Assembly: GCF_001429605.1 (NCBI RefSeq)
Contig: NZ_LMSS01000001.1
Location: 63,415-127,414 of the forward strand
Direction: 5' to 3'
DNA length: 64,000 nucleotides
Source: Phycicoccus sp. Soil802
GTDB lineage: Bacteria; Actinomycetota; Actinomycetes; Actinomycetales; Dermatophilaceae
Shown here: positions 1 through 64,000 of the stretch, one piece after another
Layout of the letters: each line of letters begins with the position of its first letter
Position numbering within the stretch: the stretch's first letter is position 1
Position numbers and translations under genes: made by a program
The notes under the pieces: generated by a model
Database searches by the model: none
Told to the model about the DNA's origin: nothing
Seen by the model: only the letters and a program-made list of their open reading frames with translations

Positions 1-2
1 TC

Positions 3-548
3 CACTGGGACAAGTTCTCGCACGGCAAGGTCGCCTTCTGGTTGTGGGCCGGCCTCTACTTCACGGCACCCTTCCTCGTCGTCGCTGCTTGGCTCGCCAA
101 CCAGCGGTATGCCGCGCCGCCGGCCCCGGACGCCCCTCGCCTCGGCCGGGTGGCCCGGCGAGTCGTGGGCGGCACGGGCGCCCTTGCCCTCGTCACCGGG
201 CTGTTCCTCTTCCTCGCACCCGAGCTGGCGATCCCGGTCTGGCCGTGGCCGCTCACCCCGCTGACCAGCCGAGTCGTAGGTGCGACGTTCTGCCTCGGCT
301 GCGCCGGCCTCGCGGTGCTGCGTGACCCGCGGTGGGAGACGGTCCGGGTGATGCGCCGGGTGCAGCTCGTGATGTTCACCCTCATCCTCGTGGCGGTCGT
401 GCGGGCCCGACACGAGTTCTTCACCGACCGTCCTCTGACCTGGGTGATGGGCATGGGCTTCGTCGTGATGTTCGTCGGCTCGGCCGCGTCGGCGCTGTCC
501 CGGCCACGCGGCATACCCACTGCGGCGACTCCGCGGCATACGCCCTGA
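3..548 (+). CDS. Integral membrane protein, C-terminal part (5' end outside window)
   Basis: The reading frame is open to the left edge, with in-frame codons from position 3 (HWDKFSHGK...) before the first possible start codon, so the real start lies outside the window. At least four hydrophobic segments are visible (around nt 33-95, 165-225, 265-315 and 440-490), separated by basic loops. This is a polytopic inner-membrane protein of unknown function with no catalytic motif I recognise. The tail (PRGIPTAATPRHTP) is encoded by two direct copies of the GGCATAC word, so the last dozen residues may not be conserved. The next gene, an MmpL exporter, has its own promoter and is probably not co-transcribed. 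Confidence 0.7.
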   Translation, partial: HWDKFSHGKVAFWLWAGLYFTAPFLVVAAWLANQRYAAPPAPDAPRLGRVARRVVGGTGALALVTGLFLFLAPELAIPVWPWPLTPLTSRVVGATFCLGCAGLAVLRDPRWETVRVMRRVQLVMFTLILVAVVRARHEFFTDRPLTWVMGMGFVVMFVGSAASALSRPRGIPTAATPRHTP

Positions 549-618
549 TTTGCCCGAGACCTCCTCAGGGTCACCCCTGAACGCCCCCTGAACCCGCGCC
601 CAACTCGCGCGAAAATCG

Positions 619-648
619 TTGTCCGTCAAAGCAACCGCGGCCTACGGT
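619..648 (+). promoter_or_regulatory. Predicted promoter of the MmpL gene
   Basis: A TTGTCC -35-like hexamer (619-624) and a TACGGT -10 hexamer (643-648, matching TAnnnT) are separated by 18 nt. Transcription would start near 655, which argues against an ATG at 651 and supports the Shine-Dalgarno-preceded ATG at 705. Confidence 0.5.
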
Positions 649-704
649 GGATGACAACGTCGCCGGGCAGGGGGTGCGACCAAACTCGAGGTGAGGGACA
701 GACG

Positions 705-2849
705 ATGGCACAGACGCGGATGGCAGACGTGGGGCGCTTCGCCTGGTTCCCGTCGAGCAAGGTCACCAAGTGGTTCGTCGTCGTCTTCTGGCTGGCGATC
801 CTCGCTGCGGCGTTCAGCCCGGCCGGCAAGCTGCAGGGCGTCCTCAACAACGAGGCCGTCGCCTGGCTGCCCGCTGACGCCCAGTCGACCCAGGTGGTCA
901 AGCAGATCGAGGCGTTCCAGAGCAAGAACGAGTTCCCGGCGGTCATCGTCTACGAGCGCCCGGCCGGCGTCACCCAGGAGGACCAGCAGGCCGTCGCCGC
1001 GCAGGTCGCGAAGTTCAACGCCCTCGACCCGGTCAAGAGCGAGACGGTCGGCCCGATCCCCTCGCAGGACGGCAAGGCCCTGCAGGTCATCGTCCCCGTC
1101 GACGCGGGGGAGGGCGGCTGGGACACCCTCGGCGCCACGGTCAAGGACCTGCGAGCCGTGGCCGACCAGCGCCCCGACGGCCTGTCGATGCACGTCACCG
1201 GGCCGGTGGGCTACGCCGCCGACTCGTCCGAGGCGTTCTCCGGCATCGACGGCAAGCTGCTCTACTCCGCGATGGCCGTCGTCATCGTCATCCTGCTGCT
1301 GACCTACCGCAGCCCGGTCCTGTGGCTCATCCCGGTGATCTCGGCCGGCACCGCGCTCTTCGTCGCCCAGGCGGTCATCTACTTCCTCGCCAAGGACGAC
1401 ACGCTCACGGTCAACGCCCAGAGCTCCGGCATCCTCACCGTCATCGTCTTCGGCGCGGGGACCGACTATGCCCTGCTGCTCGTCGCCAGGTATCGAGAAG
1501 AGCTCAGGCGACACGAGGACCGGCACGAGGCGATGGCGTTCGCGCTGCACCGCGCCGGGCCGGCCATCCTCGCTTCAGGGGCCACCGTCATCGCCGGCAT
1601 GCTGTGCCTGCTCTTCGCGACGATGAACTCGACCAAGGGCCTCGGCCCGGTCGCCGCCATCGGTGTCGCCGTGGGGCTGCTCGTGATGCTGACCCTGCTG
1701 CCCGCGCTCCTGGTCGTCTGCGGCCGGTGGATCTTCTGGCCGGTGCGCCCGACCTACGGCTCGGTCGACCACACCCGTGACGGGTTCTGGGCCGGGATCG
1801 GACGCCGGATCGCCAAGGCTCCCCGCCGCACCTGGGTCGTCACGTCGCTGTTGCTGGCCATCGCGTCGCTGGGCATCCTGCAGCTCAACGCCACCGGCCT
1901 CGAGAACAAGGACGTCTACTACGGCACCCCCGACTCGATCGTGGGGGAGCAGGTCGTGGCCCGGCACTTCCCGGCCGGCACCGGCTCACCGGTCATGGTG
2001 CTCGCCAACGCCGACAAGGCAGCCTCGGTGAAGACCAAGCTCGAGACGGTCAAGGGTGTCTCCACCGTCGCCGACCCGGTGACCAAGGGTGGGCGGTCGC
2101 TGATCATGGCCACCCTCACCGACGCCCCCGACTCCGACGCGGCGACCGCGACCGTCGACCGGATCCGTGACGACATCGCCGCGATCCCGGGAGCTAATGC
2201 CATCGCCGGTGGTGACACCGCCACGCGAGCCGACACGCTGCGCGCCTCTGCCGATGACAACGTGCGGATCATCCCGCTCATCCTCGGCGTGGTGCTGCTC
2301 ATCCTGATCCTGCTGCTGCGCGCCCTCACCGCTCCGCTGATCCTCGTCGCGACGGTCGTGCTGTCCTACGGCGCAGCGATGGGTCTGTCGGCGCTGATCT
2401 TCCGGCACGTGCTGGGCTTCGCGGGTGCGGACTCGTCGTTGCCACTCTTCGTCTTCGTGTTCCTGGTGGCGTTGGGGATCGACTACAACATCTTCCTCAT
2501 GACGCGAGTGCACGAGGAGGCCAAGGAGATCGGCACCCGACGCGGCGCGCTCGTGGGCCTCGCGGCCACCGGCGGCGTGATCACCTCGGCCGGTCTGGTC
2601 CTCGCGGGCACGTTCGCGGTGCTCGGGACGCTGCCGGTGGTGACCTTCGCCGAGATCGGGATCGCCGTGGCGCTCGGTGTCCTGCTCGACACGTTGGTCG
2701 TCCGCTCGGTGCTCGTGACCGCGCTCAACCTCGACGTCCGCGGCCGGATGTGGTGGCCGAGCGCGCTCGCCAAGCGCGACCCCGAGCTCGACCGCGCGAC
2801 GCCGGCCGCCGAGGAGACGGAGGGCGCGGAGCTCCAGCCGGCCCACTAG
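705..2849 (+). CDS. MMPL/RND-family exporter
   Basis: A 714-residue inner-membrane transporter of the MmpL/RND superfamily, whose members use the proton-motive force to export lipids or hydrophobic compounds. It shows the duplicated layout: TM1 near residues 20-38, a large extracytoplasmic loop, five clustered TMs, then the same pattern repeated. Each half carries the family Asp-Tyr pair in a membrane helix (GTDYALLL, Asp254; GIDYNIFL, Asp593), the presumed proton relay. The start at 705 is chosen because GAGGTGAGGGA precedes it at good spacing and the predicted promoter lies at 619-648; an in-frame ATG at 651 lacks such support. No regulator is adjacent, unlike the second MmpL at 22767. Substrate unknown. 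Confidence 0.93.
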   Translation: MAQTRMADVGRFAWFPSSKVTKWFVVVFWLAILAAAFSPAGKLQGVLNNEAVAWLPADAQSTQVVKQIEAFQSKNEFPAVIVYERPAGVTQEDQQAVAAQVAKFNALDPVKSETVGPIPSQDGKALQVIVPVDAGEGGWDTLGATVKDLRAVADQRPDGLSMHVTGPVGYAADSSEAFSGIDGKLLYSAMAVVIVILLLTYRSPVLWLIPVISAGTALFVAQAVIYFLAKDDTLTVNAQSSGILTVIVFGAGTDYALLLVARYREELRRHEDRHEAMAFALHRAGPAILASGATVIAGMLCLLFATMNSTKGLGPVAAIGVAVGLLVMLTLLPALLVVCGRWIFWPVRPTYGSVDHTRDGFWAGIGRRIAKAPRRTWVVTSLLLAIASLGILQLNATGLENKDVYYGTPDSIVGEQVVARHFPAGTGSPVMVLANADKAASVKTKLETVKGVSTVADPVTKGGRSLIMATLTDAPDSDAATATVDRIRDDIAAIPGANAIAGGDTATRADTLRASADDNVRIIPLILGVVLLILILLLRALTAPLILVATVVLSYGAAMGLSALIFRHVLGFAGADSSLPLFVFVFLVALGIDYNIFLMTRVHEEAKEIGTRRGALVGLAATGGVITSAGLVLAGTFAVLGTLPVVTFAEIGIAVALGVLLDTLVVRSVLVTALNLDVRGRMWWPSALAKRDPELDRATPAAEETEGAELQPAH

Positions 2850-2909
2850 CCCTTCAGGCAGTCCGGCGACCCAGCTCCACCCCGCGCGGCACATGTCAGC
2901 GGCGCGGCA

Positions 2910-2915
2910 TACGGT
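2910..2915 (+). promoter_or_regulatory. -10 box, predicted leaderless start of the aldo/keto reductase
   Basis: TACGGT ends 6 nt before the ATG at 2922, so transcription should begin at or next to the start codon. The hexamer overlaps a copy of the GGCATAC word. Confidence 0.45.
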
Positions 2916-2921
2916 TGAAGC

Positions 2922-3932
2922 ATGGACTATCGATACCTGGGCAACAGCGGACTCAAGATCTCGGAGATCACCTACGGCAACTGGCTCACGCACGGCTCGC
3001 AGGTGGAGAACGACGTCGCCGCGCAGTGTGTGGCCGCTGCGCTCGACGCGGGCATCAGCACCTTCGACACCGCCGACGTCTACGCCAACACCAAGGCGGA
3101 GACCGTGCTCGGCGAGGCCCTCAAGGGCGAGCGGCGCGAGAGCCTGGAGATCTTCACCAAGGTCTACTGGCCGACCGGGCCGGGTGGGAAGAACGACACC
3201 GGGTTGTCGCGCAAGCACATCATGGAGTCGATCAACGGCTCGCTCCAGCGCCTCCAGACCGACTACGTCGACCTCTACCAGGCGCACCGCTACGACACCG
3301 AGACGCCGCTCGAGGAGACGATGACGGCGTTCGCCGACGTCGTCCGCCAGGGCAAGGCGCTCTACATCGGCGTCAGCGAGTGGACCGCCGAGCAGATCCG
3401 TGACGGCGTCGCGCTGGCCAAGGAGCTCAACATCCAGCTCATCTCGAGCCAGCCGCAGTACTCCATGCTGTGGCGCGTCATCGAGGACGAGGTCGTGCCG
3501 ACGTCGCGCGAGCTCGGCGTCAGCCAGATCGTGTGGAGCCCGATCGCGCAGGGTGTGCTGACCGGCAAGTACCAGCCCGGCCAGAAGCCGCCGGAGGGTT
3601 CGCGCGCCGCTGACGAGAAGGGCGGCGCCGACATGATCAGCCGCTTCATGAACGACGACGTGCTCACCCGCGTGCAGGGCCTCAAGCCGGTCGCCGACGA
3701 GGTCGGCCTGACCATGGCGCAGCTGGCCGTCGCCTGGGTGCTCCAGAACGACAACGTCGCCGCCGCGCTCGTCGGCGCATCGCGTCCCGAGCAGGTGCAC
3801 GAGAACGTCAAGGCCGCTGGCGTGAAGCTCGAGCCCGCGCTGATGGCCAGGATCGACGACGTCCTCGGCGACATCGTCGAGCGCGACCCCGGCAAGACCA
3901 AGGAGACGTCGCCGCAGGAGCGCGTCGCCTGA
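2922..3932 (+). CDS. Aldo/keto reductase family oxidoreductase
   Basis: A 336-residue cytoplasmic NADPH-dependent oxidoreductase of the aldo/keto reductase superfamily, closest in pattern to the YghZ/Kv-beta-like subgroup. The N-terminus (MDYRYLGNSGLKIS), the segment with the catalytic Asp and Tyr (DTADVYANTKAE), the Lys within FTKVYWP, and the HRYD motif (YQAHRYDTETPLEE) fit the (beta/alpha)8 barrel. The C-terminal cofactor-binding segment (ALVGASRPEQVHENV) is also present. Length is typical. A TAnnnT box 6 nt before the ATG predicts a leaderless transcript. A strong inverted repeat follows 15 nt after the stop. The substrate cannot be read from sequence. Confidence 0.94.
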   Translation: MDYRYLGNSGLKISEITYGNWLTHGSQVENDVAAQCVAAALDAGISTFDTADVYANTKAETVLGEALKGERRESLEIFTKVYWPTGPGGKNDTGLSRKHIMESINGSLQRLQTDYVDLYQAHRYDTETPLEETMTAFADVVRQGKALYIGVSEWTAEQIRDGVALAKELNIQLISSQPQYSMLWRVIEDEVVPTSRELGVSQIVWSPIAQGVLTGKYQPGQKPPEGSRAADEKGGADMISRFMNDDVLTRVQGLKPVADEVGLTMAQLAVAWVLQNDNVAAALVGASRPEQVHENVKAAGVKLEPALMARIDDVLGDIVERDPGKTKETSPQERVA

Positions 3933-3947
3933 CCCAGCACCACAGCC

Positions 3948-3986
3948 GAGGGGTATGCCGCGTGGTCACCAGGCGGCATACCCCTC
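3948..3986 (+). terminator. GTATGCC-paired inverted repeat (probable terminator) after the aldo/keto reductase
   Basis: The 14-nt arms GAGGGGTATGCCGC (3948-3961) and GCGGCATACCCCTC (3973-3986) are perfect complements around an 11-nt centre that is itself nearly palindromic. There is no clear T-tract. It is one of four near-identical intergenic hairpins in the window. Confidence 0.75.
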
Positions 3987-4106
3987 TGTTTGCGTGGCTG
4001 GCCGCCGGTCGTGCCCCCTGAGTCCCCGGGCGTTTCGCGGCAGCCGCGTAACCCGGAGCACCTGCGTCGCGTTGACGCAGGGCACCTACTGCTCCGTGGA
4101 GGAACC

Positions 4107-6011
4107 ATGCTTCGCACGTCCCACCGCGCGACGACAGCCGCGCTCACCGGCGCGACCGCCCTCGCCCTCATCATCACCGGCGGGTATGCCGCCGGCGCGG
4201 CCTCCGCGACGACCGTCACCCTCAGTCCGGGTGACGCTGTCGCGGCGGCGCTCGCCGGGGACACGCCGGGCCTGGCCCGGCTGCTCGACAACGGCACGCC
4301 GAGTGGACGCGCGATCGCGACCTTCGACGGCACCCCCACGGCGACGCAGGTGACCGCCCTCAAGGCCCTCGGCCTCACGGTCCAGCCCATGAAGCGGCTC
4401 CCGCTCGCGCTGGTCAGTGGCACCGTGGCGCAGTTCCGCTCGGCGGTCACGACGGGCGTGGCGAACGACGTGTACCCGGACGAGAGCATCGACCTGCTCG
4501 ACACGACCTCCTCCGACGCGATGGGCGGCGCCGCGCTGCGGGCCAAGGGGCTCACCGGCAAGGGCGTCACGGTCGGTGTCGTCGACTCCGGTTGCGACGC
4601 AACGCATCCCGACCTCGCCCAGCGGGTGAAGCACAACGTCTCCCTCGTCAGTGGTGAGTACGCCAACCTCCCGGCCGACTCGTCGACGACGCTCGTCGTG
4701 CCGGCGGACCAGGGGCCGTACTCGAACACCGACCTCGGCTCGGGACACGGCACCCACGTCGCCGGGATCATCGCCGCCGACTCCAGCTCGGTCACCGACG
4801 GCTCGCGCTACGGCGTCGCCCCGGATGCGGACCTGGCCTGCTTCGCGATCGGTGCGGTCCTGTTCACGACCGCTGTCGTCACCGCCTACGACTACATGCT
4901 CGACCAGCCCGACCTGCTCGGCATCGACGTCGTCAACAACAGCTGGGGCAACTCCTACCGCCAGTTCGACCCGCGCGACCCGGTGGCCGTGGCGACCAAG
5001 GCCGTGGTGGACCAGGGCGTCACCGTCGTCTTCGCGGCCGGCAACTCCGGCTCCGAGAACGCCGAGCTCAGCCTCAACCCGTTCAGCCAGTCCCCGTGGG
5101 TCATCTCGGTGGCGGCCGGTTCGGTGGACCGGCACCGCGGCGACTTCTCCTCGAACGGGCTGACCCACGACAACTCCCAGCCGACCGGCATCACGGCCGG
5201 TGGCCACACGGTCTACACGGGCGACCGGATCGGGCTCGTGCACCCGGACGTGACAGCCCCGGGCGTCGACATCTCCTCGACGTGCGACACCACCGGCACC
5301 GTGGTCGGTCCGTGCCCGCCCGGTGAGAACACCACCGCCTCCGGCACGTCGATGGCCTCCCCGCACATCGCCGGGGCAGCGGCCGTGCTCAAGCAGGCCA
5401 ACCCGGCGCTCACGCCCGACCAGGTCCGGCTCGCGCTCCAGGCGACCGCCAGCCCCGTCACGAACGACGACGACACCGGCACGTTGCCGTTCTGGCAGAT
5501 CGGCTACGGCTACGCGAACCTCGACAAGGCCGTTGCCCTGGTCAGCAGTCGCAGCTGGGCCAAGGACCTCGCCAGGGCCAGCACCCAGGCCGACGCGCGG
5601 GTCCTGGCGGCTGACGGCTGGAAGGTCGCCCGCGGTGACTTCTGGACCTACGACAGCCCGCGCGCCACGGTCGGCGGCACGGACAGCCACACCTACACCG
5701 CACCGGTGGGCGCGGGCGTCACGTCGCTGAAGGTCTCGCTGTCCCACCCGTCGCTGGCTGCCGTCGGCATCAACGGCACCAGCTACACGGTCACGGTCAA
5801 GGACCCGTCGGGTGCCGTCATCGGCACCTCGACCGAGTCCTTCACCGCAGGTGCCGGCACGGCGACCGTCCAGGTGCCGGTGACCTCGCCGGGCACCTAC
5901 ACCTTCGATGTCGTGGGCAACTACGCCGTCTCCGACCCCGACACGCTCGACTCCGACAGTGTCGGTGGGCGGATGGTGACCCTGCACGTGGCCCAGCTGC
6001 AGAAGGGCTGA
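4107..6011 (+). CDS. Secreted subtilisin-like serine protease (S8 family)
   Basis: A 634-residue exported protease. A signal peptide is evident (basic start, hydrophobic segment to about residue 30). A prodomain-like region runs to about 140, followed by the peptidase S8 domain with the full catalytic set: Asp160 in VGVVDSGCD, His214 in GSGHGTHVAG, oxyanion Asn313 in AAGNSGSEN and Ser415 in ASGTSMASPH. After about residue 500 a beta-rich C-terminal domain ends in the HTYTAPVGAG... segment, perhaps a P-like or prepeptidase-C-like module. The ATG at 4107 has GGAGG just upstream; an in-frame start at 3990 would lie before the signal peptide and is rejected. A GTATGCC hairpin follows the stop. 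Confidence 0.93.
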   Translation: MLRTSHRATTAALTGATALALIITGGYAAGAASATTVTLSPGDAVAAALAGDTPGLARLLDNGTPSGRAIATFDGTPTATQVTALKALGLTVQPMKRLPLALVSGTVAQFRSAVTTGVANDVYPDESIDLLDTTSSDAMGGAALRAKGLTGKGVTVGVVDSGCDATHPDLAQRVKHNVSLVSGEYANLPADSSTTLVVPADQGPYSNTDLGSGHGTHVAGIIAADSSSVTDGSRYGVAPDADLACFAIGAVLFTTAVVTAYDYMLDQPDLLGIDVVNNSWGNSYRQFDPRDPVAVATKAVVDQGVTVVFAAGNSGSENAELSLNPFSQSPWVISVAAGSVDRHRGDFSSNGLTHDNSQPTGITAGGHTVYTGDRIGLVHPDVTAPGVDISSTCDTTGTVVGPCPPGENTTASGTSMASPHIAGAAAVLKQANPALTPDQVRLALQATASPVTNDDDTGTLPFWQIGYGYANLDKAVALVSSRSWAKDLARASTQADARVLAADGWKVARGDFWTYDSPRATVGGTDSHTYTAPVGAGVTSLKVSLSHPSLAAVGINGTSYTVTVKDPSGAVIGTSTESFTAGAGTATVQVPVTSPGTYTFDVVGNYAVSDPDTLDSDSVGGRMVTLHVAQLQKG

Positions 6012-6024
6012 GCCACCCGGGACT

Positions 6025-6071
6025 GACGGAGCGGTATGCCGCGTGGTGACCACGCGGCATACCGCTCCGTC
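6025..6071 (+). terminator. GTATGCC-paired inverted repeat, 23-bp arms
   Basis: Arms at 6025-6047 and 6049-6071 are perfectly complementary around a single G. Each arm contains GCGGTATGCCGCGTGGT or its complement. It lies between the convergent subtilisin and YciI genes, so it could terminate both. Confidence 0.8.
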
Positions 6072-6150
6072 CTGCGCGGGCGCGGTGTGGCGGGCGCGGT
6101 GTGGCGGGCGCGGTGTGTGGCGGGCGCGGACCGGCGTCGCGCCCGCTCGG

Positions 6151-6486
6151 TCACATACCGGGGACGGGCTGGGCGGCGTGGATCTCGATGGTGCAGCCGC
6201 CGGGCATGTTCAGGTGCGGGTGGCCCTCGGCCAGCGCGAGCGCCGCCTGCTGGTCCGCGGCCTCGATGATGCTGTAGCCCACGACGTCACTGGTCGCCGG
6301 CGAGCTGCCCTCGGGGGTGACGCGCACGCCGTCGGCCAGTGGGGTCCCGAGGTCGACCAGGCCCTCACCGACGCGCCCGGCCCAGTCCATCCACTGACCC
6401 ATGACGGCTTCCATCTCGGCGGGGTCGGTGGGGGTGTTCTCGGCGGGGGTGGTGGGGGCGTGGTAGATGAAGAGGAACTTGCTCAT
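6151..6486 (-). CDS. YciI family protein
   Basis: An 111-residue protein of the YCII/DGPF family, a small ferredoxin-like alpha/beta barrel fold. The opening MSKFLFIYHAP, the MGQWMDWAG segment and the EGHPHL...CTIEIH ending are typical of the actinobacterial branch often found next to ECF41-type sigma factors. The biochemical role of these proteins is largely unknown. AAGGAGATCC at proper spacing supports the ATG at 6486. The ECF41 gene in this window is 3.4 kb away, so there is no direct operon link. The gene lies downstream of the SRPBCC gene on the same strand, but a 135-bp gap with tandem repeats separates them. Confidence 0.9.
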   Translation of the reverse strand: MSKFLFIYHAPTTPAENTPTDPAEMEAVMGQWMDWAGRVGEGLVDLGTPLADGVRVTPEGSSPATSDVVGYSIIEAADQQAALALAEGHPHLNMPGGCTIEIHAAQPVPGM

Positions 6487-6503
6487 GACTGGATCTCCTT
6501 GGT

Positions 6504-6554
6504 GGGTGGGGCGCTGTCGTGGGTGGGGCTCTGTCGTGTGTGGGGCTCTGTCGT
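6504..6554. repeat. Three 17-bp tandem repeats
   Basis: Three consecutive copies of a 17-nt unit (consensus GGGTGGGGCTCTGTCGT; 6504-6520, 6521-6537, 6538-6554) differ at only one or two positions. They lie directly upstream of the YciI gene, where its promoter would be. Confidence 0.85.
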
Positions 6555-6621
6555 GTTTGGGACTTGCGATGAGGTCAGACCGTGACGCGTGGTGCGCTCA
6601 GGCGGACGAGGCCCGGCCCGC

Positions 6622-7596
6622 TCAGGCGCGGATGGGGGCGCGGCCCGCGTAGGCGGCGAAGCGCTCGACCGCGTCGCTGTCCGCGCCGGCAGTGACCTCG
6701 TCGGCGAAGGAGCGGCCCCGGCCCTGGGCGATGACGTCGCGGGTCAGGTGGTGGATGTAGGTGACGACCTCGTCGGAGACGTTGAGCTTCTGGCCCGAGG
6801 CCTGGGCGAGGTCCCAGCCGTGCAGCAGCAGCTCCAGCGGCAGGATGCTGGCGAGGAACGCGGCCGGGGCGTCGCCACGGGGGGTGGCGACGGTGCCGTC
6901 GAGGTCGACTGCCCGCCACGCGGTGATCGCCTGGCCGGTGAGGGTGGAGACCTTGTCCTCCAGCGAACCCTGCTCGGGGACGGTCAGCGAGGCGCCGGCC
7001 ATCCCGCCGAGCCGGACCAGCGAATCCAGCAGGTGCACGGCGAGCTGGTGGGCGGTGAAGTCGGCGCAGGGGGTGGGCTTGGGCTGGTCCTCGGGGGTGA
7101 GGGCCCGCAGCACCGGCTGGATGGCGGCCAGGGCTGCCTCGGCGGCCACCAGCGGGGTGAGGCCTTCGGGTGCCCACGCCCACTCGTCCTGACCGGCGTC
7201 GCCGGTGGTGGCAAGGCGCTCGAGCCGCTCGAAGAAGTGGTCCCAGCCTTCGGCGTGCATCGCGGCCTGCTCCTCGGTGAGACCCTCGTGCACGAGCGTG
7301 ACCTGGGAGCCCTCGGCGACCGGCTCGATGGTGATAGTCACGGTGGAGGCGTCCTTGGGGAGCTCCGGGTTCTCGTCCCAGCCCCAGCCGAACACCACGC
7401 GACGGCCGGGCTCGACCTCGTGGTAGGTGCCTTCCGCGATGTGGCCCGGAGTGACGGTCCAGCGGTAGGACCCGCCGGCCCGGAGGTCGACGGTCGCCGT
7501 CACGGTCTGCCAGCGACGCAGCCGCTCCGGCTCGGTGACGAGGGCGAACGCCTCGTCGGGGGAGACGGGCAGGACAACGGACTTGGTGAAGCTCAT
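6622..7596 (-). CDS. SRPBCC domain fused to TIGR03086/mycothiol-type (DinB-like) domain
   Basis: A 324-residue two-domain protein. Residues 1-140 are an AHSA1-type SRPBCC hydrophobic-ligand domain (KSVVLPVSPDEAFALVTEP at the N-terminus, ...VTLVHEGLT... and GWDHFFERL). Residues 150-324 match the TIGR03086/maleylpyruvate-isomerase N-terminal type fold (TPCADFTAHQLAVHL, ELLLHGWDLAQASGQ), a DinB-like four-helix bundle that often binds metal or mycothiol. These domains are usually separate proteins, so this is a fusion. The gene starts inside the stop codon of the ArsR gene (ATGA, 7593-7596), showing translational coupling. The unit probably responds to a ligand sensed by that regulator. Confidence 0.85.
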   Translation of the reverse strand: MSFTKSVVLPVSPDEAFALVTEPERLRRWQTVTATVDLRAGGSYRWTVTPGHIAEGTYHEVEPGRRVVFGWGWDENPELPKDASTVTITIEPVAEGSQVTLVHEGLTEEQAAMHAEGWDHFFERLERLATTGDAGQDEWAWAPEGLTPLVAAEAALAAIQPVLRALTPEDQPKPTPCADFTAHQLAVHLLDSLVRLGGMAGASLTVPEQGSLEDKVSTLTGQAITAWRAVDLDGTVATPRGDAPAAFLASILPLELLLHGWDLAQASGQKLNVSDEVVTYIHHLTRDVIAQGRGRSFADEVTAGADSDAVERFAAYAGRAPIRA

Positions 7597-7898
7597 GGTG
7601 TTCCCTTCAGGCGGTGCGCGTCGGCGACGAGCTGGTCGAGTTCGGAGGTCCAGAACCGGTCGATCTCGGCCTGCAGCTGCTGCAGCCCGGTCGGCACGAC
7701 CCGGTAGATCCGCGTGCGCCCGACCTTCTCCGCCTCCACGAGGCCGGCATCGGCAAGCACCAGGAGGTGCTGGCTGATCGCGGACCTGGTCACCGTGAAC
7801 TCGCCGGCCAGGTCCGTGACGCCCCGTGGCCCTCGGGCCAGGAGTTGCAGGATCCTGCGGCGGCTCGGCTCGGCGGCGGCGGAGAGTGGGTCAGTCAC
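7593..7898 (-). CDS. ArsR-family transcriptional regulator
   Basis: A winged-helix repressor of the ArsR/SdpR type, 101 residues from the GTG at 7898. The N-terminus (VTDPLSAAAEPSRRRILQLL), recognition helix (VTRSAISQHLLVLADAGLV) and wing (KVGRTRIYRVV) are classic. No metal-binding cysteines occur, so it is more like the ArsR regulators that pair with SRPBCC proteins than a metal sensor. An earlier in-frame GTG at 7922 exists but falls inside the palindrome at 7910-7927, which looks like the operator, so I prefer 7898. It is the first gene of an operon with the SRPBCC fusion and probably autoregulates. Confidence 0.9.
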   Translation of the reverse strand: MTDPLSAAAEPSRRRILQLLARGPRGVTDLAGEFTVTRSAISQHLLVLADAGLVEAEKVGRTRIYRVVPTGLQQLQAEIDRFWTSELDQLVADAHRLKGTP

Positions 7899-7909
7899 AA
7901 CACCCAATA

Positions 7910-7927
7910 CGTTAGTCGTCACTAACG
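7910..7927. promoter_or_regulatory. Palindromic operator for the ArsR regulator
   Basis: CGTTAGT (7910-7916) and ACTAACG (7921-7927) form a perfect 7-bp inverted repeat with a 4-nt spacer. It is AT-rich against a GC-rich background and sits just upstream of the ArsR start, as expected for an autoregulatory site. Confidence 0.65.
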
Positions 7928-7975
7928 CATCTGTCCAGACCGTGAGGTCTGCAGGCGGTCGGTTGAGGTGGCGTT

Positions 7976-8044
7976 GGAGGTCGCCCTGGAGGTCGCCCTG
8001 GAGGTCGCCCTGGAGGTCGCCCTGAGGTCGCCCTGGAGGTCGCC
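7976..8044. repeat. 12-bp tandem repeat (GGAGGTCGCCCT)
   Basis: Six consecutive copies; the fifth has lost one G, and the last is truncated. The array lies in the gap between the ArsR and DUF222/HNH genes. Its continuous head-to-tail structure is that of a minisatellite, not a CRISPR. Confidence 0.9.
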
Positions 8045-8209
8045 TGACTGGTGTCCTGTGGACAACTGATGCCGATACGGCGCCGTATCGGCGCGATATC
8101 GCATCACTGGTTCACAGACGTCACACGCGGTCGCATCCGTCGTGAATCTGACTGTGGTGCAACGGAATTCGCTTCCCCTGCCTCGCGTTCGGCTGTCAGT
8201 GGTCCGGTC

Positions 8210-8215
8210 TACGGT
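8210..8215 (+). promoter_or_regulatory. -10 box, predicted leaderless start of the DUF222/HNH gene
   Basis: TACGGT lies 6 nt before the ATG at 8222. The spacing predicts transcription starting at the start codon. Confidence 0.5.
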
Positions 8216-8221
8216 TATTCC

Positions 8222-9622
8222 ATGGCACTCGCACCCGACAGCGCGTCAGCCGGCGGACTCGGTCCCGACCGGCCGGTGCTGACTGCCGCCCACGACGCGA
8301 GCGAGGCCTTGGCGGGTGCTCAGCCGGAGCGGCTGTGGGCGCTGTCCGACGCCGAGCTCGAGGAGGCGCTGACCACCATGGGTCAGCTGCACGGGAGCGT
8401 CGAGGCCCAGCTGGCGGCGATGGTGACTGAGGCCAGGTCTCGGGGGCTGGGGGTCGGCGAAGGTTGGGGTCCTCAGGACTGGGCTCGGATGAAGGCGCCG
8501 GGTCTGGGCACGCGATTGTTGGCCGACCTCGACACGGTCGCCACGGCGGCCGACGAGCCTCGCCTGGCGCAGGTCCGGGAAGCCGTGGCGGCGGGGACCG
8601 ATCCGGGCGCCACCGATGCTCTTCCCGTGGCCAAGGCGGCGATGCTCGTGCGGTTCCACCGCGGGGCGCGTGGGCTGGCCGATCCGCAGCACCTGGAGGA
8701 CGCCACCGCCGAGCTGCTCTGGGGAGCGCGAGGCCATGACGGGATGCCTGAGAAGACGCTCGCGATCGCGATCCGCCGCACGGCCGACCTGTTGCGACCT
8801 GACCAGCTGGTGGAGCACGAGGCCGAGGTTCGACGCGCCCACCGCTCGTTGGACAAGTCGAAGGGCGCGCTCGGCATGTGGCGCTACACCCTGCTGCTCG
8901 ACGACGAGGGCGCCGCGATCGTCGACGCCGCCGTCGATGCGCTGGCCAAGCCCCAGAAGGACCCGGACACGGGCGACAACGACCCACGCACTCCGGGTGC
9001 GCGACGGGCGGACGCCATGCTCGACCTGGTGCGGCGAGCGGTGAGCGCCCCGGACGGCGTGCCCCGTCAGGCCAAGACGAGCCTTGTGGTCACGATCAAG
9101 CTCGACGAGCTCCAGCAGCTGTCTCGTGGTGCCGGACTCACGGTCGGCGGCGAGCCGCTGCCCATCGAGACGGTGCGGCGCCTGGCGTGTGACGCCCAGG
9201 TCATCCCGGCCGTGCTCGGCACCCACGGCGAGATCCTCGAACAAGGTCGGGCCGAGCGGCTGTTCAACCGTGCGCAGATCCGCCATCTCTGGCTGCGGGA
9301 TCGACACTGCACCTTCCCGGGGTGCACCAGACCCGCGAGCTGGTGCGACGCCCACCACCTCCTGCACTGGGCCGACGGCGGTCCCACCGACACCAGCCAT
9401 GGCGCGCTCCTGTGCCAGCGGCACCACACCGTCGTGCACACCAACCGCTACGCCGGCGAAGTCGTCGAGGGGTCGAGCGGCCCGTTCGTGAAGTGGGACC
9501 TGACACCGGAGTCCTACGACGTCCAGCTCGCGCAGTGGCGCAGCGCCCAGCCCCCTGGGGATCACGGCGCGGATGGCGTCGACGCCGAGGAGCGCGATGG
9601 CGCGCCGCCGCCGCAACGATGA
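8222..9622 (+). CDS. DUF222 / HNH endonuclease domain protein (13E12-like)
   Basis: A 466-residue protein of the actinobacterial DUF222-HNH family, related to the mycobacterial 13E12 repeat proteins. Residues 1-330 form the DUF222 region (ALSDAELEEALTTMGQLHGS; AMLDLVRRAVSAPDG). Residues 350-420 carry an HNH nuclease module with zinc-type cysteines and histidines: CTFPGCTRPASWCDAHHLL, then HWADGGPTDTSHGALLCQRHH. Such proteins are multi-copy in Intrasporangiaceae genomes. Their biological role is not established; mobile-element or DNA-repair links have been suggested. The in-frame start at 8051 is rejected because TACGGT at 8210 and the ATG at 8222 form a typical leaderless start. It appears isolated, not in an operon. 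Confidence 0.9.
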   Translation: MALAPDSASAGGLGPDRPVLTAAHDASEALAGAQPERLWALSDAELEEALTTMGQLHGSVEAQLAAMVTEARSRGLGVGEGWGPQDWARMKAPGLGTRLLADLDTVATAADEPRLAQVREAVAAGTDPGATDALPVAKAAMLVRFHRGARGLADPQHLEDATAELLWGARGHDGMPEKTLAIAIRRTADLLRPDQLVEHEAEVRRAHRSLDKSKGALGMWRYTLLLDDEGAAIVDAAVDALAKPQKDPDTGDNDPRTPGARRADAMLDLVRRAVSAPDGVPRQAKTSLVVTIKLDELQQLSRGAGLTVGGEPLPIETVRRLACDAQVIPAVLGTHGEILEQGRAERLFNRAQIRHLWLRDRHCTFPGCTRPASWCDAHHLLHWADGGPTDTSHGALLCQRHHTVVHTNRYAGEVVEGSSGPFVKWDLTPESYDVQLAQWRSAQPPGDHGADGVDAEERDGAPPPQR

Positions 9623-9673
9623 CCCCGCTCCACACCCCGCCCGGACCGGCGGGGCGCGAAGCATGTCCGGGGC

Positions 9674-9717
9674 GCGGGACGCGGGGACGCGGGGACGCGG
9701 GGACGCGGGGGCGGGGT
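9674..9717 (+). repeat. 8-bp tandem repeat GCGGGGAC with G-quadruplex potential
   Basis: Consecutive GCGGGGAC units (9682-9705, degenerate copies on each side) give five G-runs of four or more at 9684-9687, 9692-9695, 9700-9703, 9708-9712 and 9714-9717, separated by 1-4 nt. This satisfies a strict intramolecular G-quadruplex pattern on the + strand, just downstream of the HNH gene. Confidence 0.75.
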
Positions 9718-9794
9718 CGCCGGGGGCGGGGGCGCCGGGTCTCTGGGCTGCCGGGATGCGTGGCTGCTGGTGCCGAGGCCCACAGCCAGCGGTG

Positions 9795-9833
9795 GCGGGG
9801 TATGCCGCGTGGTGACCACGCGGCATACCCCGC
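9795..9833 (+). terminator. GTATGCC-paired inverted repeat, 19-bp arms
   Basis: Arms 9795-9813 and 9815-9833 are perfect complements around one G, with the same core as the hairpins at 6025 and 15334. It lies between the convergent HNH and ECF41 genes, 9 bp from the ECF41 stop. Confidence 0.8.
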
Positions 9834-9842
9834 GCCGCGGGC

Positions 9843-10784
9843 TCAGCGAGCGGACTGGATGATCGCCACCACGTCGCCGACCTCGCCGAGGTGGGCGAGC
9901 TTGTCGGGGTTGACGATCGAGCGGATCCCGGTGATCTCGCCCTCGGTGATGTCGAGCGACCACACCCCGAGCACGCGGTCCTGGTCGTCGACGTAGATCG
10001 CGCCAGGCCCGCCGTTGATCTCGACCGGGCGCATCGACACCTGCGGGAACCGCGCCAGCGCCCGCAGCCAGTTGCCCAGGGTGCGCGCGACGCGACTGCG
10101 GCCGCGCAGCGACCGGGCCAGGGCCGGCACCTTGCCGCCTCCGTCGCCGGTCAGTTCCACGTCGTGGGCGAGCAGCGACTCGAGCGCGGCGAGGTCGCCG
10201 TCGTGGGCGGCGGCGAAGAAGCGCGACGCCAGCTCACGCTGCTGCTCGCGCGTGGTGGTGAACCGCGGCCGGCGCGTCTTGACGTGCTGACGCGCCCGGC
10301 TGGCGAGCTGGCGGACGTTGTCCTCGGTCTTGCCGACGATGTCGGTGATCTCGGTGTACCCGTAGCCGAACACGTCGTGCAGCAACAGCACCGCGCGTTG
10401 TTCGGGGGAGAGGCTCTCGAGCAGCACCAGCATCGCCAGCGACAGCGAGTCGGCGGTCTCGGCCTGCCGCGCCGGGTCGTCGGGCGCACCCGAACCGTCG
10501 GTGATGATGGGTTCGGGCAGCCACTCGCCGACGTAGCGCTCGCGGCGAGCACGGGCCGACTTCAGCTCGTTGATCGCCAGCCGGGTGGTGATGGTGGCGA
10601 CGAAGGCGCGCGGCGAGGCGATCTCCTCGCCGGCGTCGAGCGACTGGTGCACCCGCAGCAGTGCCTCCTGCACGACGTCCTCGGCCTCCGAGACGCTGCC
10701 GAGCATCCGGTAGGCGATCGCGAACGACGTCGGGCGCAGCGCGTCGAGCAGCTCCTCGCGATCCTTCAGGGGGCCGTCGGTCAC
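9843..10784 (-). CDS. ECF41-family RNA polymerase sigma factor (SigJ-like)
   Basis: A 313-residue extracytoplasmic-function sigma factor with a C-terminal SnoaL-like extension. Sigma-2 is visible near residues 15-80 (RMLGSVSEAEDVVQEALLR) and sigma-4 near 130-185 (LSPEQRAVLLLHDVFGYGY). The C-terminal domain carries the two ECF41 hallmarks, DGGGK and, near the end, NPDKL. In ECF41 factors this domain, not a separate anti-sigma factor, regulates activity. The GTG at 10784 overlaps the stop of the upstream epimerase gene by 4 bp, so the pair is translationally coupled. ECF41 genes typically sit beside a carboxymuconolactone decarboxylase, oxidoreductase or epimerase, and the neighbour here is an epimerase. 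Confidence 0.93.
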   Translation of the reverse strand: MTDGPLKDREELLDALRPTSFAIAYRMLGSVSEAEDVVQEALLRVHQSLDAGEEIASPRAFVATITTRLAINELKSARARRERYVGEWLPEPIITDGSGAPDDPARQAETADSLSLAMLVLLESLSPEQRAVLLLHDVFGYGYTEITDIVGKTEDNVRQLASRARQHVKTRRPRFTTTREQQRELASRFFAAAHDGDLAALESLLAHDVELTGDGGGKVPALARSLRGRSRVARTLGNWLRALARFPQVSMRPVEINGGPGAIYVDDQDRVLGVWSLDITEGEITGIRSIVNPDKLAHLGEVGDVVAIIQSAR

Positions 10785-11734
10785 GTCCGCACCCGTTCGG
10801 TGGAGGTCAGCTCGGCGAACCCCTGCCGCCAGCTCGGGTGCGAGGGCTCCCAGCCGAGCTCGCGCTTGGCCTTGGCGTTCGAGGCGCCCCGCAACTCGGT
10901 CATCATCGCCACTCCGATCTCCCCGGTCAGCAACCGTCCCACGAACCGCGGCACGTGCATCGGCTCCTTCGCCCCCAACGTACGCGCCAGGACGGGCAGC
11001 CACTCGGCGACCTTCGCGGGTTCGTCGTCGACGACGTTGTAGACCCCGCGGTGACCGTGGTCGATCGCCGCGACGGTCGCCTCGGCAGCGTCGGCGATGT
11101 GGATGAACGACCACACCGCACCGCCGTTGCCCACGACCGGGAACTTGCGCTGCCGCACGGCGTCGGTCTGCTCCCCGTCGGGTCCGAGCGACGTGCCGGG
11201 CCCGTAGAAACCGCCGTAGCGCAGCACGATCCCCTCGGTCCAGGTGGCCGCGAGGACTGCGTCCTCGACGTGCTTGATGGCCGCGACCGTCTGGCGCATC
11301 TCCTTGGCCGCCCCGACGCCGAACGTGTCCTCCTCGGTCTTCACCAGTCCGCCGACGCGTTCGTATGCCGCGAAGAAGCTCTGCGCGACGAACCGCTTCA
11401 CCCCGACGGCCTGACCGGCCGAGAGCAGGTGGTCGGTGCCCTCGCGGCGGAGCCGGTTGGTCATCGCGAACGCCTGGTCGAAGTGGCGCAGGTCCATCGG
11501 GCCGATCGAGGTCAGCTGGTGGACGATCACGTCGGGCTGCGCCCGCCCGACCGCCTCGGCGACCTGGTCGGCGTCGAGGGCGTCGGCCACGACCGGCTCG
11601 GCACCCAGATCGCGGAGCAGCTGCTGCTTCGACGCACTCCGCGTCATCCCCGTGACCTCGTGGCCTGCCCGCACCAGCAACGGCACGAGCTGCTGGCCGA
11701 TGGCTCCGGTGGCTCCTGCGACGAACACCTTCAT
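10781..11734 (-). CDS. NAD(P)-dependent epimerase/dehydratase family protein (ECF41 partner)
   Basis: A 317-residue extended short-chain dehydrogenase/reductase. The Rossmann glycine motif is at the N-terminus (MKVFVAGATGAIGQQL), followed by an acidic segment (VVADALDAD) and later HQLTSIGP. The canonical YxxxK catalytic pair is not obvious to me, so this may be an atypical, NmrA-like or ligand-sensing member. The ATG at 11734 follows GAGGGAGAACC, a good ribosome site; the longer frame to 11797 is rejected. It is the first gene of a two-gene operon with the ECF41 sigma factor, the arrangement expected for sigma-factor-controlled redox partners. Confidence 0.88.
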   Translation of the reverse strand: MKVFVAGATGAIGQQLVPLLVRAGHEVTGMTRSASKQQLLRDLGAEPVVADALDADQVAEAVGRAQPDVIVHQLTSIGPMDLRHFDQAFAMTNRLRREGTDHLLSAGQAVGVKRFVAQSFFAAYERVGGLVKTEEDTFGVGAAKEMRQTVAAIKHVEDAVLAATWTEGIVLRYGGFYGPGTSLGPDGEQTDAVRQRKFPVVGNGGAVWSFIHIADAAEATVAAIDHGHRGVYNVVDDEPAKVAEWLPVLARTLGAKEPMHVPRFVGRLLTGEIGVAMMTELRGASNAKAKRELGWEPSHPSWRQGFAELTSTERVRT

Positions 11735-11820
11735 GGTTCTCCCTCGTCTTTCGATCTCGACTCGATCCTCGGTGATGTCCTGCACCAACTCAGACAAGAC
11801 AGCTCGCCCGGCTGTGACAG

Positions 11821-12168
11821 TCAGGGTTGGTCGCGCTGCCGACGCAGGCGTGCGTTGTCCTCCTGCAGCTCGGTGTTGCGGCGCCTGAGACCACGGTTGC
11901 GGTGGCTCAGGTCCGCGTTGTCGTCCTGCAGGTCGAGCACCATGGCGACCGCGGCGAGGGTCACCCCGGACTCGACCAGCTCACTGACCCGGGCGATGCG
12001 GGCCAGGTCCGCGTCGCTGTAGCGGCGGGTCCCGCCCTCGGTCCGCTCGGGAGTCACCAGGCCCTTCTCCTCGTAGAGACGCAGGGTGGGGACGGGCAGG
12101 CCGACGAGCTCGGCCGCGACCGAGATCGCGTACAGCGGACGGCTCGACGGCTGCGGTTGCTCGGTCAC
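11821..12168 (-). CDS. MerR-family regulator, HspR-like
   Basis: A 115-residue MerR-type regulator. The DNA-binding domain occupies residues 10-80, with YAISVAAELVGLPVPTLRLYE followed by GLVTPERTEGGTRRYSDADL. The remainder is a Leu/Asn/Arg-rich heptad pattern (LQDDNADLSHRNRGLRRR) that should form the dimerising coiled coil. There is no effector-binding domain, as in HspR, the repressor of heat-shock genes in actinobacteria. It is divergent from hsp20, with 126 bp between the starts and an inverted repeat in between, so repression of hsp20 and of itself is likely. GTGAGG upstream supports the GTG start. Confidence 0.88.
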   Translation of the reverse strand: MTEQPQPSSRPLYAISVAAELVGLPVPTLRLYEEKGLVTPERTEGGTRRYSDADLARIARVSELVESGVTLAAVAMVLDLQDDNADLSHRNRGLRRRNTELQEDNARLRRQRDQP

Positions 12169-12187
12169 GACTGCCTCACCCGAGCGC

Positions 12188-12217
12188 TTGACAAAACGGC
12201 ACTTGTCGATCTACAAA
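12188..12217 (+). promoter_or_regulatory. hsp20 promoter with overlapping inverted repeat
   Basis: TTGACA (12188-12193) and TACAAA (12212-12217) with an 18-nt spacer resemble a housekeeping promoter. GACAA (12190-12194) and TTGTC (12203-12207) form a short inverted repeat overlapping the -35 box, a plausible site for the HspR-like repressor. It differs in arm sequence and spacing from the canonical HAIR element. Confidence 0.5.
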
Positions 12218-12294
12218 ATCTATAGCCCATGACTGAGATTCTAGGAGACACAGTCAGGGAAGGAAATAGGCCCTCATCCTTGGAGGTGGTTGTG

Positions 12295-12717
12295 ATGCTG
12301 ATGCGGACTGACCAGTTCCGCGAGCTGGACCAGCTGGCCCAGCAGGTCTTCGGGACGATGGCTCGTCCCACGGTGATGCCCATGGACGCGTGGCGCGAGG
12401 GCGACACCTTCGTCGTCGAGTTCGACCTCCCGGGCGTCGACCCCGGTTCCATCGACCTCGACGTGGAGCGCAACGTGCTCACCGTCAAGGCCGAGCGCCA
12501 GCGGCTCGACGACGACGTCGACACCATCGCCACCGAACGGCAGCGCGGGGTGTTCAGCCGGCAGCTGTTCCTCGGCGACACCCTCGACGTCGACCGGGTG
12601 GAGGCGACCTACGTCAACGGCGTGCTCCGGCTGACCATCCCGGTGGCCGAGCAGGCCAAGCCACGCAAGATCGAGATCAGCTCAGGCGACCGCCAGCAGC
12701 ACGCGATCTCGGCCTGA
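12295..12717 (+). CDS. Hsp20/alpha-crystallin family small heat-shock protein
   Basis: A 140-residue cytoplasmic holdase chaperone. The alpha-crystallin domain spans about residues 25-125: the [20 protein letters not shown] entry, the [14 protein letters not shown] strand and the C-terminal conserved A-x-x-x-N-G-V-L motif ([14 protein letters not shown]). The tail PRKIEI serves as the I-x-I-like anchor for oligomer formation. The start at 12295 has GGAGG at 12282-12286; the ATG at 12229 lies upstream of that site and is less likely. Divergent from a HspR-like regulator, so heat-inducible expression is expected. Confidence 0.94.
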
Positions 12718-12892
12718 CGCTGCGGCCACACCAGCTGTCCCCGTCGACCCAGCCGCTCCGGGTGCCGCACCCCCGGGGGCGCTGTCGGCTCAGTTGGGCT
12801 CCTTCGTGAGCCCCGGGTCGGCGGGGACTGGCTGCTTCCAGCCGGCCTCGCGACGGTGACGTCGAAAACTAGGGCCGGGGGAGGAGGCCGTA
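12718..12892. other. 175-bp gap between convergent hsp20 and MFS genes
   Basis: No gene is supported here. A leftward frame ending at 12790 reads FRRHRREAGWKQPVPADPG..., which would suit the tail of a membrane protein, but it is out of frame with the MFS gene and I do not call it. No clean terminator hairpin was found. Confidence 0.4.
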
Positions 12893-14245
12893 CTAGGGGC
12901 GCGGGAGCAGGGACGGGCGAGGCAGGTGGATCGCCACCGAGGTGAGACCGAGCCGCAGCGATGCAGCCCGAGCGAGGTGCCGGCACACCAGGAGCGTGAC
13001 GACTGCCGGGACCGCCCCCGACGCGAGAAGGGCCGTGCGGGCCCCGTAGGTCTCGGCCAACCACCCCACCACCGGTCCGCCCACCGCGCCGCTGCCGATG
13101 AAGACCAGCAGGTAGAGCCCGACGACGCGGCCACGCAGGTGGTCGACGGCTGCGAGCTGGACCAGGGACTGCGCCGACGTGAGGAAGCCGAGGTTGGCCG
13201 CGCCGACCGTGACCAGAAGGATCGTGAAGACCTCCTGTCCCGGTGCGGCCGCCGTCACGAGCAGGGCTGCGGCCAGCGTGGAGCCGGCGACCCCGACCGT
13301 GCGCAGACGCGGCTGCTGCCGACGACGCGCCGTGGTCAGCGCGCCCGCGAGGGCGCCCAGCGCGACGACACCGTTGAGCAGACCCAGCCCCGAGGCTCCG
13401 GAGTGGAACACGTCCTTGGCGTAGGCGGCGAGCGTCACCGGCAGGCTGATCGTGAAGAAGCCGAAGGCGCCGACCATGACGACGGGCCACAGGACGCTCG
13501 GGGTGTGCACGGCATACGACAGCCCGGCCCGGACCCCGGGCGCGCGACCACTCGCGCCGACGCGCGCGGCAGCCGCACGGCGGGCAGCGCGGACCTCCAC
13601 TCGGGTGGGCGTGCCGCGCATGCACAACATCGCGACGACGGGTCCCACGAAGGACACCGCGTTGACGACGAACGCCCAACCGGCACCGACCGTGCTCATC
13701 AGGAGGCCGCCGAGGACCGGCCCGGCCATCGCCCCGATCTGGAAGGTGCAGGAGACGAGGCTGATGGCGTTCGCGAGCTGGGGGCCGTCGACCACCTCGG
13801 ACACGAACGACTGGCGCACCGGGTTGTCGAGCGCCGCGACCGTCCCGAGGACGGCGGCCAGCAGGAAGACGTGCCAGACCTCGACCCGACCGCTGAGGGT
13901 CAGCACGGCCAGGGCGGTCGCTGTCAGCATCATCGAGACCTGCGTGCCGAGGAGCAGCTGGCGCTTCGGGAGGCGGTCGGCCAGCAGGCCGGCGTGCAGC
14001 CCGAACAGCAGGGTGGGCGCGAACTGGAACGCCGTGACCACCCCGACCGCGGTCGGGCTGTCGGTCATGGTCAGGACGAGCCAGTCCTGGGCGATGCGCT
14101 GGACCCACCCACCGGTGCCCGAGAGCAGCAGACCGGACAGCAGCAACCGGAAGTTGCGGTTGGCGAGGGAGGGGAAGGTGCGCGAGAAGTGTTGGGGGAG
14201 TAGTGGTGTGGAGATGCGGACAGAGGCAGCGTCGGTGGAGCTCAA
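12893..14245 (-). CDS. MFS transporter (EntS/DHA3-type exporter)
   Basis: A 12-TM major-facilitator exporter of about 450 residues. The N-terminal signature SLANRNFRLLLSGLLLSGTG, the WVQRIAQDWLVL helix and the intracellular loop GLLADRLPKRQLLL are typical of the EntS/multidrug-efflux subgroup. TM segments continue to the end (SGAVPAVVTLLVCRHLA). Only TTG codons are available as starts upstream of the conserved N-terminus. I choose the TTG at 14245 because a TACCTT -10 box (14259-14264, minus strand) lies just before it; the TTG at 14344 is the alternative. Divergent from a LysR regulator that presumably controls it. Confidence 0.88.
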   Translation of the reverse strand: MSSTDAASVRISTPLLPQHFSRTFPSLANRNFRLLLSGLLLSGTGGWVQRIAQDWLVLTMTDSPTAVGVVTAFQFAPTLLFGLHAGLLADRLPKRQLLLGTQVSMMLTATALAVLTLSGRVEVWHVFLLAAVLGTVAALDNPVRQSFVSEVVDGPQLANAISLVSCTFQIGAMAGPVLGGLLMSTVGAGWAFVVNAVSFVGPVVAMLCMRGTPTRVEVRAARRAAAARVGASGRAPGVRAGLSYAVHTPSVLWPVVMVGAFGFFTISLPVTLAAYAKDVFHSGASGLGLLNGVVALGALAGALTTARRRQQPRLRTVGVAGSTLAAALLVTAAAPGQEVFTILLVTVGAANLGFLTSAQSLVQLAAVDHLRGRVVGLYLLVFIGSGAVGGPVVGWLAETYGARTALLASGAVPAVVTLLVCRHLARAASLRLGLTSVAIHLPRPSLLPRP

Positions 14246-14384
14246 GGGTCGTCCCGGGAAGGTAGCGTCGTGGTCGGGTGGAGTCGGGTGGCGGGGATCG
14301 GTGCAGTCAGGCTGGCCGCACGAGGTCCAGTCTCGCCCGGTCAACGGCGCGGCGCAGTATTCTCATCCAGAATCAGTCCTATAA

Positions 14385-14422
14385 GTGTCATGCAGCATCG
14401 CAATGACAACTCGCAATGACAC
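14385..14422. promoter_or_regulatory. LysR-type operator between MFS and LysR genes
   Basis: TGTCAT (14386-14391) and ATGACA (14403-14408) form an inverted repeat with an 11-nt spacer, i.e. a T-N11-A-like LysR box. A second ATGACAC follows at 14416-14422. The site sits in the divergent promoter region, before the LysR start at 14444. Confidence 0.65.
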
Positions 14423-14443
14423 GTCGTCGAGAGGACCAGTGCC

Positions 14444-15319
14444 GTGTACGACCCGGAGCTGCTGCGCACGTTCGTCGCCGTCGCCCAGTCGCTGAGCTTC
14501 ACCCGAGCCGGCGAGACCCTGGGGCTGCGTCAGCCGACGGTCAGCCAGCACGTGCGTCGCCTCGAGGACGCGGTGGGGCGGCCGCTGTTCGTCCGCGACA
14601 CCCGGAGCGTCGCCCTGACGTCCGACGGCGAGGCGATGGCGGCGTTCGCCCGCGACATCCTCGCGGCGCAGGAACGAGCGGTCGGCTACTTCACCGGCTC
14701 CCACCTGCAGGGGCGGCTGCGGTTCGGGGTCACCGACGACCTCGCGCTCACGCCGCTGCCCCGCATCCTGCGCGACTTCCGCCAGCTCTACCCGCGGATC
14801 GACCTCGAGCTCGCGGTTCTCCAGAACGAGTCCCTGGTGCGGCGGATCGAGTCGGGCCACCTCGACGTCGCGTTCGTCAAGCGCGGCGCCGACGCCCCGC
14901 GGACCACCCGCGGGCAGCTCGTCCGGCGGGACCAGCTGGTCTGGTGCGGCATCAGCTCGACCCGGATCGAGCCCGAGCAGCCGGTCCCGCTGGTCGTCTA
15001 CCAGGCGCCGAGCCTGAGCCGTGCGGTCAGCGTGCAGGCCCTCGAGAAGGTCGATCGACGCAGCCGGATCACCTGCACGGTCCGCGGGGTCAACGGCGTG
15101 CTCGCCGCAGTCCGCGCGGGGCTCGGGGTCGCCGTGATGGCCCGGACCCTCATGCCGGCCGACCTCGTGGAGGTGCCGTCGACAATCGGACTGCCCAAGC
15201 TGCCGCACCTCGACCTGGTCCTGCTCACGAACCGCAGCGCCCCCGCCGAACCGGCCAAGGCCCTCACGTCCGCCATCCTCGCGAGCGGCGCGCCCCTCAC
15301 CACCGTGACGGCCGGCTGA
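14444..15319 (+). CDS. LysR-family transcriptional regulator
   Basis: A 291-residue LysR-type regulator. The winged helix-turn-helix is at residues 1-60 (LLRTFVAVAQSLSFTRAGET, then LRQPTVSQHVRRLEDAVGRP). The periplasmic-binding-protein-like effector domain follows from about residue 88 (LRFGVTDDLALTPLPRILRD). The ligand is unknown. The GTG start at 14444 has GAGAGGA upstream. It is divergently arranged with the MFS exporter, and an inverted repeat of the T-N11-A type separates them, so it is probably the exporter's activator or repressor. A GTATGCC hairpin follows the stop. Confidence 0.93.
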   Translation: MYDPELLRTFVAVAQSLSFTRAGETLGLRQPTVSQHVRRLEDAVGRPLFVRDTRSVALTSDGEAMAAFARDILAAQERAVGYFTGSHLQGRLRFGVTDDLALTPLPRILRDFRQLYPRIDLELAVLQNESLVRRIESGHLDVAFVKRGADAPRTTRGQLVRRDQLVWCGISSTRIEPEQPVPLVVYQAPSLSRAVSVQALEKVDRRSRITCTVRGVNGVLAAVRAGLGVAVMARTLMPADLVEVPSTIGLPKLPHLDLVLLTNRSAPAEPAKALTSAILASGAPLTTVTAG

Positions 15320-15333
15320 GCCGCTCGAGGCGA

Positions 15334-15364
15334 GGTATGCCGCGTGGTGCCCACGCGGCATACC
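15334..15364 (+). terminator. GTATGCC-paired inverted repeat after lysR
   Basis: GGTATGCCGCGTGG (15334-15347) and CCACGCGGCATACC (15351-15364) are perfect 14-bp arms around TGC. Same core as the hairpins at 3948, 6025 and 9795. Confidence 0.78.
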
Positions 15365-15495
15365 CCGGGCGCCTCAGGCATCCGTCGCAGGCACGGTCAC
15401 CCATGCGTGGGAGCCGGGCGCCGACGACCGCGCCTAGCGTCGGCCGAGGGCTGACACCCAGCCCGCTGGACGACACGAGGCCCGAGGAGACACCC

Positions 15496-16014
15496 ATGAG
15501 ACCTGCCCGCGTCGCAGCCGCCGCCGTACTGGCACTGGCCGCTGCCATCACCATCCCCGCCAGCTCCGCCTCCGCGGCGGAGCTGCCCGCACCCGAGATC
15601 GCCTGGGTCGGCCAGCAGGTCGTCGCCAACGGCAGCGACGCGTACATCCAGGCGAAGTTCCGCTGCTGGGGTGGCGAGACCGGCACCCACCTCTGGGCCT
15701 CGATCAAGCAAGGCGGCGCCGACCCCACCGCGGAGGGCTCCGGCATGCTGTCGGACGCCTGGTACGACACCAACTACCAGTACGCGAACGACCCTGCTGG
15801 GCAGACGATCCAGTGCGACGGCCGGTGGCACGTCAACCGCTTCACGGTGAAGCTCGTGGACCACCCGTTCGGGGCGCCCTACGTCTCGGGCACGCTCGCC
15901 AACGGCGCCGCCTGGGTGCAGTTCTGCGTGTTCGACTCCAGTGCCACCGACGACAACTTCCCGACCGGCTTCGCCTACGACTACGGCTGGAAGACCGTCA
16001 TCGCCCAACACTGA
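15496..16014 (+). CDS. Small secreted protein of unknown function
   Basis: A 172-residue exported protein. A Sec signal peptide (MRPARVAAAAVLALAAAITI) ends at an AxA site (SASAAE, about residue 30). The mature part is hydrophilic and rich in Trp, Tyr and Gly, with three cysteines (FRCWGG, IQCDGR, QFCVFD), suggesting a beta-sandwich. The overall pattern of short beta-strands around RCWGG and QCDGRWH recalls secreted DUF6299-like proteins, but I cannot confirm this. The ATG at 15496 follows GAGGAGACACCC. It is transcribed rightward as a single gene between lysR and an SRPBCC gene. Confidence 0.8.
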   Translation: MRPARVAAAAVLALAAAITIPASSASAAELPAPEIAWVGQQVVANGSDAYIQAKFRCWGGETGTHLWASIKQGGADPTAEGSGMLSDAWYDTNYQYANDPAGQTIQCDGRWHVNRFTVKLVDHPFGAPYVSGTLANGAAWVQFCVFDSSATDDNFPTGFAYDYGWKTVIAQH

Positions 16015-16033
16015 CCGCGCCCGGAACTTTGCA

Positions 16034-16070
16034 CGGCAACCCCGAGAAATGATGCGTCGAGGGGTTGCCG
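16034..16070 (+). terminator. Probable terminator after the secreted protein
   Basis: CGGCAACCCC (16034-16043) and GGGGTTGCCG (16061-16070) are perfect 10-bp arms with a 17-nt loop, 19 bp after the stop codon. Confidence 0.6.
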
Positions 16071-16149
16071 ACAGCGCCCACACGCGGTCGACTGTCGGGT
16101 GTGGGTCACGCCCACCCGGGGCGCGGCCAGCTCGGACGGAGGTCTGCAC

Positions 16150-16573
16150 ATGAGCAGTGAGGTCGACACGCTGACGGACGACGACGTCGACGACCTGGAG
16201 GCTGGCGTGCACGCCAGCCACGCGGTCTCGGCGCCGCCCACCCAGGTCTGGCAGCACCTGGTCAGTCCCGCCGGCACCGAGGCGCTCCTCGGCGACGGCG
16301 CGCGGATCGGCAACAAGGGCGAGCCGTGGCGCGCGTCCGACGGTTCGTATGGCGTGGTGCGCAGCATCCACCCCGTCGAGCAGGTGCGGGTCACCTGGCA
16401 CCCGCACGACGACGGGCCGCTGAGCATGCTCGACGTCCAGCTCCATCCCGACGGCGACTCGACGCGGGTCGAGGTCTACCACGAGGGCCGTGGCATCGCC
16501 GGTGACCCGCGCGGCGACAAGGCGCACTGGGACGAGGCGCTCGGCCGGTTCGTCGGAGGGATGCCGGGCGCCT

Positions 16574-16575
<2 letters not shown>
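16150..16575 (+). CDS. SRPBCC domain protein (AHSA1-like)
   Basis: A 141-residue single-domain SRPBCC protein: a helix-grip fold with a hydrophobic ligand pocket. After an acidic N-terminus, the conserved opening HAVSAPPTQVWQHLVSPAGT is followed by strands (VVRSIHPVEQVRVTWHPHD) and the C-terminal helix (HWDEALGRFVGGM). GGAGG at 16137-16141 fixes the ATG at 16150. No partner regulator is adjacent. The stop is followed immediately by a low-complexity CCCGAG repeat. The ligand is unknown. Confidence 0.85.
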
Positions 16576-16673
<98 letters not shown>

Positions 16674-16741
16674 ATCCGCGCGAGAGCGTTCTCCATCGAT
16701 CGACGGAGGCGCGTCTCGTCCGTCAGGAGCACCATCAGGTC

Positions 16742-17020
16742 ATGGCTGAGGTGGACAGGATCGATTCGGGTGACACCTGGGTGATCTACGAGGGCCCGCC
16801 GTTCGTCGACCCGACGATCGGGCGGCACGGCTCCTTCGTCGACATCTGCTTGTCGCTCAACGACGCCGAGCTCGTGCAGCTGTGCGGCTACTGGGAGTGG
16901 CGCGCCGACCTGGCGGCCAGGGACATCGACCGCTGGTGGTGCTGGACCGTCGTGCGGTTCGGCCGTCGTCTCCTCGCCAACCAGGGCGGGACGCACCAGC
17001 GTCGACACCAGCCGCACTGA
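16742..17020 (+). CDS. Small hypothetical protein
   Basis: A 92-residue protein from the ATG at 16742 (MAEVDRIDSGDTWVIYEGPP), rich in Trp, Asp and Arg, with no membrane segment. I do not recognise a family. The frame stays open leftward through the GAGCCC repeat back to 16490, so an N-terminal Glu-Pro extension is possible; codon use and composition favour the ATG, although no strong ribosome site is seen. Conserved-looking features are WRADLAARDIDRWWCWT and a basic C-terminus ending RRHQPH. It may be regulated by length changes of the upstream repeat, which is speculative. Confidence 0.6.
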   Translation: MAEVDRIDSGDTWVIYEGPPFVDPTIGRHGSFVDICLSLNDAELVQLCGYWEWRADLAARDIDRWWCWTVVRFGRRLLANQGGTHQRRHQPH

Positions 17021-17090
17021 CCGACGAGCTCGGCGCGCCGGAGCGGCGAGAGGATCGGCGCGGCGGCGCGGCGTGGCGGAGCGGCGCCGC

Positions 17091-18068
17091 TCAGGGCGAG
17101 TCGGGCGTGAGGTCGTAAGGGCACCCGCCTGACCCCAGCGCGGCCAGGCCCGCGAGGTCGCCCCTCCCGAACTCCGTGGCCGTGCCGTTGCTGGCGACCA
17201 TCACCTGCGTGGGATTGTCCACGTGGGTCAGGCCGACCAGGTGCGCCAGCTCGTGCATGACGACGGCGCGCGCCCGGGCGTGCCCGTTGGGACGCTGCAG
17301 GATCTCGGCGAGCTGCGGCCCGTCGAGGTCGACCGAGCCGCCGACGTACTTCTCCCGGTCGAGGCTGTTCCCGAAGCGGTGCACCGGTCCGCCCAGTCCG
17401 ACGATGGATCCCTTGAGGCCCGGCACCACCTCCGGCGTGGTCCAGGCGATGAGCACTGGTGCGCGAGCACTGCCCGGCAGCCCGTTGGTCAGGTCGCGGG
17501 CGCTCTTCGCCGGCCTCGGGACCTGGGTCGTGGGGCCGGCGACGTGCAGCCGCAGGCCGCTCGCCGCGTTGACGCGTTCGACGGCCTCGGCCAGCAGGGT
17601 GTCGGACCCCTTGGGCGCGGCTGCGCTGTTCACGACGAGCTCGATGGGCAGGCACGGGTCCCACGTCACCGGCGCCCCGCGTGAGGTCGTGTTCATGAAG
17701 ACGTAGGCGGTCGGGTCGTCGTACGCCCTGGTCGCAGTGCGAGGAGCCAACCCCACAGCCCGGAACACGACCGCGCCGCCCACCAGTGCGACCACGATGG
17801 CGGCGATCAGCACGGTCGTGAGGGTGCCCGGGGTGCCGGACCGTCGGGGGGTGGGCTGCGCCGGAGCCCAGGCGCCGGGGTGGTGCGCCGGGACCGGTGC
17901 TGGCGCCGGCTGGCGCCGCTGGAGCACCTGGGGACGACCAGCGCGCCGGTCAGCGAGGCAGTGCAGGCAGATGACCTCGTCCCGCGCGGGGTCGAACCCG
18001 GCGCGCTCGCCGGCACCCATCTGCTCGCCGCACCGGCACACCGAGCCGTCCGGCACCGAGACCACCAT
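17091..18068 (-). CDS. Membrane-anchored metzincin-like zinc protease
   Basis: A 325-residue protein with an unusual layout. The cytoplasmic N-terminus has a zinc-ribbon-like C-x-C...C-x-x-C cluster (CRCGEQ, then ICLHC). It is followed by a Pro/Ala/Arg-rich linker, one TM helix (TVLIAAIVVALVGGAVVF, about residues 85-105) and an extracytoplasmic catalytic domain. The zinc site HELAHLVGLTH (His272, Glu273, His276, His282) matches the metzincin HExxHxxGxxH pattern. A conserved Met lies downstream (TQVMVASNG), as expected for a Met-turn, so it is M10-like. The GTG at 18098 is an alternative start. Substrate unknown; single-gene unit. Confidence 0.8.
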   Translation of the reverse strand: MVVSVPDGSVCRCGEQMGAGERAGFDPARDEVICLHCLADRRAGRPQVLQRRQPAPAPVPAHHPGAWAPAQPTPRRSGTPGTLTTVLIAAIVVALVGGAVVFRAVGLAPRTATRAYDDPTAYVFMNTTSRGAPVTWDPCLPIELVVNSAAAPKGSDTLLAEAVERVNAASGLRLHVAGPTTQVPRPAKSARDLTNGLPGSARAPVLIAWTTPEVVPGLKGSIVGLGGPVHRFGNSLDREKYVGGSVDLDGPQLAEILQRPNGHARARAVVMHELAHLVGLTHVDNPTQVMVASNGTATEFGRGDLAGLAALGSGGCPYDLTPDSP

Positions 18069-18258
18069 GATCCCGTCGCTTTCGCGCACCCCGCCCACTC
18101 CTTGCTCACGCCCCTGGCCGCTCGACCTCAGTGTCGAGGACCCGAGGATTCTGGACCATCCCTCGTGGTCGGTATGCCGCTTCCGTGCACTTACGTCCGA
18201 ACGGCCGACAGCTGGTCCGCAAGCCTCGCGCCCACTCGGTGCGTCCTCCTGGCCCTGC

Positions 18259-18591
18259 CTACTTGTGCGGCAGGGTCCGGGCGTACTCCACGCTCCGCTC
18301 GACCCACTCGCGCAGGTCGTCGTCGCCCTCGAACCCTGCGTCGTCGACGCGCAGCCACCCCTTCATCGCCTTGCCGCGCATCTCGAACGGCCGCACCGCG
18401 TCCCGCTCGAGCAGCTGGTCCGCCACGTCCTCGTCGAGCCGCACCATCAGCCCGCCCTTGCTGCTCGCGGCCACCGACATGTTCCCGTTGACCAGGAAGG
18501 CCAGCCCGCCAAACATCTTCTTCTCGGTCACGTCGAGGTCGCCGACCACCAGGTCCCGGATCCGCTGTGCCACCCGCTCGTCATACGCCAT
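18259..18591 (-). CDS. TfoX N-terminal domain protein
   Basis: A 110-residue protein consisting only of the TfoX/Sxy N-terminal domain. The signature KKMFGGLAFLVNGNM and the ends (MAYDERVAQRIRDLV; LREWVERSVEYART) are typical. In proteobacteria TfoX/Sxy controls competence genes, but the stand-alone actinobacterial proteins have no proven role there, so I avoid the name. Starts at the ATG at 18591. Monocistronic; the 190-bp region upstream of the next leftward gene contains one copy of the GTATGCC word. Confidence 0.9.
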   Translation of the reverse strand: MAYDERVAQRIRDLVVGDLDVTEKKMFGGLAFLVNGNMSVAASSKGGLMVRLDEDVADQLLERDAVRPFEMRGKAMKGWLRVDDAGFEGDDDLREWVERSVEYARTLPHK

Positions 18592-18660
18592 GTCGTCATT
18601 GTGGCGGCCGCTGCGCGTCCAAGGGTGTGGACAACGAGAGTTCGGGTGCGCGAGTTTGCC

Positions 18661-18666
18661 TACACT
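18661..18666 (+). promoter_or_regulatory. -10 box of the DUF6318 lipoprotein gene
   Basis: TACACT (TAnnnT) lies 45 nt before the GTG start at 18712. Unlike the leaderless genes of this window, a ribosome site (GGAGGGGG) follows in the untranslated leader. Confidence 0.4.
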
Positions 18667-18711
18667 GGCGTGCGTTCGAGTTGACTGAGTGGTCGGAGGG
18701 GGAGTCCACGA

Positions 18712-19323
18712 GTGAGTTCCAAGCACGGGTATGCCGCGGCGCTCAGCCTGCTTGTCGCGTGCGGGTTGGGTGCACTGGCGGGTTGCACCGGCGGGGCAGC
18801 CGACCCACCCGCGACCGGCAACGGCACGGCGGCCACCGGCGCGACGACCCCTCCGCCAGCCAGCTCCTCCCCACCGACCACGACGACATCCACCACCACG
18901 ACTCCCGGAGCGGTGCAGATCCCCGAAGCGGCCAGGGCTCACACCGAAGCCGGAGCCGAAGCCTTCGTGAAGTTCTACATGGAGACAGCCAACCGGGCAT
19001 GGGTAGAGCCGAATGCAACCCTGCTTCCGCCGTTGAGCGACTCTGGGTGCCTCTCCTGCCAGGAGATTCAGAAGACGGCCGTGGCGCTGGTCCGCGATGG
19101 TCAGCACTACGAGAGCAGCCCGGTGACGGTGACCAGAGTGGCCGCATTCGATGGGGCGCCGAAAGGTCAGCAGTACGTGCGACTGTTCATGACGCAGCAC
19201 AGGGTCAACGTCGTTGACACGGCAGGCAAGGTGGTGCTGACGGACCCGAAACAGTCTTTGGCCCGCACGGCCGGAGTTATCTGGAAGGAGACGTCATGGC
19301 GAATGTACGGAATCGCCGACTAG
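18712..19323 (+). CDS. DUF6318-family lipoprotein
   Basis: A 203-residue lipoprotein. The signal peptide ends in the lipobox LAGC, with the lipidated cysteine at residue 25, followed by a Thr/Pro/Ser-rich linker to about residue 68. The folded domain starts at EAARAHTEAGAEAFVKFYM, contains a CLSC disulphide-type pair, and matches the actinobacterial DUF6318 pattern (a domain of unknown function). It should be anchored to the outer face of the membrane. GGAGGGGGAG supports the GTG at 18712. The next gene starts 28 bp before its stop, so the two are co-translated. Confidence 0.88.
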   Translation: MSSKHGYAAALSLLVACGLGALAGCTGGAADPPATGNGTAATGATTPPPASSSPPTTTTSTTTTPGAVQIPEAARAHTEAGAEAFVKFYMETANRAWVEPNATLLPPLSDSGCLSCQEIQKTAVALVRDGQHYESSPVTVTRVAAFDGAPKGQQYVRLFMTQHRVNVVDTAGKVVLTDPKQSLARTAGVIWKETSWRMYGIAD

Positions 19324-20204
19324 CCGCGATCCTCCTTGCGACCCTCTCGTTCGCGCTGGCAGATCCGGCGCAGGCGGCTGGTGGGATCGGGGGCTCCACA
19401 ACCAGCGACGGCGCGAGAATGACCTGGATGAATCGCCAGGATCTACGGGCCATCAAGACCAGCTCAGCTGCAGATCGTGGCAGTGAGGTAGCCGTTCGTT
19501 ACGAGTACACCTCAGTCGCGAACTGTGGTTCGAACACTCCAAATTCCACGTCGCCGAATGACTTTTGCGCGGGTGCCACCCTGGCGTGTCAGGGGCGGGG
19601 TGACCAGGAAGGGCTCGGGCCGAGTGTGCGGTTGTTCCGGCGAACCGTGAACGCCGCCGGGGCGCCCACCGGGCCGTGGGTCCAGTACGGCATCACGTGC
19701 TTCCCCGAGGATGCCCCCGGCCCGGTCCGACCGCGGGTGACGATGGCCATGGTGCTTGCCGCCTTCCACGATACGGACTTCGCCAAACCCACCCTCGACG
19801 TGCAGCCCCGCGGCAACGTCACCCTGGTCACGCTGCCCACCTACTTCCAGACCAGCTGGCCCCAGAGCGGGTACCAGCCGGGGGAGATCGACGAGGTCGA
19901 CCCGGCGCGCATGGCGGGGTTCCGGGTCGAGATCCGGCCGAGGGTCAAGAGCATCACCTACGACTACGGCGACGGTTCCACGAGCGGTGCGACCACCTCA
20001 CTCGGTGGCCCCTATCCGGAGGGCGACATCACCAGGACCTACACCCGCGCCGGCGACTTCACCGTCCGGGCGGATGTCACCTACTCCGGCCAGTTCCGCG
20101 TGAACGGCGGCCAGTGGATCGACATCCCGGGAGACGTGACCATCCGCGGGCCCGCCGAGAACCTCACCGTCAAGACGGCCCACGCCCGCCTGGTGTCGCA
20201 CTGA
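19296..20204 (+). CDS. Secreted protein with PKD-like region, partner of the DUF6318 lipoprotein
   Basis: A 302-residue exported protein. The signal peptide (RLAAILLATLSFALADPAQA) ends near residue 28. A middle region with four cysteines (VANCGSN, DFCAGATLAC, ITCFPED) suggests two disulphides. Near residues 215-265 the pattern ITYDYGDGSTSG ... ITRTYTRAGDFTV resembles a PKD/immunoglobulin-like fold. It overlaps the lipoprotein gene by 28 bp in another frame. I know this as an actinobacterial pair of unknown function; surface or cell-wall association is inferred. Ends before a 400-bp gap holding one small leftward frame. Confidence 0.82.
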   Translation: MANVRNRRLAAILLATLSFALADPAQAAGGIGGSTTSDGARMTWMNRQDLRAIKTSSAADRGSEVAVRYEYTSVANCGSNTPNSTSPNDFCAGATLACQGRGDQEGLGPSVRLFRRTVNAAGAPTGPWVQYGITCFPEDAPGPVRPRVTMAMVLAAFHDTDFAKPTLDVQPRGNVTLVTLPTYFQTSWPQSGYQPGEIDEVDPARMAGFRVEIRPRVKSITYDYGDGSTSGATTSLGGPYPEGDITRTYTRAGDFTVRADVTYSGQFRVNGGQWIDIPGDVTIRGPAENLTVKTAHARLVSH

Positions 20205-20242
20205 ACCAGCAGGGCGCGAACTGGCCGGGTGGCCCGGCCGGG

Positions 20243-20467
20243 TCACACGGACAGCGGCCGGAGCTCGCCGTCGAGGGTCCCCATGAGCACGATCGCGCGC
20301 AGCCGGTTGAGGAGCTGGTTCGCGTTGTCCTCGACCCGGGCGCTGTGCTGGACGGCTGCGTCGCCGGTGCAGGTGCGGTGCACGCCCTCGTCGAGGGAGG
20401 TGCCGCACACGCACCTGACGAGATGCGCACCGGCCGTGCGGTCTGGGGCGACGAGGTTGCTGTCCAC
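20243..20467 (-). CDS. Possible small protein (74 aa), family unknown
   Basis: This leftward frame of 75 codons has strongly biased third positions (almost all G or C over its whole length), unlike the sequence just upstream of 20467, so it is probably coding. The sequence runs VDSNLVAPDRTAGAHLVRCV ... LLNRLRAIVLMGTLDGELRP. It has three cysteines (RCVCGTS, RTCTGD) and a C-terminal amphipathic helix. No clear ribosome site precedes the GTG at 20467. It could be an intact small gene or the remnant of a longer one. I recognise no family. Confidence 0.45.
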   Translation of the reverse strand: MDSNLVAPDRTAGAHLVRCVCGTSLDEGVHRTCTGDAAVQHSARVEDNANQLLNRLRAIVLMGTLDGELRPLSV

Positions 20468-20618
20468 GAGGAGGACGCTATGAGCGGCTCCTGGCGACCA
20501 GCCTCGCATTGGCGAGCACCCCCTCCGTTCGTCTGAGGCGAAGCTGACCGAACAGGGTGAGTTCGGGGAGATTCTGGTCGGCTGAACAGACCACCTGCAC
20601 CCGGCACACACGGGGTGA

Positions 20619-20927
20619 TCAGCGCTTTTGCATCGCCCAGGCCAACCGGATCGCCGTGCGGATCGCGTCGGCATCGCCGTCGAGGTCGGCCTGCACCTTC
20701 ATGTGCTTCTCCCAGCGGGGCGGCAACCCGAACGTGTCGGGGTGGTCGTCCAGCAGCCGTTCGCGGTCCTCGAACCCCACCCTCACCAGCACCGTCCCCG
20801 GCTCGTCCTGCCGGACGACGAGGCGGTCGTCGACGTACCACGCGACCCGCCCGGGGTGGCCCTTGCGCTTGCACCCAGCCAGCGACGTGGCGTACTCGTC
20901 GATCTCGTCCAGGGTCACGGTTGGCAC
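20619..20927 (-). CDS. MmcQ/YjbR family protein
   Basis: A 102-residue protein of the MmcQ/YjbR family, a small alpha/beta fold reminiscent of DNA-binding proteins but without proven function. Typical elements are LDEIDEYATSLAGCKRKG, VAWYVDDRLVVR and WEKHMKVQADLDGDADAI with a C-terminal helix. The GTG at 20927 is chosen because the frame upstream is non-conserved. It stands alone between the 400-bp gap and a divergent hypothetical gene. Confidence 0.88.
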   Translation of the reverse strand: MPTVTLDEIDEYATSLAGCKRKGHPGRVAWYVDDRLVVRQDEPGTVLVRVGFEDRERLLDDHPDTFGLPPRWEKHMKVQADLDGDADAIRTAIRLAWAMQKR

Positions 20928-21065
20928 GCTAGCGCGGGCGACCGACGTCGGCACGTGTCGCACGAGAGGCGCGACCGAGCGCTCGGTGCTGACGCCTGCG
21001 CCGCATCCGCTGGCCGGCTGGGGATAACTTCCGGGCGAGGGCCTCGGGTGCGGCAGCATCAGGCC

Positions 21066-21494
21066 ATGAGCTACCACGACCTTCCGCCCGACGCCCGCTC
21101 GATTCCGTTGACTGACAACGTCATCCAGTCCGACGTCATCGACCTGATCCTCGATCTCGAGCAACGTCGCGGCGGTGCCCTGGCGCTGATGCTGTGCGAC
21201 GAGGCAGACCGCGGGGTGCAGCCGATCGTGCTGTCCGACCTACCACCCGACGCGCCGGCCGCCGAGCTGCGCACGCTGCTCGACCTGCTGCTGCCGATGA
21301 TCGGCGAGGCCCACGGTGCGGTGCTGGTCGGGCGCGGCCGGCGGCGTGGGTTGCTGCCCACCGACAACGATCGCGCCTGGCACCAGGAGACCGTCGAGGC
21401 GTGCCGGCGCCACGCGGTGCGGCTGCTCGGCTTCTACCTCGCCTCACCCGATGGCGTCGAAGCCCTCCCCGAGCCGCTCACCAGGGCCAGCTGA
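21066..21494 (+). CDS. Hypothetical protein, possibly JAB/RadC-fold-like
   Basis: A 142-residue soluble protein (MSYHDLPPDARSIPLTDNVI at the start). The order of elements (a strand with ALALMLCDEAD, LLLPMIGEAHGAVLVGRGRR, PTDNDRAWHQETVEACRRHA, then LLGFYLASPDG) recalls the JAB/RadC fold, but the metal-binding His residues of active JAB proteases are absent. If related, it is catalytically inactive. No recognised family beyond that. Starts at the ATG at 21066. It lies 68 bp before the DUF4177 gene, which has its own promoter-like box. Confidence 0.7.
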   Translation: MSYHDLPPDARSIPLTDNVIQSDVIDLILDLEQRRGGALALMLCDEADRGVQPIVLSDLPPDAPAAELRTLLDLLLPMIGEAHGAVLVGRGRRRGLLPTDNDRAWHQETVEACRRHAVRLLGFYLASPDGVEALPEPLTRAS

Positions 21495-21549
21495 GCAAAG
21501 CGCGCCGACCTCGGCGCCGGAGACCCGGCGGGCTGGTGACGGCGGGCCC

Positions 21550-21555
21550 TAGGCT
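21550..21555 (+). promoter_or_regulatory. -10 box, predicted leaderless start of the DUF4177 gene
   Basis: TAGGCT ends 6 nt before the ATG at 21562. Confidence 0.45.
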
Positions 21556-21561
21556 GCGGCC

Positions 21562-21765
21562 ATGTACGAGTACAAGGTGGTCCAGGTCCGCGAAGGCCTG
21601 ATCGGCGGCAAGATGTCGGCGGACAAGCTGGAGAAGGTCCTCAACGAGTGGGCCGACAAGGGCTGGCAGGTGAAGTCCGTGACGGCCGTCGAGGTGAAGG
21701 GCCGGATCGGTCCGGGTGGCACCGAGGGCGTGCTCGTGACCTTCGAGCGCCAGCGACCCGCCTGA
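21562..21765 (+). CDS. DUF4177 domain protein
   Basis: A 67-residue protein covering the DUF4177 domain end to end: MYEYKVVQVREGLIGGKMSA, then EWADKGWQVKSVTAVEV and GVLVTFERQ. Small cytoplasmic alpha/beta protein, conserved in actinobacteria; function unknown. A TAnnnT box 6 nt before the ATG predicts a leaderless mRNA. It is convergent with the TetR gene, 17 bp away. Confidence 0.93.
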   Translation: MYEYKVVQVREGLIGGKMSADKLEKVLNEWADKGWQVKSVTAVEVKGRIGPGGTEGVLVTFERQRPA

Positions 21766-21782
21766 CCGAGTGTTTCCGGCGG

Positions 21783-22598
21783 TCAGGCAGAGGTGGGGAC
21801 GCGCTCCGCCTCGGCCCGTGCCACGGCCTGCAGCCGGGGCCACTCGTCGCTGATGTTGAGGTCGGCGCCGATGTCGAGCAGGGTCGCGGTGAACAACGCC
21901 CCGGTGCTGATCATCCCGGGGTGCACGTGCCCGAACACCTCGAGCGTCACCGTGCCGTAGAGCCGGGCCCAGGCGCGTTCGAACATCCAGACCATCCCCG
22001 GTGTGGGTGACCCGAGTCCGTGGGTCACCTCGTCCGGCTTGAGCTCGCTGCGCAGGATCTCGAGGAGCTCGGGGTCGAGCTCGTCGTCGGACGGGACGGC
22101 GAACTGGTACTTCACCCAGAGCCGTCCGAAGATCTCGCTGAAGAACGCCGCGAACAGGTGCACCCCCGAGTCCTCGGGGAGGCAGTCGGCGAGCGAGGTC
22201 ATCAGCGCGGTCTTCTTGGCGCTGAGCGCCTCGTCCGAGCGCATCGCGTCGCCCGACGCGAAGACCATCTGGAACTCCGGGCGGTGGCGCAGCGCCCACG
22301 CCCGGAACGCCGCGGACGCCGCGACCACCTGCGCCGACGGGTCGTCCGCCGCCTGGTCGTCACGAGCCACCGTCATCGCGTCGACCACGTCCTCGAAGAT
22401 CGACCGCGCGACGAGGGTGAGCAGCTCGGCATGGCTGTCGACGTAGCGGTACAGCGCCGGGGGAGTGAGCCCCATCTCCTGGGCCACGGCCCGGATCGAG
22501 ACGTCCTCGCCGGTGCGCAGCAGTCGCCGCGACACGTCGACGATCTCGTCGAACGTCGCCTGCCGCTGGCGCTCGCGCCGCGTCGGAACCGCCGTCAT
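21783..22598 (-). CDS. TetR-family transcriptional regulator (MmpL-associated)
   Basis: A 271-residue TetR/AcrR-type repressor. The HTH domain is at residues 10-60 (RQATFDEIVDVSRRLLRT, VSIRAVAQEMGLTPPALYRY). The ligand-binding C-terminal domain has the WHG-type pattern (FRAWALRHRPEFQMVF; FAAFFSEIFGRLWVKYQF). The ATG at 22598 is favoured by GGGAGA upstream; an ATG at 22631 is possible. It is divergent from a MmpL exporter, with a strong inverted repeat (22685-22715) between them, so it likely represses that exporter. Confidence 0.93.
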   Translation of the reverse strand: MTAVPTRRERQRQATFDEIVDVSRRLLRTGEDVSIRAVAQEMGLTPPALYRYVDSHAELLTLVARSIFEDVVDAMTVARDDQAADDPSAQVVAASAAFRAWALRHRPEFQMVFASGDAMRSDEALSAKKTALMTSLADCLPEDSGVHLFAAFFSEIFGRLWVKYQFAVPSDDELDPELLEILRSELKPDEVTHGLGSPTPGMVWMFERAWARLYGTVTLEVFGHVHPGMISTGALFTATLLDIGADLNISDEWPRLQAVARAEAERVPTSA

Positions 22599-22684
22599 CC
22601 GCCGTCTCTCCCGTTCGTAGGGACCCACCATCGCGGGTCACGAAGAGTTAACCATGGACGATCGGATTAACCCTTGACATTCGA

Positions 22685-22715
22685 GTTTACACCCATCACT
22701 GTTACTGGCGTAAAC
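22685..22715. promoter_or_regulatory. TetR operator in the MmpL promoter
   Basis: GTTTACACC (22685-22693) and GGCGTAAAC (22707-22715) form an inverted repeat matching at 8 of 9 positions, 13-nt spacer. A TTGACA -35-like box lies at 22674-22679, so a bound repressor would cover the promoter of the rightward MmpL gene. Confidence 0.65.
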
Positions 22716-22766
22716 ATCCGTGACGTGGGGTAGCAAGGACGGGATCCAGATGAAGGCGTGGTCAGC

Positions 22767-24998
22767 ATGAAGACGTGGGGTCAGTTCGTCGCTCGGCGGT
22801 CCTGGGCCGTCCTCCTCGGTGGGCTGGCCGTGGTCCTGGTGGCCGCGGCATACGGGATCGGGGTGTTCGGCAGCCTCTCCAACGGCGGGTTCGACGACCC
22901 GGCCACCGACTCGGCCAAGGAGCTCGCACTCGAGCAGGCGACCTTCCCGGGCCGCGAGACCGACCTCGTGGTCGTCTACTCCAGCCCGACGCTGAAGGTG
23001 TCGGACGCCGCGTTCCAGAAGGCCGTGACCGACACGCTCGCCGCATTGCCCGCGAGCGACGTCGCGGGGACGGTCACCTGGTACGCCACCCAGTCCCCGG
23101 GCCTGGTCAGCACGGACGGGCACGCCACCCGCGTCATCATCACGCTGGCCGGCGCCACCCAGGACGAGAAGAGCGCCGACTGGGACGCCGTCAAGGACGA
23201 CCTGTTCGCGCCCGGCCTCAGCACCAGCGTCGGCGGTCGCTGGGCGGTCTTCGGCGACGTCAACGAGCAGGTCTCCAAGGACATCGCCCGCGCCGAGTCG
23301 ATCTCGCTACCGATCGTCTTCCTGCTCAGCCTGCTCATCTTCGGCAGCCTGGTCTCAGCCCTGATGCCCACCCTCGTCGGCGGCATCGCCGTGATGGGCG
23401 CGTTTGCGGTGGTCCGCCTGATCACCGGCGTCACCGACGTGTCGATCTTCTCGATCAACGTCATCACCCTGCTCGGCATGGGCCTGGCGATCGACTACGC
23501 GCTCTTCGTGGTCAGCAGGTTCCGGGAGGAGCTAGCGGTCGCGCCGGACACCTCTCGGGACAGCGTGCGCGCCGCGGTGGTCCGCACCATGACCACGGCC
23601 GGGCGCACGGTCCTGTTCTCGGGGCTGATCGTGGCCGCCTCGCTGGCCTCCCTGCTGCTCTTCCCCCAGAACTTCCTGCGCTCGATGGGCTACGGCGGCA
23701 TGGCTGCGGTCCTCGTCGCGATGGTCGCGGCCCTGACCGTGCTCCCGGCGCTGCTGGGCGTGCTCGGTCCGCGCATCGAGTTCGGTCGTATGCCGTGGCG
23801 CCGCGGCTCCCGCGCCCGGCTCAGCGACGCCCGCACGCCGGACGAGCTGCACGGGACCGACCACGAGGTCGTCCACGGCGCGTGGGCCCGGGTCGCGCAC
23901 AGCGTGATGCGCCGCCCGGTCGCCTACCTGGTCGTCATCGTGATCGGCCTCCTCGCCCTCGGCAGCCCGTTCCTCGGGGCGACGTGGGGGAGCGTGGACG
24001 AGCGGGTCCTGCCGGTGAGCTCCCCGAGCCGCCAGGCCGCGGACCTCCAGGCGGAGCTGTTCGGTGGGGAGACCTCCACGGCGTCGATCATGCTGCGCGG
24101 GGCGGACGAGGCGGCCACGGCGGCCTACGTCACCCGGCTGCGGGGCGTCGGCGGCGTCACCCAGGCGCAGGCGGTGGCCAGCAAGGCCGTCGACGGCTCC
24201 CAGCTCACCCTCCTGCAGGCGACCTGGAAGGGGAACTCGCAGACCTCGGCCAGCCAGGACGTCGTCAAGGGCATCCGGGCCGTCGAGACCCCGCCGGGCA
24301 GCACCGCGCTGGTGGGCGGGCCCACGGCCGACGCCGTGGACCTGATCGACTCGATCGGCGACCGCCTCCCGTGGATGGCCCTGACCGTGGCGGTGGTCAT
24401 GCTCGTCCTGCTCTTCGTCGCCTTCGGCTCGATCGTGCTGCCCCTCAAGGCGATCGTGATGAACGCGGTGTCGATCGCGGCGTCGTTCGGGGTCGTCACC
24501 TGGATCTTCCAGGAGGGTCACCTGTCCGGCCTGCTCGGGTTCACCTCGCCCGGCTACCTCGACGTGACGCAGCCGATCCTGATGCTGGCGATCCTGTTCG
24601 GGCTGTCGATGGACTACGAGGTGTTCCTGCTCAGCCGGGTCCGGGAGGAGTGGGACCGCACCGGCGACAACACCCGGGCCGTCGCGGCAGGGGTGCAGCG
24701 GTCGGGTCGGATCATCACCAGCGCCGCCCTGCTGCTCGCCGTCGTCATCGGCGGGTTCGCGACCAGCGGGATCATCTTCATCAAGATGATCGGGGTCGGC
24801 ATGCTCGTCGCCGTCCTGCTCGACGCCACCGTGGTGCGGGCGCTCCTGGTGCCCGCGACGATGCGGCTGCTCGGTCGGGCCAACTGGTACGCCCCCGGGC
24901 CGCTGGCCCGCTGGTGGGACCGCCACGGGCACCGGGAGGAGCTGGTCGCGGCACCGGTGCCCGCACTCCCGACCCCGGAGCTCGTACCGGCCCCCTGA
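22767..24998 (+). CDS. MMPL/RND-family exporter, TetR-controlled
   Basis: A 743-residue MmpL/RND transporter with the duplicated 6-TM architecture. Asp-Tyr pairs occur in each half (AIDYALFVV, Asp243; SMDYEVFLL, Asp616). TM1 is at residues 12-33 (WAVLLGGLAVVLVAAAYGI). The hydrophilic insert RMPWRRGSRARLSDARTPDE lies between the halves, and the C-terminus ends in a Pro-rich cytoplasmic tail. Substrate unknown. The ATG at 22767 is preferred to the GTG at 22758. A divergent TetR gene and an operator-like inverted repeat make this an inducible efflux or lipid-export unit. It is not a close duplicate of the MmpL at 705-2849. Confidence 0.94.
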   Translation: MKTWGQFVARRSWAVLLGGLAVVLVAAAYGIGVFGSLSNGGFDDPATDSAKELALEQATFPGRETDLVVVYSSPTLKVSDAAFQKAVTDTLAALPASDVAGTVTWYATQSPGLVSTDGHATRVIITLAGATQDEKSADWDAVKDDLFAPGLSTSVGGRWAVFGDVNEQVSKDIARAESISLPIVFLLSLLIFGSLVSALMPTLVGGIAVMGAFAVVRLITGVTDVSIFSINVITLLGMGLAIDYALFVVSRFREELAVAPDTSRDSVRAAVVRTMTTAGRTVLFSGLIVAASLASLLLFPQNFLRSMGYGGMAAVLVAMVAALTVLPALLGVLGPRIEFGRMPWRRGSRARLSDARTPDELHGTDHEVVHGAWARVAHSVMRRPVAYLVVIVIGLLALGSPFLGATWGSVDERVLPVSSPSRQAADLQAELFGGETSTASIMLRGADEAATAAYVTRLRGVGGVTQAQAVASKAVDGSQLTLLQATWKGNSQTSASQDVVKGIRAVETPPGSTALVGGPTADAVDLIDSIGDRLPWMALTVAVVMLVLLFVAFGSIVLPLKAIVMNAVSIAASFGVVTWIFQEGHLSGLLGFTSPGYLDVTQPILMLAILFGLSMDYEVFLLSRVREEWDRTGDNTRAVAAGVQRSGRIITSAALLLAVVIGGFATSGIIFIKMIGVGMLVAVLLDATVVRALLVPATMRLLGRANWYAPGPLARWWDRHGHREELVAAPVPALPTPELVPAP

Positions 24999-25032
24999 CG
25001 AGCCAGTTCACAGCCCGGCGACCGGGGCAGAC

Positions 25033-25073
25033 CCAGCCGCGCGACCGACCCACCGGGTCGGCCGCGCGGCTGG
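25033..25073 (+). terminator. Terminator hairpin after MmpL
   Basis: Nineteen-bp arms (25033-25051 and 25055-25073) with a single mismatch and a 3-nt loop, 35 bp past the MmpL stop codon. No T-tract, as is common in this GC-rich background. Confidence 0.75.
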
Positions 25074-25152
25074 TCGTTGAGCACGAATTCCACCCAATGA
25101 TGGAGTTTCGACTCGGGCCGAAAGTATGAGGGGATGGAGAGCCCTTCGCCTC

Positions 25153-25158
25153 GATACT
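25153..25158 (+). promoter_or_regulatory. -10 box, predicted leaderless start of the sigma-like fusion gene
   Basis: GATACT lies 6 nt before the GTG at 25165, matching the spacing of other leaderless candidates here. Confidence 0.4.
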
Positions 25159-25164
25159 TGAAGG

Positions 25165-26739
25165 GTGCTGGGTACCGACTTCGCGCGCACCATGCGCGCC
25201 GCTCAAGCCGGCGAGGAAGCTGCCTTCGTCCGGCTGTGGCGTGATGCCAACCCGGCGATGGTCCGCTACCTGAGGGTGGTCGGGCACGACGACCCGTACG
25301 ACGAGGCCTGCGAGGGCTGGGTCACCGTCGTCCGAGGGCTCCCGGGTTTCACCGGTGACGAGACCGACTGGCGCATCTGGGTGCTGGCCTGTGCGCGCCA
25401 GCGTGCCGAGGAGGGCACCCTGCGTCGCACGTGGGGCTCGGCGACCGGCTACGAAGGCTTCCAGGTGGAGGGGGACGGCGACATCGACCTCGAAGAGGTC
25501 CTCGAACCCGAGGACGTTGTGGACCCCACCCATCGGGGGATCTCCGACACCCTCACTGCCCTGCGCGAGCTGCCGCTGGGACAGGGCGAGGTCGTGGTGC
25601 TGCGGCTCGGTGCCAAGCTCCCGCCGAGCGCCGTGGCGAGCGTCGTCGGCGTCGACGAGGACAACGTCGAGCGGGCCGAGGCGAGGGCGCTCGAGCGGCT
25701 GGGCGCCGAGGCCGAGCTGGTCTCCTGGTCGCTGGCTGCTCCGCCGTCGCGCGCCGAGCTGGCCGACGAGAGCGTCGCCGTCGGCGCGTTCCACAAGGTG
25801 CTCTCCCGGGCTCGGGCGGACCAGGTCAAGGTCGTCGCCATCGGCACGGCCAAGCGCCGCGCCGCCACCCGCCAGACGTCGGCAGGCCTCGTGCTCATCG
25901 ACCCGCTGCGCACGGCGTCGTCCAGCGCATCCCGCAGCACCAACGCCAGCGTCGCCGTGGGTCGATGGGCGCCCAGCACCGCCGACACCCGAACCCGCGT
26001 CGTCGACCTCCGAAGCCGATCCGGTGCACGCGGCGCCGCTGTCGCGGGCCGGTCGCGCACGGCCGCCCTGACCGTGGCCGCGTTGTCGTTGTCCCTCGCA
26101 TCCATCGGTGGGTTCAGCGCCGCGGCCTACGTCGGCGTGCTCCCGACCCCGGTGCAGCAAGCCATGCACGACGCCGTCGGCGCGCCCGCTCCCGGGGTGC
26201 GCGACGGGGGCTCGTCCTCCACTCGTCGCCAGCCAGTGACCTCGCCCACCGCCGGGGTCGGCCCCTCCGCGACGAGCGCCGCGGCCGCAGGGCTCTGTCG
26301 CGCCTGGTCCGCGGACAAGGCCAAGGGCACCGCTCGCGAACGCTCGGTCGCGTTCCGGAACCTCGCTTCGGCAGCGGGCGGCTCGGCGAACGTCGAGGCC
26401 TACTGCGCGACTGCGCTCGCCGCGAAGCCCCCGCACGGTGCCCCGACGGCCTCCGTCGGTGGCTCGGGCAAGCCCACCGACAAGGGCACCAGCAAGCCCA
26501 CCGACAGGGGCACCGGGAAGCCCACCGGCAGGACCACCACGAAGAGCGCGTCCGACAGCACCCGCACGCCCCAGGGGACGCCCGCGAAGCCCGCGACGTC
26601 GACGAAGGGGAAGCCCACGTCCCAGGCGACGTCCACCCAGGAGACCCCGACCACCAAGGGCAAGGGGTCGGGCACCAGCCCGGCCCCGGGCAGCGGTGCC
26701 GGCAACGGCAGCGGCAAGGGCGCCCCGGGCGGCGGATAG
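25165..26739 (+). CDS. ECF-sigma-like domain fused to TM anchor and extracytoplasmic tail
   Basis: A 524-residue protein in three parts. Residues 1-190 look like an ECF sigma factor: a sigma-2-like block (EAAFVRLWRDANPAMVRYLR, WRIWVLACARQR) and a sigma-4-like block (LPLGQGEVVVLRLGAKLPPS, VASVVGVDEDNVERAEARAL). An Arg/Ser-rich linker leads to a single TM near residues 300-325 (TVAALSLSLASIGGFSAAAY). The outside part has a Cys-containing helical motif (LCRAWSADKAKGTARE ... EAYCATAL) and a long Lys/Thr/Pro/Gly low-complexity tail ending GKGAPGGG. Inward orientation of the sigma part is inferred. This could be a self-tethered sigma factor, perhaps released by proteolysis, or a degenerate sigma domain used as a protein-binding module. 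No anti-sigma gene is adjacent. Confidence 0.75.
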   Translation: MLGTDFARTMRAAQAGEEAAFVRLWRDANPAMVRYLRVVGHDDPYDEACEGWVTVVRGLPGFTGDETDWRIWVLACARQRAEEGTLRRTWGSATGYEGFQVEGDGDIDLEEVLEPEDVVDPTHRGISDTLTALRELPLGQGEVVVLRLGAKLPPSAVASVVGVDEDNVERAEARALERLGAEAELVSWSLAAPPSRAELADESVAVGAFHKVLSRARADQVKVVAIGTAKRRAATRQTSAGLVLIDPLRTASSSASRSTNASVAVGRWAPSTADTRTRVVDLRSRSGARGAAVAGRSRTAALTVAALSLSLASIGGFSAAAYVGVLPTPVQQAMHDAVGAPAPGVRDGGSSSTRRQPVTSPTAGVGPSATSAAAAGLCRAWSADKAKGTARERSVAFRNLASAAGGSANVEAYCATALAAKPPHGAPTASVGGSGKPTDKGTSKPTDRGTGKPTGRTTTKSASDSTRTPQGTPAKPATSTKGKPTSQATSTQETPTTKGKGSGTSPAPGSGAGNGSGKGAPGGG

Positions 26740-26935
26740 CGCTCGCGCCCCTCACCGTCAGAGCCCACCCGTCAGAGCCCACCCACGCGAGGGACGACCC
26801 GGGTGCGCTCGTGCCCGCGGTGGAGATCACGTAGTCAGAACCACTGATGCGCCGGCCCGCTCGCGCGTCCCACACTGGGACCAGGACGGCTGCACGGGTC
26901 GCCCGGGGGTGCGGGGGGATACGTGGGGTAGCGCC
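26740..26935. other. 196-bp gap; short direct repeat only
   Basis: Contains two adjacent copies of GTCAGAGCCCACCC (from about 26757), possibly slippage. No gene or clear terminator seen. Confidence 0.4.
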
Positions 26936-27334
26936 ATGAGCGGTTTCGACCTGGTGCCGATGCTGAGAGCGCCCGAGGGCTGGCCGGGGGCGGTGGTGGC
27001 CACCGTCGCGATGGTGGCCCTGGCCGCCCTGGACCTGGTCGGCGCGTTCGCCGCCAAGGAGTGGGCCGAACACCGGTCGCCGGTGCCGATGCTCCTGGGG
27101 CTGGTCGCGTTCGGGGTGCTGTTCTGGGTGTACGCCTCGTCGCTGCAGTACGCCGAGCTGGCCCTGGTCACCATGGGGTGGATCGTCCTGCTTCAGGTCG
27201 GGCTCGTCGTCATCGACCGGGTCCGCTACGGCGTCGAGCTGCCACCGGGCAAGTGGGTGGCGATCGTGGTGCTCCTGAGCGCGCAGGCCTACCTGCTGCT
27301 GGCCCCGGCGGCCAGCTCGACCAGCTCGGCCTGA
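26936..27334 (+). CDS. Small integral membrane protein (4 TM)
   Basis: A 132-residue protein with four predicted helices: VVATVAMVALAALDLVGAFA, PMLLGLVAFGVLFWVY, LALVTMGWIVLLQVGLVVI and WVAIVVLLSAQAYLLLA. The four-helix size and the YAELALVTMGWIV segment recall small multidrug-resistance/EamA-type half transporters, but no functional Glu is visible, so I leave it as a membrane protein of unknown role. ATG at 26936. It precedes two further small membrane-protein genes in the same direction. Confidence 0.75.
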   Translation: MSGFDLVPMLRAPEGWPGAVVATVAMVALAALDLVGAFAAKEWAEHRSPVPMLLGLVAFGVLFWVYASSLQYAELALVTMGWIVLLQVGLVVIDRVRYGVELPPGKWVAIVVLLSAQAYLLLAPAASSTSSA

Positions 27335-27385
27335 CCGGCGGACTCCGGCGACGGGTGCCGGCGTGGCCGCCCCACCACCCTCGCG

Positions 27386-27391
27386 TAGGCT
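27386..27391 (+). promoter_or_regulatory. -10 box, predicted leaderless start of the 27399 gene
   Basis: TAGGCT ends 7 nt before the GTG at 27399. Confidence 0.4.
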
Positions 27392-27398
27392 TCCCGCC

Positions 27399-27764
27399 GT
27401 GCTCTACCCGCTGACCGTCGCGCTGCTCGTGGCGTCCGTCGTGCTCCTGGCCGTCGCCGCGGGGTATGCCGTGCGTCGGCGTCTCGTCGACGACCGCCTC
27501 CTGCTCGTGGCCGCGGTGGTCGAGCTCGGGCTCGTGGTCCAGCTCGTGGTCGCCCTCGCGCACCTGGGGAGCGTCCCCGGCGACAGCGCGGAGCAGGCGA
27601 CGTTCGCGGCCTACGCGATCACCTTGCCGTTCGTCCCTCCGGCGGCGGTCTTCCTCGCCCTCAAGGAGAAGACCCGCTGGGCCATGGGGGTCGTCGCCGT
27701 CGGGGCGTTCGCGGTCGCCGTGATGACCGCGCGGCTCCAGCAGATCTGGAACCTCGGTGGCTGA
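27399..27764 (+). CDS. Small integral membrane protein
   Basis: A 121-residue protein with four hydrophobic helices (LYPLTVALLVASVVLLAVAA; LVAAVVELGLVVQLVVALAH; AITLPFVPPAAVFLAL; AMGVVAVGAFAVAVMTA). The pattern FxAYxITLPFVPPxAxxxALxEKTRW is conserved in actinobacterial inner-membrane proteins of unknown function. The TAnnnT box 7 nt before the GTG suggests a leaderless start. The last 8 nt overlap the start of the next gene, which encodes a second membrane protein of the same kind, so the two probably act together. Confidence 0.8.
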   Translation: MLYPLTVALLVASVVLLAVAAGYAVRRRLVDDRLLLVAAVVELGLVVQLVVALAHLGSVPGDSAEQATFAAYAITLPFVPPAAVFLALKEKTRWAMGVVAVGAFAVAVMTARLQQIWNLGG

Positions 27765-28209
27765 GCCCCAGCCCGAGCGCCAGCCCGACCGCCAGGGCGA
27801 GCTGCTGCGGACGCCACGCTCCACGCGCTCCGGACCCGGGGTGGTGCTGGTCGCCGTCTACGGCCTCCTGGCGCTGGCCGCCACCGGCCGGTCGGTGCTC
27901 CAGATCAGCGAGTACTTCTCCCGGGCGCCGCTGGCCTACCTCCTGTCAGCACTCGCCGCGGTCATCTACGTCGTGGCGACCGTGGCACTCGCCCGCGGGG
28001 ACCGCACGTCACGCACGGTCGCCCTGGTCGCGATCAGCATCGAGCTGGTCGGCGTCCTGGTGGTGGGGCTCGCGTCGTACCTCGCGAAGGACGCCTTCCC
28101 CGACAAGACCGTGTGGTCGCACTTCGGCTCGGGCTACGGCTTCGTGCCGCTCGTGCTGCCGGTGCTCGGACTGCTCTGGCTGCGCCGCACTGCGGCTCCA
28201 ACCGCCTGA
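27757..28209 (+). CDS. Small integral membrane protein, partner of the preceding gene
   Basis: A 150-residue protein. A hydrophilic N-terminus (AEPQPERQPDRQGELL) is followed by four TM helices (VVLVAVYGLLALAATGRSVL; AYLLSALAAVIYVVATVALA; VALVAISIELVGVLVVGLA; FVPLVLPVLGLLWL). The strongly conserved ASYLAKDAFPDKTVWSHFGSG-type loop before the last helix is typical of an actinobacterial family of unknown function. The gene overlaps its upstream partner by 8 bp, so it is co-translated. The stop is directly next to the convergent nitroreductase-family gene. Confidence 0.8.
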   Translation: MAEPQPERQPDRQGELLRTPRSTRSGPGVVLVAVYGLLALAATGRSVLQISEYFSRAPLAYLLSALAAVIYVVATVALARGDRTSRTVALVAISIELVGVLVVGLASYLAKDAFPDKTVWSHFGSGYGFVPLVLPVLGLLWLRRTAAPTA

Positions 28210-28647
28210 CTACCCCTCGACGGGCTCGAGCACGAACACCGGGATGAGCCGGTCGGTCTTGACCTGGTAGTCGGCGTAGGGCGGGAACGCCTCGACACAG
28301 CGCGGCCACCACTCGTCACGCTCGGCACCCTCGAGCTCCCGGGCGCGGACGGTCCAGGTGCGCTCGTCGTCCTGGAGGTCGAGCACCGGGTTCTTGCGGA
28401 TGTTGCGGTACCACTTCGGGTGCTCGGGCGCGCCGCCCTTGCTGGCCACCGCGGCATACACCCCGTCGTGCTCGACCCGCATGAGCGGCACCTTGCGGAC
28501 CTTCCCCGAGACACCGAGCATCGTGAGCAGCACCACCGGGCGCCCCTGGATGTCGACGGCGCGGGTGGTGCCCGCCTCCTCGATCTTCTCGACCTGGGTG
28601 CGGACCCACTTCGTGGGGCTGGCTGCGTAGTCGCCGGAGATGGTCAT
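28210..28647 (-). CDS. F420-dependent nitroreductase-family (Ddn-like) protein
   Basis: A 145-residue protein of the deazaflavin (F420)-dependent nitroreductase/Ddn family, a split-barrel flavin-type fold. The block TRAVDIQGRPVVLLTMLG followed by VRKVPLMRVEHDGVYAAVAS, then HPKWYRNIRKNPVLDLQDD and RDEWWPRCVEAFPPYADYQ, is diagnostic. Members reduce F420-coupled substrates such as quinones or nitroaromatics; the physiological substrate here is unknown. Presence implies F420 biosynthesis elsewhere in the genome. ATG at 28647; an upstream frame to 28698 is not supported. Monocistronic. Confidence 0.93.
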   Translation of the reverse strand: MTISGDYAASPTKWVRTQVEKIEEAGTTRAVDIQGRPVVLLTMLGVSGKVRKVPLMRVEHDGVYAAVASKGGAPEHPKWYRNIRKNPVLDLQDDERTWTVRARELEGAERDEWWPRCVEAFPPYADYQVKTDRLIPVFVLEPVEG

Positions 28648-28747
28648 GGGCCCATCACAACATGCGTCCCTGACGCCCGCGCGAGCACCCCTCGCCACAG
28701 GCTCGGTGGCCTGTGGACAACTCGACGGGCCGCTCTCGGCACCTGCC

Positions 28748-28753
28748 TACCCT
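28748..28753 (+). promoter_or_regulatory. -10 box, predicted leaderless start of the 28760 gene
   Basis: TACCCT ends 6 nt before the ATG at 28760. Confidence 0.45.
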
Positions 28754-28759
28754 CGGTGG

Positions 28760-29053
28760 ATGACCAGCATCGAGGTGGATCCGGAGATCCTCGCCGTCCT
28801 CGGCCGCTCGCTCACCGAGGTCGCCGCAGACCTGCAGTGGCAGGCGACCAGCGCCGCCGAGCAGGCGTGGGGGCTCGGTCCGGGGGACAGCGCCGTGGCC
28901 CTGGCGGCGGTGCTCGGGGACTTCGAGCACCAGCGGCAGGTGCTCGGCCGCGAGCTCGACGACCTGGCGGGTTGCGTCACCGACGCCGGACGGCTCTACG
29001 CCGAGGTGGAGCTCGAGGTCGGCGGGTGGCTCGACCCGGCAGCTGAGCAGTGA
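28760..29053 (+). CDS. Small helical protein, possible type VII secretion partner
   Basis: A 97-residue, helix-rich acidic protein (MTSIEVDPEILAVLGRSLTE...). The size, the hydrophobic heptads and the position directly upstream of a WXG100-like protein recall the small partner of a type VII substrate pair. A canonical W-x-G motif is missing; the only related element is QAWGLGPGD. The stop overlaps the next start by 4 bp (GTGA), so the two are translationally coupled. A TAnnnT box 6 nt before the ATG predicts a leaderless transcript. Function is inferred from context only. Confidence 0.65.
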   Translation: MTSIEVDPEILAVLGRSLTEVAADLQWQATSAAEQAWGLGPGDSAVALAAVLGDFEHQRQVLGRELDDLAGCVTDAGRLYAEVELEVGGWLDPAAEQ

Positions 29054-30300
29054 GGGTACTGCGGCCGCTGAACGGCGACCCTGCGACCGTGCGGGCACTG
29101 GCCGACCGACTCCAGGGGCAGAGTGAGCTGCTCCTCTCCCGCGCCGAGATCCTGCGCGGGCTGGCCGGTCCCGAGGTGAGCTGGGACAGCCCGGCGGGGG
29201 AGTCCTTCGCCAGGCGCTCGCACGCCGCCGCCTCCCTGCTGGTCTCAGCGGGTCGCCGGCACGGCGTCTCCGCAGCGGCCCTGCGTCCGCTGGCCGCCGC
29301 CCTCGAGCACGCCCAGCAGGTGGTCGGTGCGGCCGTGGCCGAGCACACCATCGCCCATCCGTGGGCGGTGGCCCTCGGCACCGCCCGCGTCGAGGCCGAG
29401 CGGTCCGCCGACCCCGCGCAGCGCGCGACCGCCGGGGCGCTGCACTGCCGGGAGGTCGCCGAGCTCGAGCGGGCGCAGGACGCCGAGCGCCGGCATGCCG
29501 AGGCCTGGCGCCAGTTCGACGAGGCCGACCGCCGCTGCGCCGCGGTGCTCCGCCAGCTCGTCGAGGACGGGCTCGCCGACTCACGCGTCTACGACGCCCT
29601 GACCGGGCTGAGCCGAGCCGCCGGCGGGGTCGAGGGCATGGCGGGGTCGATCGCGCTGGTGCCCACGCCGGCCACCAAAGCCGTCGGGGTGGTTGCCGGG
29701 ACCGCCGGGGCGACGAGGGCGCTCACCGACACGGCGGTGAAGGTGGCCTACGGCGACGGCGACTGGACGTCGATCGGCCTGTCGGCGACGGCGATGGCCA
29801 CCGGTCGGGCGTCGGCGGTGCTCAAGCGGGGTGCGCTCGCGACCAACCCCGCGGCCCGGGCGGCGGCCTCCCGCACCGAGCGCCGCCTGCTGCGCCACAC
29901 CACCAGTGAGCGGCTGAGGCTCGCGGCGGTCGCAGAGCTCCGCCAGGTGGGCCGCACCGGAGCCAAGCGCCCGCTGCGCCCGTTCCGGCCGACCCGCACC
30001 CTCTCCACGGCGAGCTCGCCCACCGCGGCCGCCCACTGGCTCGCCGAGCAGGTGGCAGGACGCGCCCAGCACGCGGTGCGGGTCCGGTGGCTCGACGACC
30101 TCGCGCTCGCGACCCGCGACCCCGCGCGCTCGCGCACCATGCTGCTGGGTGGGTGGAGCGCTGAGGCGGCGTCGGGAGGCATGGGCGGGGCGGAAGCGCT
30201 GCGCGACCATCTCCAGGGCGAGGAGGAGGACGAGGCGAAGCGGCTCCGTGAGGAGCGCTCCGGCCTTCCGGGTGCGTCGGATCCACGTCGTCCGCGATGA
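29050..30300 (+). CDS. WXG100-like N-terminus protein, putative type VII secretion substrate
   Basis: A 416-residue protein. The first 100 residues form a helical hairpin around the turn VSWDSPAGESF, resembling WXG100/T7SS-target domains (LADRLQGQSELLLSRAEIL ... LRPLAAALEHAQQVVGAA). Residues 120-190 continue as long coiled-coil helices rich in Arg/Glu/Ala. A Gly/Ala-rich stretch follows (AGGVEGMAGSIALVPTPATK), then a basic C-terminus. No toxin active site is recognised. The GTG at 29050 overlaps the previous stop. The pair resembles a secreted-substrate operon, but no ESX machinery genes are visible in this window. Confidence 0.6.
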   Translation: MRVLRPLNGDPATVRALADRLQGQSELLLSRAEILRGLAGPEVSWDSPAGESFARRSHAAASLLVSAGRRHGVSAAALRPLAAALEHAQQVVGAAVAEHTIAHPWAVALGTARVEAERSADPAQRATAGALHCREVAELERAQDAERRHAEAWRQFDEADRRCAAVLRQLVEDGLADSRVYDALTGLSRAAGGVEGMAGSIALVPTPATKAVGVVAGTAGATRALTDTAVKVAYGDGDWTSIGLSATAMATGRASAVLKRGALATNPAARAAASRTERRLLRHTTSERLRLAAVAELRQVGRTGAKRPLRPFRPTRTLSTASSPTAAAHWLAEQVAGRAQHAVRVRWLDDLALATRDPARSRTMLLGGWSAEAASGGMGGAEALRDHLQGEEEDEAKRLREERSGLPGASDPRRPR

Positions 30301-30348
30301 GAGATGGGTATGCCGGGCGCTCACCGCCGCGGCGTACGCTCCCGATTA

Positions 30349-30470
30349 GGTCATGAGTGTCAGCGACAAGCCCCGGCTCGCTGGCCGGCAACCCTCCTCC
30401 GCGGTGGGGTGCCCCGGGTGAAGACCTGGCGGACGGCACCGGTTGCCGGCCGCAAGCGCGGGAGACCCAC
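30349..30470 (+). ncRNA. SAM-IV-type riboswitch upstream of metY
   Basis: The leader begins AGGTCATGAGTGTCAGCG, then shows the conserved GCCCCGGC..GCTGGCCGGCAACC core, the GCGGTGGGGTGCCCCGGGTG hairpin and a closing GAAGACCT that pairs with the opening AGGTC (P1). The rest (30425-30470) contains further stems and the GCAAGCGCGGGAG element. This is the SAM-IV class, known from actinobacteria; SAM binding should turn off the downstream gene, here metY. Boundaries are approximate. The class was judged from memory of the consensus. Confidence 0.85.
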
Positions 30471-30618
30471 CACGTGTCCCGCACCGTCTCCGGCGGTGTC
30501 GCCGGTGCACCCTCTGCGGAGGTGGCACCAGCAGCTCGGTCAGCCAGTCTCGATCGGGACCCACCGGCATACGGGCCCCGACGCCGCAGCGCGGCACACG
30601 AGAGTGAAGGAACTTCAG

Positions 30619-31938
<1,320 letters not shown>

Positions 31939-31983
31939 GGTAGGCGCGCCTGAGGTCGGCGACTCAGCCGCTGCCATGACGGT

Positions 31984-32009
31984 GCCCGCCACCCCGAGGG
32001 GTGGCGGGC
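31984..32009. terminator. Bidirectional terminator between metY and the LicD gene
   Basis: GCCCGCCACCCC (31984-31995) and GGGGTGGCGGGC (31998-32009) form a perfect 12-bp inverted repeat. It lies 45 bp after metY and 18 bp before the end of the convergent LicD gene. Confidence 0.75.
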
Positions 32010-32027
32010 CCGGTCATGGCTCGGTCG

Positions 32028-33335
32028 TCAGCTGCCGGTGGTGGCGGGTTTGCGGCCACCGGCCAGGTCGGCGTAGGCCGACCGGTCCCAGGTGTGCCGG
32101 AAGTTGGGGTCGGGGTGCCGCCACCCGGCGCCATAGAGCCGCTCGAGGTAGACGAGCGGGTTGCGGGGCAACGGGCAGGTGACGCCCATCAGGGGAGCGC
32201 TCGAGGCCGGGAACATCATGTCCCTGGTGAGCGCCCCGCGGGCGCCCGGGTACCAGGACACGACGTCGCCCTCGAAGAGCCCGACGAAGACGTCGACGTG
32301 CTTCGCGCCCGGCTTGCGCACGTGGCGGTGCGCCGAGAAGTTGCCGGTCACGGTGAACCCGAGCGGCCGAAGGTGCTGCTCGACCAGGGCGAGGCCCTCG
32401 GCCAGGGTGCTGGCCTCGTGGGGGTCGAAGGCGATGATGATGTCGAGGTCGTCGTCGTGGGGGATCAGCGCGCCGTCGCGGACGACGGAGAGCGCCGCCC
32501 CGAACCCGAAGCAGACGTGCGGGGTGAGGCTGGCCAGCGCATCGGTGATCTCGACGGCCGACCCGATGTAGCGGACCTTCTCCTGCTCGGTCCAGAACCG
32601 GAAGCACCGCTGCGGGCCGTGCACGGTCCACTCCATCGCCCGGTCGGCGAGGAGGGCGTGCGTGACCACGGTGCGGAAGGCCGAGCGCTGCTGGTCGGGC
32701 ACGTCGGTGAGGGCGTCGAGGGCCTTGCGGGCCTCCTCGTAGAAGCCGCCGAACGTGTCGCCGAGGATCGGCAGCAGGGCGCTGAGCTCGGGCGACGCGC
32801 CGTTGCTGGCGGGTGCGGCGAGGGTCTGGCGCAGCTGGTCCACCCGGGCGAGGTGGTCGTAGACGACGACCCACCCGTCCGGTCCCTCGACGAGCACCCG
32901 GACCCCCCGGAGCCGCCGTGCGGTGGACCCGGAGACGTTGCGCAGGCGCACCCGCCGCAGGTCGACCGGCTTCTTGAAGGACAGCTCCACCCACCCCGGG
33001 CTGTCGGCGCCGGTGTGCAGGGCGGTGCCGGACGGGTGCTCGACGTCGAGCAGTCGCACCGAGTTGAAGGCGTCGCCGAAGTTCTTGTGCCAGCTGCTCG
33101 TGGTCACCTTGGCGTCCCGTCGCCCGACCGAGCCCTTGGTGGTGTCGACGCCCAGCGACTGCAGGTGCAGGAACTGCTCGTGGGCACCCTCGACCCGCAG
33201 CCGACGGATGCCGTCATGGGCGAGCTGCAGGTCGAGCAGCCCGTCCGGGCCGATGACGTCGAGGTCCGGGAACAGGGCGCGGCCCGCCCGGATGATGTCC
33301 TCCAGGTCGGCCAGGGGCTGGGCGCCGGCGGTCAT
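32028..33335 (-). CDS. LicD-like nucleotidyltransferase-fold protein
   Basis: A 435-residue protein in two parts. Residues 90-190 carry a beta-rich block (WVELSFKKPVDLRRVRLRNV) like an F5/8-type carbohydrate-binding domain. Residues 275-420 hold the LicD/fukutin-type nucleotidyltransferase core, with GFGAALSVVRDGALIPHDDD and the continuation DLDIII. The acidic residues match the LicD active site, which transfers phosphocholine or a related phospho-sugar group to a surface glycan. A helical central part lies between. A methyltransferase gene 4 bp upstream is co-transcribed. Together they could build or decorate a cell-surface polymer; that role is inferred. Confidence 0.8.
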   Translation of the reverse strand: MTAGAQPLADLEDIIRAGRALFPDLDVIGPDGLLDLQLAHDGIRRLRVEGAHEQFLHLQSLGVDTTKGSVGRRDAKVTTSSWHKNFGDAFNSVRLLDVEHPSGTALHTGADSPGWVELSFKKPVDLRRVRLRNVSGSTARRLRGVRVLVEGPDGWVVVYDHLARVDQLRQTLAAPASNGASPELSALLPILGDTFGGFYEEARKALDALTDVPDQQRSAFRTVVTHALLADRAMEWTVHGPQRCFRFWTEQEKVRYIGSAVEITDALASLTPHVCFGFGAALSVVRDGALIPHDDDLDIIIAFDPHEASTLAEGLALVEQHLRPLGFTVTGNFSAHRHVRKPGAKHVDVFVGLFEGDVVSWYPGARGALTRDMMFPASSAPLMGVTCPLPRNPLVYLERLYGAGWRHPDPNFRHTWDRSAYADLAGGRKPATTGS

Positions 33336-33339
33336 CGGC

Positions 33340-33996
33340 TCAGACCCGGGTGAAGAGCTCGCGGGCGCAGTACGCGTCGTCCTGGCGGTACTTGGCGAAG
33401 CCGAACCCCTCGGTGGCGTAGGTGACCTCGAAGCCGTTGCTCAGCGCGCGGGCCTGGAAGGTCGCCGGGGCGACGAACCGGCGGTAGTGCGCCCCGGTCA
33501 CCTTGGCTCCGGTCTGGTCGCGCACCGTGCGGTACTCGACGGCCAGCAGGTCGCCGGGCGAGGTGAGCCCGGCGGCCAGGGTGAGGAAGTCCTGCTCCTC
33601 GCGGTCGGTGATGGCGTGCACGAAGAACCGGGCGTAGATCGTCAGGGGCCCGGAGGCGGCGCCGAGCCGCTCGGGCAGCGCGGGGTCGTCGATCGACGAG
33701 ACCAGGAAGCTGGCCTGCACGCCGTGCGCCTTGGCCGTCGCGCTGGCGGCGGCGACCGCCGACTCCGACCCGTCGACACCGGTCACGTCGTGACCGTAGG
33801 ACGCGAAGAAGATGGAGTCCCGGCCGTTGCCGCAGCCGAGCTCGATGACGCGGGTGGGGCCCTTGAGCTCGCCGGCGACGAAGGCCGCGAACTGGGAGGG
33901 GAGCGGACGCTGCGTCGCGGCGCTGGAAGCGTAGTAGTCGTTCCAGTACCCGCTGCGGTCGCCGGTGGCGGCCTCGGGCGTCAGGTCAGGGGAAGT
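33340..33996 (-). CDS. Class I SAM-dependent methyltransferase
   Basis: A 218-residue class I methyltransferase. Motif I is VIELGCGNGRDSIFFASYGH, followed by the acidic loop VTGVDGSESAV; later strands include LTIYARFFVHAITDREEQDF. No substrate-specific domain is recognised. Two starts are possible. I favour the GTG at 33996, with GAGG at a workable distance; a GTG at 34038 would add 14 residues. The gene ends 4 bp before the LicD-like gene, forming a two-gene operon divergent from hrpA. A role in methylating the same surface polymer is a guess. Confidence 0.85.
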   Translation of the reverse strand, partial: TSPDLTPEAATGDRSGYWNDYYASSAATQRPLPSQFAAFVAGELKGPTRVIELGCGNGRDSIFFASYGHDVTGVDGSESAVAAASATAKAHGVQASFLVSSIDDPALPERLGAASGPLTIYARFFVHAITDREEQDFLTLAAGLTSPGDLLAVEYRTVRDQTGAKVTGAHYRRFVAPATFQARALSNGFEVTYATEGFGFAKYRQDDAYCARELFTRV

Positions 33997-34115
33997 CACA
34001 GCAGGAAACCTCGTCTTGGGGTGCGGAGAGATGTTCACCGGGTGTTCATCGTCAGGTCACCTTAGAGGAGGAGGGGTCGTTCCCGCCTCGTCCGCGAGGG
34101 CGGACCCGCCGAACG

Positions 34116-34121
34116 TATGCT
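34116..34121 (+). promoter_or_regulatory. -10 box, predicted leaderless start of hrpA
   Basis: TATGCT ends 6 nt before the ATG at 34128. Confidence 0.5.
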
Positions 34122-34127
34122 GCGCCC

Positions 34128-37100
34128 ATGTCCTCCGCCGACTCTCCGCAGCCCCGTGCTGCCCGGAACCGGGGTCGCCGCAAGCGGCCGGGAGGACGAG
34201 GACAAGGGCTTTCGTCTCGCCGGCAGGACCTCCCGGTCCCCGAGCTGAAGTACCCGCCGGACCTGCCGGTCGTCGCACGCAAGGACGACATCGCGGCCGC
34301 GATCCGGGACCACCAGGTCGTCATCGTCGCGGGGGAGACGGGTTCGGGGAAGACGACCCAGCTGCCCAAGATCTGCCTCGAGGTGGGGCGTGGGCGGGCC
34401 GGGCTGGTCGGGCACACCCAGCCGCGGCGCATCGCGGCCCGCTCGGTGGCCGAGCGGATCGCCGAGGAGCTCGAGGTCGAGCTCGGGGGCGCGATCGGCT
34501 ACCAGGTGCGCTTCACCGACCAGAGCAGCGACAACACCCTCGTCAAGGTGATGACCGACGGCATCCTGCTCAACGAGCTCCAGCGCGACCGGCTGCTGCG
34601 CAAGTACGACACGATCATCATCGACGAGGCGCACGAGCGGTCGCTCAACATCGACTTCATCCTCGGCTACCTCAAGCAGCTCCTCCCGCAGCGCCCCGAC
34701 CTCAAGGTCGTCATCACCTCGGCCACGATCGACCCGCAGCGCTTCGCGGAGCACTTCGGGGATGTCGTGACGGGGGAGCCTGCGCCGATCATCGAGGTGT
34801 CGGGGCGCACTTACCCCGTCGAGGTCCGCTACCGCCCGCTCGTCGACCCGGAGAAACCAGACGCGGACGAGCGGGACCAGGTCACGGCTGTCTGCGAGGC
34901 GGTCGAGGAGCTCTGGACCGAACGCGCCGCCGACGGCACCGGCCACGACATCCTCGTGTTCCTGTCGGGGGAGCGCGAGATCCGCGACACCGCCGACGCG
35001 CTGGAGTCGATGAAGCTGCCCCAGACCGAGGTGCTCCCGCTCTACGCGCGACTCTCCGCCGCGGAGCAGCACAGGGTCTTCGGACGGGCGACCGGACGCC
35101 GGATCGTGTTGGCCACCAACGTCGCCGAGACGTCGTTGACCGTCCCGGGCATCCGGTATGTCGTGGACGCCGGCACCGCGCGCATCTCCCGCTACTCCCA
35201 ACGCACCAAGGTGCAGCGCCTGCCGATCGAGGCGGTCTCGCAGGCCAGCGCCAACCAGCGCGCCGGGCGCTGTGGCCGGCTCGCCGACGGCATCTGCATC
35301 CGGCTCTACTCCGAGGACGACTACCTTGCGCGGCCGGAGTTCACCGAGCCCGAGATCCAGCGCACCAGCCTGGCATCGGTGATCCTCCAGATGACCTCCC
35401 TGGGCCTGGGCGACGTCGGCCGGTTCCCGTTCGTCGACGCGCCCGACGCCCGTCAGGTGGCCGATGGGGTGCGCCTGCTCGAGGAGCTGGGCGCCTTCGC
35501 CATGTCGGACGCATCCGGCTCGGAGTCGCCGGAAGCGGCGTCCGAGGAGACCCGGACACGCTCGCGCGGTGGGCGCCGTGAGGGACGTCAGCTGACGGCA
35601 TACGGACGGGCACTGGCCCGGCTGCCGGTGGACCCGCGGCTGGGACGCATGCTGATCGAGGCGGGGAAGCTCGGCTGCGCCCGCGAGGTGCTCATCATCG
35701 TCGCCGCCCTGTCGATGCAGGATCCCCGGGAGCGGCCCGCGGACAAGCAGACGCAGGCCGACCAGTCGCACGCGCGGTTCCGTGACGAGCACTCCGACTT
35801 CGTGTCGCTGCTGAACCTCTGGGCCTACCTCAAGGAACAGCAGAAGGCGTTGTCGCACAGCGCCTTCCGCAGGATGTGCCGCACCGAGTTCCTCCACTAC
35901 CTGCGGGTCCGTGAGTGGCAGGACCTGCACAGCCAGCTGCGCAAGGCCTGTCAGGACCTCGACATCGACCCCAGGTCGGCGACGTCCGCCCCGGGGGAGC
36001 CGCCGAACGCCGACCTCGTCCACCAGGCCCTGCTCGCGGGGCTGCTGTCCCACATCGGGCTCCGCGACGAGGCGAAACGCGACTACCTCGGCGCGCGGGG
36101 CGCGCGGTTCGGCATCTCGCCGGGGTCGACCCTGTTCCGCCGCCAGCCGACCTGGGTGATGTCGGCCGAGCTCGTCGAGACGACCCGGCTGTGGGCCCGC
36201 AGCAACGCGCGGATCGACCCGGTCTGGGCCGAGCGGCTGGCCACCCACCTCGTGAAGCGCACCTACTCCGAGCCGCGCTGGTCCCGGAAGCAGGGAGCCG
36301 TCGTCGCCACCGAGCGAGTCACCCTCTACGGCGTGCCGCTGGTGGCCGCGCGCACCGTGCAGTACGCCCGGATCAACCCCGAGGAGTCGCGCGACCTGTT
36401 CATCCGGCACGCGCTCGTCGAGGGTGACTGGGACACCCACCACGAGTTCTTCAAGGCGAACCAGGCTCTCCTGCAACGACTCTCGGAGCTCGAGGAGCGA
36501 GCCCGCCGGCGCGACATCGTCGTCGACGAGGAAGACCTCGTCGCGTTCTACGACGCGCGGGTCCCGGCGGAGGTGGTCTCCCAGCGCCACTTCGACCGGT
36601 GGTGGAAGGACGCGCGCAGGCAGACGCCACAGCTGCTCACCTTCACCGAGGAGCTCCTGACCCGTGACACCGCCGAGGGCGTCTCGGCCCGTGACTACCC
36701 GAAGAGCTGGACGCAGAGCGGCATCGAGCTGCCGGTGACCTACCAGTTCGAGCCGGGGGCGGCGGCCGACGGCGTGACGGTCCACATCCCCGTGCAGGTG
36801 CTCAACCAGGTCACCGACGACGGGTTCGACTGGCAGGTGCCGGGACTGCGGGAGGAGCTGGCGACGGCCCTGCTGCGGTCGCTGCCGAAGGCGACCCGGG
36901 TGCACTTCGTGCCGGCCCCCGACCATGCCGCCGCCGCGCTGGCCCAGGCGCAGCCCGGTGGTGGACGCAGGCTGGCGGACGAGCTCGCTCGGGTGCTGCA
37001 CGCCCGTACCGGGATCGCGGTGCCGCCCGAGCAGTTTGCTCCCGACCGGGTGCCCGACCACCTGCGCATCACCTTCTCGGTCGAGGACGGCACCTGCCGG

Positions 37101-38084
37101 GTGCTCGGCAGCGCCAAGGAGCTCGCCGTCTTGCAGGAAGAGCTGGCCGGTCAGGTGCAGCGCCGGGTGTCCCGCGCAGGGGCTGCGGTCGAACGAAAGG
37201 GCCTGCGGCAGTGGGACTTCGGCGACCTACCGCGCACCTTCGAGTCGACCTCCGGGGGTCGCACGGTCCAAGGCTATCCAGCGCTCGTGGACCGTGGCGA
37301 CGCCGTCGACCTCGTGGTGCTGACCGGTGAGCGGGAGGCTGAGGCCGCGACCGTCCTGGGCGTGCGCAGGCTGCTGTTGCTCAACACCACCGCGCCGTGG
37401 AAGCGGGTGCTGGCCTCGCTGGGCAACGCGCAGAAGCTGGCCCTCGGCAACAACCCCCATGGCTCGGTGCCCGCCCTGCTGGAGGACGCCCTGGCCTGCG
37501 CGGTCGACGCGATCGTCCTCGAGCGTGCGGCCGACGGACCTGCCGGCGGTGGGGGTGTCCGCGACGCCGCTGCCTTCGGGGAGGTGCTCAGCGCCGTCCG
37601 GACGCACGTCGCGACCCGGGTCCTCACCGTCGTCGCCGAGGTCGAGCCGGTGCTGTCGGCAGCCAACGAGGTCCGCCTGCGGCTCGACAGCCTGACGGCG
37701 CCGGCCACCTCCGCCCTCGTCGCGGACGTGCGCGCCCAGCTCGACAGCCTCGTCTACGCCGGCTTCGTGGCCGACACCGGTCTGGCCCACCTCCCGCACC
37801 TGCGGCGCTACCTGCGAGCCATGCTGCAACGGCTCGAGAAGGCGCCCTCCTCGCCGGCTGCCCTGGCGCGTGACGCGGCCAACCAGGAGGTGGTCGACCG
37901 GGTCGAGACCGCGTATGCCGACCTGCTCGACTCCCTGCCCGTCGTCGAGCGGCGCTCGGCACCGGTCCGCGACGTGGGGTGGATGGTCGAGGAGCTGAGG
38001 GTGAGCCTGTTCGCGAACGCGCTCGGCACGGCATACCCGGTGTCGGAGAAGCGGATCCGCGCTGCCATCGGCGCCCTGGGCTGA
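34128..38084 (+). CDS. hrpA: ATP-dependent RNA helicase HrpA
   Basis: A 1318-residue DEAH-box RNA helicase. The N-terminal arm is Arg/Gly-rich. The Walker A motif is GETGSGKTTQLPK (Lys75); the DEAH box is IIIDEAHERSLNID (Asp166 first residue); SATID and the arginine-finger motif QRAGRCGR follow. After the helicase core (to about residue 480) come the helicase-associated and OB-type domains, then the HrpA-specific C-terminal DUF3418 region. Length is typical. A leaderless start is predicted. A strong perfect hairpin at 38114-38143 terminates it. In other bacteria HrpA rescues stalled ribosomes on mRNA; the specific role here is inferred. Confidence 0.95.
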   Translation: MSSADSPQPRAARNRGRRKRPGGRGQGLSSRRQDLPVPELKYPPDLPVVARKDDIAAAIRDHQVVIVAGETGSGKTTQLPKICLEVGRGRAGLVGHTQPRRIAARSVAERIAEELEVELGGAIGYQVRFTDQSSDNTLVKVMTDGILLNELQRDRLLRKYDTIIIDEAHERSLNIDFILGYLKQLLPQRPDLKVVITSATIDPQRFAEHFGDVVTGEPAPIIEVSGRTYPVEVRYRPLVDPEKPDADERDQVTAVCEAVEELWTERAADGTGHDILVFLSGEREIRDTADALESMKLPQTEVLPLYARLSAAEQHRVFGRATGRRIVLATNVAETSLTVPGIRYVVDAGTARISRYSQRTKVQRLPIEAVSQASANQRAGRCGRLADGICIRLYSEDDYLARPEFTEPEIQRTSLASVILQMTSLGLGDVGRFPFVDAPDARQVADGVRLLEELGAFAMSDASGSESPEAASEETRTRSRGGRREGRQLTAYGRALARLPVDPRLGRMLIEAGKLGCAREVLIIVAALSMQDPRERPADKQTQADQSHARFRDEHSDFVSLLNLWAYLKEQQKALSHSAFRRMCRTEFLHYLRVREWQDLHSQLRKACQDLDIDPRSATSAPGEPPNADLVHQALLAGLLSHIGLRDEAKRDYLGARGARFGISPGSTLFRRQPTWVMSAELVETTRLWARSNARIDPVWAERLATHLVKRTYSEPRWSRKQGAVVATERVTLYGVPLVAARTVQYARINPEESRDLFIRHALVEGDWDTHHEFFKANQALLQRLSELEERARRRDIVVDEEDLVAFYDARVPAEVVSQRHFDRWWKDARRQTPQLLTFTEELLTRDTAEGVSARDYPKSWTQSGIELPVTYQFEPGAAADGVTVHIPVQVLNQVTDDGFDWQVPGLREELATALLRSLPKATRVHFVPAPDHAAAALAQAQPGGGRRLADELARVLHARTGIAVPPEQFAPDRVPDHLRITFSVEDGTCRVLGSAKELAVLQEELAGQVQRRVSRAGAAVERKGLRQWDFGDLPRTFESTSGGRTVQGYPALVDRGDAVDLVVLTGEREAEAATVLGVRRLLLLNTTAPWKRVLASLGNAQKLALGNNPHGSVPALLEDALACAVDAIVLERAADGPAGGGGVRDAAAFGEVLSAVRTHVATRVLTVVAEVEPVLSAANEVRLRLDSLTAPATSALVADVRAQLDSLVYAGFVADTGLAHLPHLRRYLRAMLQRLEKAPSSPAALARDAANQEVVDRVETAYADLLDSLPVVERRSAPVRDVGWMVEELRVSLFANALGTAYPVSEKRIRAAIGALG

Positions 38085-38113
38085 CCCGCGCACCGCTGCA
38101 CACAGACGGACGC

Positions 38114-38143
38114 GGGCCCCGACCACGGCGGTGGTCGGGGCCC
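38114..38143. terminator. Terminator between hrpA and the DHA2 exporter
   Basis: GGGCCCCGACCAC (38114-38126) and GTGGTCGGGGCCC (38131-38143): perfect 13-bp arms, loop GGCG, between two convergent genes, so it may serve both. Confidence 0.85.
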
Positions 38144-38161
38144 TCCTCGGTGCGGTGACGG

Positions 38162-39715
38162 TCAGGCGAGGTGCACGTTCTCGTGGCCCTCGGACGACAG
38201 CGACTCGTGCTTGACGTTGAGGAACCCGAAGGTGACCAGCGAGCCAACGAGGATCATCACGCCGGCCACCAGGTAGGCGTGGCTGGAGCCGAAGGTCTGC
38301 GCCTGGAGGGCGATCTGGTGCTGGGCGGCCTGGATCTGCTCGGGGGAGAGCGCGCCCGACGCCGCCTTGGCCTGCAGCGCGGCGCCGAGCTCGGCGCCAC
38401 GGTCCTTGGCGCCGTTCGCGAACACCGTGCTCAGCGTGGCCAGACCCAGTGCGCCACCGACCTGCTGCATGGTGTTGAGCACCGCGGAGGCGACACCGGA
38501 GTCCTCCGAGGCGACCCCGGCGGTGGCCGTGAGGGTCATCGGCACGAAGGTCAGGCCCATGCCGACCGCGAGGACGACGATCCACGGGAGCAGGCCCGTG
38601 GCATAGGCGCTGTCGACGTCGAGCTGGGCGAATCCGAACATGCCGGTCGCGGCCAGCAGGGTGCCGACACCGGAGATCCAGCGCGGGTCGACCCGGGTCA
38701 TCAGGGTGGAGGCGACCTGGGCGGCGACGACGATGCCGAAGGAGAACGGCAGGAAGGCGAAGCCGGACTTCAGCGGTGAGTAGCCCAGCACCTGCTGGAT
38801 GTAGAGGCCGAGGAAGTAGAACATCGCGAACATCGCGGCACCGACGATGAGCATCACCGCGAAGGACGTGCCGCGGGTGCGGTCGGCCAGGATGCGGATC
38901 GGCATGAGGGCGTGCGAGGAGCGCATCTCCACGACCACGAACGCGACGAGCATCGCGACACCGGCGATCAGGGTGGTGAGGGTGGTCGCCGAGGTCCAGG
39001 AGTCACTGGCGGCGTTGGTGAGGCCGTAGACGAGGGACACGAGGCCACCGGTGCCCAGGATCGCTCCGGGGACGTCGATCCGGCCCTTGCCGGGCTCCGA
39101 CTCGGAGAGGAAGCGCGGGGCCAGGAAGGCGACGAGGAGACCGATCGGCACGTTGATGAACATCGTCCAGCGCCAGTCGATCTCGGTCAGCGCGCCGCCG
39201 AGGATGAGGCCCACGGCCGCACCGGCACCGGACATCGCGGCATACACGCCCATGGCGCGGTTGCGCGCCGGTCCGGCAGGGAACGTCGTGGTGATGAGGG
39301 CGAGGGCGGTGGGGGAGGCCAGCGCGGCGCCGATGCCCTGCAGCGCGCGGGCGCCGAGCAGCATGCCCTCGGTCTGCGCGAGCCCACCGAGGAGGGAGGC
39401 GCCGGCGAAGACGAGCACACCGGTCATGAAGACCCTGCGGCGACCGAACAGGTCACCGAGACGGCCGCCGAGGAGCAGCAGCCCACCGAAGGCCAGGGTG
39501 TAGGCCGTGACGACCCACGAGAGGTTCTCCTGGGTGAAGCCGAGGTCGGCCATGATGTGCGGCATCGCGATGTTCACGATGGTGCCGTCGAGCACGACCA
39601 TGAGCTGGGCGGCCGTGATGACGGTGAGGGCGATGCCCAGGTGCCGGCCCTTGCCGCTGGGTGCGGCGTCGGGTCCCGGGGTCGAGACAGGCTCGACGAC
39701 AACAGTCGAAGACAT
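38162..39715 (-). CDS. DHA2-family MFS drug exporter (EmrB/QacA-like)
   Basis: A 517-residue major-facilitator exporter of the 14-TM DHA2 family. It has the family TM1 signature (QLMVVLDGTIVNIAMPHIMA), TM2 with WVVTAYTLAFGGLLLLGGRL, the inner loop GDLFGRRRVFMTG and motif C-like AMSGAGAAVGLILGGAL. Such pumps export hydrophobic drugs by proton antiport; the substrate is unknown. AAGGAA before the ATG at 39715 is a good ribosome site. It is the second gene of an operon after a TetR regulator (50-bp gap), a common regulated multidrug-efflux arrangement. Confidence 0.93.
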   Translation of the reverse strand: MSSTVVVEPVSTPGPDAAPSGKGRHLGIALTVITAAQLMVVLDGTIVNIAMPHIMADLGFTQENLSWVVTAYTLAFGGLLLLGGRLGDLFGRRRVFMTGVLVFAGASLLGGLAQTEGMLLGARALQGIGAALASPTALALITTTFPAGPARNRAMGVYAAMSGAGAAVGLILGGALTEIDWRWTMFINVPIGLLVAFLAPRFLSESEPGKGRIDVPGAILGTGGLVSLVYGLTNAASDSWTSATTLTTLIAGVAMLVAFVVVEMRSSHALMPIRILADRTRGTSFAVMLIVGAAMFAMFYFLGLYIQQVLGYSPLKSGFAFLPFSFGIVVAAQVASTLMTRVDPRWISGVGTLLAATGMFGFAQLDVDSAYATGLLPWIVVLAVGMGLTFVPMTLTATAGVASEDSGVASAVLNTMQQVGGALGLATLSTVFANGAKDRGAELGAALQAKAASGALSPEQIQAAQHQIALQAQTFGSSHAYLVAGVMILVGSLVTFGFLNVKHESLSSEGHENVHLA

Positions 39716-39765
39716 GGGTGTTCCTTGGGGTGTGGGTGGTGCGTGGCTTGGGTGGTGGTGCGTGG

Positions 39766-40410
39766 TCAGTCGCGCTGCAACGTCGCGGCGCAGGCGGGGA
39801 GGACGACGCTGTCCACCAAGGTGATGAGGCGTTCCTGCGACGGGTGCGCACCCGTCAGCATCGCCTCGTGGATGGTGATCGCCGGCAGCAGTCGCGCCAG
39901 CAGTTCCAGATCGGCGTCCTTGCCGATCTCCCCGCGCCGCTGGGCGGCGCGGAAGGTCTTGAGGGTGACCGCCAGCTTGGGGGCCATCAGGCGAGTCATG
40001 ATGGCGTCGCGCAGCTCGGGGTCGCGGTGCAGCGAGCCGAGCAGCGCGGCGAAGACCTGCAGCGGCAGGTCTTCCCCGATGCCGCCCTTGGCGCAGGCCT
40101 GCGCGATCAGGTCACCGCGCAGCGAGCCGGTGTCCGGGTAACGGTCCGCCTCGACGCCGACCATCAGCTGCAGCGCGTCGACGACGAGGTCGACCTTGCC
40201 GGGCCAGCGGCGGTAGAGGGTGGCCTTCGACGCCTTGGCGGCACTGGCCACCGCGTCGAAGTTGAGCCGGTCGTAGCCGACGTCCGCCAGCGTGACGAGA
40301 GCTGCCTCGAGGATCTCCCGCTCGCGGTCACCTTCGACGCGGGGACGGGTGCGCGCCGGCTCGGCGGACTCCTGGGTCTCCGGTGCGGCGGTGGTGCGGG
40401 TGGGGGTCAC
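39766..40410 (-). CDS. TetR-family transcriptional regulator of the DHA2 exporter
   Basis: A 214-residue TetR/AcrR regulator. The HTH domain occupies about residues 28-75 (REILEAALVTLADVGYDRLN, then DAVASAAKASKATLYRRWPG). The C-terminal ligand pocket resembles the TetR_C_11-like group (LRGDLIAQACAKGGIGEDL). The GTG at 40410 follows GAGGAAG; the much longer frame reaching 41265 is a shadow of the PAC2 gene and is rejected. The palindrome CGAAAC-T-GTTTCG (40448-40460) lies upstream, so the gene likely represses itself and the co-transcribed DHA2 exporter. Confidence 0.92.
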   Translation of the reverse strand: MTPTRTTAAPETQESAEPARTRPRVEGDREREILEAALVTLADVGYDRLNFDAVASAAKASKATLYRRWPGKVDLVVDALQLMVGVEADRYPDTGSLRGDLIAQACAKGGIGEDLPLQVFAALLGSLHRDPELRDAIMTRLMAPKLAVTLKTFRAAQRRGEIGKDADLELLARLLPAITIHEAMLTGAHPSQERLITLVDSVVLPACAATLQRD

Positions 40411-40447
40411 GGGTGCTTCCTCGGGTGGGGGCTGGCGCTGGACGGTA

Positions 40448-40460
40448 CGAAACTGTTTCG
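40448..40460. promoter_or_regulatory. Operator for the TetR-DHA2 operon
   Basis: CGAAAC (40448-40453) and GTTTCG (40455-40460) form a perfect 6-bp inverted repeat around one base, AT-rich for this region, 38 bp upstream of the TetR start. A related GTTTCATCGAAC follows at once. Confidence 0.6.
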
Positions 40461-40668
40461 TTTCATCGAACCGTACGCTGGTCCGGGCCATTCCGCAAAG
40501 TCGCTGGGTGTGACCGGCGTCACACTGAAGTTGGTCCGCGACCTCCCGACGGTGGTGGAGGTGGACGACGGAATCCCCTGTCATGCTGAAGCGTTGGCAC
40601 TGTGGACCGGGTCGCACCCAGCGACCCGCGTCGAAATGCAGATCGTCGAACCGACCGCTGGAGTAGCC

Positions 40669-41601
40669 GTGCTGAACCCGTCCGAGCTCTACCACTTCGA
40701 GACCGACACCGACCCGCAGGAGCTGCGGGCGTCGGTCCTGCTCGTCGCGCTGGGCGGGTTCATGGACGCCGGCCACACCCAGCGACTCCTGACCGACCAC
40801 CTGCTGGCCACCGGAGAGTCCACCGTCGTCGCGTCCTTCGACATCGACCAGATGGTCGACTACCGCAGCCGCCGACCGGGGATGGTCTTCGACTCCAACC
40901 GCTGGCTCAGCTACGACGACCCGTGCCTCGCGCTGCACCGCCTGGTCGACCGCGACGGCACCCCGTACCTGCTCCTGACCGGTCCCGAGCCGGACTTCCA
41001 GTGGGAGCGCATGACCGAGGCGGTCCGCCAGCTGGTCGTGCTGCTCGGGGTCAACCTCGTCGTCAGCGCGCACGGCATCCCCATGGCCGTCCCGCACACC
41101 CGGCCGATCGGGCTCACTTCCCACGCCACCGACCCGCGACTGATTCCGTTGCAGGACAACCCGTTCGGTCGCGTCGAGGTGCCTGCCAGCCTCTCGTCCC
41201 TGCTCGAGCTGCGGCTGGGGGAGTCGGGTCACGACGCCCTCGGGTTCGCCGTCCACGTGCCCCACTACCTGGCTCAGGCCGAGTTCGCCGACGGCGCGGT
41301 GACCGCGCTCAACGCCATCACCGCCGCCACCGGCCTCAACCTGCCGATCGACGACCTCATCGCGCAGGCCGGCCTCAACCGGGCCGAGATCGCCCGCGAG
41401 ATCGAGGGGTCCGACGAGGTGTCCCAGGTGATCGCGGCGCTCGAGCGCCAGTACGACACCTTCAGCGAGGGCCGTCAGAAGCCGAGCCTGCTCGCCACCG
41501 ACGTGAGCGAGCTGCCGTCAGCCGACGAGATCGGGGCCGAGTTCGAGCAGTTCCTGCGTGACCTCCCCGACGAGGACGCCGGCGAGGGCCACCCCAGCTG
41601 A
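40669..41601 (+). CDS. PAC2-family protein
   Basis: A 310-residue protein of the PAC2 (proteasome assembly chaperone-like) family, common in actinobacteria. Conserved blocks are SVLLVALGGFMDAGHTQRLL, DIDQMVDYRSRRP and LTGPEPDFQWERMTEAVRQL, followed by HGIPMAVPHTRP and VPASLSSLLELRLG. Actinobacteria have a proteasome, but a role of these PAC2 proteins in its assembly is not shown. I chose the GTG at 40669 with GGAG 7 nt upstream; the ATG at 40636 would add 11 residues. The divergent TetR operator region lies upstream, and a 21-bp perfect hairpin follows. Confidence 0.88.
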   Translation: MLNPSELYHFETDTDPQELRASVLLVALGGFMDAGHTQRLLTDHLLATGESTVVASFDIDQMVDYRSRRPGMVFDSNRWLSYDDPCLALHRLVDRDGTPYLLLTGPEPDFQWERMTEAVRQLVVLLGVNLVVSAHGIPMAVPHTRPIGLTSHATDPRLIPLQDNPFGRVEVPASLSSLLELRLGESGHDALGFAVHVPHYLAQAEFADGAVTALNAITAATGLNLPIDDLIAQAGLNRAEIAREIEGSDEVSQVIAALERQYDTFSEGRQKPSLLATDVSELPSADEIGAEFEQFLRDLPDEDAGEGHPS

Positions 41602-41628
41602 CCCTCGCGCCCGCCGCGCCGACCACCA

Positions 41629-41676
41629 ACGCCCGAGACCCTGACCCGCAGCACTGCGGGTCAGGGTCTCGGGCGT
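41629..41676. terminator. Very long perfect hairpin (21-bp stem) between PAC2 and DUF1206 genes
   Basis: Arms at 41629-41649 and 41656-41676 are fully complementary (starting ACGCCCGAGACC), with a 6-nt loop AGCACT. It lies between two convergent genes, with no T-tract. Confidence 0.85.
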
Positions 41677-41702
41677 GCGGGGCCGCCGGGTCGTTCGGTG
41701 GC

Positions 41703-42503
41703 TCAGACCTTGGCGTGCTTGGCGCGGGCGAAGCTGTAGAGGCCGAAGGCGGCGAAGCCCACGGCCATCACGACCAGCAGCACGGGGCCGAACGGCTCGT
41801 CGCGCAGCGACTTCAGTGCTCCGTCCAGCCCACTGGCCTCCTTGGCCTGCTTGTGGACACCGGCGGCGACGAAGAGGAACCCGACGATGACCAGGGCGAT
41901 ACCCTTGGCGATGTAGCCGACCCGGCCGGCGCGGGTGGCCCACGTGCCCGGGTGGTCCTTGAGGTCCTCGAGGAACTTCTTCTTGGCGCCCTTGTAGACG
42001 TGGTAGATCCCGATCCCGATCACGACGAGGCCGACGACCACCACGAGGGCGCGCCCACCGGGCTTGTCGAGCAGCTTCGAGGTGAAGTCGACGCTCTGGC
42101 TGCGGCTGTCGCTGGACTTGCCGCGGGCGAAGTTGAAGGCCGACCAGGCGAGGGCGAGGTAGACGAGGGCCTTGCCGACGGCCTTGGCCCGACCGCCCCA
42201 CGCGTCCTTGTCGCCACCCGGGTGCCCGACGATGGCATCGGCGACCTGCCAGATCGCCAGGCCGAGGAAGCCGATGACACCGACCCACAGGGCTGCCTTG
42301 CCCGCGCCGTTGCCGGCGAGGGACGCCAGCGCGCCGCTCTGGTCGGCGTTCTTGCCGCTGCCGCCGAAGGCGACCTGCAGGGTGATCCACCCGATGAGCA
42401 GGTGCAGCAGCCCGCTGACGGCGTAACCCACTCGGGCGACGGCCTCGAGGGCCGGGTGGTCGGCCGCCTTGGAGGCGGCCTGTTTCACGTCCTGATGATC
42501 CAT
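41703..42503 (-). CDS. DUF1206 membrane protein
   Basis: A 266-residue integral membrane protein with the threefold internal repeat of the DUF1206 family: each unit has two TM helices and a G-R-V-G-Y/K-G-like entry (VARVGYAVSGLLHLLIGW; RAKAVGKALVYLALAW; AGRVGYIAKGIALVIVGF). Six TMs are predicted. Function unknown. The ATG at 42503 is preferred to the upstream start at 42554; GGTGGGGG precedes it. It lies downstream of the DNA polymerase-like gene on the same strand in the gene order, but each has its own start region. Confidence 0.92.
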   Translation of the reverse strand: MDHQDVKQAASKAADHPALEAVARVGYAVSGLLHLLIGWITLQVAFGGSGKNADQSGALASLAGNGAGKAALWVGVIGFLGLAIWQVADAIVGHPGGDKDAWGGRAKAVGKALVYLALAWSAFNFARGKSSDSRSQSVDFTSKLLDKPGGRALVVVVGLVVIGIGIYHVYKGAKKKFLEDLKDHPGTWATRAGRVGYIAKGIALVIVGFLFVAAGVHKQAKEASGLDGALKSLRDEPFGPVLLVVMAVGFAAFGLYSFARAKHAKV

Positions 42504-42572
42504 GCCCCCACCTAACCACGCGTTGCCGCAGGTCAGCGCCTTGTTGGCCGACAATCCTCGGCCGGGTCCTCG

Positions 42573-44291
42573 CTAGTCCTTGGCCTCGGACCAGCGGTGG
42601 ATCACCGACGCGTCGGCCACGAACCGCACCCGGGTCGAGCCGGTCCACCGGCGGGCGCTGTCGGTGAGGGCTTGCTCGAGCCGGCGCCGGGTCTCCGCGG
42701 CGTTCTCCTGCGGCACGTGCACGAGCAGCTCGTCGTGGAGGCAGAGCACGATCTGGGCGCCGAGGTCTCGCGTGGTGGCCCGCACCGTCGCGGCCCACGC
42801 CTTGAAGAGCTCGGCGGCCGAGCCCTGGATGACGGCATTGCGCGCGAACCGTCCCCGCGCCGCGTCGTAGGCGGCGACGGCCTCGGCCGGCCCGTCGGCC
42901 AGGACGTTGTCGAGCCGGATCAGGCGGCCCCCGTAGGTGCGCAGCGGCTCGCGCCGCAACCCCGCGGCATACGCGGCGTCGAGGTAGCCCATCGCGACGG
43001 GGTAGGTGCGTTCGAGGCCCTTGAGCGCCTCGCCGGCTGCTCCGCTGCGCTGGCCGTACATCGCCGCGAGCACCGCGATCTTGGCCACCGGGCGCTCCAC
43101 CCCGAGGGCGGAGGCGACCGGTGCGTAGAGGTCGTCGGCGCGGGTGGCGGCCGCGAACGCCTCGTCGCCCGAGACCGCAGCCAGCACCCGCGGCTCGATC
43201 TGGCCGAGGTCGGCGCGCACGAAGACGTGGCCCCCGTGGGCTGCCACCGCGGGTCGCAGGGCCGTGGGCAGGTTGTGCAGGCCGTTCTGGGCGGTCATCC
43301 GCCCCGCCGCGCCGTCACAGGCGGTCCAGCCGCCGCGAAGGCGGTCGTCAGGTCCGACGTGGGCATCGAGCCACGGGTAGCCGTAGGTGGTGGCGATCCG
43401 CTCGGCCTTGCGCCACTCCAACAGGGCCTCGACGACGGGGTGGGTCTCGCGGAACGGCTCGAGGACCCACTTGCGGGTGTTGGGGACGACGACCCCCACG
43501 GAGGCGAGGAGCTCCTTGACCTGCAACGGGTTTCGCAGGTCGGTGGTCTCACGGCCGGGCGTGTGCTCGAGGACGGCGCGATCGCGCTCGGCGCGGATTC
43601 GCCGCGCGTCTGCCTCGTCCTCGGGACGCGCTCCCGCCGCCTCGGCGATCATCCGCTCGGCCGTCGCGCGGTCGACCGGCAGGCCGTCGCGGGCCAGCTC
43701 GAGGCAGAGGTATGCCGCCGCGGACTCCGAGTGGGCCGCTGCCACGGCGCGCGGTGCGACCTCGCCGAGGGCGGCTTCCTGCGCGCGGGCGCAGTCGAGC
43801 GCGGCGCGGCCCCAGGCCAGGAGGGTGGCATCGTCGGGGCGCCAGCTCGCGGTGCCCGCGTCGGGGTCGAGGTAGCTGTCGGCCCGCACCACCCGGCTCG
43901 AACCCGTGGCGTCCGGCGCCTGCTCGGTGGAGTGGGCAGCGCTGAAGTCGAAGAGGTCGCCGCGGGTGGCCTCGGGCAGGCCGGCGCGGGCCAGCCCGTG
44001 GGCCGCGGCCCAGGCCACCTGGGGAGTCGCCTCCCAGCCGCCCACGAGGAGGCGGTGCGCCTCGGCCACGTCCCAGCAGCGCGCCACCGGGAGGCCGGCC
44101 GAGACGAGCGGCACCGCGTCGGCCGCGGCAGACCACCACACCCAGCGCGTCGAGCCGGCGGCCTCCAGCTCCTGGGCGCGTTCCACGAGGGGGGCCAGCG
44201 CCCCGACCAGCTCGAGCGAGGTCTCGCCGGCCCCGGCGACGAGGGCGCCCCGACCGTCCGGTGCGGTGACGAACGCGACGAGGGCAGCCAT
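42573..44291 (-). CDS. Bifunctional 3'-5' exonuclease/DNA polymerase (family A, PolA-like without 5' nuclease)
   Basis: A 572-residue family A DNA polymerase-like protein. Residues 1-200 resemble a 3'-5' exonuclease-type domain, but the acidic exonuclease motifs are unclear. The polymerase part carries motif A FVRADLGQIEPRVLA (Asp kept, Ser of the usual DYSQIE replaced by Gly), motif B KIAVLAAMYGQRSG and motif C CLHDELLVHVP. There is no N-terminal 5' nuclease, so it is distinct from the main PolA. This form is conserved in actinobacteria as a second, probably repair-related, polymerase. Start: the ATG at 44291, with no clear ribosome site. Confidence 0.88.
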   Translation of the reverse strand: MAALVAFVTAPDGRGALVAGAGETSLELVGALAPLVERAQELEAAGSTRWVWWSAAADAVPLVSAGLPVARCWDVAEAHRLLVGGWEATPQVAWAAAHGLARAGLPEATRGDLFDFSAAHSTEQAPDATGSSRVVRADSYLDPDAGTASWRPDDATLLAWGRAALDCARAQEAALGEVAPRAVAAAHSESAAAYLCLELARDGLPVDRATAERMIAEAAGARPEDEADARRIRAERDRAVLEHTPGRETTDLRNPLQVKELLASVGVVVPNTRKWVLEPFRETHPVVEALLEWRKAERIATTYGYPWLDAHVGPDDRLRGGWTACDGAAGRMTAQNGLHNLPTALRPAVAAHGGHVFVRADLGQIEPRVLAAVSGDEAFAAATRADDLYAPVASALGVERPVAKIAVLAAMYGQRSGAAGEALKGLERTYPVAMGYLDAAYAAGLRREPLRTYGGRLIRLDNVLADGPAEAVAAYDAARGRFARNAVIQGSAAELFKAWAATVRATTRDLGAQIVLCLHDELLVHVPQENAAETRRRLEQALTDSARRWTGSTRVRFVADASVIHRWSEAKD

Positions 44292-44402
44292 GGCGGGCTC
44301 ATCCTCGCACCCCGCACCGACGGTCCCGGCGACCCGTGCCACCCGCCACCTTCCATACCCACTCCTTACCCAAATTCGGGCAGAGTCCTGAGAACTGGAC
44401 AT

Positions 44403-44414
44403 TTCCGATCGGAA
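44403..44414. promoter_or_regulatory. TTCCGATCGGAA palindrome upstream of the subtilisin gene
   Basis: A perfect 12-bp palindrome (44403-44414) sits 37 bp before the subtilisin start and within the leader region shared with the divergent polymerase gene. It looks like a dimer-binding site; the regulator is unknown. Confidence 0.4.
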
Positions 44415-44450
44415 CCCCAGTGACTCCATCCCCACCCAGGAGGAAAACCC

Positions 44451-46022
44451 ATGCACCACCGTTCCCCGCACGGACGTGGCCTCGCCCTCGTGGCGGCTGG
44501 CGGCCTGTTCGCCGCGTCGCTGCTCGCGGCAGGAAGTGCCACCGCGTCACCGGCCGACGACACCGGCTCCAGCGCCGCGTCCACGACCACCACCACGACG
44601 ACCGGCACGGCGCAGGACGCCTCGACGCCGGTGCCCGTGGTGACCCCCGACGGCTACCTCATGAGCTACGTCGTCAACGCCAAGGTGGCCAACCCCGGCC
44701 AGACGCGGCTCGTCGAGCGCGCCGTGGTCGCGTCCGGCGGCGTCGTCGTCCAGTCCTGGCCGCAGATCGGCGTCGTCGTCGCCCACTCCGACCGCGCAGC
44801 GTTCCGCACCGACGTGGTCCGCCTCGGCGGCAACGCCGTGAGCTCCGTGGGTGCGTCGCGCACCGCGGCCGTGAGCGAGGGCACCCCGGCCGACCTGTCG
44901 CCGTCCTGGGGGAACGGAGCCTCGGGCTACCAGAAGGGCCACGCCAAGCCCGCCAACGGCGACCTCTCCGACGCGTTGACCAGCGAGGCCGCCCCGGCCC
45001 CGGACCCGCGGGAGACCGAGCAGTGGGACCTGGTCCAGATCAAGGCCGACCAGGCCCACAAGATCACCGACGGTGACCGCTCGGTGGTCGTCGGCGTGCT
45101 CGACAGCGGCATCGACCCCGACCACCCGGACCTGGCCGCCAACATCGACGTCGCCGACTCGGTGAGCTGTGTCGGGGCCGGCCGTCCCGACCAGAGCGCG
45201 GGCGCGTGGTACCCGACGACCTCCGACCACGGCACGCACGTAGCCGGTACGGTCGGGGCGGCCCGCAACGGCACCGGCATCGTCGGGGTCGCCCCGAACG
45301 TGCGGATGGCGTCGGTCAAGGTCGTCAACGACGACGGGTTCATCTACCCGGAGTACGCGATCTGCGGCTTCATCTGGGCCGGCGAGCACAAGATGGACGT
45401 GACCAACAACAGCTACTACATCGACCCGATGGAGTACTGGTGCGGCGACCAGCCCGACCAGGCTGCCGTCCGCACGGCCGTCGAGCGGGCCGTCGCCTGG
45501 TCCACCGAGCAGGGTGTGGTGCACGCCGCCGCGGCGGGCAACTCCGCGAAGGACCTCGCCAACAAGACGACCGACAGCGCGAGCCCGAACGACACCAAGC
45601 CGATCACCCGGCAGATCAACAACGACTGCCTGGACATCCCCACCGAGCTCCCCGGAGTGGTCACCGTCTCCGCGACGAACCGCACCGAGCAGCTTGCGTC
45701 GTTCAGCAACCGTGGCCTGGGCGTCATCGACGTCGCGGCACCGGGTCGGACGATCCTGTCGACGATCGTCACCAACAACGGCTACGGCACCAAGAGCGGC
45801 ACGTCGATGGCGTCGCCGCACGTCGCCGGTGTGCTCGCCCTGATGAAGTCGGTCCACCCGGACTGGACCCCGGCCCAGATGGTCGCCAAGCTGCGCGCCC
45901 AGGCCGACAACCGGGCCTGCTCCGCCCCTGAGGGTGGCACCAGCATCCCGTGCACCGGTCCGGCGACGGACAACAGCTACTTCGGCGACGGCATCGTGGA
46001 CGCCCTCGACGCGGTGAGCTGA
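44451..46022 (+). CDS. Secreted subtilisin-like serine protease (S8 family), second copy type
   Basis: A 523-residue exported protease. Signal peptide with twin basic ends (HHRSPHGRGLALVAAGGLFA), cleavage near residue 33 (SATASPAD), then a Thr-rich linker and a prodomain-like region (LMSYVVNAKVANPGQTRLVE) to about 200. The S8 domain has Asp218 (GVLDSGIDPDHPDL), His260 (DHGTHVAGTVG), the Asn in AAAAGNSAKD and Ser452 (KSGTSMASPHVAG). Several cysteines suggest disulphides. AGGAGGAAA upstream of the ATG is an excellent ribosome site. The overall order matches the other S8 gene (4107-6011), but the C-terminal domain is absent. Role: extracellular proteolysis. Confidence 0.94.
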   Translation: MHHRSPHGRGLALVAAGGLFAASLLAAGSATASPADDTGSSAASTTTTTTTGTAQDASTPVPVVTPDGYLMSYVVNAKVANPGQTRLVERAVVASGGVVVQSWPQIGVVVAHSDRAAFRTDVVRLGGNAVSSVGASRTAAVSEGTPADLSPSWGNGASGYQKGHAKPANGDLSDALTSEAAPAPDPRETEQWDLVQIKADQAHKITDGDRSVVVGVLDSGIDPDHPDLAANIDVADSVSCVGAGRPDQSAGAWYPTTSDHGTHVAGTVGAARNGTGIVGVAPNVRMASVKVVNDDGFIYPEYAICGFIWAGEHKMDVTNNSYYIDPMEYWCGDQPDQAAVRTAVERAVAWSTEQGVVHAAAAGNSAKDLANKTTDSASPNDTKPITRQINNDCLDIPTELPGVVTVSATNRTEQLASFSNRGLGVIDVAAPGRTILSTIVTNNGYGTKSGTSMASPHVAGVLALMKSVHPDWTPAQMVAKLRAQADNRACSAPEGGTSIPCTGPATDNSYFGDGIVDALDAVS

Positions 46023-46057
46023 CCGCCCACGCGTCTTCGCGCCAGGCTTCACCCGAC

Positions 46058-46104
46058 AAAGGGCGGCTCCACCCCGGGAAGTTTCCGGGGTGGAGCCGCC
46101 CTTT
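46058..46104. terminator. Strong terminator hairpin (20-bp stem) after the subtilisin
   Basis: Arms 46058-46077 and 46085-46104 are perfect complements (AAAGGGCGGCTCCACCCCGG and its complement) with a 7-nt loop. ACCCGA/TCGGGT outside extends the stem imperfectly, and a second small TCGGGTCACCCGA hairpin follows. It can serve the convergent sufE as well. Confidence 0.88.
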
Positions 46105-46157
46105 ATCGGGTCACCCGATAAAGTTGGGACTCGGGGGAGGGGCGCGGGAAACCGTTG

Positions 46158-46631
46158 CTAGGAGCGGGTTTTCAGGGCGACCTGGCGCTTGATCCGGCTC
46201 AGCATGCCGACCATGCCGCGCAGCCGCAGCGGTGAGACCGCCTCGCCCAGCGAGAACCGGTACGGCGCGTCCTCGGGCACCGCGAGCACCTCGTCGACGG
46301 TGAGCCCGTCGAGGCCCTCGTGCAGGATCCCGGCGAAACCCCGCGTGGTCGGCGCCTCCTGGGGGGCCGAGAAGAACAGGTGCACGGGGCGGTCTCCCGG
46401 TGAGTCCGCCGGGTCGTCCCCGACCTCCACGGCGAGGAAGATCGGCGACTGGCACTCGTGGACCTGTTCCATCTCACCCAGCCGACCGGCATACCTCTCC
46501 GGGAGCTCGGGCAGCCCCTCGCTGAACTCCAACAGCAGCTCCAGCCGTTGCGGCGCAAGGAGATCGGCGAAGTCGTCGGCGATCTCCTGCATCGCCGTCG
46601 GCAGCTCCGCTCGGGCCGTGTCCTGGGTCAC
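46158..46631 (-). CDS. SufE-family Fe-S cluster assembly protein
   Basis: A 157-residue SufE-type protein that accepts persulfide sulfur from a cysteine desulfurase (SufS) and passes it on to iron-sulfur assembly. The active Cys60 lies in the conserved loop MEQVHECQSPIFLAVEV. The N-terminal helices (MQEIADDFADLLAPQRLELL) and the C-terminal RGMVGMLSRIK are typical. It starts 7 bp after the sseA stop on the same strand, so the pair forms a sulfur-transfer operon in which a sulfurtransferase could supply or share persulfide. Start: the GTG at 46631. Confidence 0.93.
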   Translation of the reverse strand: MTQDTARAELPTAMQEIADDFADLLAPQRLELLLEFSEGLPELPERYAGRLGEMEQVHECQSPIFLAVEVGDDPADSPGDRPVHLFFSAPQEAPTTRGFAGILHEGLDGLTVDEVLAVPEDAPYRFSLGEAVSPLRLRGMVGMLSRIKRQVALKTRS

Positions 46632-46638
46632 CGGGGCC

Positions 46639-47544
46639 TCACTTCTCCACGGGCACGCGGACCGCGTTGCCCCACTCGGTCCACGACCCGTCGTAGTTGC
46701 GCACGGCGTCGAAGCCGAGCAGGTGGGTCAGCACGAACCACGTGTGCGACGAGCGCTCACCGATGCGGCAGTAGGCGATCGTGGGGTCGCTCGGCGAGAG
46801 CCCCTGCTCGGTGAGGTAGATGGCCTCGAGGTCCTCGCGGGACTTGAAGGTGCCGTCCTCGTTGGCCGCGCGGGCCCACGGCACCGACTTGGCGCCGGGG
46901 ATGTGGCCGCCGCGCATGGCGCCCTCCTGCGGGTAGTCGGGCATGTGCAGCAGCTCGCCGGAGTACTCGCCGGGGGAGCGGACGTCGACCAACGGCCCCC
47001 CGAGGTGGGCCAGCACGTCGTCCTTGAACGCCCGGATCGGTGCGTCGTCACGCTCCACGATCGGGTATGCCGCGTCGCCGGACAGCGGCGTCACCTGCGG
47101 CACGTCCTTGGTCAGCTCGCGGCCCTCGGCGACCCACTTGGTGCGGCCGCCGTCGAGCAGCCGGACGTCCTCGTGGCCGAAGAGGCTCATCACCCACAGG
47201 GCGTAGGCCGCCCACCAGTTGTTCTTGTCGCCGTAGATGACGACGGTCGTGTCGCGCCCGACCCCGCGCGCCGACATGACGGACGCGAACTGCTCGGCGT
47301 CGACGTAGTCGCGCACGACGGGGTCGTTGAGGTCCTGGTGCCAGTCGAGCTTGAGCGCCCCAGGGATGTGGCCGGTCTCGTAGAGCAGCACGTCCTCGTC
47401 GGACTCGAGGACGACGACGCCGTCGGGGCCGCCGACCTTCCCGGCAGCGAGCTGCTCGGCCAACCACTCGGTGCTGACCAGCCGGTCGGGGTGGGCGTAG
47501 GCGGAGAAGGGGGACGGGTCGGTGGACGCAGCGGACTCAGGCAT
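46639..47544 (-). CDS. sseA: Thiosulfate/3-mercaptopyruvate sulfurtransferase (rhodanese family)
   Basis: A 301-residue two-domain rhodanese. The first domain is inactive (contains [20 protein letters not shown]); the second has the catalytic Cys259 in the loop [13 protein letters not shown]. The conserved interdomain pattern [14 protein letters not shown], then later [13 protein letters not shown] is diagnostic. The enzyme transfers sulfane sulfur; the loop sequence CRIGERS is that of mycobacterial thiosulfate sulfurtransferases (CysA/SseA group). A TAGCCT box 6 nt before the ATG at 47544 predicts a leaderless transcript shared with sufE. Confidence 0.93.
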
Positions 47545-47550
47545 GTTCCA

Positions 47551-47556
47551 AGGCTA
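47551..47556 (-). promoter_or_regulatory. -10 box, predicted leaderless start of sseA-sufE
   Basis: Read on the minus strand, TAGCCT (47556 to 47551) ends 6 nt before the ATG at 47544. Confidence 0.45.
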
Positions 47557-47667
47557 AACCTGCTGGTCATCGGGCCTCGTGGCAGGATGGCGAGCAGAGC
47601 CGTCAGGGCAGGTCACAGGGCCGGTCCGACGCAGGACAGGTCGCCGGACGACATCAGGGAGAGTGGC

Positions 47668-48384
47668 GTGGGGTTCCTCGGATTGGGCAAGGACGAGTCG
47701 GAGGTCGCACCGGCCTCGGCGCTCGAGCAGGCCAAGGCCGGGCGGGAGGACTCCGGGATGTTCGCCGGCGCGGTCACCGGGCTGATCGAGAGCCTCCTCG
47801 ACGTGGGGATCGACGGCAAGGGCCCGTTCGACTCCGCCCAGAAGGTCGCCGACGTCAAGCGCGCCGAGAAGCCCGAGGCCGAGGAGGCCGTCGACGCCGT
47901 CGTGCGGGGCCACCTCAAGCTCGCTGCGGCCGGTGGCTTCGTGACGGGTCTCGGTGGCTTCATCACGCTGCCCGTCGCGCTGCCGGCCAACGTCGTCGAG
48001 TTCTACGTCGTGGCGACCCGCATGGTGGCCGCCATCGCGTCGCTGCGCGGCTACGACATCAAGCAGCCGGAGATCCGCTCGGCCGTGCTGCTGACCCTGG
48101 TCGGGGCCGATGCCGACGACCTGCTCAAGAAGGCCGGCGTGGCCTCGACCGGACGCCTCGCCAACCTCGCGGCCCAGCGCTTGCCGGGTCCGGCGATGAT
48201 GGTGGTCAACAAGGCGGTCGGCTTCCGGCTGCTGTCGACCGCCGGCAAGAAGACGCTGACCAGGTTCGGCAAGGGAGTCCCGGTCATCGGCGGCGTCCTG
48301 GGAGCCGGTCTCGACGGGTTCCTCCTCAAGAAGATCGCCGACCACGCCCGGCACGAGTTCCCCCGCAGGAACACCGGGATCTGA
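47668..48384 (+). CDS. EcsC-family protein
   Basis: A 238-residue protein of the EcsC family. After an acidic N-terminus, the conserved segments HLKLAAAGGFVTGLGGFITL, ANVVEFYVVATRMVAAIASL and PVIGGVLGAGLDGFLLKKIA contain two or three amphipathic or membrane-associated helices. EcsC-type proteins are found beside ABC exporters in Bacillus; their role is unknown. GGGAGAGTGGC supports the GTG at 47668; the very long upstream frame is a shadow. It is divergent from sseA. Confidence 0.88.
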   Translation: MGFLGLGKDESEVAPASALEQAKAGREDSGMFAGAVTGLIESLLDVGIDGKGPFDSAQKVADVKRAEKPEAEEAVDAVVRGHLKLAAAGGFVTGLGGFITLPVALPANVVEFYVVATRMVAAIASLRGYDIKQPEIRSAVLLTLVGADADDLLKKAGVASTGRLANLAAQRLPGPAMMVVNKAVGFRLLSTAGKKTLTRFGKGVPVIGGVLGAGLDGFLLKKIADHARHEFPRRNTGI

Positions 48385-48478
48385 GCGTGCTCGCGGCGCT
48401 GCGTGGGAATCACCACGGCCCTCGGGTCGTTGGCACCGTGTCCGGGCCAGCTGGCGTCCGGGAGCAAGGAGGACGTCC

Positions 48479-48862
48479 ATGCCCATGAACCGATTCGGTG
48501 CCCTGCGCACCATCGCCACCGCGGTGCGTACCGCCACCCGTCCCGGGTCGCCCGGCATGGGCGAACGTCTGATGAGCCTGCCCAGGCTGTTCGCGGCCAC
48601 CTTCCGCGGTGAGTATGCCGGGACCACCCGCGGGCGGCTGCTGATGGTCCTCGGGGCGGTCGCCTACGTCGTGTCCCCGATCGACCTGGTCCCCGAGCTG
48701 GCCCTGTCGGTGTTCGGGCTGGCCGACGACGCGGTCGTCGTCTCGTGGATCGCGGCGACCGTGGTCAACGAGACCGAGTCGTTCCTCGCGTGGGAGCGGC
48801 TGGACCCGACTGCCAAGGGCGCGGCCGCGCGCGAGACCGTCCAGGGCGACGTCCTGCGGTAG
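48479..48862 (+). CDS. YkvA-family (DUF1232) membrane protein
   Basis: A 127-residue protein with the DUF1232/YkvA motif: RGRLLMVLGAVAYVVSPIDL, then VPELALSVFGLADDAVVVSW. One membrane-associated helical pair is predicted; the SPIDLVPE signature is diagnostic. Function unknown. AAGGAGGACGTCC precedes the ATG at 48479. A terminator-like hairpin follows 30 bp after the stop. Same direction as EcsC, 95 bp apart, and possibly co-transcribed. Confidence 0.92.
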   Translation: MPMNRFGALRTIATAVRTATRPGSPGMGERLMSLPRLFAATFRGEYAGTTRGRLLMVLGAVAYVVSPIDLVPELALSVFGLADDAVVVSWIAATVVNETESFLAWERLDPTAKGAAARETVQGDVLR

Positions 48863-48892
48863 TGCGACGCGGGGCCTCTGGTCCCAGCGGCT

Positions 48893-48937
48893 CGAAGGGG
48901 CGGTACGGCGCGGATCCGGCGCCGTACCGCCCCTTCG
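48893..48937 (+). terminator. Terminator hairpin after the YkvA gene (19-bp stem)
   Basis: CGAAGGGGCGGTACGGCGC (48893-48911) and its perfect complement (48919-48937), loop GGATCCG. Confidence 0.85.
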
Positions 48938-49028
48938 CGGTGCACAGGGGTGCGCCCTGAGCCGTCCTGTCCACAGGGCTGCGGCACGACGGTGTCGGGT
49001 GACCGCACGGACGGGCACGGTGGGCCGC

Positions 49029-50216
49029 ATGAACTCCATCAGGTTGCGCAGCCCCGGCGACGTCGTCGCCGTCCTGCCCTACCAGCTCGGCTACCACCCG
49101 CACGACTCGCTGGTCGTCGTCGCGCTCCGCGACCGGGCCGTCGTCCTGGTCGAGCGGGTCGACCTGCCCACGGCTGCAACGGCTGACGAGGCGTCGCGGA
49201 TGCTGGTCCCGCCGCTGCTGCACGAGGAGCCTGATGCGGTCCTGCTCGTCGCCTACGAGACGCGCAGGGGCGCGGGCCGGCCTGCGCTCGACGCGGTCCG
49301 CGGTCACCTGCTCCGGGCGGGGGTGCAGGTGCTCGACCGGGTGGTGGTGCGGGACGGCCGGTGGTTCGCCGTCGACTGCGTCTCGGGGTGCTGTCCTGCC
49401 GGTGGTTCGCCGGTCCCTGCACCGGCTGACACGCCCGCGGTGGCCGAGTTCGTCGGCATCGGTGTCGCGCCGCTGCCCGGTCGGGGAGCGCTCGCGGCCC
49501 TGGTGGCCGCAGACCCCGATCGCGCCGGGCCCGTGGCGGCTGCCGTGGCCGAGCGGACCGCCCGCGCCGAGCGGACCGCCCGCGCCGAGCGGACCGCCCG
49601 CGCCGAGCGGACCGCCCGGGCCGGGCGCTCCGCCCGGCCACAGGGCACCGCCCGGGCCGAGCGCACCGGCAACGGCCGGGGCCTGGGCCGGGCTGCGCAC
49701 CGGTTCGAGGCGTTGTCCGCCTGGGCTCTGGCGCTGGGGCTCCGGGGCACCGGGGACGACCAGCTGACGGTGGAGGCGTTGCGTCCCGACCAGGTCGCGC
49801 TGCTCGTCGACAGCCTCCGGGACCTCGAGCTCCGCGACGCCCTGGTGGCGTGGCTGTGCCCGGGGTCGCTGCCTGCGGACTGCCTGTCGCCCGACGTGGT
49901 CGATGCAGTGCGCACCTGCCTACCTCGGCCGGACACCGATCGTCGCGACCAGGGTGCGGCGCTGGCGGGGAGGCGACACCTGGTCCGGCTCCAGCACCTG
50001 GTCAGGGCCGTCCCCGACGAGCATGCCGCGGCCCCGCTCACGGTGCTGGCGAACCTTGCGTGGTGGCTGGGCGACGGCGCGCTGGCGAGGACCTGCCTGG
50101 AGCGCGCGCTGGAGGCCTCGCCCGGCTACCGGTTGGCGCTGCTGCTCGAGCGGATGCTCGATCTCGGGGTCCGCCCGGGCGGCGGGGTCGCTCGAGACGA
50201 CGCACGGGCGGGGTGA
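49029..50216 (+). CDS. DUF4192 domain protein
   Basis: A 395-residue protein covering the actinobacterial DUF4192 family. The N-terminus IRLRSPGDVVAVLPYQLGYH, then PHDSLVVVALRDRAVVL, and the C-terminal part (LTVLANLAWWLGDGALARTC ... ASPGYRLALLLERML) are typical. No catalytic motif is known. Around residues 174-203 an 18-bp tandem repeat encodes A-E-R-T-A-R units, so this linker has probably expanded by slippage. ATG at 49029. It precedes the metX riboswitch but ends 88 bp before it, so it is not part of that transcript. Confidence 0.9.
   Translation: MNSIRLRSPGDVVAVLPYQLGYHPHDSLVVVALRDRAVVLVERVDLPTAATADEASRMLVPPLLHEEPDAVLLVAYETRRGAGRPALDAVRGHLLRAGVQVLDRVVVRDGRWFAVDCVSGCCPAGGSPVPAPADTPAVAEFVGIGVAPLPGRGALAALVAADPDRAGPVAAAVAERTARAERTARAERTARAERTARAGRSARPQGTARAERTGNGRGLGRAAHRFEALSAWALALGLRGTGDDQLTVEALRPDQVALLVDSLRDLELRDALVAWLCPGSLPADCLSPDVVDAVRTCLPRPDTDRRDQGAALAGRRHLVRLQHLVRAVPDEHAAAPLTVLANLAWWLGDGALARTCLERALEASPGYRLALLLERMLDLGVRPGGGVARDDARAG
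49548..49637 (+). repeat. 18-bp in-frame tandem repeat in the DUF4192 gene
   Basis: Four near-identical copies of GCCGAGCGGACCGCCCGC (49548-49619) and a fifth diverged copy (49620-49637), encoding AERTAR units. Confidence 0.92.
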
Positions 50217-50304
50217 GCGAGCGAGCCGTGGTGGCCGACGGTGCGCACGTCCACGCAGCGGACGCGGCGGACAGCGGGGGGCCCGCCTCGTATGATGAGC
50301 GGCA

Positions 50305-50415
50305 GGTTATGAGTCCCAGCGCCAAGCCCCGGCTTGCTGGGCGGCAACCCTCCTCGCGGTGGGGTGCCCCGGGTGAAGACCCGGCCGACCCTCACCTGGG
50401 CGGCAAGCGCGAGCG
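50305..50415 (+). ncRNA. SAM-IV-type riboswitch upstream of metX
   Basis: Begins GGTTATGAGTCCCAGCGCC and shares with the metY leader the core GCCCCGGCTTGCTGG.CGGCAACC and the hairpin GCGGTGGGGTGCCCCGGGTG, then GAAGACC, which can pair with the opening GGTT via a G-U. A terminal stem with GGGCGGCAAGCGCGAGCG follows. It ends 18 bp before metX. Class assigned from the shared consensus with the metY leader. Confidence 0.85.
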
Positions 50416-50432
50416 CCACAGGAGCAGTTTCG

Positions 50433-51569
50433 ATGACCACGACCTCCCCACCACAGGCCACCTCCGGGGCGTGGCGGGACGGCGACCCGGTCGGCCGACG
50501 CCAGTTCGTCGACCTCGGCGCGGTCGAGCTCGAGCGCGGGGGTGTGCTGCCCGCTGTCCGGGTGGCCTACGAGACCTGGGGCGAGCTGAACGCCGCCGGC
50601 GACAACGCCGTCCTCGTGGAGCACGCCCTCACCGGGGACAGCCACGTCGACGGGCCGACCGGTCCCGGTCACCCCACCCCCGGGTGGTGGGACGGCCTCG
50701 TCGGGCCGGGCAAGCCCCTCGACTCCGACCGCTACTTCGTCGTGGCCGCCAACGTGCTGGGCGGCTGCCAGGGCAGCACCGGGCCCTCGAGCCCCGCGCC
50801 GGACGGCAGGCCGTGGGGCAGCCGCTTCCCGTTCATCACGGTCCGCGACCAGGTGCAGACCGAGGCCCTGCTGGCCGACGCCCTCGGGGTCGACCGCTGG
50901 CACACGGTCCTCGGCGGCTCGATGGGGGGCATGCGTGCGCTCGAGTGGGCCGTCACCCACCCCGAGCGGGTCGGCACGGCGATCGTGCTGGCCAGCACGG
51001 CATACGCGACCGCGGAGCAGATCGGCTGGTGCCAGGCCCAGCTGCTGGCCATCCGCGCCGACACGCACTTCCACGGCGGCGACTACTACGAGCACGTCAC
51101 CGGGCCCGAGACCGGGCTGGGGATCGCCCGGCGCATCGCGCACGTCACCTACCGCAGCGAGCTCGAGCTGCACGAGCGCTTCGGTCGCCAGCCGCAGCAA
51201 TCCGAGGACCCGCTGGGTGGCCGCGGTCGGTATGCCGTGGAGTCCTACCTCGACCACCACGCCGGCAAGCTGGCCGGCCGCTTCGACGCGAACTCCTACG
51301 TGGTCCTCACCGAGGCGATGAACTCGCACGACATCGGTCGCGGTCGTGGGGGAGTGGCGGCAGCGCTCGAGCGGGTGACCGCCGACCTCGTCGTGGTGGC
51401 CGTCGACTCGGACCGGCTCTACCCCCCGAGGCTGTCGCACGAGATCGCCGACGCGGTCCCCGGGACGGCGCTTCACACGGTCCACTCCGACTACGGCCAC
51501 GACGGCTTCCTGATCGAGATCGAGCAGGTCGGTGCGATCGTGGCGAAGGTGCTCGCTGGCCCTGCCTGA
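50433..51569 (+). CDS. metX: Homoserine O-acetyltransferase
   Basis: A 378-residue alpha/beta hydrolase-fold enzyme acetylating L-homoserine with acetyl-CoA, the first committed step of methionine synthesis in many bacteria. The nucleophile elbow is GGSMGG (Ser163). The segment YETWGELNAAGDNAVLVEHA, the HALTGDSH oxyanion region, the Asp in SDRLYPP and the His in GHDGFLIE complete the catalytic triad pattern. It has GGAG before the ATG at 50433. It lies behind a SAM-IV-type riboswitch, the same device as metY (30619-31938), so both enzymes of the sulfhydrylation route respond to SAM. Confidence 0.95.
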   Translation: MTTTSPPQATSGAWRDGDPVGRRQFVDLGAVELERGGVLPAVRVAYETWGELNAAGDNAVLVEHALTGDSHVDGPTGPGHPTPGWWDGLVGPGKPLDSDRYFVVAANVLGGCQGSTGPSSPAPDGRPWGSRFPFITVRDQVQTEALLADALGVDRWHTVLGGSMGGMRALEWAVTHPERVGTAIVLASTAYATAEQIGWCQAQLLAIRADTHFHGGDYYEHVTGPETGLGIARRIAHVTYRSELELHERFGRQPQQSEDPLGGRGRYAVESYLDHHAGKLAGRFDANSYVVLTEAMNSHDIGRGRGGVAAALERVTADLVVVAVDSDRLYPPRLSHEIADAVPGTALHTVHSDYGHDGFLIEIEQVGAIVAKVLAGPA

Positions 51570-51697
51570 CCCGGGGATTTCCGGTACGGTCGGCGCAGCG
51601 GCTGCCGCCGCTCAGGCACCTGGTCGGAGCAACGAGGCTCCGGTCGACAGTGCCCCGGCCGAATCTCGGCCGACCAAGAGACCGTAGGAGGTCCCCC

Positions 51698-52099
51698 GTG
51701 GCCATCGTTGTTGGATACGTCCCGACGAAGGAAGGTCGCGCGGCCCTGCGTCGCGCTGCTGACGAGTCCCTGCTTCGCAAGTCGAAGCTCATCGTCATCA
51801 ACTCCCAGCGTGGTGGGCGCGACTTCGACGGTGAGGAGGCCAACCGCTTCGAGACCGAGCTCAGGCGCATCCAGGGCGAGCTCGACGAGGAGGGTCTGGA
51901 GCACGAGGTGCGCCAGCTGGTGCGGGGCAACGAACCGGCCGAGGACCTCATCGCGGTCGCCGAGGAGGAGAACGCCGACTTCATCGTCATCGGGCTGCGT
52001 CGACGCACCCCGGTCGGCAAGCTGATCCTGGGCTCCAACGCCCAGCGCATCCTGCTCGATGCCTCCTGCCCGGTGCTGGCCGTCAAGGCTGACGACTGA
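51698..52099 (+). CDS. Universal stress protein (UspA family)
   Basis: A 133-residue single-domain universal stress protein. The start IVVGYVPTKEGRAALRRAAD, the ENADFIVIGLRRRTPVGKLI loop and the ending LGSNAQRILLDASCPVLAV match the family; the ATP-binding glycine pattern G-x2-G-x9-G-S is only partly conserved, so nucleotide binding is uncertain. The GTG start follows GGAGG at 51687-51691. Monocistronic; it lies 250 bp before the sigma factor gene. Confidence 0.92.
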   Translation: MAIVVGYVPTKEGRAALRRAADESLLRKSKLIVINSQRGGRDFDGEEANRFETELRRIQGELDEEGLEHEVRQLVRGNEPAEDLIAVAEEENADFIVIGLRRRTPVGKLILGSNAQRILLDASCPVLAVKADD

Positions 52100-52201
52100 C
52101 CAAGCAGTCCGATCGGCCCGCTCCTGCCGTCGACCACCGGTGTCGCCGCGACCATCGGCGTCATCCGTGGCGCCGATGCGGGATCTGGGGGCATCTCGTT
52201 T

Positions 52202-52207
52202 TACAAT
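52202..52207 (+). promoter_or_regulatory. Candidate -10 box of the principal sigma factor gene
   Basis: TACAAT, the best consensus-like hexamer in the 248-bp gap, lies 140 bp before the GTG start. The corresponding -35 box is not clear. The rest of the gap shows no gene; it is a long untranslated leader. Confidence 0.4.
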
Positions 52208-52347
52208 GTCACCAACGAGGTCTCGACGGGTCAGCCCGAGCGGTCTCCGCAATACTTCCACTCCCGCCGTTGTTGTCACAGACATCCCCTCAAAGCATGG
52301 CTGTGATGACGTGCGCCGTGCCGCGAGTCCGCGACGAAAGGTAGTCC

Positions 52348-53997
<1,650 letters not shown>

Positions 53998-54042
53998 GCA
54001 AGGCAGTACGTCGGTTGGTCCGTGCACGCTGGACTGACGCGG

Positions 54043-54105
54043 CATACCAAGGCAGTGACCAAAGGCCCCGAGACCATCTCGGGGCCTTTCGTCATCGCGG
54101 TATGC
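54043..54105. terminator. sigA terminator nested inside an inverted GTATGCC pair
   Basis: The inner hairpin has perfect arms AAAGGCCCCGAGA (54061-54073) and TCTCGGGGCCTTT (54077-54089), loop CCA. Outside it, GGCATACC (54041-54048) and GGTATGCC (about 54099-54106) form an outer inverted pair. Here the word orientation is reversed relative to the four other paired copies. Confidence 0.85.
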
Positions 54106-54116
54106 CGTCCAGCGAG

Positions 54117-56504
54117 CTAGGCGCGGTAGTCGCGGCGCGCGTCGCGCCAGTCCTGGAACCGGTCGAGCGGGCGCCGCACCAAGCGAGCGACGGCGGCGCG
54201 CCGGTCGCGCCACTCGAGCAGGCCCTCGGTCGGCCACCAGGTGGCGCGCAGCCGGTCCTTGCGGCGGCGCACGCCGGAGACGGCCTTGACGACGGTCTGG
54301 GTGTCGACGCGGATGTCGGTGACGGTCGACCCCGGTGGGGCGTAGCGCGAGGTCTCCACCCCGGAGACGACCCGGCGCAGCGCCTCGGTCTGCTCACCCT
54401 CGAGGTAGGCCTCCCGCTGGTAGAACCGGCCGGCCTGACGCGGGGTGCTGCCGCGGGGCGGGATGACGCCGAGGTCGCCGATCCGCTCGGTCATCGCCTG
54501 CCACTCGATCTCGACCCGGGTCGACTCGTCCGGAGCGTGCCGCAGCCTGCGGCGGAACCGGCTCCGGGCGGCGAGGGGGACGGCCAGCGAGCCGAACAGG
54601 CCGATCACGATCCCGAGCAGGACCCACAGCACCAGGGTGCGGGTCTGCGGACCGAACCAGCTCGCGAACCCCGAGTCGCTCCCGGTGGTCCTGGTCGGGT
54701 CGGTGGCTCCGGGGTCGTTGCGGCCCTCCGGGCGGGTCGGGCTCGCGGTGGCTCCACCCGTCGCGGTGCTGGTCGAGGTCGGGTCGGTGCCGGGGGTGGT
54801 CGGCGCCAGCGAGTAGGGCGGGGCGACCGTGCTCTGCGTGCCGGACGGCGTGGGTTCGAACCGGAGCCAGCCGATGCCCTCGAAGTACAGCTCGGGCCAG
54901 GCGTGCGCGTCGGAACCCCGCACCGTGTAGGTCCCGCGGTCGGCCGTGCCGGGCAGGAAGCCGATCGCCATGCGCGCGGGGATCCCGGCCTCGCGCGCCA
55001 TCATCACCATCGCCGTGGCGAACTGGACGCAGTAGCCGACCTTGCTGCGCAGGAAGAGCGTGATCGGGTCGGGCGCCTCGTCCTGGCCGAACTCGTTCTT
55101 CACCGTCTCGGGGAGCTCGAGGGAGTACCGGAACCCCCCGTCGGTGCGCAGGTACTTCTGGATCGCCCGCGCCGCCTCGATGCGACTGGCGTCCGGGGGC
55201 ACGACCTCACCGACCGTCTTGCTGATGATCTCCTGCGACTCGGGGTCGACCCGCAGGTCCTCGCGCAGGAAACCACCCGTCGGTCCCTGCCTCGACTGGG
55301 CGAGGGACGCCTGGGTCGGGTTGAGGGCGAGGTAGGTGAAGCTGTAGGAGCTGACCGAGCGGTTGACGACGGCGACCGAGGTGTTCCGGTCCAGGCCCCA
55401 GCTGACCCGGCCGAGGTCGGCGGTCACCAGTGGAGTGGGCGCGGCGATCTGCGGGGCCTCGAGCCGGGAGTCCTCGACCGAGATCCGGTAGGTCTCCCGG
55501 GGCACGTCGTCGCCGAGCTCGCTGGGCAGGGGCACCGAGCTCTGCCGGCCGTAGTCGACCTCGTCGCGCTCGGGCCGCCAGCTGTCGCCCTGGTAGTTCT
55601 CGAGCACCCCGACCCGCAACGGCGTCAGGATGGCGGCGTTGGTGGTGTAGCTGAGGACCGGCGCCTTCGACAGGGTCTTGAGGCTCTTGGTCAGGTCGAG
55701 GGTGGACTTCAGCCCGACCTGGCCGTCGCTGAACCCGGTGGCCTCATTGGAGCGGCCCAGGCCGTCGATGAGGTAGCGGGTCGGGAAGTGCGGGATGACC
55801 ACCGGCACGACGACCGCGGCCACGAGCCCGGCGACGGCCAGGCTCCGACCCACGGCGGCATAGCCGTAGGCCCCGTCGTGGTCGTCGGTGTTCCGGCGCC
55901 CGGTGGTGCTCATCGGCACGGTGGTGCTCCACCGCCGGAGCGAGGCGATTCCCTGCCGCCCCAGCATGAGCAGCCACAGGCCTCCGGACGCCACGAAGAA
56001 CATCGGGTGCAGGGAGTTCCCCGAGTTGGAGGCCGAGATGAGGAAGGCGGTCAGCAGGGGCAGCCCGGCCAGAGCAGGGGACCGTCGCATCACTGCGAGG
56101 TGGTCGACGATGACCGCGACCACGCCGATCGCCAGGCCGATGGCCAGCGTGATGCCGCGGCCGGTCGGGGCGGGTGCGGCGTAGTTCTGGATCGTCTCCC
56201 GGGCCTCGATGAGCAGGTTGTTGAAGGCGAGGACGGTGTCGGGGTAGGGCAGGCCGTACCAGAGGTGGCCCCGCCCGTAGATCCAGCCCGCGGCCAGGAC
56301 GACCCCCACCAGCTGGGCACCGGCGACGGCGACCCAGGAGCTGGTGAGCATCCGGCCCACCACCCCGACCACGACGACGGCGAGCACCATGGCCAGGGTC
56401 GGGCGGATCCAGGTGCTCGGCGTGAAGAGGGTGGTCAACGGCCAGGCGACGACGGCGGAGCAGGCGCCCGCGATCAGCGAGTCGGCGAGCCGTCCGCGGG
56501 TCAT
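54117..56504 (-). CDS. Transglutaminase-like membrane protein (TgpA/DUF3488 type)
   Basis: A 795-residue membrane protein. Several TM helices make up residues 1-245. The extracytoplasmic transglutaminase core spans about 440-560, with the catalytic Cys near residue 491 (KVGYCVQFATAMVMMAREAG) and the His near 533 (SDAHAWPELYFEG), followed by GWLRFEPTPSG, where Glu stands at the place of the usual Asp. A Thr/Pro-rich linker, one C-terminal TM and a cytoplasmic tail complete it. It starts inside the stop of the DUF58 gene (4-bp overlap) and is the last gene of a moxR-DUF58-transglutaminase operon. A peptide-crosslinking or hydrolysis role at the envelope is inferred. Confidence 0.92.
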   Translation of the reverse strand: MTRGRLADSLIAGACSAVVAWPLTTLFTPSTWIRPTLAMVLAVVVVGVVGRMLTSSWVAVAGAQLVGVVLAAGWIYGRGHLWYGLPYPDTVLAFNNLLIEARETIQNYAAPAPTGRGITLAIGLAIGVVAVIVDHLAVMRRSPALAGLPLLTAFLISASNSGNSLHPMFFVASGGLWLLMLGRQGIASLRRWSTTVPMSTTGRRNTDDHDGAYGYAAVGRSLAVAGLVAAVVVPVVIPHFPTRYLIDGLGRSNEATGFSDGQVGLKSTLDLTKSLKTLSKAPVLSYTTNAAILTPLRVGVLENYQGDSWRPERDEVDYGRQSSVPLPSELGDDVPRETYRISVEDSRLEAPQIAAPTPLVTADLGRVSWGLDRNTSVAVVNRSVSSYSFTYLALNPTQASLAQSRQGPTGGFLREDLRVDPESQEIISKTVGEVVPPDASRIEAARAIQKYLRTDGGFRYSLELPETVKNEFGQDEAPDPITLFLRSKVGYCVQFATAMVMMAREAGIPARMAIGFLPGTADRGTYTVRGSDAHAWPELYFEGIGWLRFEPTPSGTQSTVAPPYSLAPTTPGTDPTSTSTATGGATASPTRPEGRNDPGATDPTRTTGSDSGFASWFGPQTRTLVLWVLLGIVIGLFGSLAVPLAARSRFRRRLRHAPDESTRVEIEWQAMTERIGDLGVIPPRGSTPRQAGRFYQREAYLEGEQTEALRRVVSGVETSRYAPPGSTVTDIRVDTQTVVKAVSGVRRRKDRLRATWWPTEGLLEWRDRRAAVARLVRRPLDRFQDWRDARRDYRA

Positions 56505-57763
56505 GCCACACCCACCCGGCTGGTCGACCCGGAGAGCACTCCCCAGACCGAGGGCAGGTCGTCACCGGCGCCGACGACGGTCACCGTCCAGCCGGCACCG
56601 CGCAGCACGGGCACGCAGGCGAGCTCGTCGCTGCTGCCGGGCCGGTGTCGCCTGGTGGCGGTGAAGCCGTCGGGGTCCAGCACGATGGCCAGCGCGGTCC
56701 CGCCGGGCTGGCGCAGCGAGGCCACCCGCCGGGCGAGCTCCTCGTCGAGGTCGGTGACGACGGCCAGGACCAGGCCGCCGGAGGCGGTCACCGGGTGGGC
56801 GGACTGGAGGACGTCGGCGAACTGGTCGTCCGAGCCGGTCTCGGCCATCGCCAGCACGTCGAGCAGCGGGTCGACCTCCATCGCGCTGGCAGCCCGGCTG
56901 TCCTCGGCGGTCTCGTCGCTGATGAGGTGCACGGCATACCCCTGGTCGATCAGGTGCGCTGCGACGGAGGCGCACGCGGTCACGCCCCACTCGAACGAGC
57001 CGGAGGTGCCCGAGCCGTGGTGCCCGCGGGCTCGTGAGTCGAGGACGATCGCGGCGCGGCGGCGCGCGGGTCGGTCCTCCTGGCGGACCATCAGCTCGCC
57101 GGTCTTGGCGGTCGCCGGCCAGTGGATGCGACGCAGGTCGTCGCCGTCGCGGTAGGACCGGATCGACACGTCGTCCTCGCCGTGCAGGGCGACCATGTGG
57201 GGGATCGCACCCTCGGCGCCGACCCCGCTGCCCGGGGGCTGCCCACCACCGAGCGGCACGATCTTGGGCAGCACCAGGATGTCGCTGGACCCCGAGATGG
57301 CCGCCACGCGGGTGCTCAGGCCGAACGGGTCACGCAACCGCACGCCGAGGGGCCCCAGCCGGTGCCGGCCCCGCACGTGGGAGCGCACCGAGTAGTGCAC
57401 CTCCTGCCGGTCGCCGCGGCGCAGACGTGGCACGACGAAGCGCGGCCGGTCGCCGAGGGCGTAGTCGAGCTGCTCCTCGGCCATCAGCAGGGGGCTGGCT
57501 CCTCCGCCGGCGTTCTCGATGGCCAGCGTGACCAGGGACTGCTCGTCGACCTGGATGCGCCCGGGCACCGCGGTGCGCTCGAGCGCGAACCGCAGGTCGT
57601 GCCGGCGCATCAGCAGACCGCTGAGGAGGGGGAGCGCGACGAGCAGCACACCGATCCGGGTGAGGTCGGTGAAGCCGAGCCCGATCCCGCACAGCACCAA
57701 CGTGATTCCCGCCGCGACGAACGCACGGCCTCGGGTCGTGAGCAGGTCTCGGAGTCGACGCAC
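56501..57763 (-). CDS. DUF58 domain protein
   Basis: A 420-residue protein. Two TM helices at the N-terminus (AFVAAGITLVLCGIGLGF; IGVLLVALPLLSGLLM) anchor it. The DUF58 signature IRSYRDGDDLRRIHWPATAK, then TGELMVRQ, is exact. The C-terminal half has a von Willebrand A-like pattern (AAIVLDSRARGHH). It is the middle gene of the MoxR operon, overlapping the transglutaminase gene by 4 bp and 10 bp from moxR. DUF58 proteins usually work with MoxR AAA+ chaperones on metal-dependent complex assembly. Confidence 0.92.
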   Translation of the reverse strand: MRRLRDLLTTRGRAFVAAGITLVLCGIGLGFTDLTRIGVLLVALPLLSGLLMRRHDLRFALERTAVPGRIQVDEQSLVTLAIENAGGGASPLLMAEEQLDYALGDRPRFVVPRLRRGDRQEVHYSVRSHVRGRHRLGPLGVRLRDPFGLSTRVAAISGSSDILVLPKIVPLGGGQPPGSGVGAEGAIPHMVALHGEDDVSIRSYRDGDDLRRIHWPATAKTGELMVRQEDRPARRRAAIVLDSRARGHHGSGTSGSFEWGVTACASVAAHLIDQGYAVHLISDETAEDSRAASAMEVDPLLDVLAMAETGSDDQFADVLQSAHPVTASGGLVLAVVTDLDEELARRVASLRQPGGTALAIVLDPDGFTATRRHRPGSSDELACVPVLRGAGWTVTVVGAGDDLPSVWGVLSGSTSRVGVA

Positions 57764-57772
57764 GGCCGCCCC

Positions 57773-58852
57773 TCAGCGGCCGGAAGCCGGGACGGGCACC
57801 CGCCGCATGAGGTCCTGCAGGACCTCCCCGGTGCTGCGCCGTGCGAGCTGCGTCTCACCGGTGGGGATGATGCGGTGGGCCAGCACCGGCAGCACGATCG
57901 ACTGGACGTCGTCCGGCAGGACGTGGTCGCGTCCCTCGAGCGCGGCGTGCGCACGGGCTGCGCGGAGCATGTGCAGGGTCGCACGCGGCGAGGCCCCGAG
58001 CCGCAGGGCCGAGCTCGAGCGGGTGGCGGCCGACAGGTCCACGACGTACTGCTTGATCGCGTCGCTGGTGAACACCGAGCGCACCGCCCGGACCATCGCC
58101 GAGACGGTCGCGGCGTCGGTGACCGGCTGCAGCGTCTCCAGCGGCGAGACCTGGCCGTGGCTGTCGAGCATCGCGACCTCGGCGCGCGAGGACGGGTACC
58201 CGAGGGAGATCCGGGCCATGAAGCGGTCGCGCTGGGCCTCGGGGAGGGGGTAGGTGCCCTCCATCTCGATGGGGTTCTGGGTCGCCATCACGATGAACGG
58301 CTTGGGCAGGTCGTAGGTCTGGCCGTCGACCGTGACCTGGCCCTCCTCCATCGACTCGAGCAGGGCCGACTGGGTCTTGGGTGAGGCCCGGTTGATCTCG
58401 TCACCGACCACGACGTTCGCGAAGATCGCACCCGGCCGGAACTCGAAGTCGCGCACGTCCTGGTTGAACACGCTGACGCCGGTGATGTCGCTGGGCAGCA
58501 GGTCGGGGGTGAACTGCACCCGTCGCACTGAGCAGTCGATCGACCGGGCCAGGGTCTTGGCCAGCATGGTCTTGCCGACTCCGGGCACGTCCTCGAGCAG
58601 GAGGTGGCCCTCGGCGAGCAGCACGGTGATCGCCGTGTGCACGACGTCCGGCTTGCCCTCGATGACGGTGTTGATCGCCCGAGCCAGCCGCCCGGCGACC
58701 TCGGTCACCTGCCCCAGGGAGGCGGGCGACCCCGCGGGGAGGGAGAGCAGGCTCTCCGGCTTGGTGGTGCCCACGGGTGTCGTGGGTGCTGCCTGCGTGA
58801 TGCCGTCGTCCTCGTGCCTGGCTTGCACCGGATGTCCTTCCGTCGTCCCCAT
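57773..58852 (-). CDS. MoxR-family AAA+ ATPase
   Basis: A 359-residue AAA+ chaperone-like ATPase. Walker A is EDVPGVGKTMLAKTLARS, Walker B VVVGDEINRASPKTQSALLE, sensor-type MATQNPIEMEGTYPLPEAQRD and the arginine-finger region RFMARISLGYP. The C-terminal lid domain includes LRLGASPRATLHMLRAARA. The ATG at 58852 starts a poorly conserved N-terminal extension of about 40 residues; an upstream frame to 59137 is rejected. First gene of the moxR-DUF58-transglutaminase operon, divergent from the mraZ-led dcw cluster. Confidence 0.93.
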   Translation of the reverse strand: MGTTEGHPVQARHEDDGITQAAPTTPVGTTKPESLLSLPAGSPASLGQVTEVAGRLARAINTVIEGKPDVVHTAITVLLAEGHLLLEDVPGVGKTMLAKTLARSIDCSVRRVQFTPDLLPSDITGVSVFNQDVRDFEFRPGAIFANVVVGDEINRASPKTQSALLESMEEGQVTVDGQTYDLPKPFIVMATQNPIEMEGTYPLPEAQRDRFMARISLGYPSSRAEVAMLDSHGQVSPLETLQPVTDAATVSAMVRAVRSVFTSDAIKQYVVDLSAATRSSSALRLGASPRATLHMLRAARAHAALEGRDHVLPDDVQSIVLPVLAHRIIPTGETQLARRSTGEVLQDLMRRVPVPASGR

Positions 58853-59229
58853 GGCCGCCACGTTGCGTCCCGTCCGGGTGGTCGCTCGATCTTCCCCCAC
58901 AACGCACCACCAAAACAGGGGGTATGCCGTGTCGTGACCTGTGAAGTCCGCTCGACCAGTCGTCCGGCGCCGCGGCGCCGCCGGATGCGAGCTCCCGGGG
59001 ATGCCTGGCGCGCTCGTGGCCGGCCTTGGCGGCGGAGCCACGAGCCCCTGTGCGGCTCGGTTCTGGGAATTCCACACCACTTTCCACCACCCCTCTGACC
59101 TGCTAAAACATCGAACTAGGTGGGGGAATTGCGCCAAAGTGGCTGACCTGGCGGGTAACGGTGGAGTAAAGTGGGGGAAACGAGAGGGCCGTGGGGTCCT
59201 CGACCGGGTCGGCAGGGGAGGTGGGCGCG
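58853..59229. other. 377-bp divergent region between moxR and mraZ
   Basis: Contains one unpaired GTATGCC word (58922), mirrored CCAC repeats near 59078-59095 and the MraZ boxes at 59151-59180. No gene is supported; a rightward frame through it is a shadow. Confidence 0.5.
59151..59180 (+). promoter_or_regulatory. MraZ-binding direct repeats in the dcw promoter
   Basis: Three 10-bp direct repeats in register (GCGGGTaacg at 59151, GTGGAGtaaa at 59161, GTGGGGgaaa at 59171). GTGG(A/G)G boxes separated by 4 nt are the established MraZ target pattern, so MraZ should autoregulate the mraZ-rsmH-ftsL-ftsI operon. Confidence 0.7.
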
Positions 59230-59661
59230 ATGTTTCTCGGGACGCACAGCCCCCGACTCGACGACAAGGGCCGCCTGTTCCTGCCCGCCAAGTTCCGCGA
59301 CCGGATGTCCGACGGGCTGGTCGTGACCAGGGGCCAGGAGCGCTGCCTCTACGTCTTCCCGATGGACGAGTTCCTGAAGGTGACCCAGCAGATGCAGGCG
59401 GCGCCCACCACGAGCAAGGCGGTCCGCGACTTCACCCGTGTCTTCCTCTCGGGCGCCTCCGACGAGGTGCCGGACAAGCAGGGCCGCGTCACGATCCCGG
59501 CCAACCTGCGCGCCTACGCGGGGCTGACCCGCGAGTGCACCGTCATCGGCGCCGGCTCCCGCGTCGAGGTCTGGGACACGAGCGCCTGGAACGCCTACCT
59601 CGAGTCCACCGAGCAGGGCTTCTCCGACCAGTCCGAGGAGGTCATCCCCGGACTCCTCTGA
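59230..59661 (+). CDS. mraZ: Transcriptional regulator MraZ
   Basis: A 143-residue protein with two AbrB-like SpoVT domains: the first begins [20 protein letters not shown] with KFRDRM, the second [20 protein letters not shown]. MraZ forms a ring-shaped oligomer that binds repeated boxes upstream of its own operon. GGGGAGG 8 nt before the ATG is a good ribosome site. It is the first gene of the dcw (division and cell wall) cluster, with the boxes at 59151-59180 immediately upstream. The next gene, rsmH, is 255 bp away, unusually far. Confidence 0.96.
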
Positions 59662-59850
59662 CCCTGCCCCTGACCCAGCCCAACCCTTCTCACTGCAGTG
59701 CCCCTGGAGCCAGGTCTCCAGCCGCTTCGCTTCCCGGGACGACTTCCCCCGCCCCGGGCCGCATCCCTTGGAGCGGATGGAGACCTGACCGCAGGGCCAC
59801 CCCAGCGCCGAGCCGAGCACCAGACCAGCAGCGCACCACCCGCAGCACCG

Positions 59851-59899
59851 CACCGAGACCACGCAGCACCAGCACCGAGACCACGCAGCACCAGCACCG
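59851..59899 (+). repeat. 22-bp tandem repeat in the mraZ-rsmH spacer
   Basis: Two perfect copies of a 22-nt unit (59851-59872 and 59873-59894, starting CACCGAGACCACGCAGC), then the start of a third. The whole 59662-59916 spacer is C-rich and holds no gene I can support. Confidence 0.85.
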
Positions 59900-59916
59900 T
59901 CCAGCAGGAGATGTCG

Positions 59917-60927
59917 ATGAACGCACGAGGAATGGCCGCCGACCGGCACGTTCCCGTGCTTCGCGACCGAATCGTCGAGCTGCTGGCCCCGGCCCTCGAG
60001 GCGCCCGGCGCCGTCTACCTCGACGGCACCCTGGGCATGGGCGGCCACGCCGAGGCCATCCTCGAGCGCTGCCCCACTGCGCTCGTCGTGGGCATCGACC
60101 GCGACCAGGAGGCGCTGGGCCTCGCGGCCGAGCGGCTCGAGCCGTATGCCGGTCGCGTCACCTTCGTGCACGCCGTGTACGACGACGTGCCGCGGGCCCT
60201 CGAGGAGGCGGGCGTGGACCACGTCGACGCCGCCCTCTACGACCTGGGGGTGTCCTCGCTCCAGCTCGACGAGGCCGACCGCGGCTTCTCGTACAGCCAG
60301 GACGCACCACTCGACATGCGGATGGACCAGTCGGCCGGGCTCACCGCCGCCGAGGTGCTCAACACCTACGACGCGAGCGATCTCGAGGCGGTGCTGCGCG
60401 ACTTCGGCGAGGAGCGGTTCGCCCGCAAGATCGTCGCGGCGATCGTCCGCGAGCGCGAGGCCGAGCCGTTCACCACCTCCGGCCGACTCGTCGACCTGCT
60501 CAAGAAGGTGGTGCCGGCCGCGTCGCAGAAGAGCGGGGGACACCCGGGCAAGCGCACCTTCCAGGCGCTGCGCATCGAGGTCAACGCCGAGCTGTCGGTC
60601 TGGGCGGCCGCCCTGCCGAACGCGATCGACGCCCTGGCGGTCGGTGGCCGCATCGCGGTCCTGTCGTACCACTCGCTCGAGGACCGGATCACCAAGCGCG
60701 TCCTCACCGCCGGCGCCAAGGGCAGCAGCCCCCAGGGGCTCCCGGTCGAGCTCCCCGAGCACGCGGCATACCTGCGGCTGCTGACCCGCGGCGCCGAAGA
60801 GGCGAGCGCCGAGGAGCAGGCCAGCAACCCCCGATCCGCCTCGGTGCGCCTGCGCGCCGCCGAGCGCACCCGAAGCACTCCTGCCACCGCTACCAACCGC
60901 AGCACCACGAAGGGAACGCACCGATGA
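59917..60927 (+). CDS. rsmH: 16S rRNA (cytosine1402-N4)-methyltransferase
   Basis: A 336-residue SAM-dependent methyltransferase modifying C1402 of 16S rRNA. Motif [18 protein letters not shown], then [14 protein letters not shown] and [20 protein letters not shown] are diagnostic; [20 protein letters not shown] and [12 protein letters not shown] follow. I take the ATG at 59917, where GGAG lies 6 nt upstream; the ATG at 59911 would be too close to it. The stop overlaps ftsL by 4 bp (ATGA), so translation is coupled. Part of the dcw cluster. Confidence 0.96.
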
Positions 60928-61571
60928 GCCAGCAGACTGCGACGGCGAGGGTCGCATCTCGGGCACCTGCCCGGAGGGTCGCCCCTCCGCAACCGCTGCG
61001 GGTCGTCCCGGCCGCCGTCGGGCACCCGGGCAACGGCGTCTTCGCCGCGCTGTGCATGACCCTGTTGTGCGCGGGGCTGGTCGGGCTGCTCATGCTCAAC
61101 ACCGCCATGGCCGAGGGGTCGTTCACCCTCCACAACCTGCAGTCCACCTCCGGCGAGCTCGCCGACACCCAGGACGCGCTGACCCAGGCCATCGACGCCC
61201 AGCGCAGCCCCGCGCACCTCGCGACGCGGGCGACCCGGCTCGGCATGGTCCCGGCCGACTCCGCCGCCTTCCTGCGCCTCTCGGACGGCAAGGTCCTCGG
61301 CGTGGCGAAGCCGGCCAAGAAGGACCGCGGCTTTACCGTGGTGACGGCTCCTGCGGTGGCTTCGGCCAAGGCAGTGCAGGCAGGGACGACCAAGCGCACC
61401 GAGCCGTCGACCCGCGTCACGAAGAAGGGGGATGTGACGACGACGACCGTGGTGGTCACCAAGCCCGACGGCTCGGTCCAGACCACCGTGACGAGTGTCA
61501 ACGCCAAGACCAAGACGACGACGAGCACCACGACCACCAAGGCGAAGCAGCCGGTCACCCCCGTTCGCTGA
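60924..61571 (+). CDS. ftsL: Cell-division protein FtsL-like (septum formation initiator)
   Basis: A 215-residue bitopic membrane protein. Short cytoplasmic N-terminus ([18 protein letters not shown]), one TM helix near residues 38-62 ([20 protein letters not shown]), then a coiled coil ([20 protein letters not shown]) and a Lys/Thr/Val-rich tail. It is recognised mainly by position between rsmH and ftsI, the standard place for FtsL, which with DivIC/FtsQ activates septal peptidoglycan synthesis. The extended basic tail is longer than usual. Starts inside the rsmH stop codon. Confidence 0.85.
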
Positions 61572-61633
61572 CCCGAGCGCACCACACCCCCGACCACCCT
61601 CACCGACACCCAGGACAGGACGCGAGGTACCCA

Positions 61634-63757
61634 GTGACGCAGACCCGAGGCAGCCGCCCCGGAGCCCCGCGCCCCACTGCGTCCTCGGGTCCGCGCCCGG
61701 CCCGCGCCGGCGCGCCACACCCCAAGGCCGGTGACCCGCGCAGCACGGCGGCGCGCAGGCCGCCCGGTGCCGGCCAGGCCCCCACGCCGGGCCCGAAGGC
61801 CACCAAGCCCACCAAGGCCACCAGACCCACCAAGCCGAAGCCGGCCAAGCCGGTCAGGGCCGCATCGGCCAAACCGGCCCGCGCGGGCCAGCGACCGGCC
61901 TCGCCGCCGCGCCCGCCGGGTCGGCGGAAGGTCAGCCTCGACGGGTCCAGCCCGCGTCGCCGGATGCGCACCATGACGGTCGCGGTCCTGTTCATCTTCA
62001 GCATCTTCGGCGCCCAGCTGCTGCGCCTGCAGGGCTTCGACGCCTCGGCGGTCTCCAAGGACGCGCAGTCGTCGCGCACGGCGACGATCCCGCTGCCCGC
62101 CCTGCGTGGCTCGATCACCGACCGCAACGGCACCATCCTCGCCTCGAGCATCGAGCGACGCACCGTGACCGTCGACCAGACGGCGGTGCCCTTCTACAAG
62201 AAGACCGTCAACGGAAAGCTCAAGACGGTGGGCGTGGCCGGTGCCGCAGCCGACCTGTCGCCACTGCTCGGCATCCCGGTGGCCACCCTCACCAAGGAGC
62301 TGACCGGCGAGGCGAAGTACCGCATCCTGCAGAAGAACGTCACGCCGCTCAACTGGCGCAAGATCTCCGAGCTCGGCGTCAACGGGATCTACTCCGAGGC
62401 GACCTCCGACCGCGTCTACCCGACCTCGACCGCGGCCTCGGCCCTGGTCGGCTTCGTCCAGTCGGACGGCTCGGCGGGTGGCGGGCTCGAGGTCCTGATG
62501 GACAAGACCCTCAAGGGCAAGTCGGGCAAGACCATCTTCGAGCAGTCCCAGGACGGCCGGCCGATCCCCAACGCGCGCCAGGAGACGATCAACCCGGTGC
62601 CCGGTCGTGAGGTGCAGCTGACGATCGACTCCGACCTGCAGTGGTTCGCCCAGAATGCCGTGGCGCAGAAGGTGATCGAGACCCAGGCCCTCTCCGGGAC
62701 CGTGGTCGTCGAGAACGTCAAGACCGGCGAATTGCTCGCCGTCGCGTCCTACCCGACCTTCGACCCCAACCAGCCCGGGCAGTCCAGCGCGAACTGGACC
62801 AACAAGGCGTTCAACGACGTCTACGAGCCCGGCTCGACCGGCAAGGTGATGACCGCCGCCGCCGCGATCGAGCAGGGCGTGGTCACGCCGTCGACCGTGG
62901 TCGAGGTGCCCAACCGGATCCGGCGCGCGGCCACCGAGTTCAAGGACAGCCACGACCACCCGACCGAGTACCTCACCTTCGCCGGGGTCCTCGCGCAGTC
63001 GAGCAACATCGGCACCATCCTGGCCGGCGAGAAGGTCAAGGCGTCGACGATGTACGACTACTTCAAGAAGTTCGGCCTGGGCCAGACCTCGGGGATGGGG
63101 TTCCCCGGTGAGGGGCCCGGCCTGCTGACCAACGTCAAGGACTGGAACGGCTCGCAGCGCTACACGGTGCTCTTCGGTCAGGGCCTGTCGGTCAACGCCC
63201 TGCAGGCCGCCGGGGTCTTCCAGACGATCGCCAACAACGGCGTCCGGATCCCCCCGCGGATCGTGGCCGCGACCGGTGACGGCAAGGGTGGTTTCACGCC
63301 TGCGGAGAAGCCGGCTCCGGTGAAGGTGGTCTCGCCCGAGACGGCCAAGCAGGTGCGCGACATGCTCGAGGGCGTCGTCGGCAAGGAGGGCACCGCGCCC
63401 GAGGCCAAGATCCCCGGCTACCGCGTGGCCGGCAAGACGGGCACCGCCGACCGCTACGACGCGCGGGTCGGTGGCTACTCGGGCAAGACCGCCAGCTTCA
63501 TCGGGTTCGCTCCGGCCGACGACCCCGAGATCGTCGTCGCGGTCACGCTGCAGCGGCCGATCAAGGGCTACTTCGGTGGCGTGGTCGCCGGCCCGGTGTT
63601 CCACGACGTGATGACCTACGCGCTGCAGGAGCTCCAGATCCCGCCGACCGGCACGACCTCCCCGGTGGCGAAGATCCGCGTCGACAAGACCCCGGCCGCG
63701 GGTGACACCACCGTGCTCCGCGACCGGAGGTCTGGCGCATCCGGCGCGTCCCACTGA
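61634..63757 (+). CDS. ftsI: Septal penicillin-binding protein FtsI (PBP3)
   Basis: A 707-residue class B penicillin-binding protein, the transpeptidase of septal peptidoglycan. An extended Pro/Lys/Arg-rich cytoplasmic arm (about 110 residues) precedes the TM ([18 protein letters not shown]). The dimerisation region contains [13 protein letters not shown]. The transpeptidase domain has SxxK at Ser401 (STGK), SxN at Ser456-Asn458 (SSN) and KTG at Lys601 (GKTGTAD). The GTG at 61634 is 62 bp after ftsL. Typical dcw cluster member; beta-lactam target. Confidence 0.96.
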
Positions 63758-63760
63758 CGG

Positions 63761-63766
63761 TAGGCT
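63761..63766 (+). promoter_or_regulatory. -10 box in front of murE
   Basis: TAGGCT ends 8 nt before the GTG at 63775, in the 17-bp gap after ftsI. It suggests an internal promoter giving a leaderless or near-leaderless murE transcript. Confidence 0.35.
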
Positions 63767-63774
63767 CGCTGTCC

Positions 63775-64000
63775 GTGTCATCACCCCGTCCGTCGTCCCC
63801 GCACGCCACCCTCGCGGCGGTCGCCTCGCTGGTCGACGGTGAGCTGGCCGGCGCCGACCGGGTGGTCACGGGCGTGACCCTCTCGTCGCAGGACGTGGTC
63901 GAGGGCGACCTCTACGCCGCCCTCCCCGGGGCCAACACCCACGGCGCGAGGTATGCCGCGGGGGCACGGGACGCCGGCGCGGTCGCCGTGCTCACCGACG
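63775..64000 (+). CDS. murE: UDP-MurNAc-tripeptide synthetase MurE (N-terminal part, cut by window end)
   Basis: The first 75 codons of the gene after ftsI; it runs off the window. The frame reads [20 protein letters not shown] and then [20 protein letters not shown] and [20 protein letters not shown]. The block V-T-G-V-T-x-x-S, then G-D-x-Y-A-A-L-P-G-x-x-x-H-G, is the N-terminal MurE-type substrate domain. MurE adds the third amino acid to the UDP-MurNAc dipeptide in peptidoglycan synthesis. Its position directly after ftsI is canonical. The GTATGCC word occurs inside (GG-TAT-GCC, Tyr-Ala). Confidence 0.9.

What the first reader, a model, noticed from the sequence alone, without database searches (positions are those of the whole stretch)
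1..64000. GTATGCC/GGCATAC: about 40 copies, read as Tyr-Ala or Ala-Tyr and paired at gene ends
Seen: by eye I count about 41 copies (e.g. 108, 510, 536, 2908, 4187, 11364, 13509, 18170, 18728, 22849, 27464, 35600, 37912, 42968, 47066, 51231, 60147, 63951). With about 72% G+C and independent bases one expects roughly six on both strands. Inside genes the word almost always reads as ...TAT GCC (Tyr-Ala) or GCA TAC (Ala-Tyr), using codons otherwise avoided; one exception I saw reads Arg-Met-Pro (23788). Usually it extends to GTATGCCG. Known for comparison: DNA-uptake words of Neisseria and Pasteurellaceae are genome-wide, tolerated in genes, and form inverted pairs that act as terminators. Inference: this could be an uptake-like, methylation or nucleoid-protein motif of this lineage.
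Basis: partly seen in the sequence, partly recalled or inferred. Interest (0 to 1): 0.8.

Follow-up and report, generated by a model that had tools for sequence, protein, structure and literature searches.

The report
DNA-uptake-like word in an actinobacterium
One exact eight-letter DNA word is sprinkled about every two kilobases through the genomes of many members of one actinobacterial family, in the way that Neisseria and Haemophilus mark their own DNA for uptake, which suggests that these Gram-positive bacteria also tag their DNA for self-recognition.

Summary
All 41 GTATGCC/GGCATAC of the window continue to GTATGCCG (2 to 4 expected). The genome (4.29 Mb) holds 2,241 GTATGCCG against 51 for the reversed word. 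The word is exact, equal on both strands, without replication polarity, denser between genes and densest between convergent gene ends, where facing pairs form hairpins. In genes it is about 20 times commoner than after synonymous shuffling. Its sites are conserved above background in four motif-rich sister species, not in a motif-poor one. In its family 108 of 186 genomes are rich in it and 62 poor; by my reading of the tables none of 362 order-mates and 392 phylum members outside the family reaches 100 per Mb. The genome encodes ComEA, ComEC and Tad pilus clusters, the kind of set that Micrococcus luteus needs for transformation. Best reading: a DNA uptake sequence of Dermatophilaceae (placing inferred), recognised by a Tad-type competence pilus. 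Uptake and receptor are not shown, and several word-poor genomes keep these genes. Such words are described in print for Gram-negative Neisseriaceae and Pasteurellaceae; this would be a new, independent case.

The parts
107..114 (+). GTATGCCG, in gene (Tyr-Ala)
509..516 (-). GTATGCCG, in gene (Arg-Gly-Ile-Pro)
534..541 (-). GTATGCCG, in gene (Arg-His-Thr-Pro)
2905..2912 (-). GTATGCCG, intergenic
3953..3981 (.). facing pair of GTATGCCG (3953-3960 + and 3974-3981 -), 29-bp hairpin with inner mismatches, 20 bp after a gene end
4184..4191 (+). GTATGCCG, in gene (Tyr-Ala)
6034..6062 (.). facing pair of GTATGCCG (6034-6041 + and 6055-6062 -), 29-bp hairpin between convergent genes
9800..9828 (.). 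facing pair of GTATGCCG (9800-9807 + and 9821-9828 -), 29-bp hairpin between convergent genes
11363..11370 (+). GTATGCCG, in gene (Ala-Tyr on the gene strand)
13510..13517 (-). GTATGCCG, in gene (Tyr-Ala)
15335..15363 (.). facing pair of GTATGCCG (15335-15342 + and 15356-15363 -), 29-bp hairpin 15 bp after a gene end
18172..18179 (+). GTATGCCG, intergenic
18729..18736 (+). GTATGCCG, intergenic
22846..22853 (-). GTATGCCG, in gene (Ala-Tyr)
23788..23795 (+). GTATGCCG, in gene (Arg-Met-Pro)
27464..27471 (+). GTATGCCG, in gene (Tyr-Ala)
28452..28459 (-). GTATGCCG, in gene (Tyr-Ala)
30308..30315 (+). GTATGCCG, intergenic
30565..30572 (-). GTATGCCG, intergenic
35596..35603 (-). GTATGCCG, in gene (Ala-Tyr)
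37913..37920 (+). GTATGCCG, in gene (Tyr-Ala)
38029..38036 (-). GTATGCCG, in gene (Ala-Tyr)
39238..39245 (-). GTATGCCG, in gene (Tyr-Ala)
42965..42972 (-). GTATGCCG, in gene (Tyr-Ala)
43710..43717 (+). GTATGCCG, in gene (Ala-Tyr)
46487..46494 (-). GTATGCCG, in gene (Tyr-Ala)
47065..47072 (+). GTATGCCG, in gene (Ala-Tyr)
48613..48620 (+). GTATGCCG, in gene (Tyr-Ala)
50998..51005 (-). GTATGCCG, in gene (Ala-Tyr)
51230..51237 (+). GTATGCCG, in gene (Tyr-Ala)
54040..54047 (-). GTATGCCG, intergenic
54100..54107 (+). GTATGCCG, intergenic
56932..56939 (-). GTATGCCG, in gene (Tyr-Ala)
58922..58929 (+). GTATGCCG, intergenic
60144..60151 (+). GTATGCCG, in gene (Tyr-Ala, MraW methylase family)
60764..60771 (-). 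GTATGCCG, in gene (Ala-Tyr, MraW methylase family)
63951..63958 (+). GTATGCCG, in gene (Tyr-Ala)

Best explanation
GTATGCCG is a DNA uptake sequence: a self-recognition word that makes DNA fragments carrying it preferred substrates for natural transformation in this actinobacterial family (close to Pedococcus; Dermatophilaceae of GTDB, Intrasporangiaceae of older taxonomy; placing inferred, family names recalled). A surface component of a Tad/Flp-type competence pilus (a TadE/F/G-like minor pilin is my first candidate; ComEA or an unknown protein are alternatives) binds the word on outside DNA; ComEA and ComEC bring one strand in; recombination writes the word into the recipient's chromosome, so biased uptake gradually loads the genome with copies wherever they are tolerated: synonymous Tyr-Ala/Ala-Tyr sites in genes, spacers, and above all gene ends, where two facing copies can double as transcription terminators. 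Shown here: the word, its excess, exactness, symmetry, spacing, conservation, clade limits and the presence of the competence genes. Inferred: that the word drives uptake, that the pairs terminate transcription, and which protein reads the word.
For: Excess about 44-fold over the reversed word genome-wide, robust to Markov and codon controls. Exactness: 280 exact copies in 544 kb against 11.8 by Markov; the most enriched one-letter variant is CTATGCCG, 14 vs 4.6. Strand symmetry in the 108 rich genomes (101,176 vs 101,512) and no correlation with GC skew in 20 samples of a sister chromosome (r 0.03). Density 0.44/kb in genes vs 1.13/kb outside, 2.46/kb between convergent genes vs 0.92 and 0.87 in other spacers; 12 facing pairs intergenic on both sides, 11 of them within 44 bases of a gene's 3' end. 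Spacing more even than random (CV 0.80 vs 0.95 +/- 0.07, 1.1% of 2,000 null runs as low). Sites intact in four motif-rich sisters more often than background (p 0.009 or less), at background in motif-poor G010. The two lowest of 20 bins in G003 look like acquired islands. Family-limited. ComEA, ComEC and three Tad-type clusters in the genome; ComEC and two Tad clusters are needed for transformation in M. luteus (PMC4322843, sections 7 and 11). 30 of 30 motif-rich genera have the cluster-C TadE1 pilin; 5 of 18 poor genera lack it (Fisher p 0.005, not corrected for relatedness, 5 intermediate genera left out).
Against: No uptake or transformation test; the first 15 listed papers of each of two searches showed none on transformation in this family. 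No receptor identified; cluster-C minor pilins of rich and poor genomes do not differ obviously in net charge. Orthology of the Tad clusters with those of M. luteus was not tested. Many poor genomes keep the machinery: all 28 of genera g2 and g62 have ComEC and TadE1 matches, and G065, poor inside a rich genus, has ComEC and Tad clusters B and C. Rich genomes without TadE1: G027, and G198 (74% complete); G118 matches only weakly. No variant dialect was found in seven poor genomes. One-letter variants are hardly elevated, unlike in Neisseriaceae (passages) and Haemophilus (recalled). One of 38 control words was spaced as evenly as the motif. In G007 the comparison with similar words gave p 0.06.
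Confidence: 0.7

Rival explanations
1. A Chi-like recombination hot spot: an 8-mer read in unwinding DNA by the RecBCD/AdnAB-type repair nuclease, favoured throughout the core genome.
For: Length (8 nt), exactness and core-genome enrichment resemble Chi (recalled). The word is conserved.
Against: No strand polarity seen, whereas known Chi is polar (recalled); the GC skew of G003 is weak, so replichores are not sharply defined. Facing pairs at gene ends are not expected. The word is scarce in single species inside rich genera (G065, G127, G151), although repair enzymes are core functions (inference).
Confidence: 0.1
2. A binding site of a lineage-specific nucleoid or chromosome-organising protein, spaced about every 2 kb.
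For: Even spacing, both strands, family-limited.
Against: Scarce in two island-like stretches, conserved above background only in sisters rich in it, denser at convergent gene ends. No candidate protein.
Confidence: 0.1
3. A methylation or restriction-modification recognition site.
For: A non-palindromic fixed word is possible for such systems (recalled).
Against: Restriction sites are normally avoided (recalled), not enriched about 44-fold over the reversed word; they change quickly between strains (recalled), while this word is abundant in 30 genera.
Confidence: 0.04
4. A terminator or RNA element; copies in genes are by-products.
For: 12 facing pairs intergenic on both sides with hairpin energies of about -20 to -40 kcal/mol.
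Against: 212 of 280 copies lie in genes and most copies are single; a terminator does not need one exact 8-mer.
Confidence: 0.04
5. A codon-pair or mutational-context effect of high-GC actinobacteria.
For: 117 of 212 gene copies lie in one frame, using Tyr-Ala.
Against: Synonymous shuffling gives 10.95 vs 214; spacers are richer than genes; 362 order-mates and 392 phylum members (7 counted in both) outside the family do not show it.
Confidence: 0.01

Closest known systems
DNA uptake sequence (DUS) of Neisseriaceae, read by the minor pilin ComP of a type IV pilus
   Same: Short word in hundreds to thousands of copies, in genes and in spacers, facing pairs associated with terminators, clade-wide with uneven density, competence genes present (PMC3630211, passages seen).
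   Different: Different word and phylum; 8 letters with hardly elevated one-letter variants; PilM of type IVa pili found in only 7 of 186 family genomes and not in this one, Tad clusters instead; ComP was not searched for; no dialects found. The six letters ATGCCG are shared with the 5' end of ATGCCGTCTGAA (PMC5031613 passage), outside the essential CTG core: probably chance.
Uptake signal sequence (USS) of Pasteurellaceae
   Same: Genome-wide self-word tied to natural competence (PMC5031613 passages; PMC2346458 and PMC1626085 seen in listing and start of abstract only).
   Different: 9-letter AAGTGCGGT, Gram-negative hosts.
Tad/Flp-pilus-dependent transformation of Micrococcus luteus
   Same: Same phylum; same kind of gene set: ComEA/ComEC plus Tad clusters, two of which are essential there (PMC4322843, sections 7 and 11).
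   Different: The phrase 'uptake sequence' does not occur in PMC4322843 or PMC12849477; the M. luteus genome itself was not scanned for words here.
Chi sites (RecBCD hot spots)
   Same: 8 nt, core-genome enrichment (recalled).
   Different: No polarity; facing pairs; scarce in single species of rich genera.

Membership tests
DNA uptake sequence (DUS/USS class) | One short word far above expectation genome-wide | tested here: met
   2,241 vs 51 reversed control in G000; Markov and codon controls
DNA uptake sequence (DUS/USS class) | Both strands, genes and spacers, facing pairs at gene ends | tested here: met
DNA uptake sequence (DUS/USS class) | Poor in recently acquired DNA | tested here: met
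   The 2 poorest of 20 sampled 20-kb bins of G003 (1 and 2 copies) have island-type genes and the lowest G+C; small sample. Phage TJE1 (host's motif status unknown) 2 copies vs 2 control in 49 kb
DNA uptake sequence (DUS/USS class) | Competence machinery encoded | tested here: met
   ComEA, ComEC, Tad clusters
DNA uptake sequence (DUS/USS class) | Absence of the word goes with loss of competence genes | tested here: inconclusive
   TadE1 absent in 5 of 18 poor genera and 0 of 30 rich ones; comEC in two frames and pilins far from the ATPase in G127; short ComEC match in G151; but G065 and genera g2 and g62 keep the genes, and split or weak ComEC matches occur in rich genomes too
DNA uptake sequence (DUS/USS class) | Dialects in related clades | tested here: inconclusive
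   7 poor genomes (60-200 kb each) show no comparable word
DNA uptake sequence (DUS/USS class) | Word raises DNA uptake or transformation | not testable with these tools
   needs experiment
Neisseria-type DUS with ComP on a type IVa pilus | Type IVa pilus genes present | tested here: not met
   PilM_2 in 7 of 186, not in G000; only PilM was searched
Neisseria-type DUS with ComP on a type IVa pilus | ComP receptor | not tested
   no ComP search was made
Chi or KOPS-like polar words | Strand bias along the replichore | tested here: not met
   109 vs 97 in 20 bins, r 0.03 with GC skew; the skew itself is weak
Restriction-modification site | Methylated at the word | not testable with these tools
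   needs native-read sequencing

The most novel reading that the evidence does not exclude
An independently evolved self-DNA uptake sequence in Gram-positive Actinomycetota, read by a Tad/Flp-type (type IVc) competence pilus: a third origin of sequence-tagged bacterial sex, carried by most genera of one family and repeatedly lost within it.
Probability: 0.65. Interest if true: 0.9.

Novelty: new variant of a known kind. Interest (0 to 1): 0.85.

Why it matters
Sequence-tagged uptake is described in a 2016 review for two Gram-negative families (PMC5031613, passages seen). A third, unrelated case in monoderm actinobacteria with a different pilus would show that it evolves repeatedly, would predict that much of a family of environmental bacteria is naturally transformable, and would give a practical handle for their genetics: donor DNA with the word should transform them better. 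The uneven density within the family, down to single species that are poor in the word, allows a test of the long-standing question of whether uptake words spread by biased uptake or by selection.

Tried and rejected
Other dialects: top 8-mers in 60-200 kb of seven poor relatives are modest, mostly 3- to 7-fold among the well-counted ones, and look like ribosome-binding or codon contexts (my guess). In 20-kb samples of order-mates (16 of 20 stretches were long enough) the strongest word, AAGCCCTT in G042, proved to be one repeated motif in similar genes; weaker ones, such as AGGAGTTC in G055 (9 vs 0.6), were not followed. As a check of power, in 19 of 20 own 20-kb pieces the top word was the motif or one overlapping it. 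Type IVa pilus: PilM found in 7 of 186 genomes. ComEC presence: 180 of 186, so it does not discriminate; split or weak ComEC matches occur in rich genomes too (G005, G096, G140, G148, G163, G172, G191, G203). Charge of minor pilins: no obvious difference. Codon-context and polarity readings. Prior reports: ten paper searches listed none for this word or for an actinobacterial uptake word; I saw only the listed papers of each, one search had 643 papers that hold the letters, and subscription journals and preprints are largely not held.
Full report
Observation. The window has 41 copies of GTATGCC on both strands against 1.95 in dinucleotide shuffles and 3.7 by a third-order Markov model; 41 of 41 continue with G, so the unit is GTATGCCG. 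In the whole genome (4,294,604 bases, 9 contigs) there are 1,160 + 1,124 GTATGCC vs 92 + 99 for the word read backwards, and 1,143 + 1,098 GTATGCCG vs 25 + 26.

Anatomy in 544 kb of the own genome (window plus stretches). There are 280 GTATGCCG against 11.8 by a third-order Markov model; one-letter variants occur near expectation, the largest relative excess being CTATGCCG, 14 vs 4.6. 212 lie wholly in genes by my own gene calls (0.44 per kb) and 68 not (1.13 per kb). In genes 117 of 212 put TAT GCC in frame; a synonymous shuffle gives 10.95 copies (largest 22 of 100 runs) against 214 (this script counts per gene and finds two more). 117 of the 231 TAT codons sit in the word, while TAC occurs 2,600 times. 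In those 117 copies, compared with codon-matched background, the word also prefers G before it (0.41 vs 0.17), and C or T then G after it (0.76 vs 0.45; 0.71 vs 0.38), so the soft consensus is gGTATGCCGyG. There are 14 facing (+ -) neighbours within 60 bases: 12 intergenic on both sides, one in coding sequence and one mixed. Seven of the 12 have the 29-bp form, of which GTATGCCGCGTGGTGACCACGCGGCATAC is an example. 11 of the 12 lie 12 to 44 bases from a gene's 3' end; one lies between divergent genes. Five neighbours face the other way (- +) and one pair is in tandem, within 80 bases. Density is 2.46 per kb between convergent genes vs 0.92 (co-directional) and 0.87 (divergent) in other spacers of at least 20 bases.

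Symmetry and spacing. In 364 kb of contig C1 there are 100 forward and 91 reverse copies; the most uneven of seven bins has 14 and 8. In twenty 20-kb samples of the single-contig sister G003 there are 109 forward and 97 reverse copies, with correlation 0.03 to GC skew, which is itself weak. Over the 108 rich genomes of the family: 101,176 vs 101,512. Sites merged within 100 bases have mean gap 2,063 and CV 0.80 vs 0.95 +/- 0.07 for random placement (1.1% of 2,000 runs as low); 38 other words of like abundance have CV 0.97 +/- 0.08, one as low as 0.79; counts per 10 kb have variance/mean 0.56.

Conservation. Against syntenic stretches of sister species, aligned ungapped copies of the window are intact in 21 of 28 (G003), 20 of 23 (G006), 17 of 21 (G004), 13 of 23 (G007) and 5 of 17 (G010), vs 0.41, 0.38, 0.35, 0.31 and 0.30 for other 8-mers of equal GC. 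Binomial p is 0.0003, 2e-6, 2e-5, 0.009 and 0.61. Against six similar words Fisher p is 0.002, 5e-5, 0.002, 0.06 and 0.56. Of the 41 copies 12, 16, 20, 17 and 23 could not be aligned in these five, and 1, 2, 0, 1 and 1 had gaps; these were left out. G002, on 20 kb only, had 6 of 8 (not). G010 has 625 copies genome-wide, G007 1,192, and G003, G006 and G004 have 1,927, 2,551 and 1,934: where the word is scarce its sites stand at background; 3 of the 12 changed sites in G010 read GTACGCCG.

Acquired DNA. Of the twenty G003 samples, 17 have 10 to 15 copies, one has 6 (ribosomal-protein-like genes by eye), and two have 1 and 2. Of four proteins scanned from the first, one is a phage integrase and one a transposase-like DDE protein; of six from the second, three match restriction-type helicase, AAA and UvrD-nuclease families and three match nothing. 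Their G+C (0.674, 0.662) is the lowest of the twenty. That they are acquired islands is inference.

Distribution. Family f1: 186 genomes (own included) in 53 genera. With my cut-offs 108 are rich (at least 100 per Mb and 2.4 times control), 62 poor (under 35 per Mb), 16 between; densities reach 1,356 per Mb. Three poor genomes sit in rich genera (G065, G127, G151). Outside the family, none of 362 order-mates and none of 392 phylum members (7 of them also) reaches 100 per Mb by my reading of the tables; the highest that I saw is G816 with 161 copies vs 30 in 1.8 Mb. 78 named actinobacterial loci (L071-L148, 1.38 Mb) have 10 vs 5 control, while the two Pedococcus loci have 8 and 5 in about 21 kb each. 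These two are the best matches to the own cluster-B TadA protein (79% and 68%; records of the own genome may be left out there), hence my placing near Pedococcus, an inference.

Machinery. The genome has ComEA (SLBB and HhH domains) next to ComEC (Competence and Lactamase_B domains), and three T2SSE-type ATPase loci over the family's cut-off: a large Flp cluster A, a cluster B beside a DEAD/MrfA-type helicase, and a cluster C with an Flp-like, two TadE-like and one TadG-like protein (some TadE matches below Pfam's cut-off). Type IVa PilM gave no match. In M. luteus ComEC and two Tad clusters are required for transformation; whether clusters B and C are their orthologues was not tested. ComEC is found in 180 of 186 family genomes, so competence is probably old in the family (inference). 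The cluster-C TadE1 pilin is found in 167 of 186. By genus 30 of 30 rich genera have it and 5 of 18 poor genera lack it (Fisher p 0.005; five intermediate genera left out). By genome 106 of 108 rich and 51 of 62 poor have it (p 0.0003; 16 intermediate left out, 6 of them without it). Neither test is corrected for shared ancestry or fragmented assemblies. G127 (poor, in a rich genus) has comEC in two reading frames (a sequencing error is not excluded) and its TadE1 about 39 kb from the cluster-C ATPase. G151 has only the first part of the ComEC domain, which may be a contig end. G202 has no TadE1 or TadE2 match behind its cluster-C TadC and only a 43-residue TadG-like match further on. Against this, G065, G011 and G102 have clusters B and C with pilins (in G102 the TadE2 match is partial) and ComEC, yet are poor in the word.

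Reading. Most hallmarks of an uptake sequence that I could compute are present; a receptor and dialects are not found. Machinery is necessary in my model but not sufficient: specificity must reside in a reader that the poor clades lack or lost. The step from genome pattern to uptake is inference. Neisserial DUS are described as overrepresented words, often as inverted pairs associated with terminators, with uptake bias as the favoured cause (PMC3630211, passages).

Limits. 

Noticed in passing
window 46046-46147: A long palindrome with arms of about 20 bases or more that recurs in ten other places of the own genome in the (capped) listing; unrelated to GTATGCCG, perhaps a genome-specific repeat or terminator family.
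   Followed up: no
window 59230-63757: Start of a division and cell-wall cluster: MraZ, MraW methylase and a penicillin-binding transpeptidase.
   Followed up: partly
L215 6905-11487: In sister G003 an AAA ATPase followed by a UvrD helicase-nuclease in a motif-poor stretch, reminiscent of Gabija-type defence (recalled; not scanned with PADLOC).
   Followed up: no
G816 (phylum sample): 161 GTATGCCG vs 30 control in 1.8 Mb, the clearest excess that I saw outside the family.
   Followed up: no
G065: Poor in the word (37 copies) inside a rich genus, with Tad clusters B and C and a full ComEC match: unexplained.
   Followed up: partly
G027 and G118: Rich in the word but TadE1 missing or a very weak match; possibly recent loss.
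   Followed up: no
G102 (L045-L048) and G134 (L063-L065): CGAAGGGG/CCCCTTCG is several-fold in excess in these two word-poor genomes of different genera; perhaps a ribosome-binding context.
   Followed up: no
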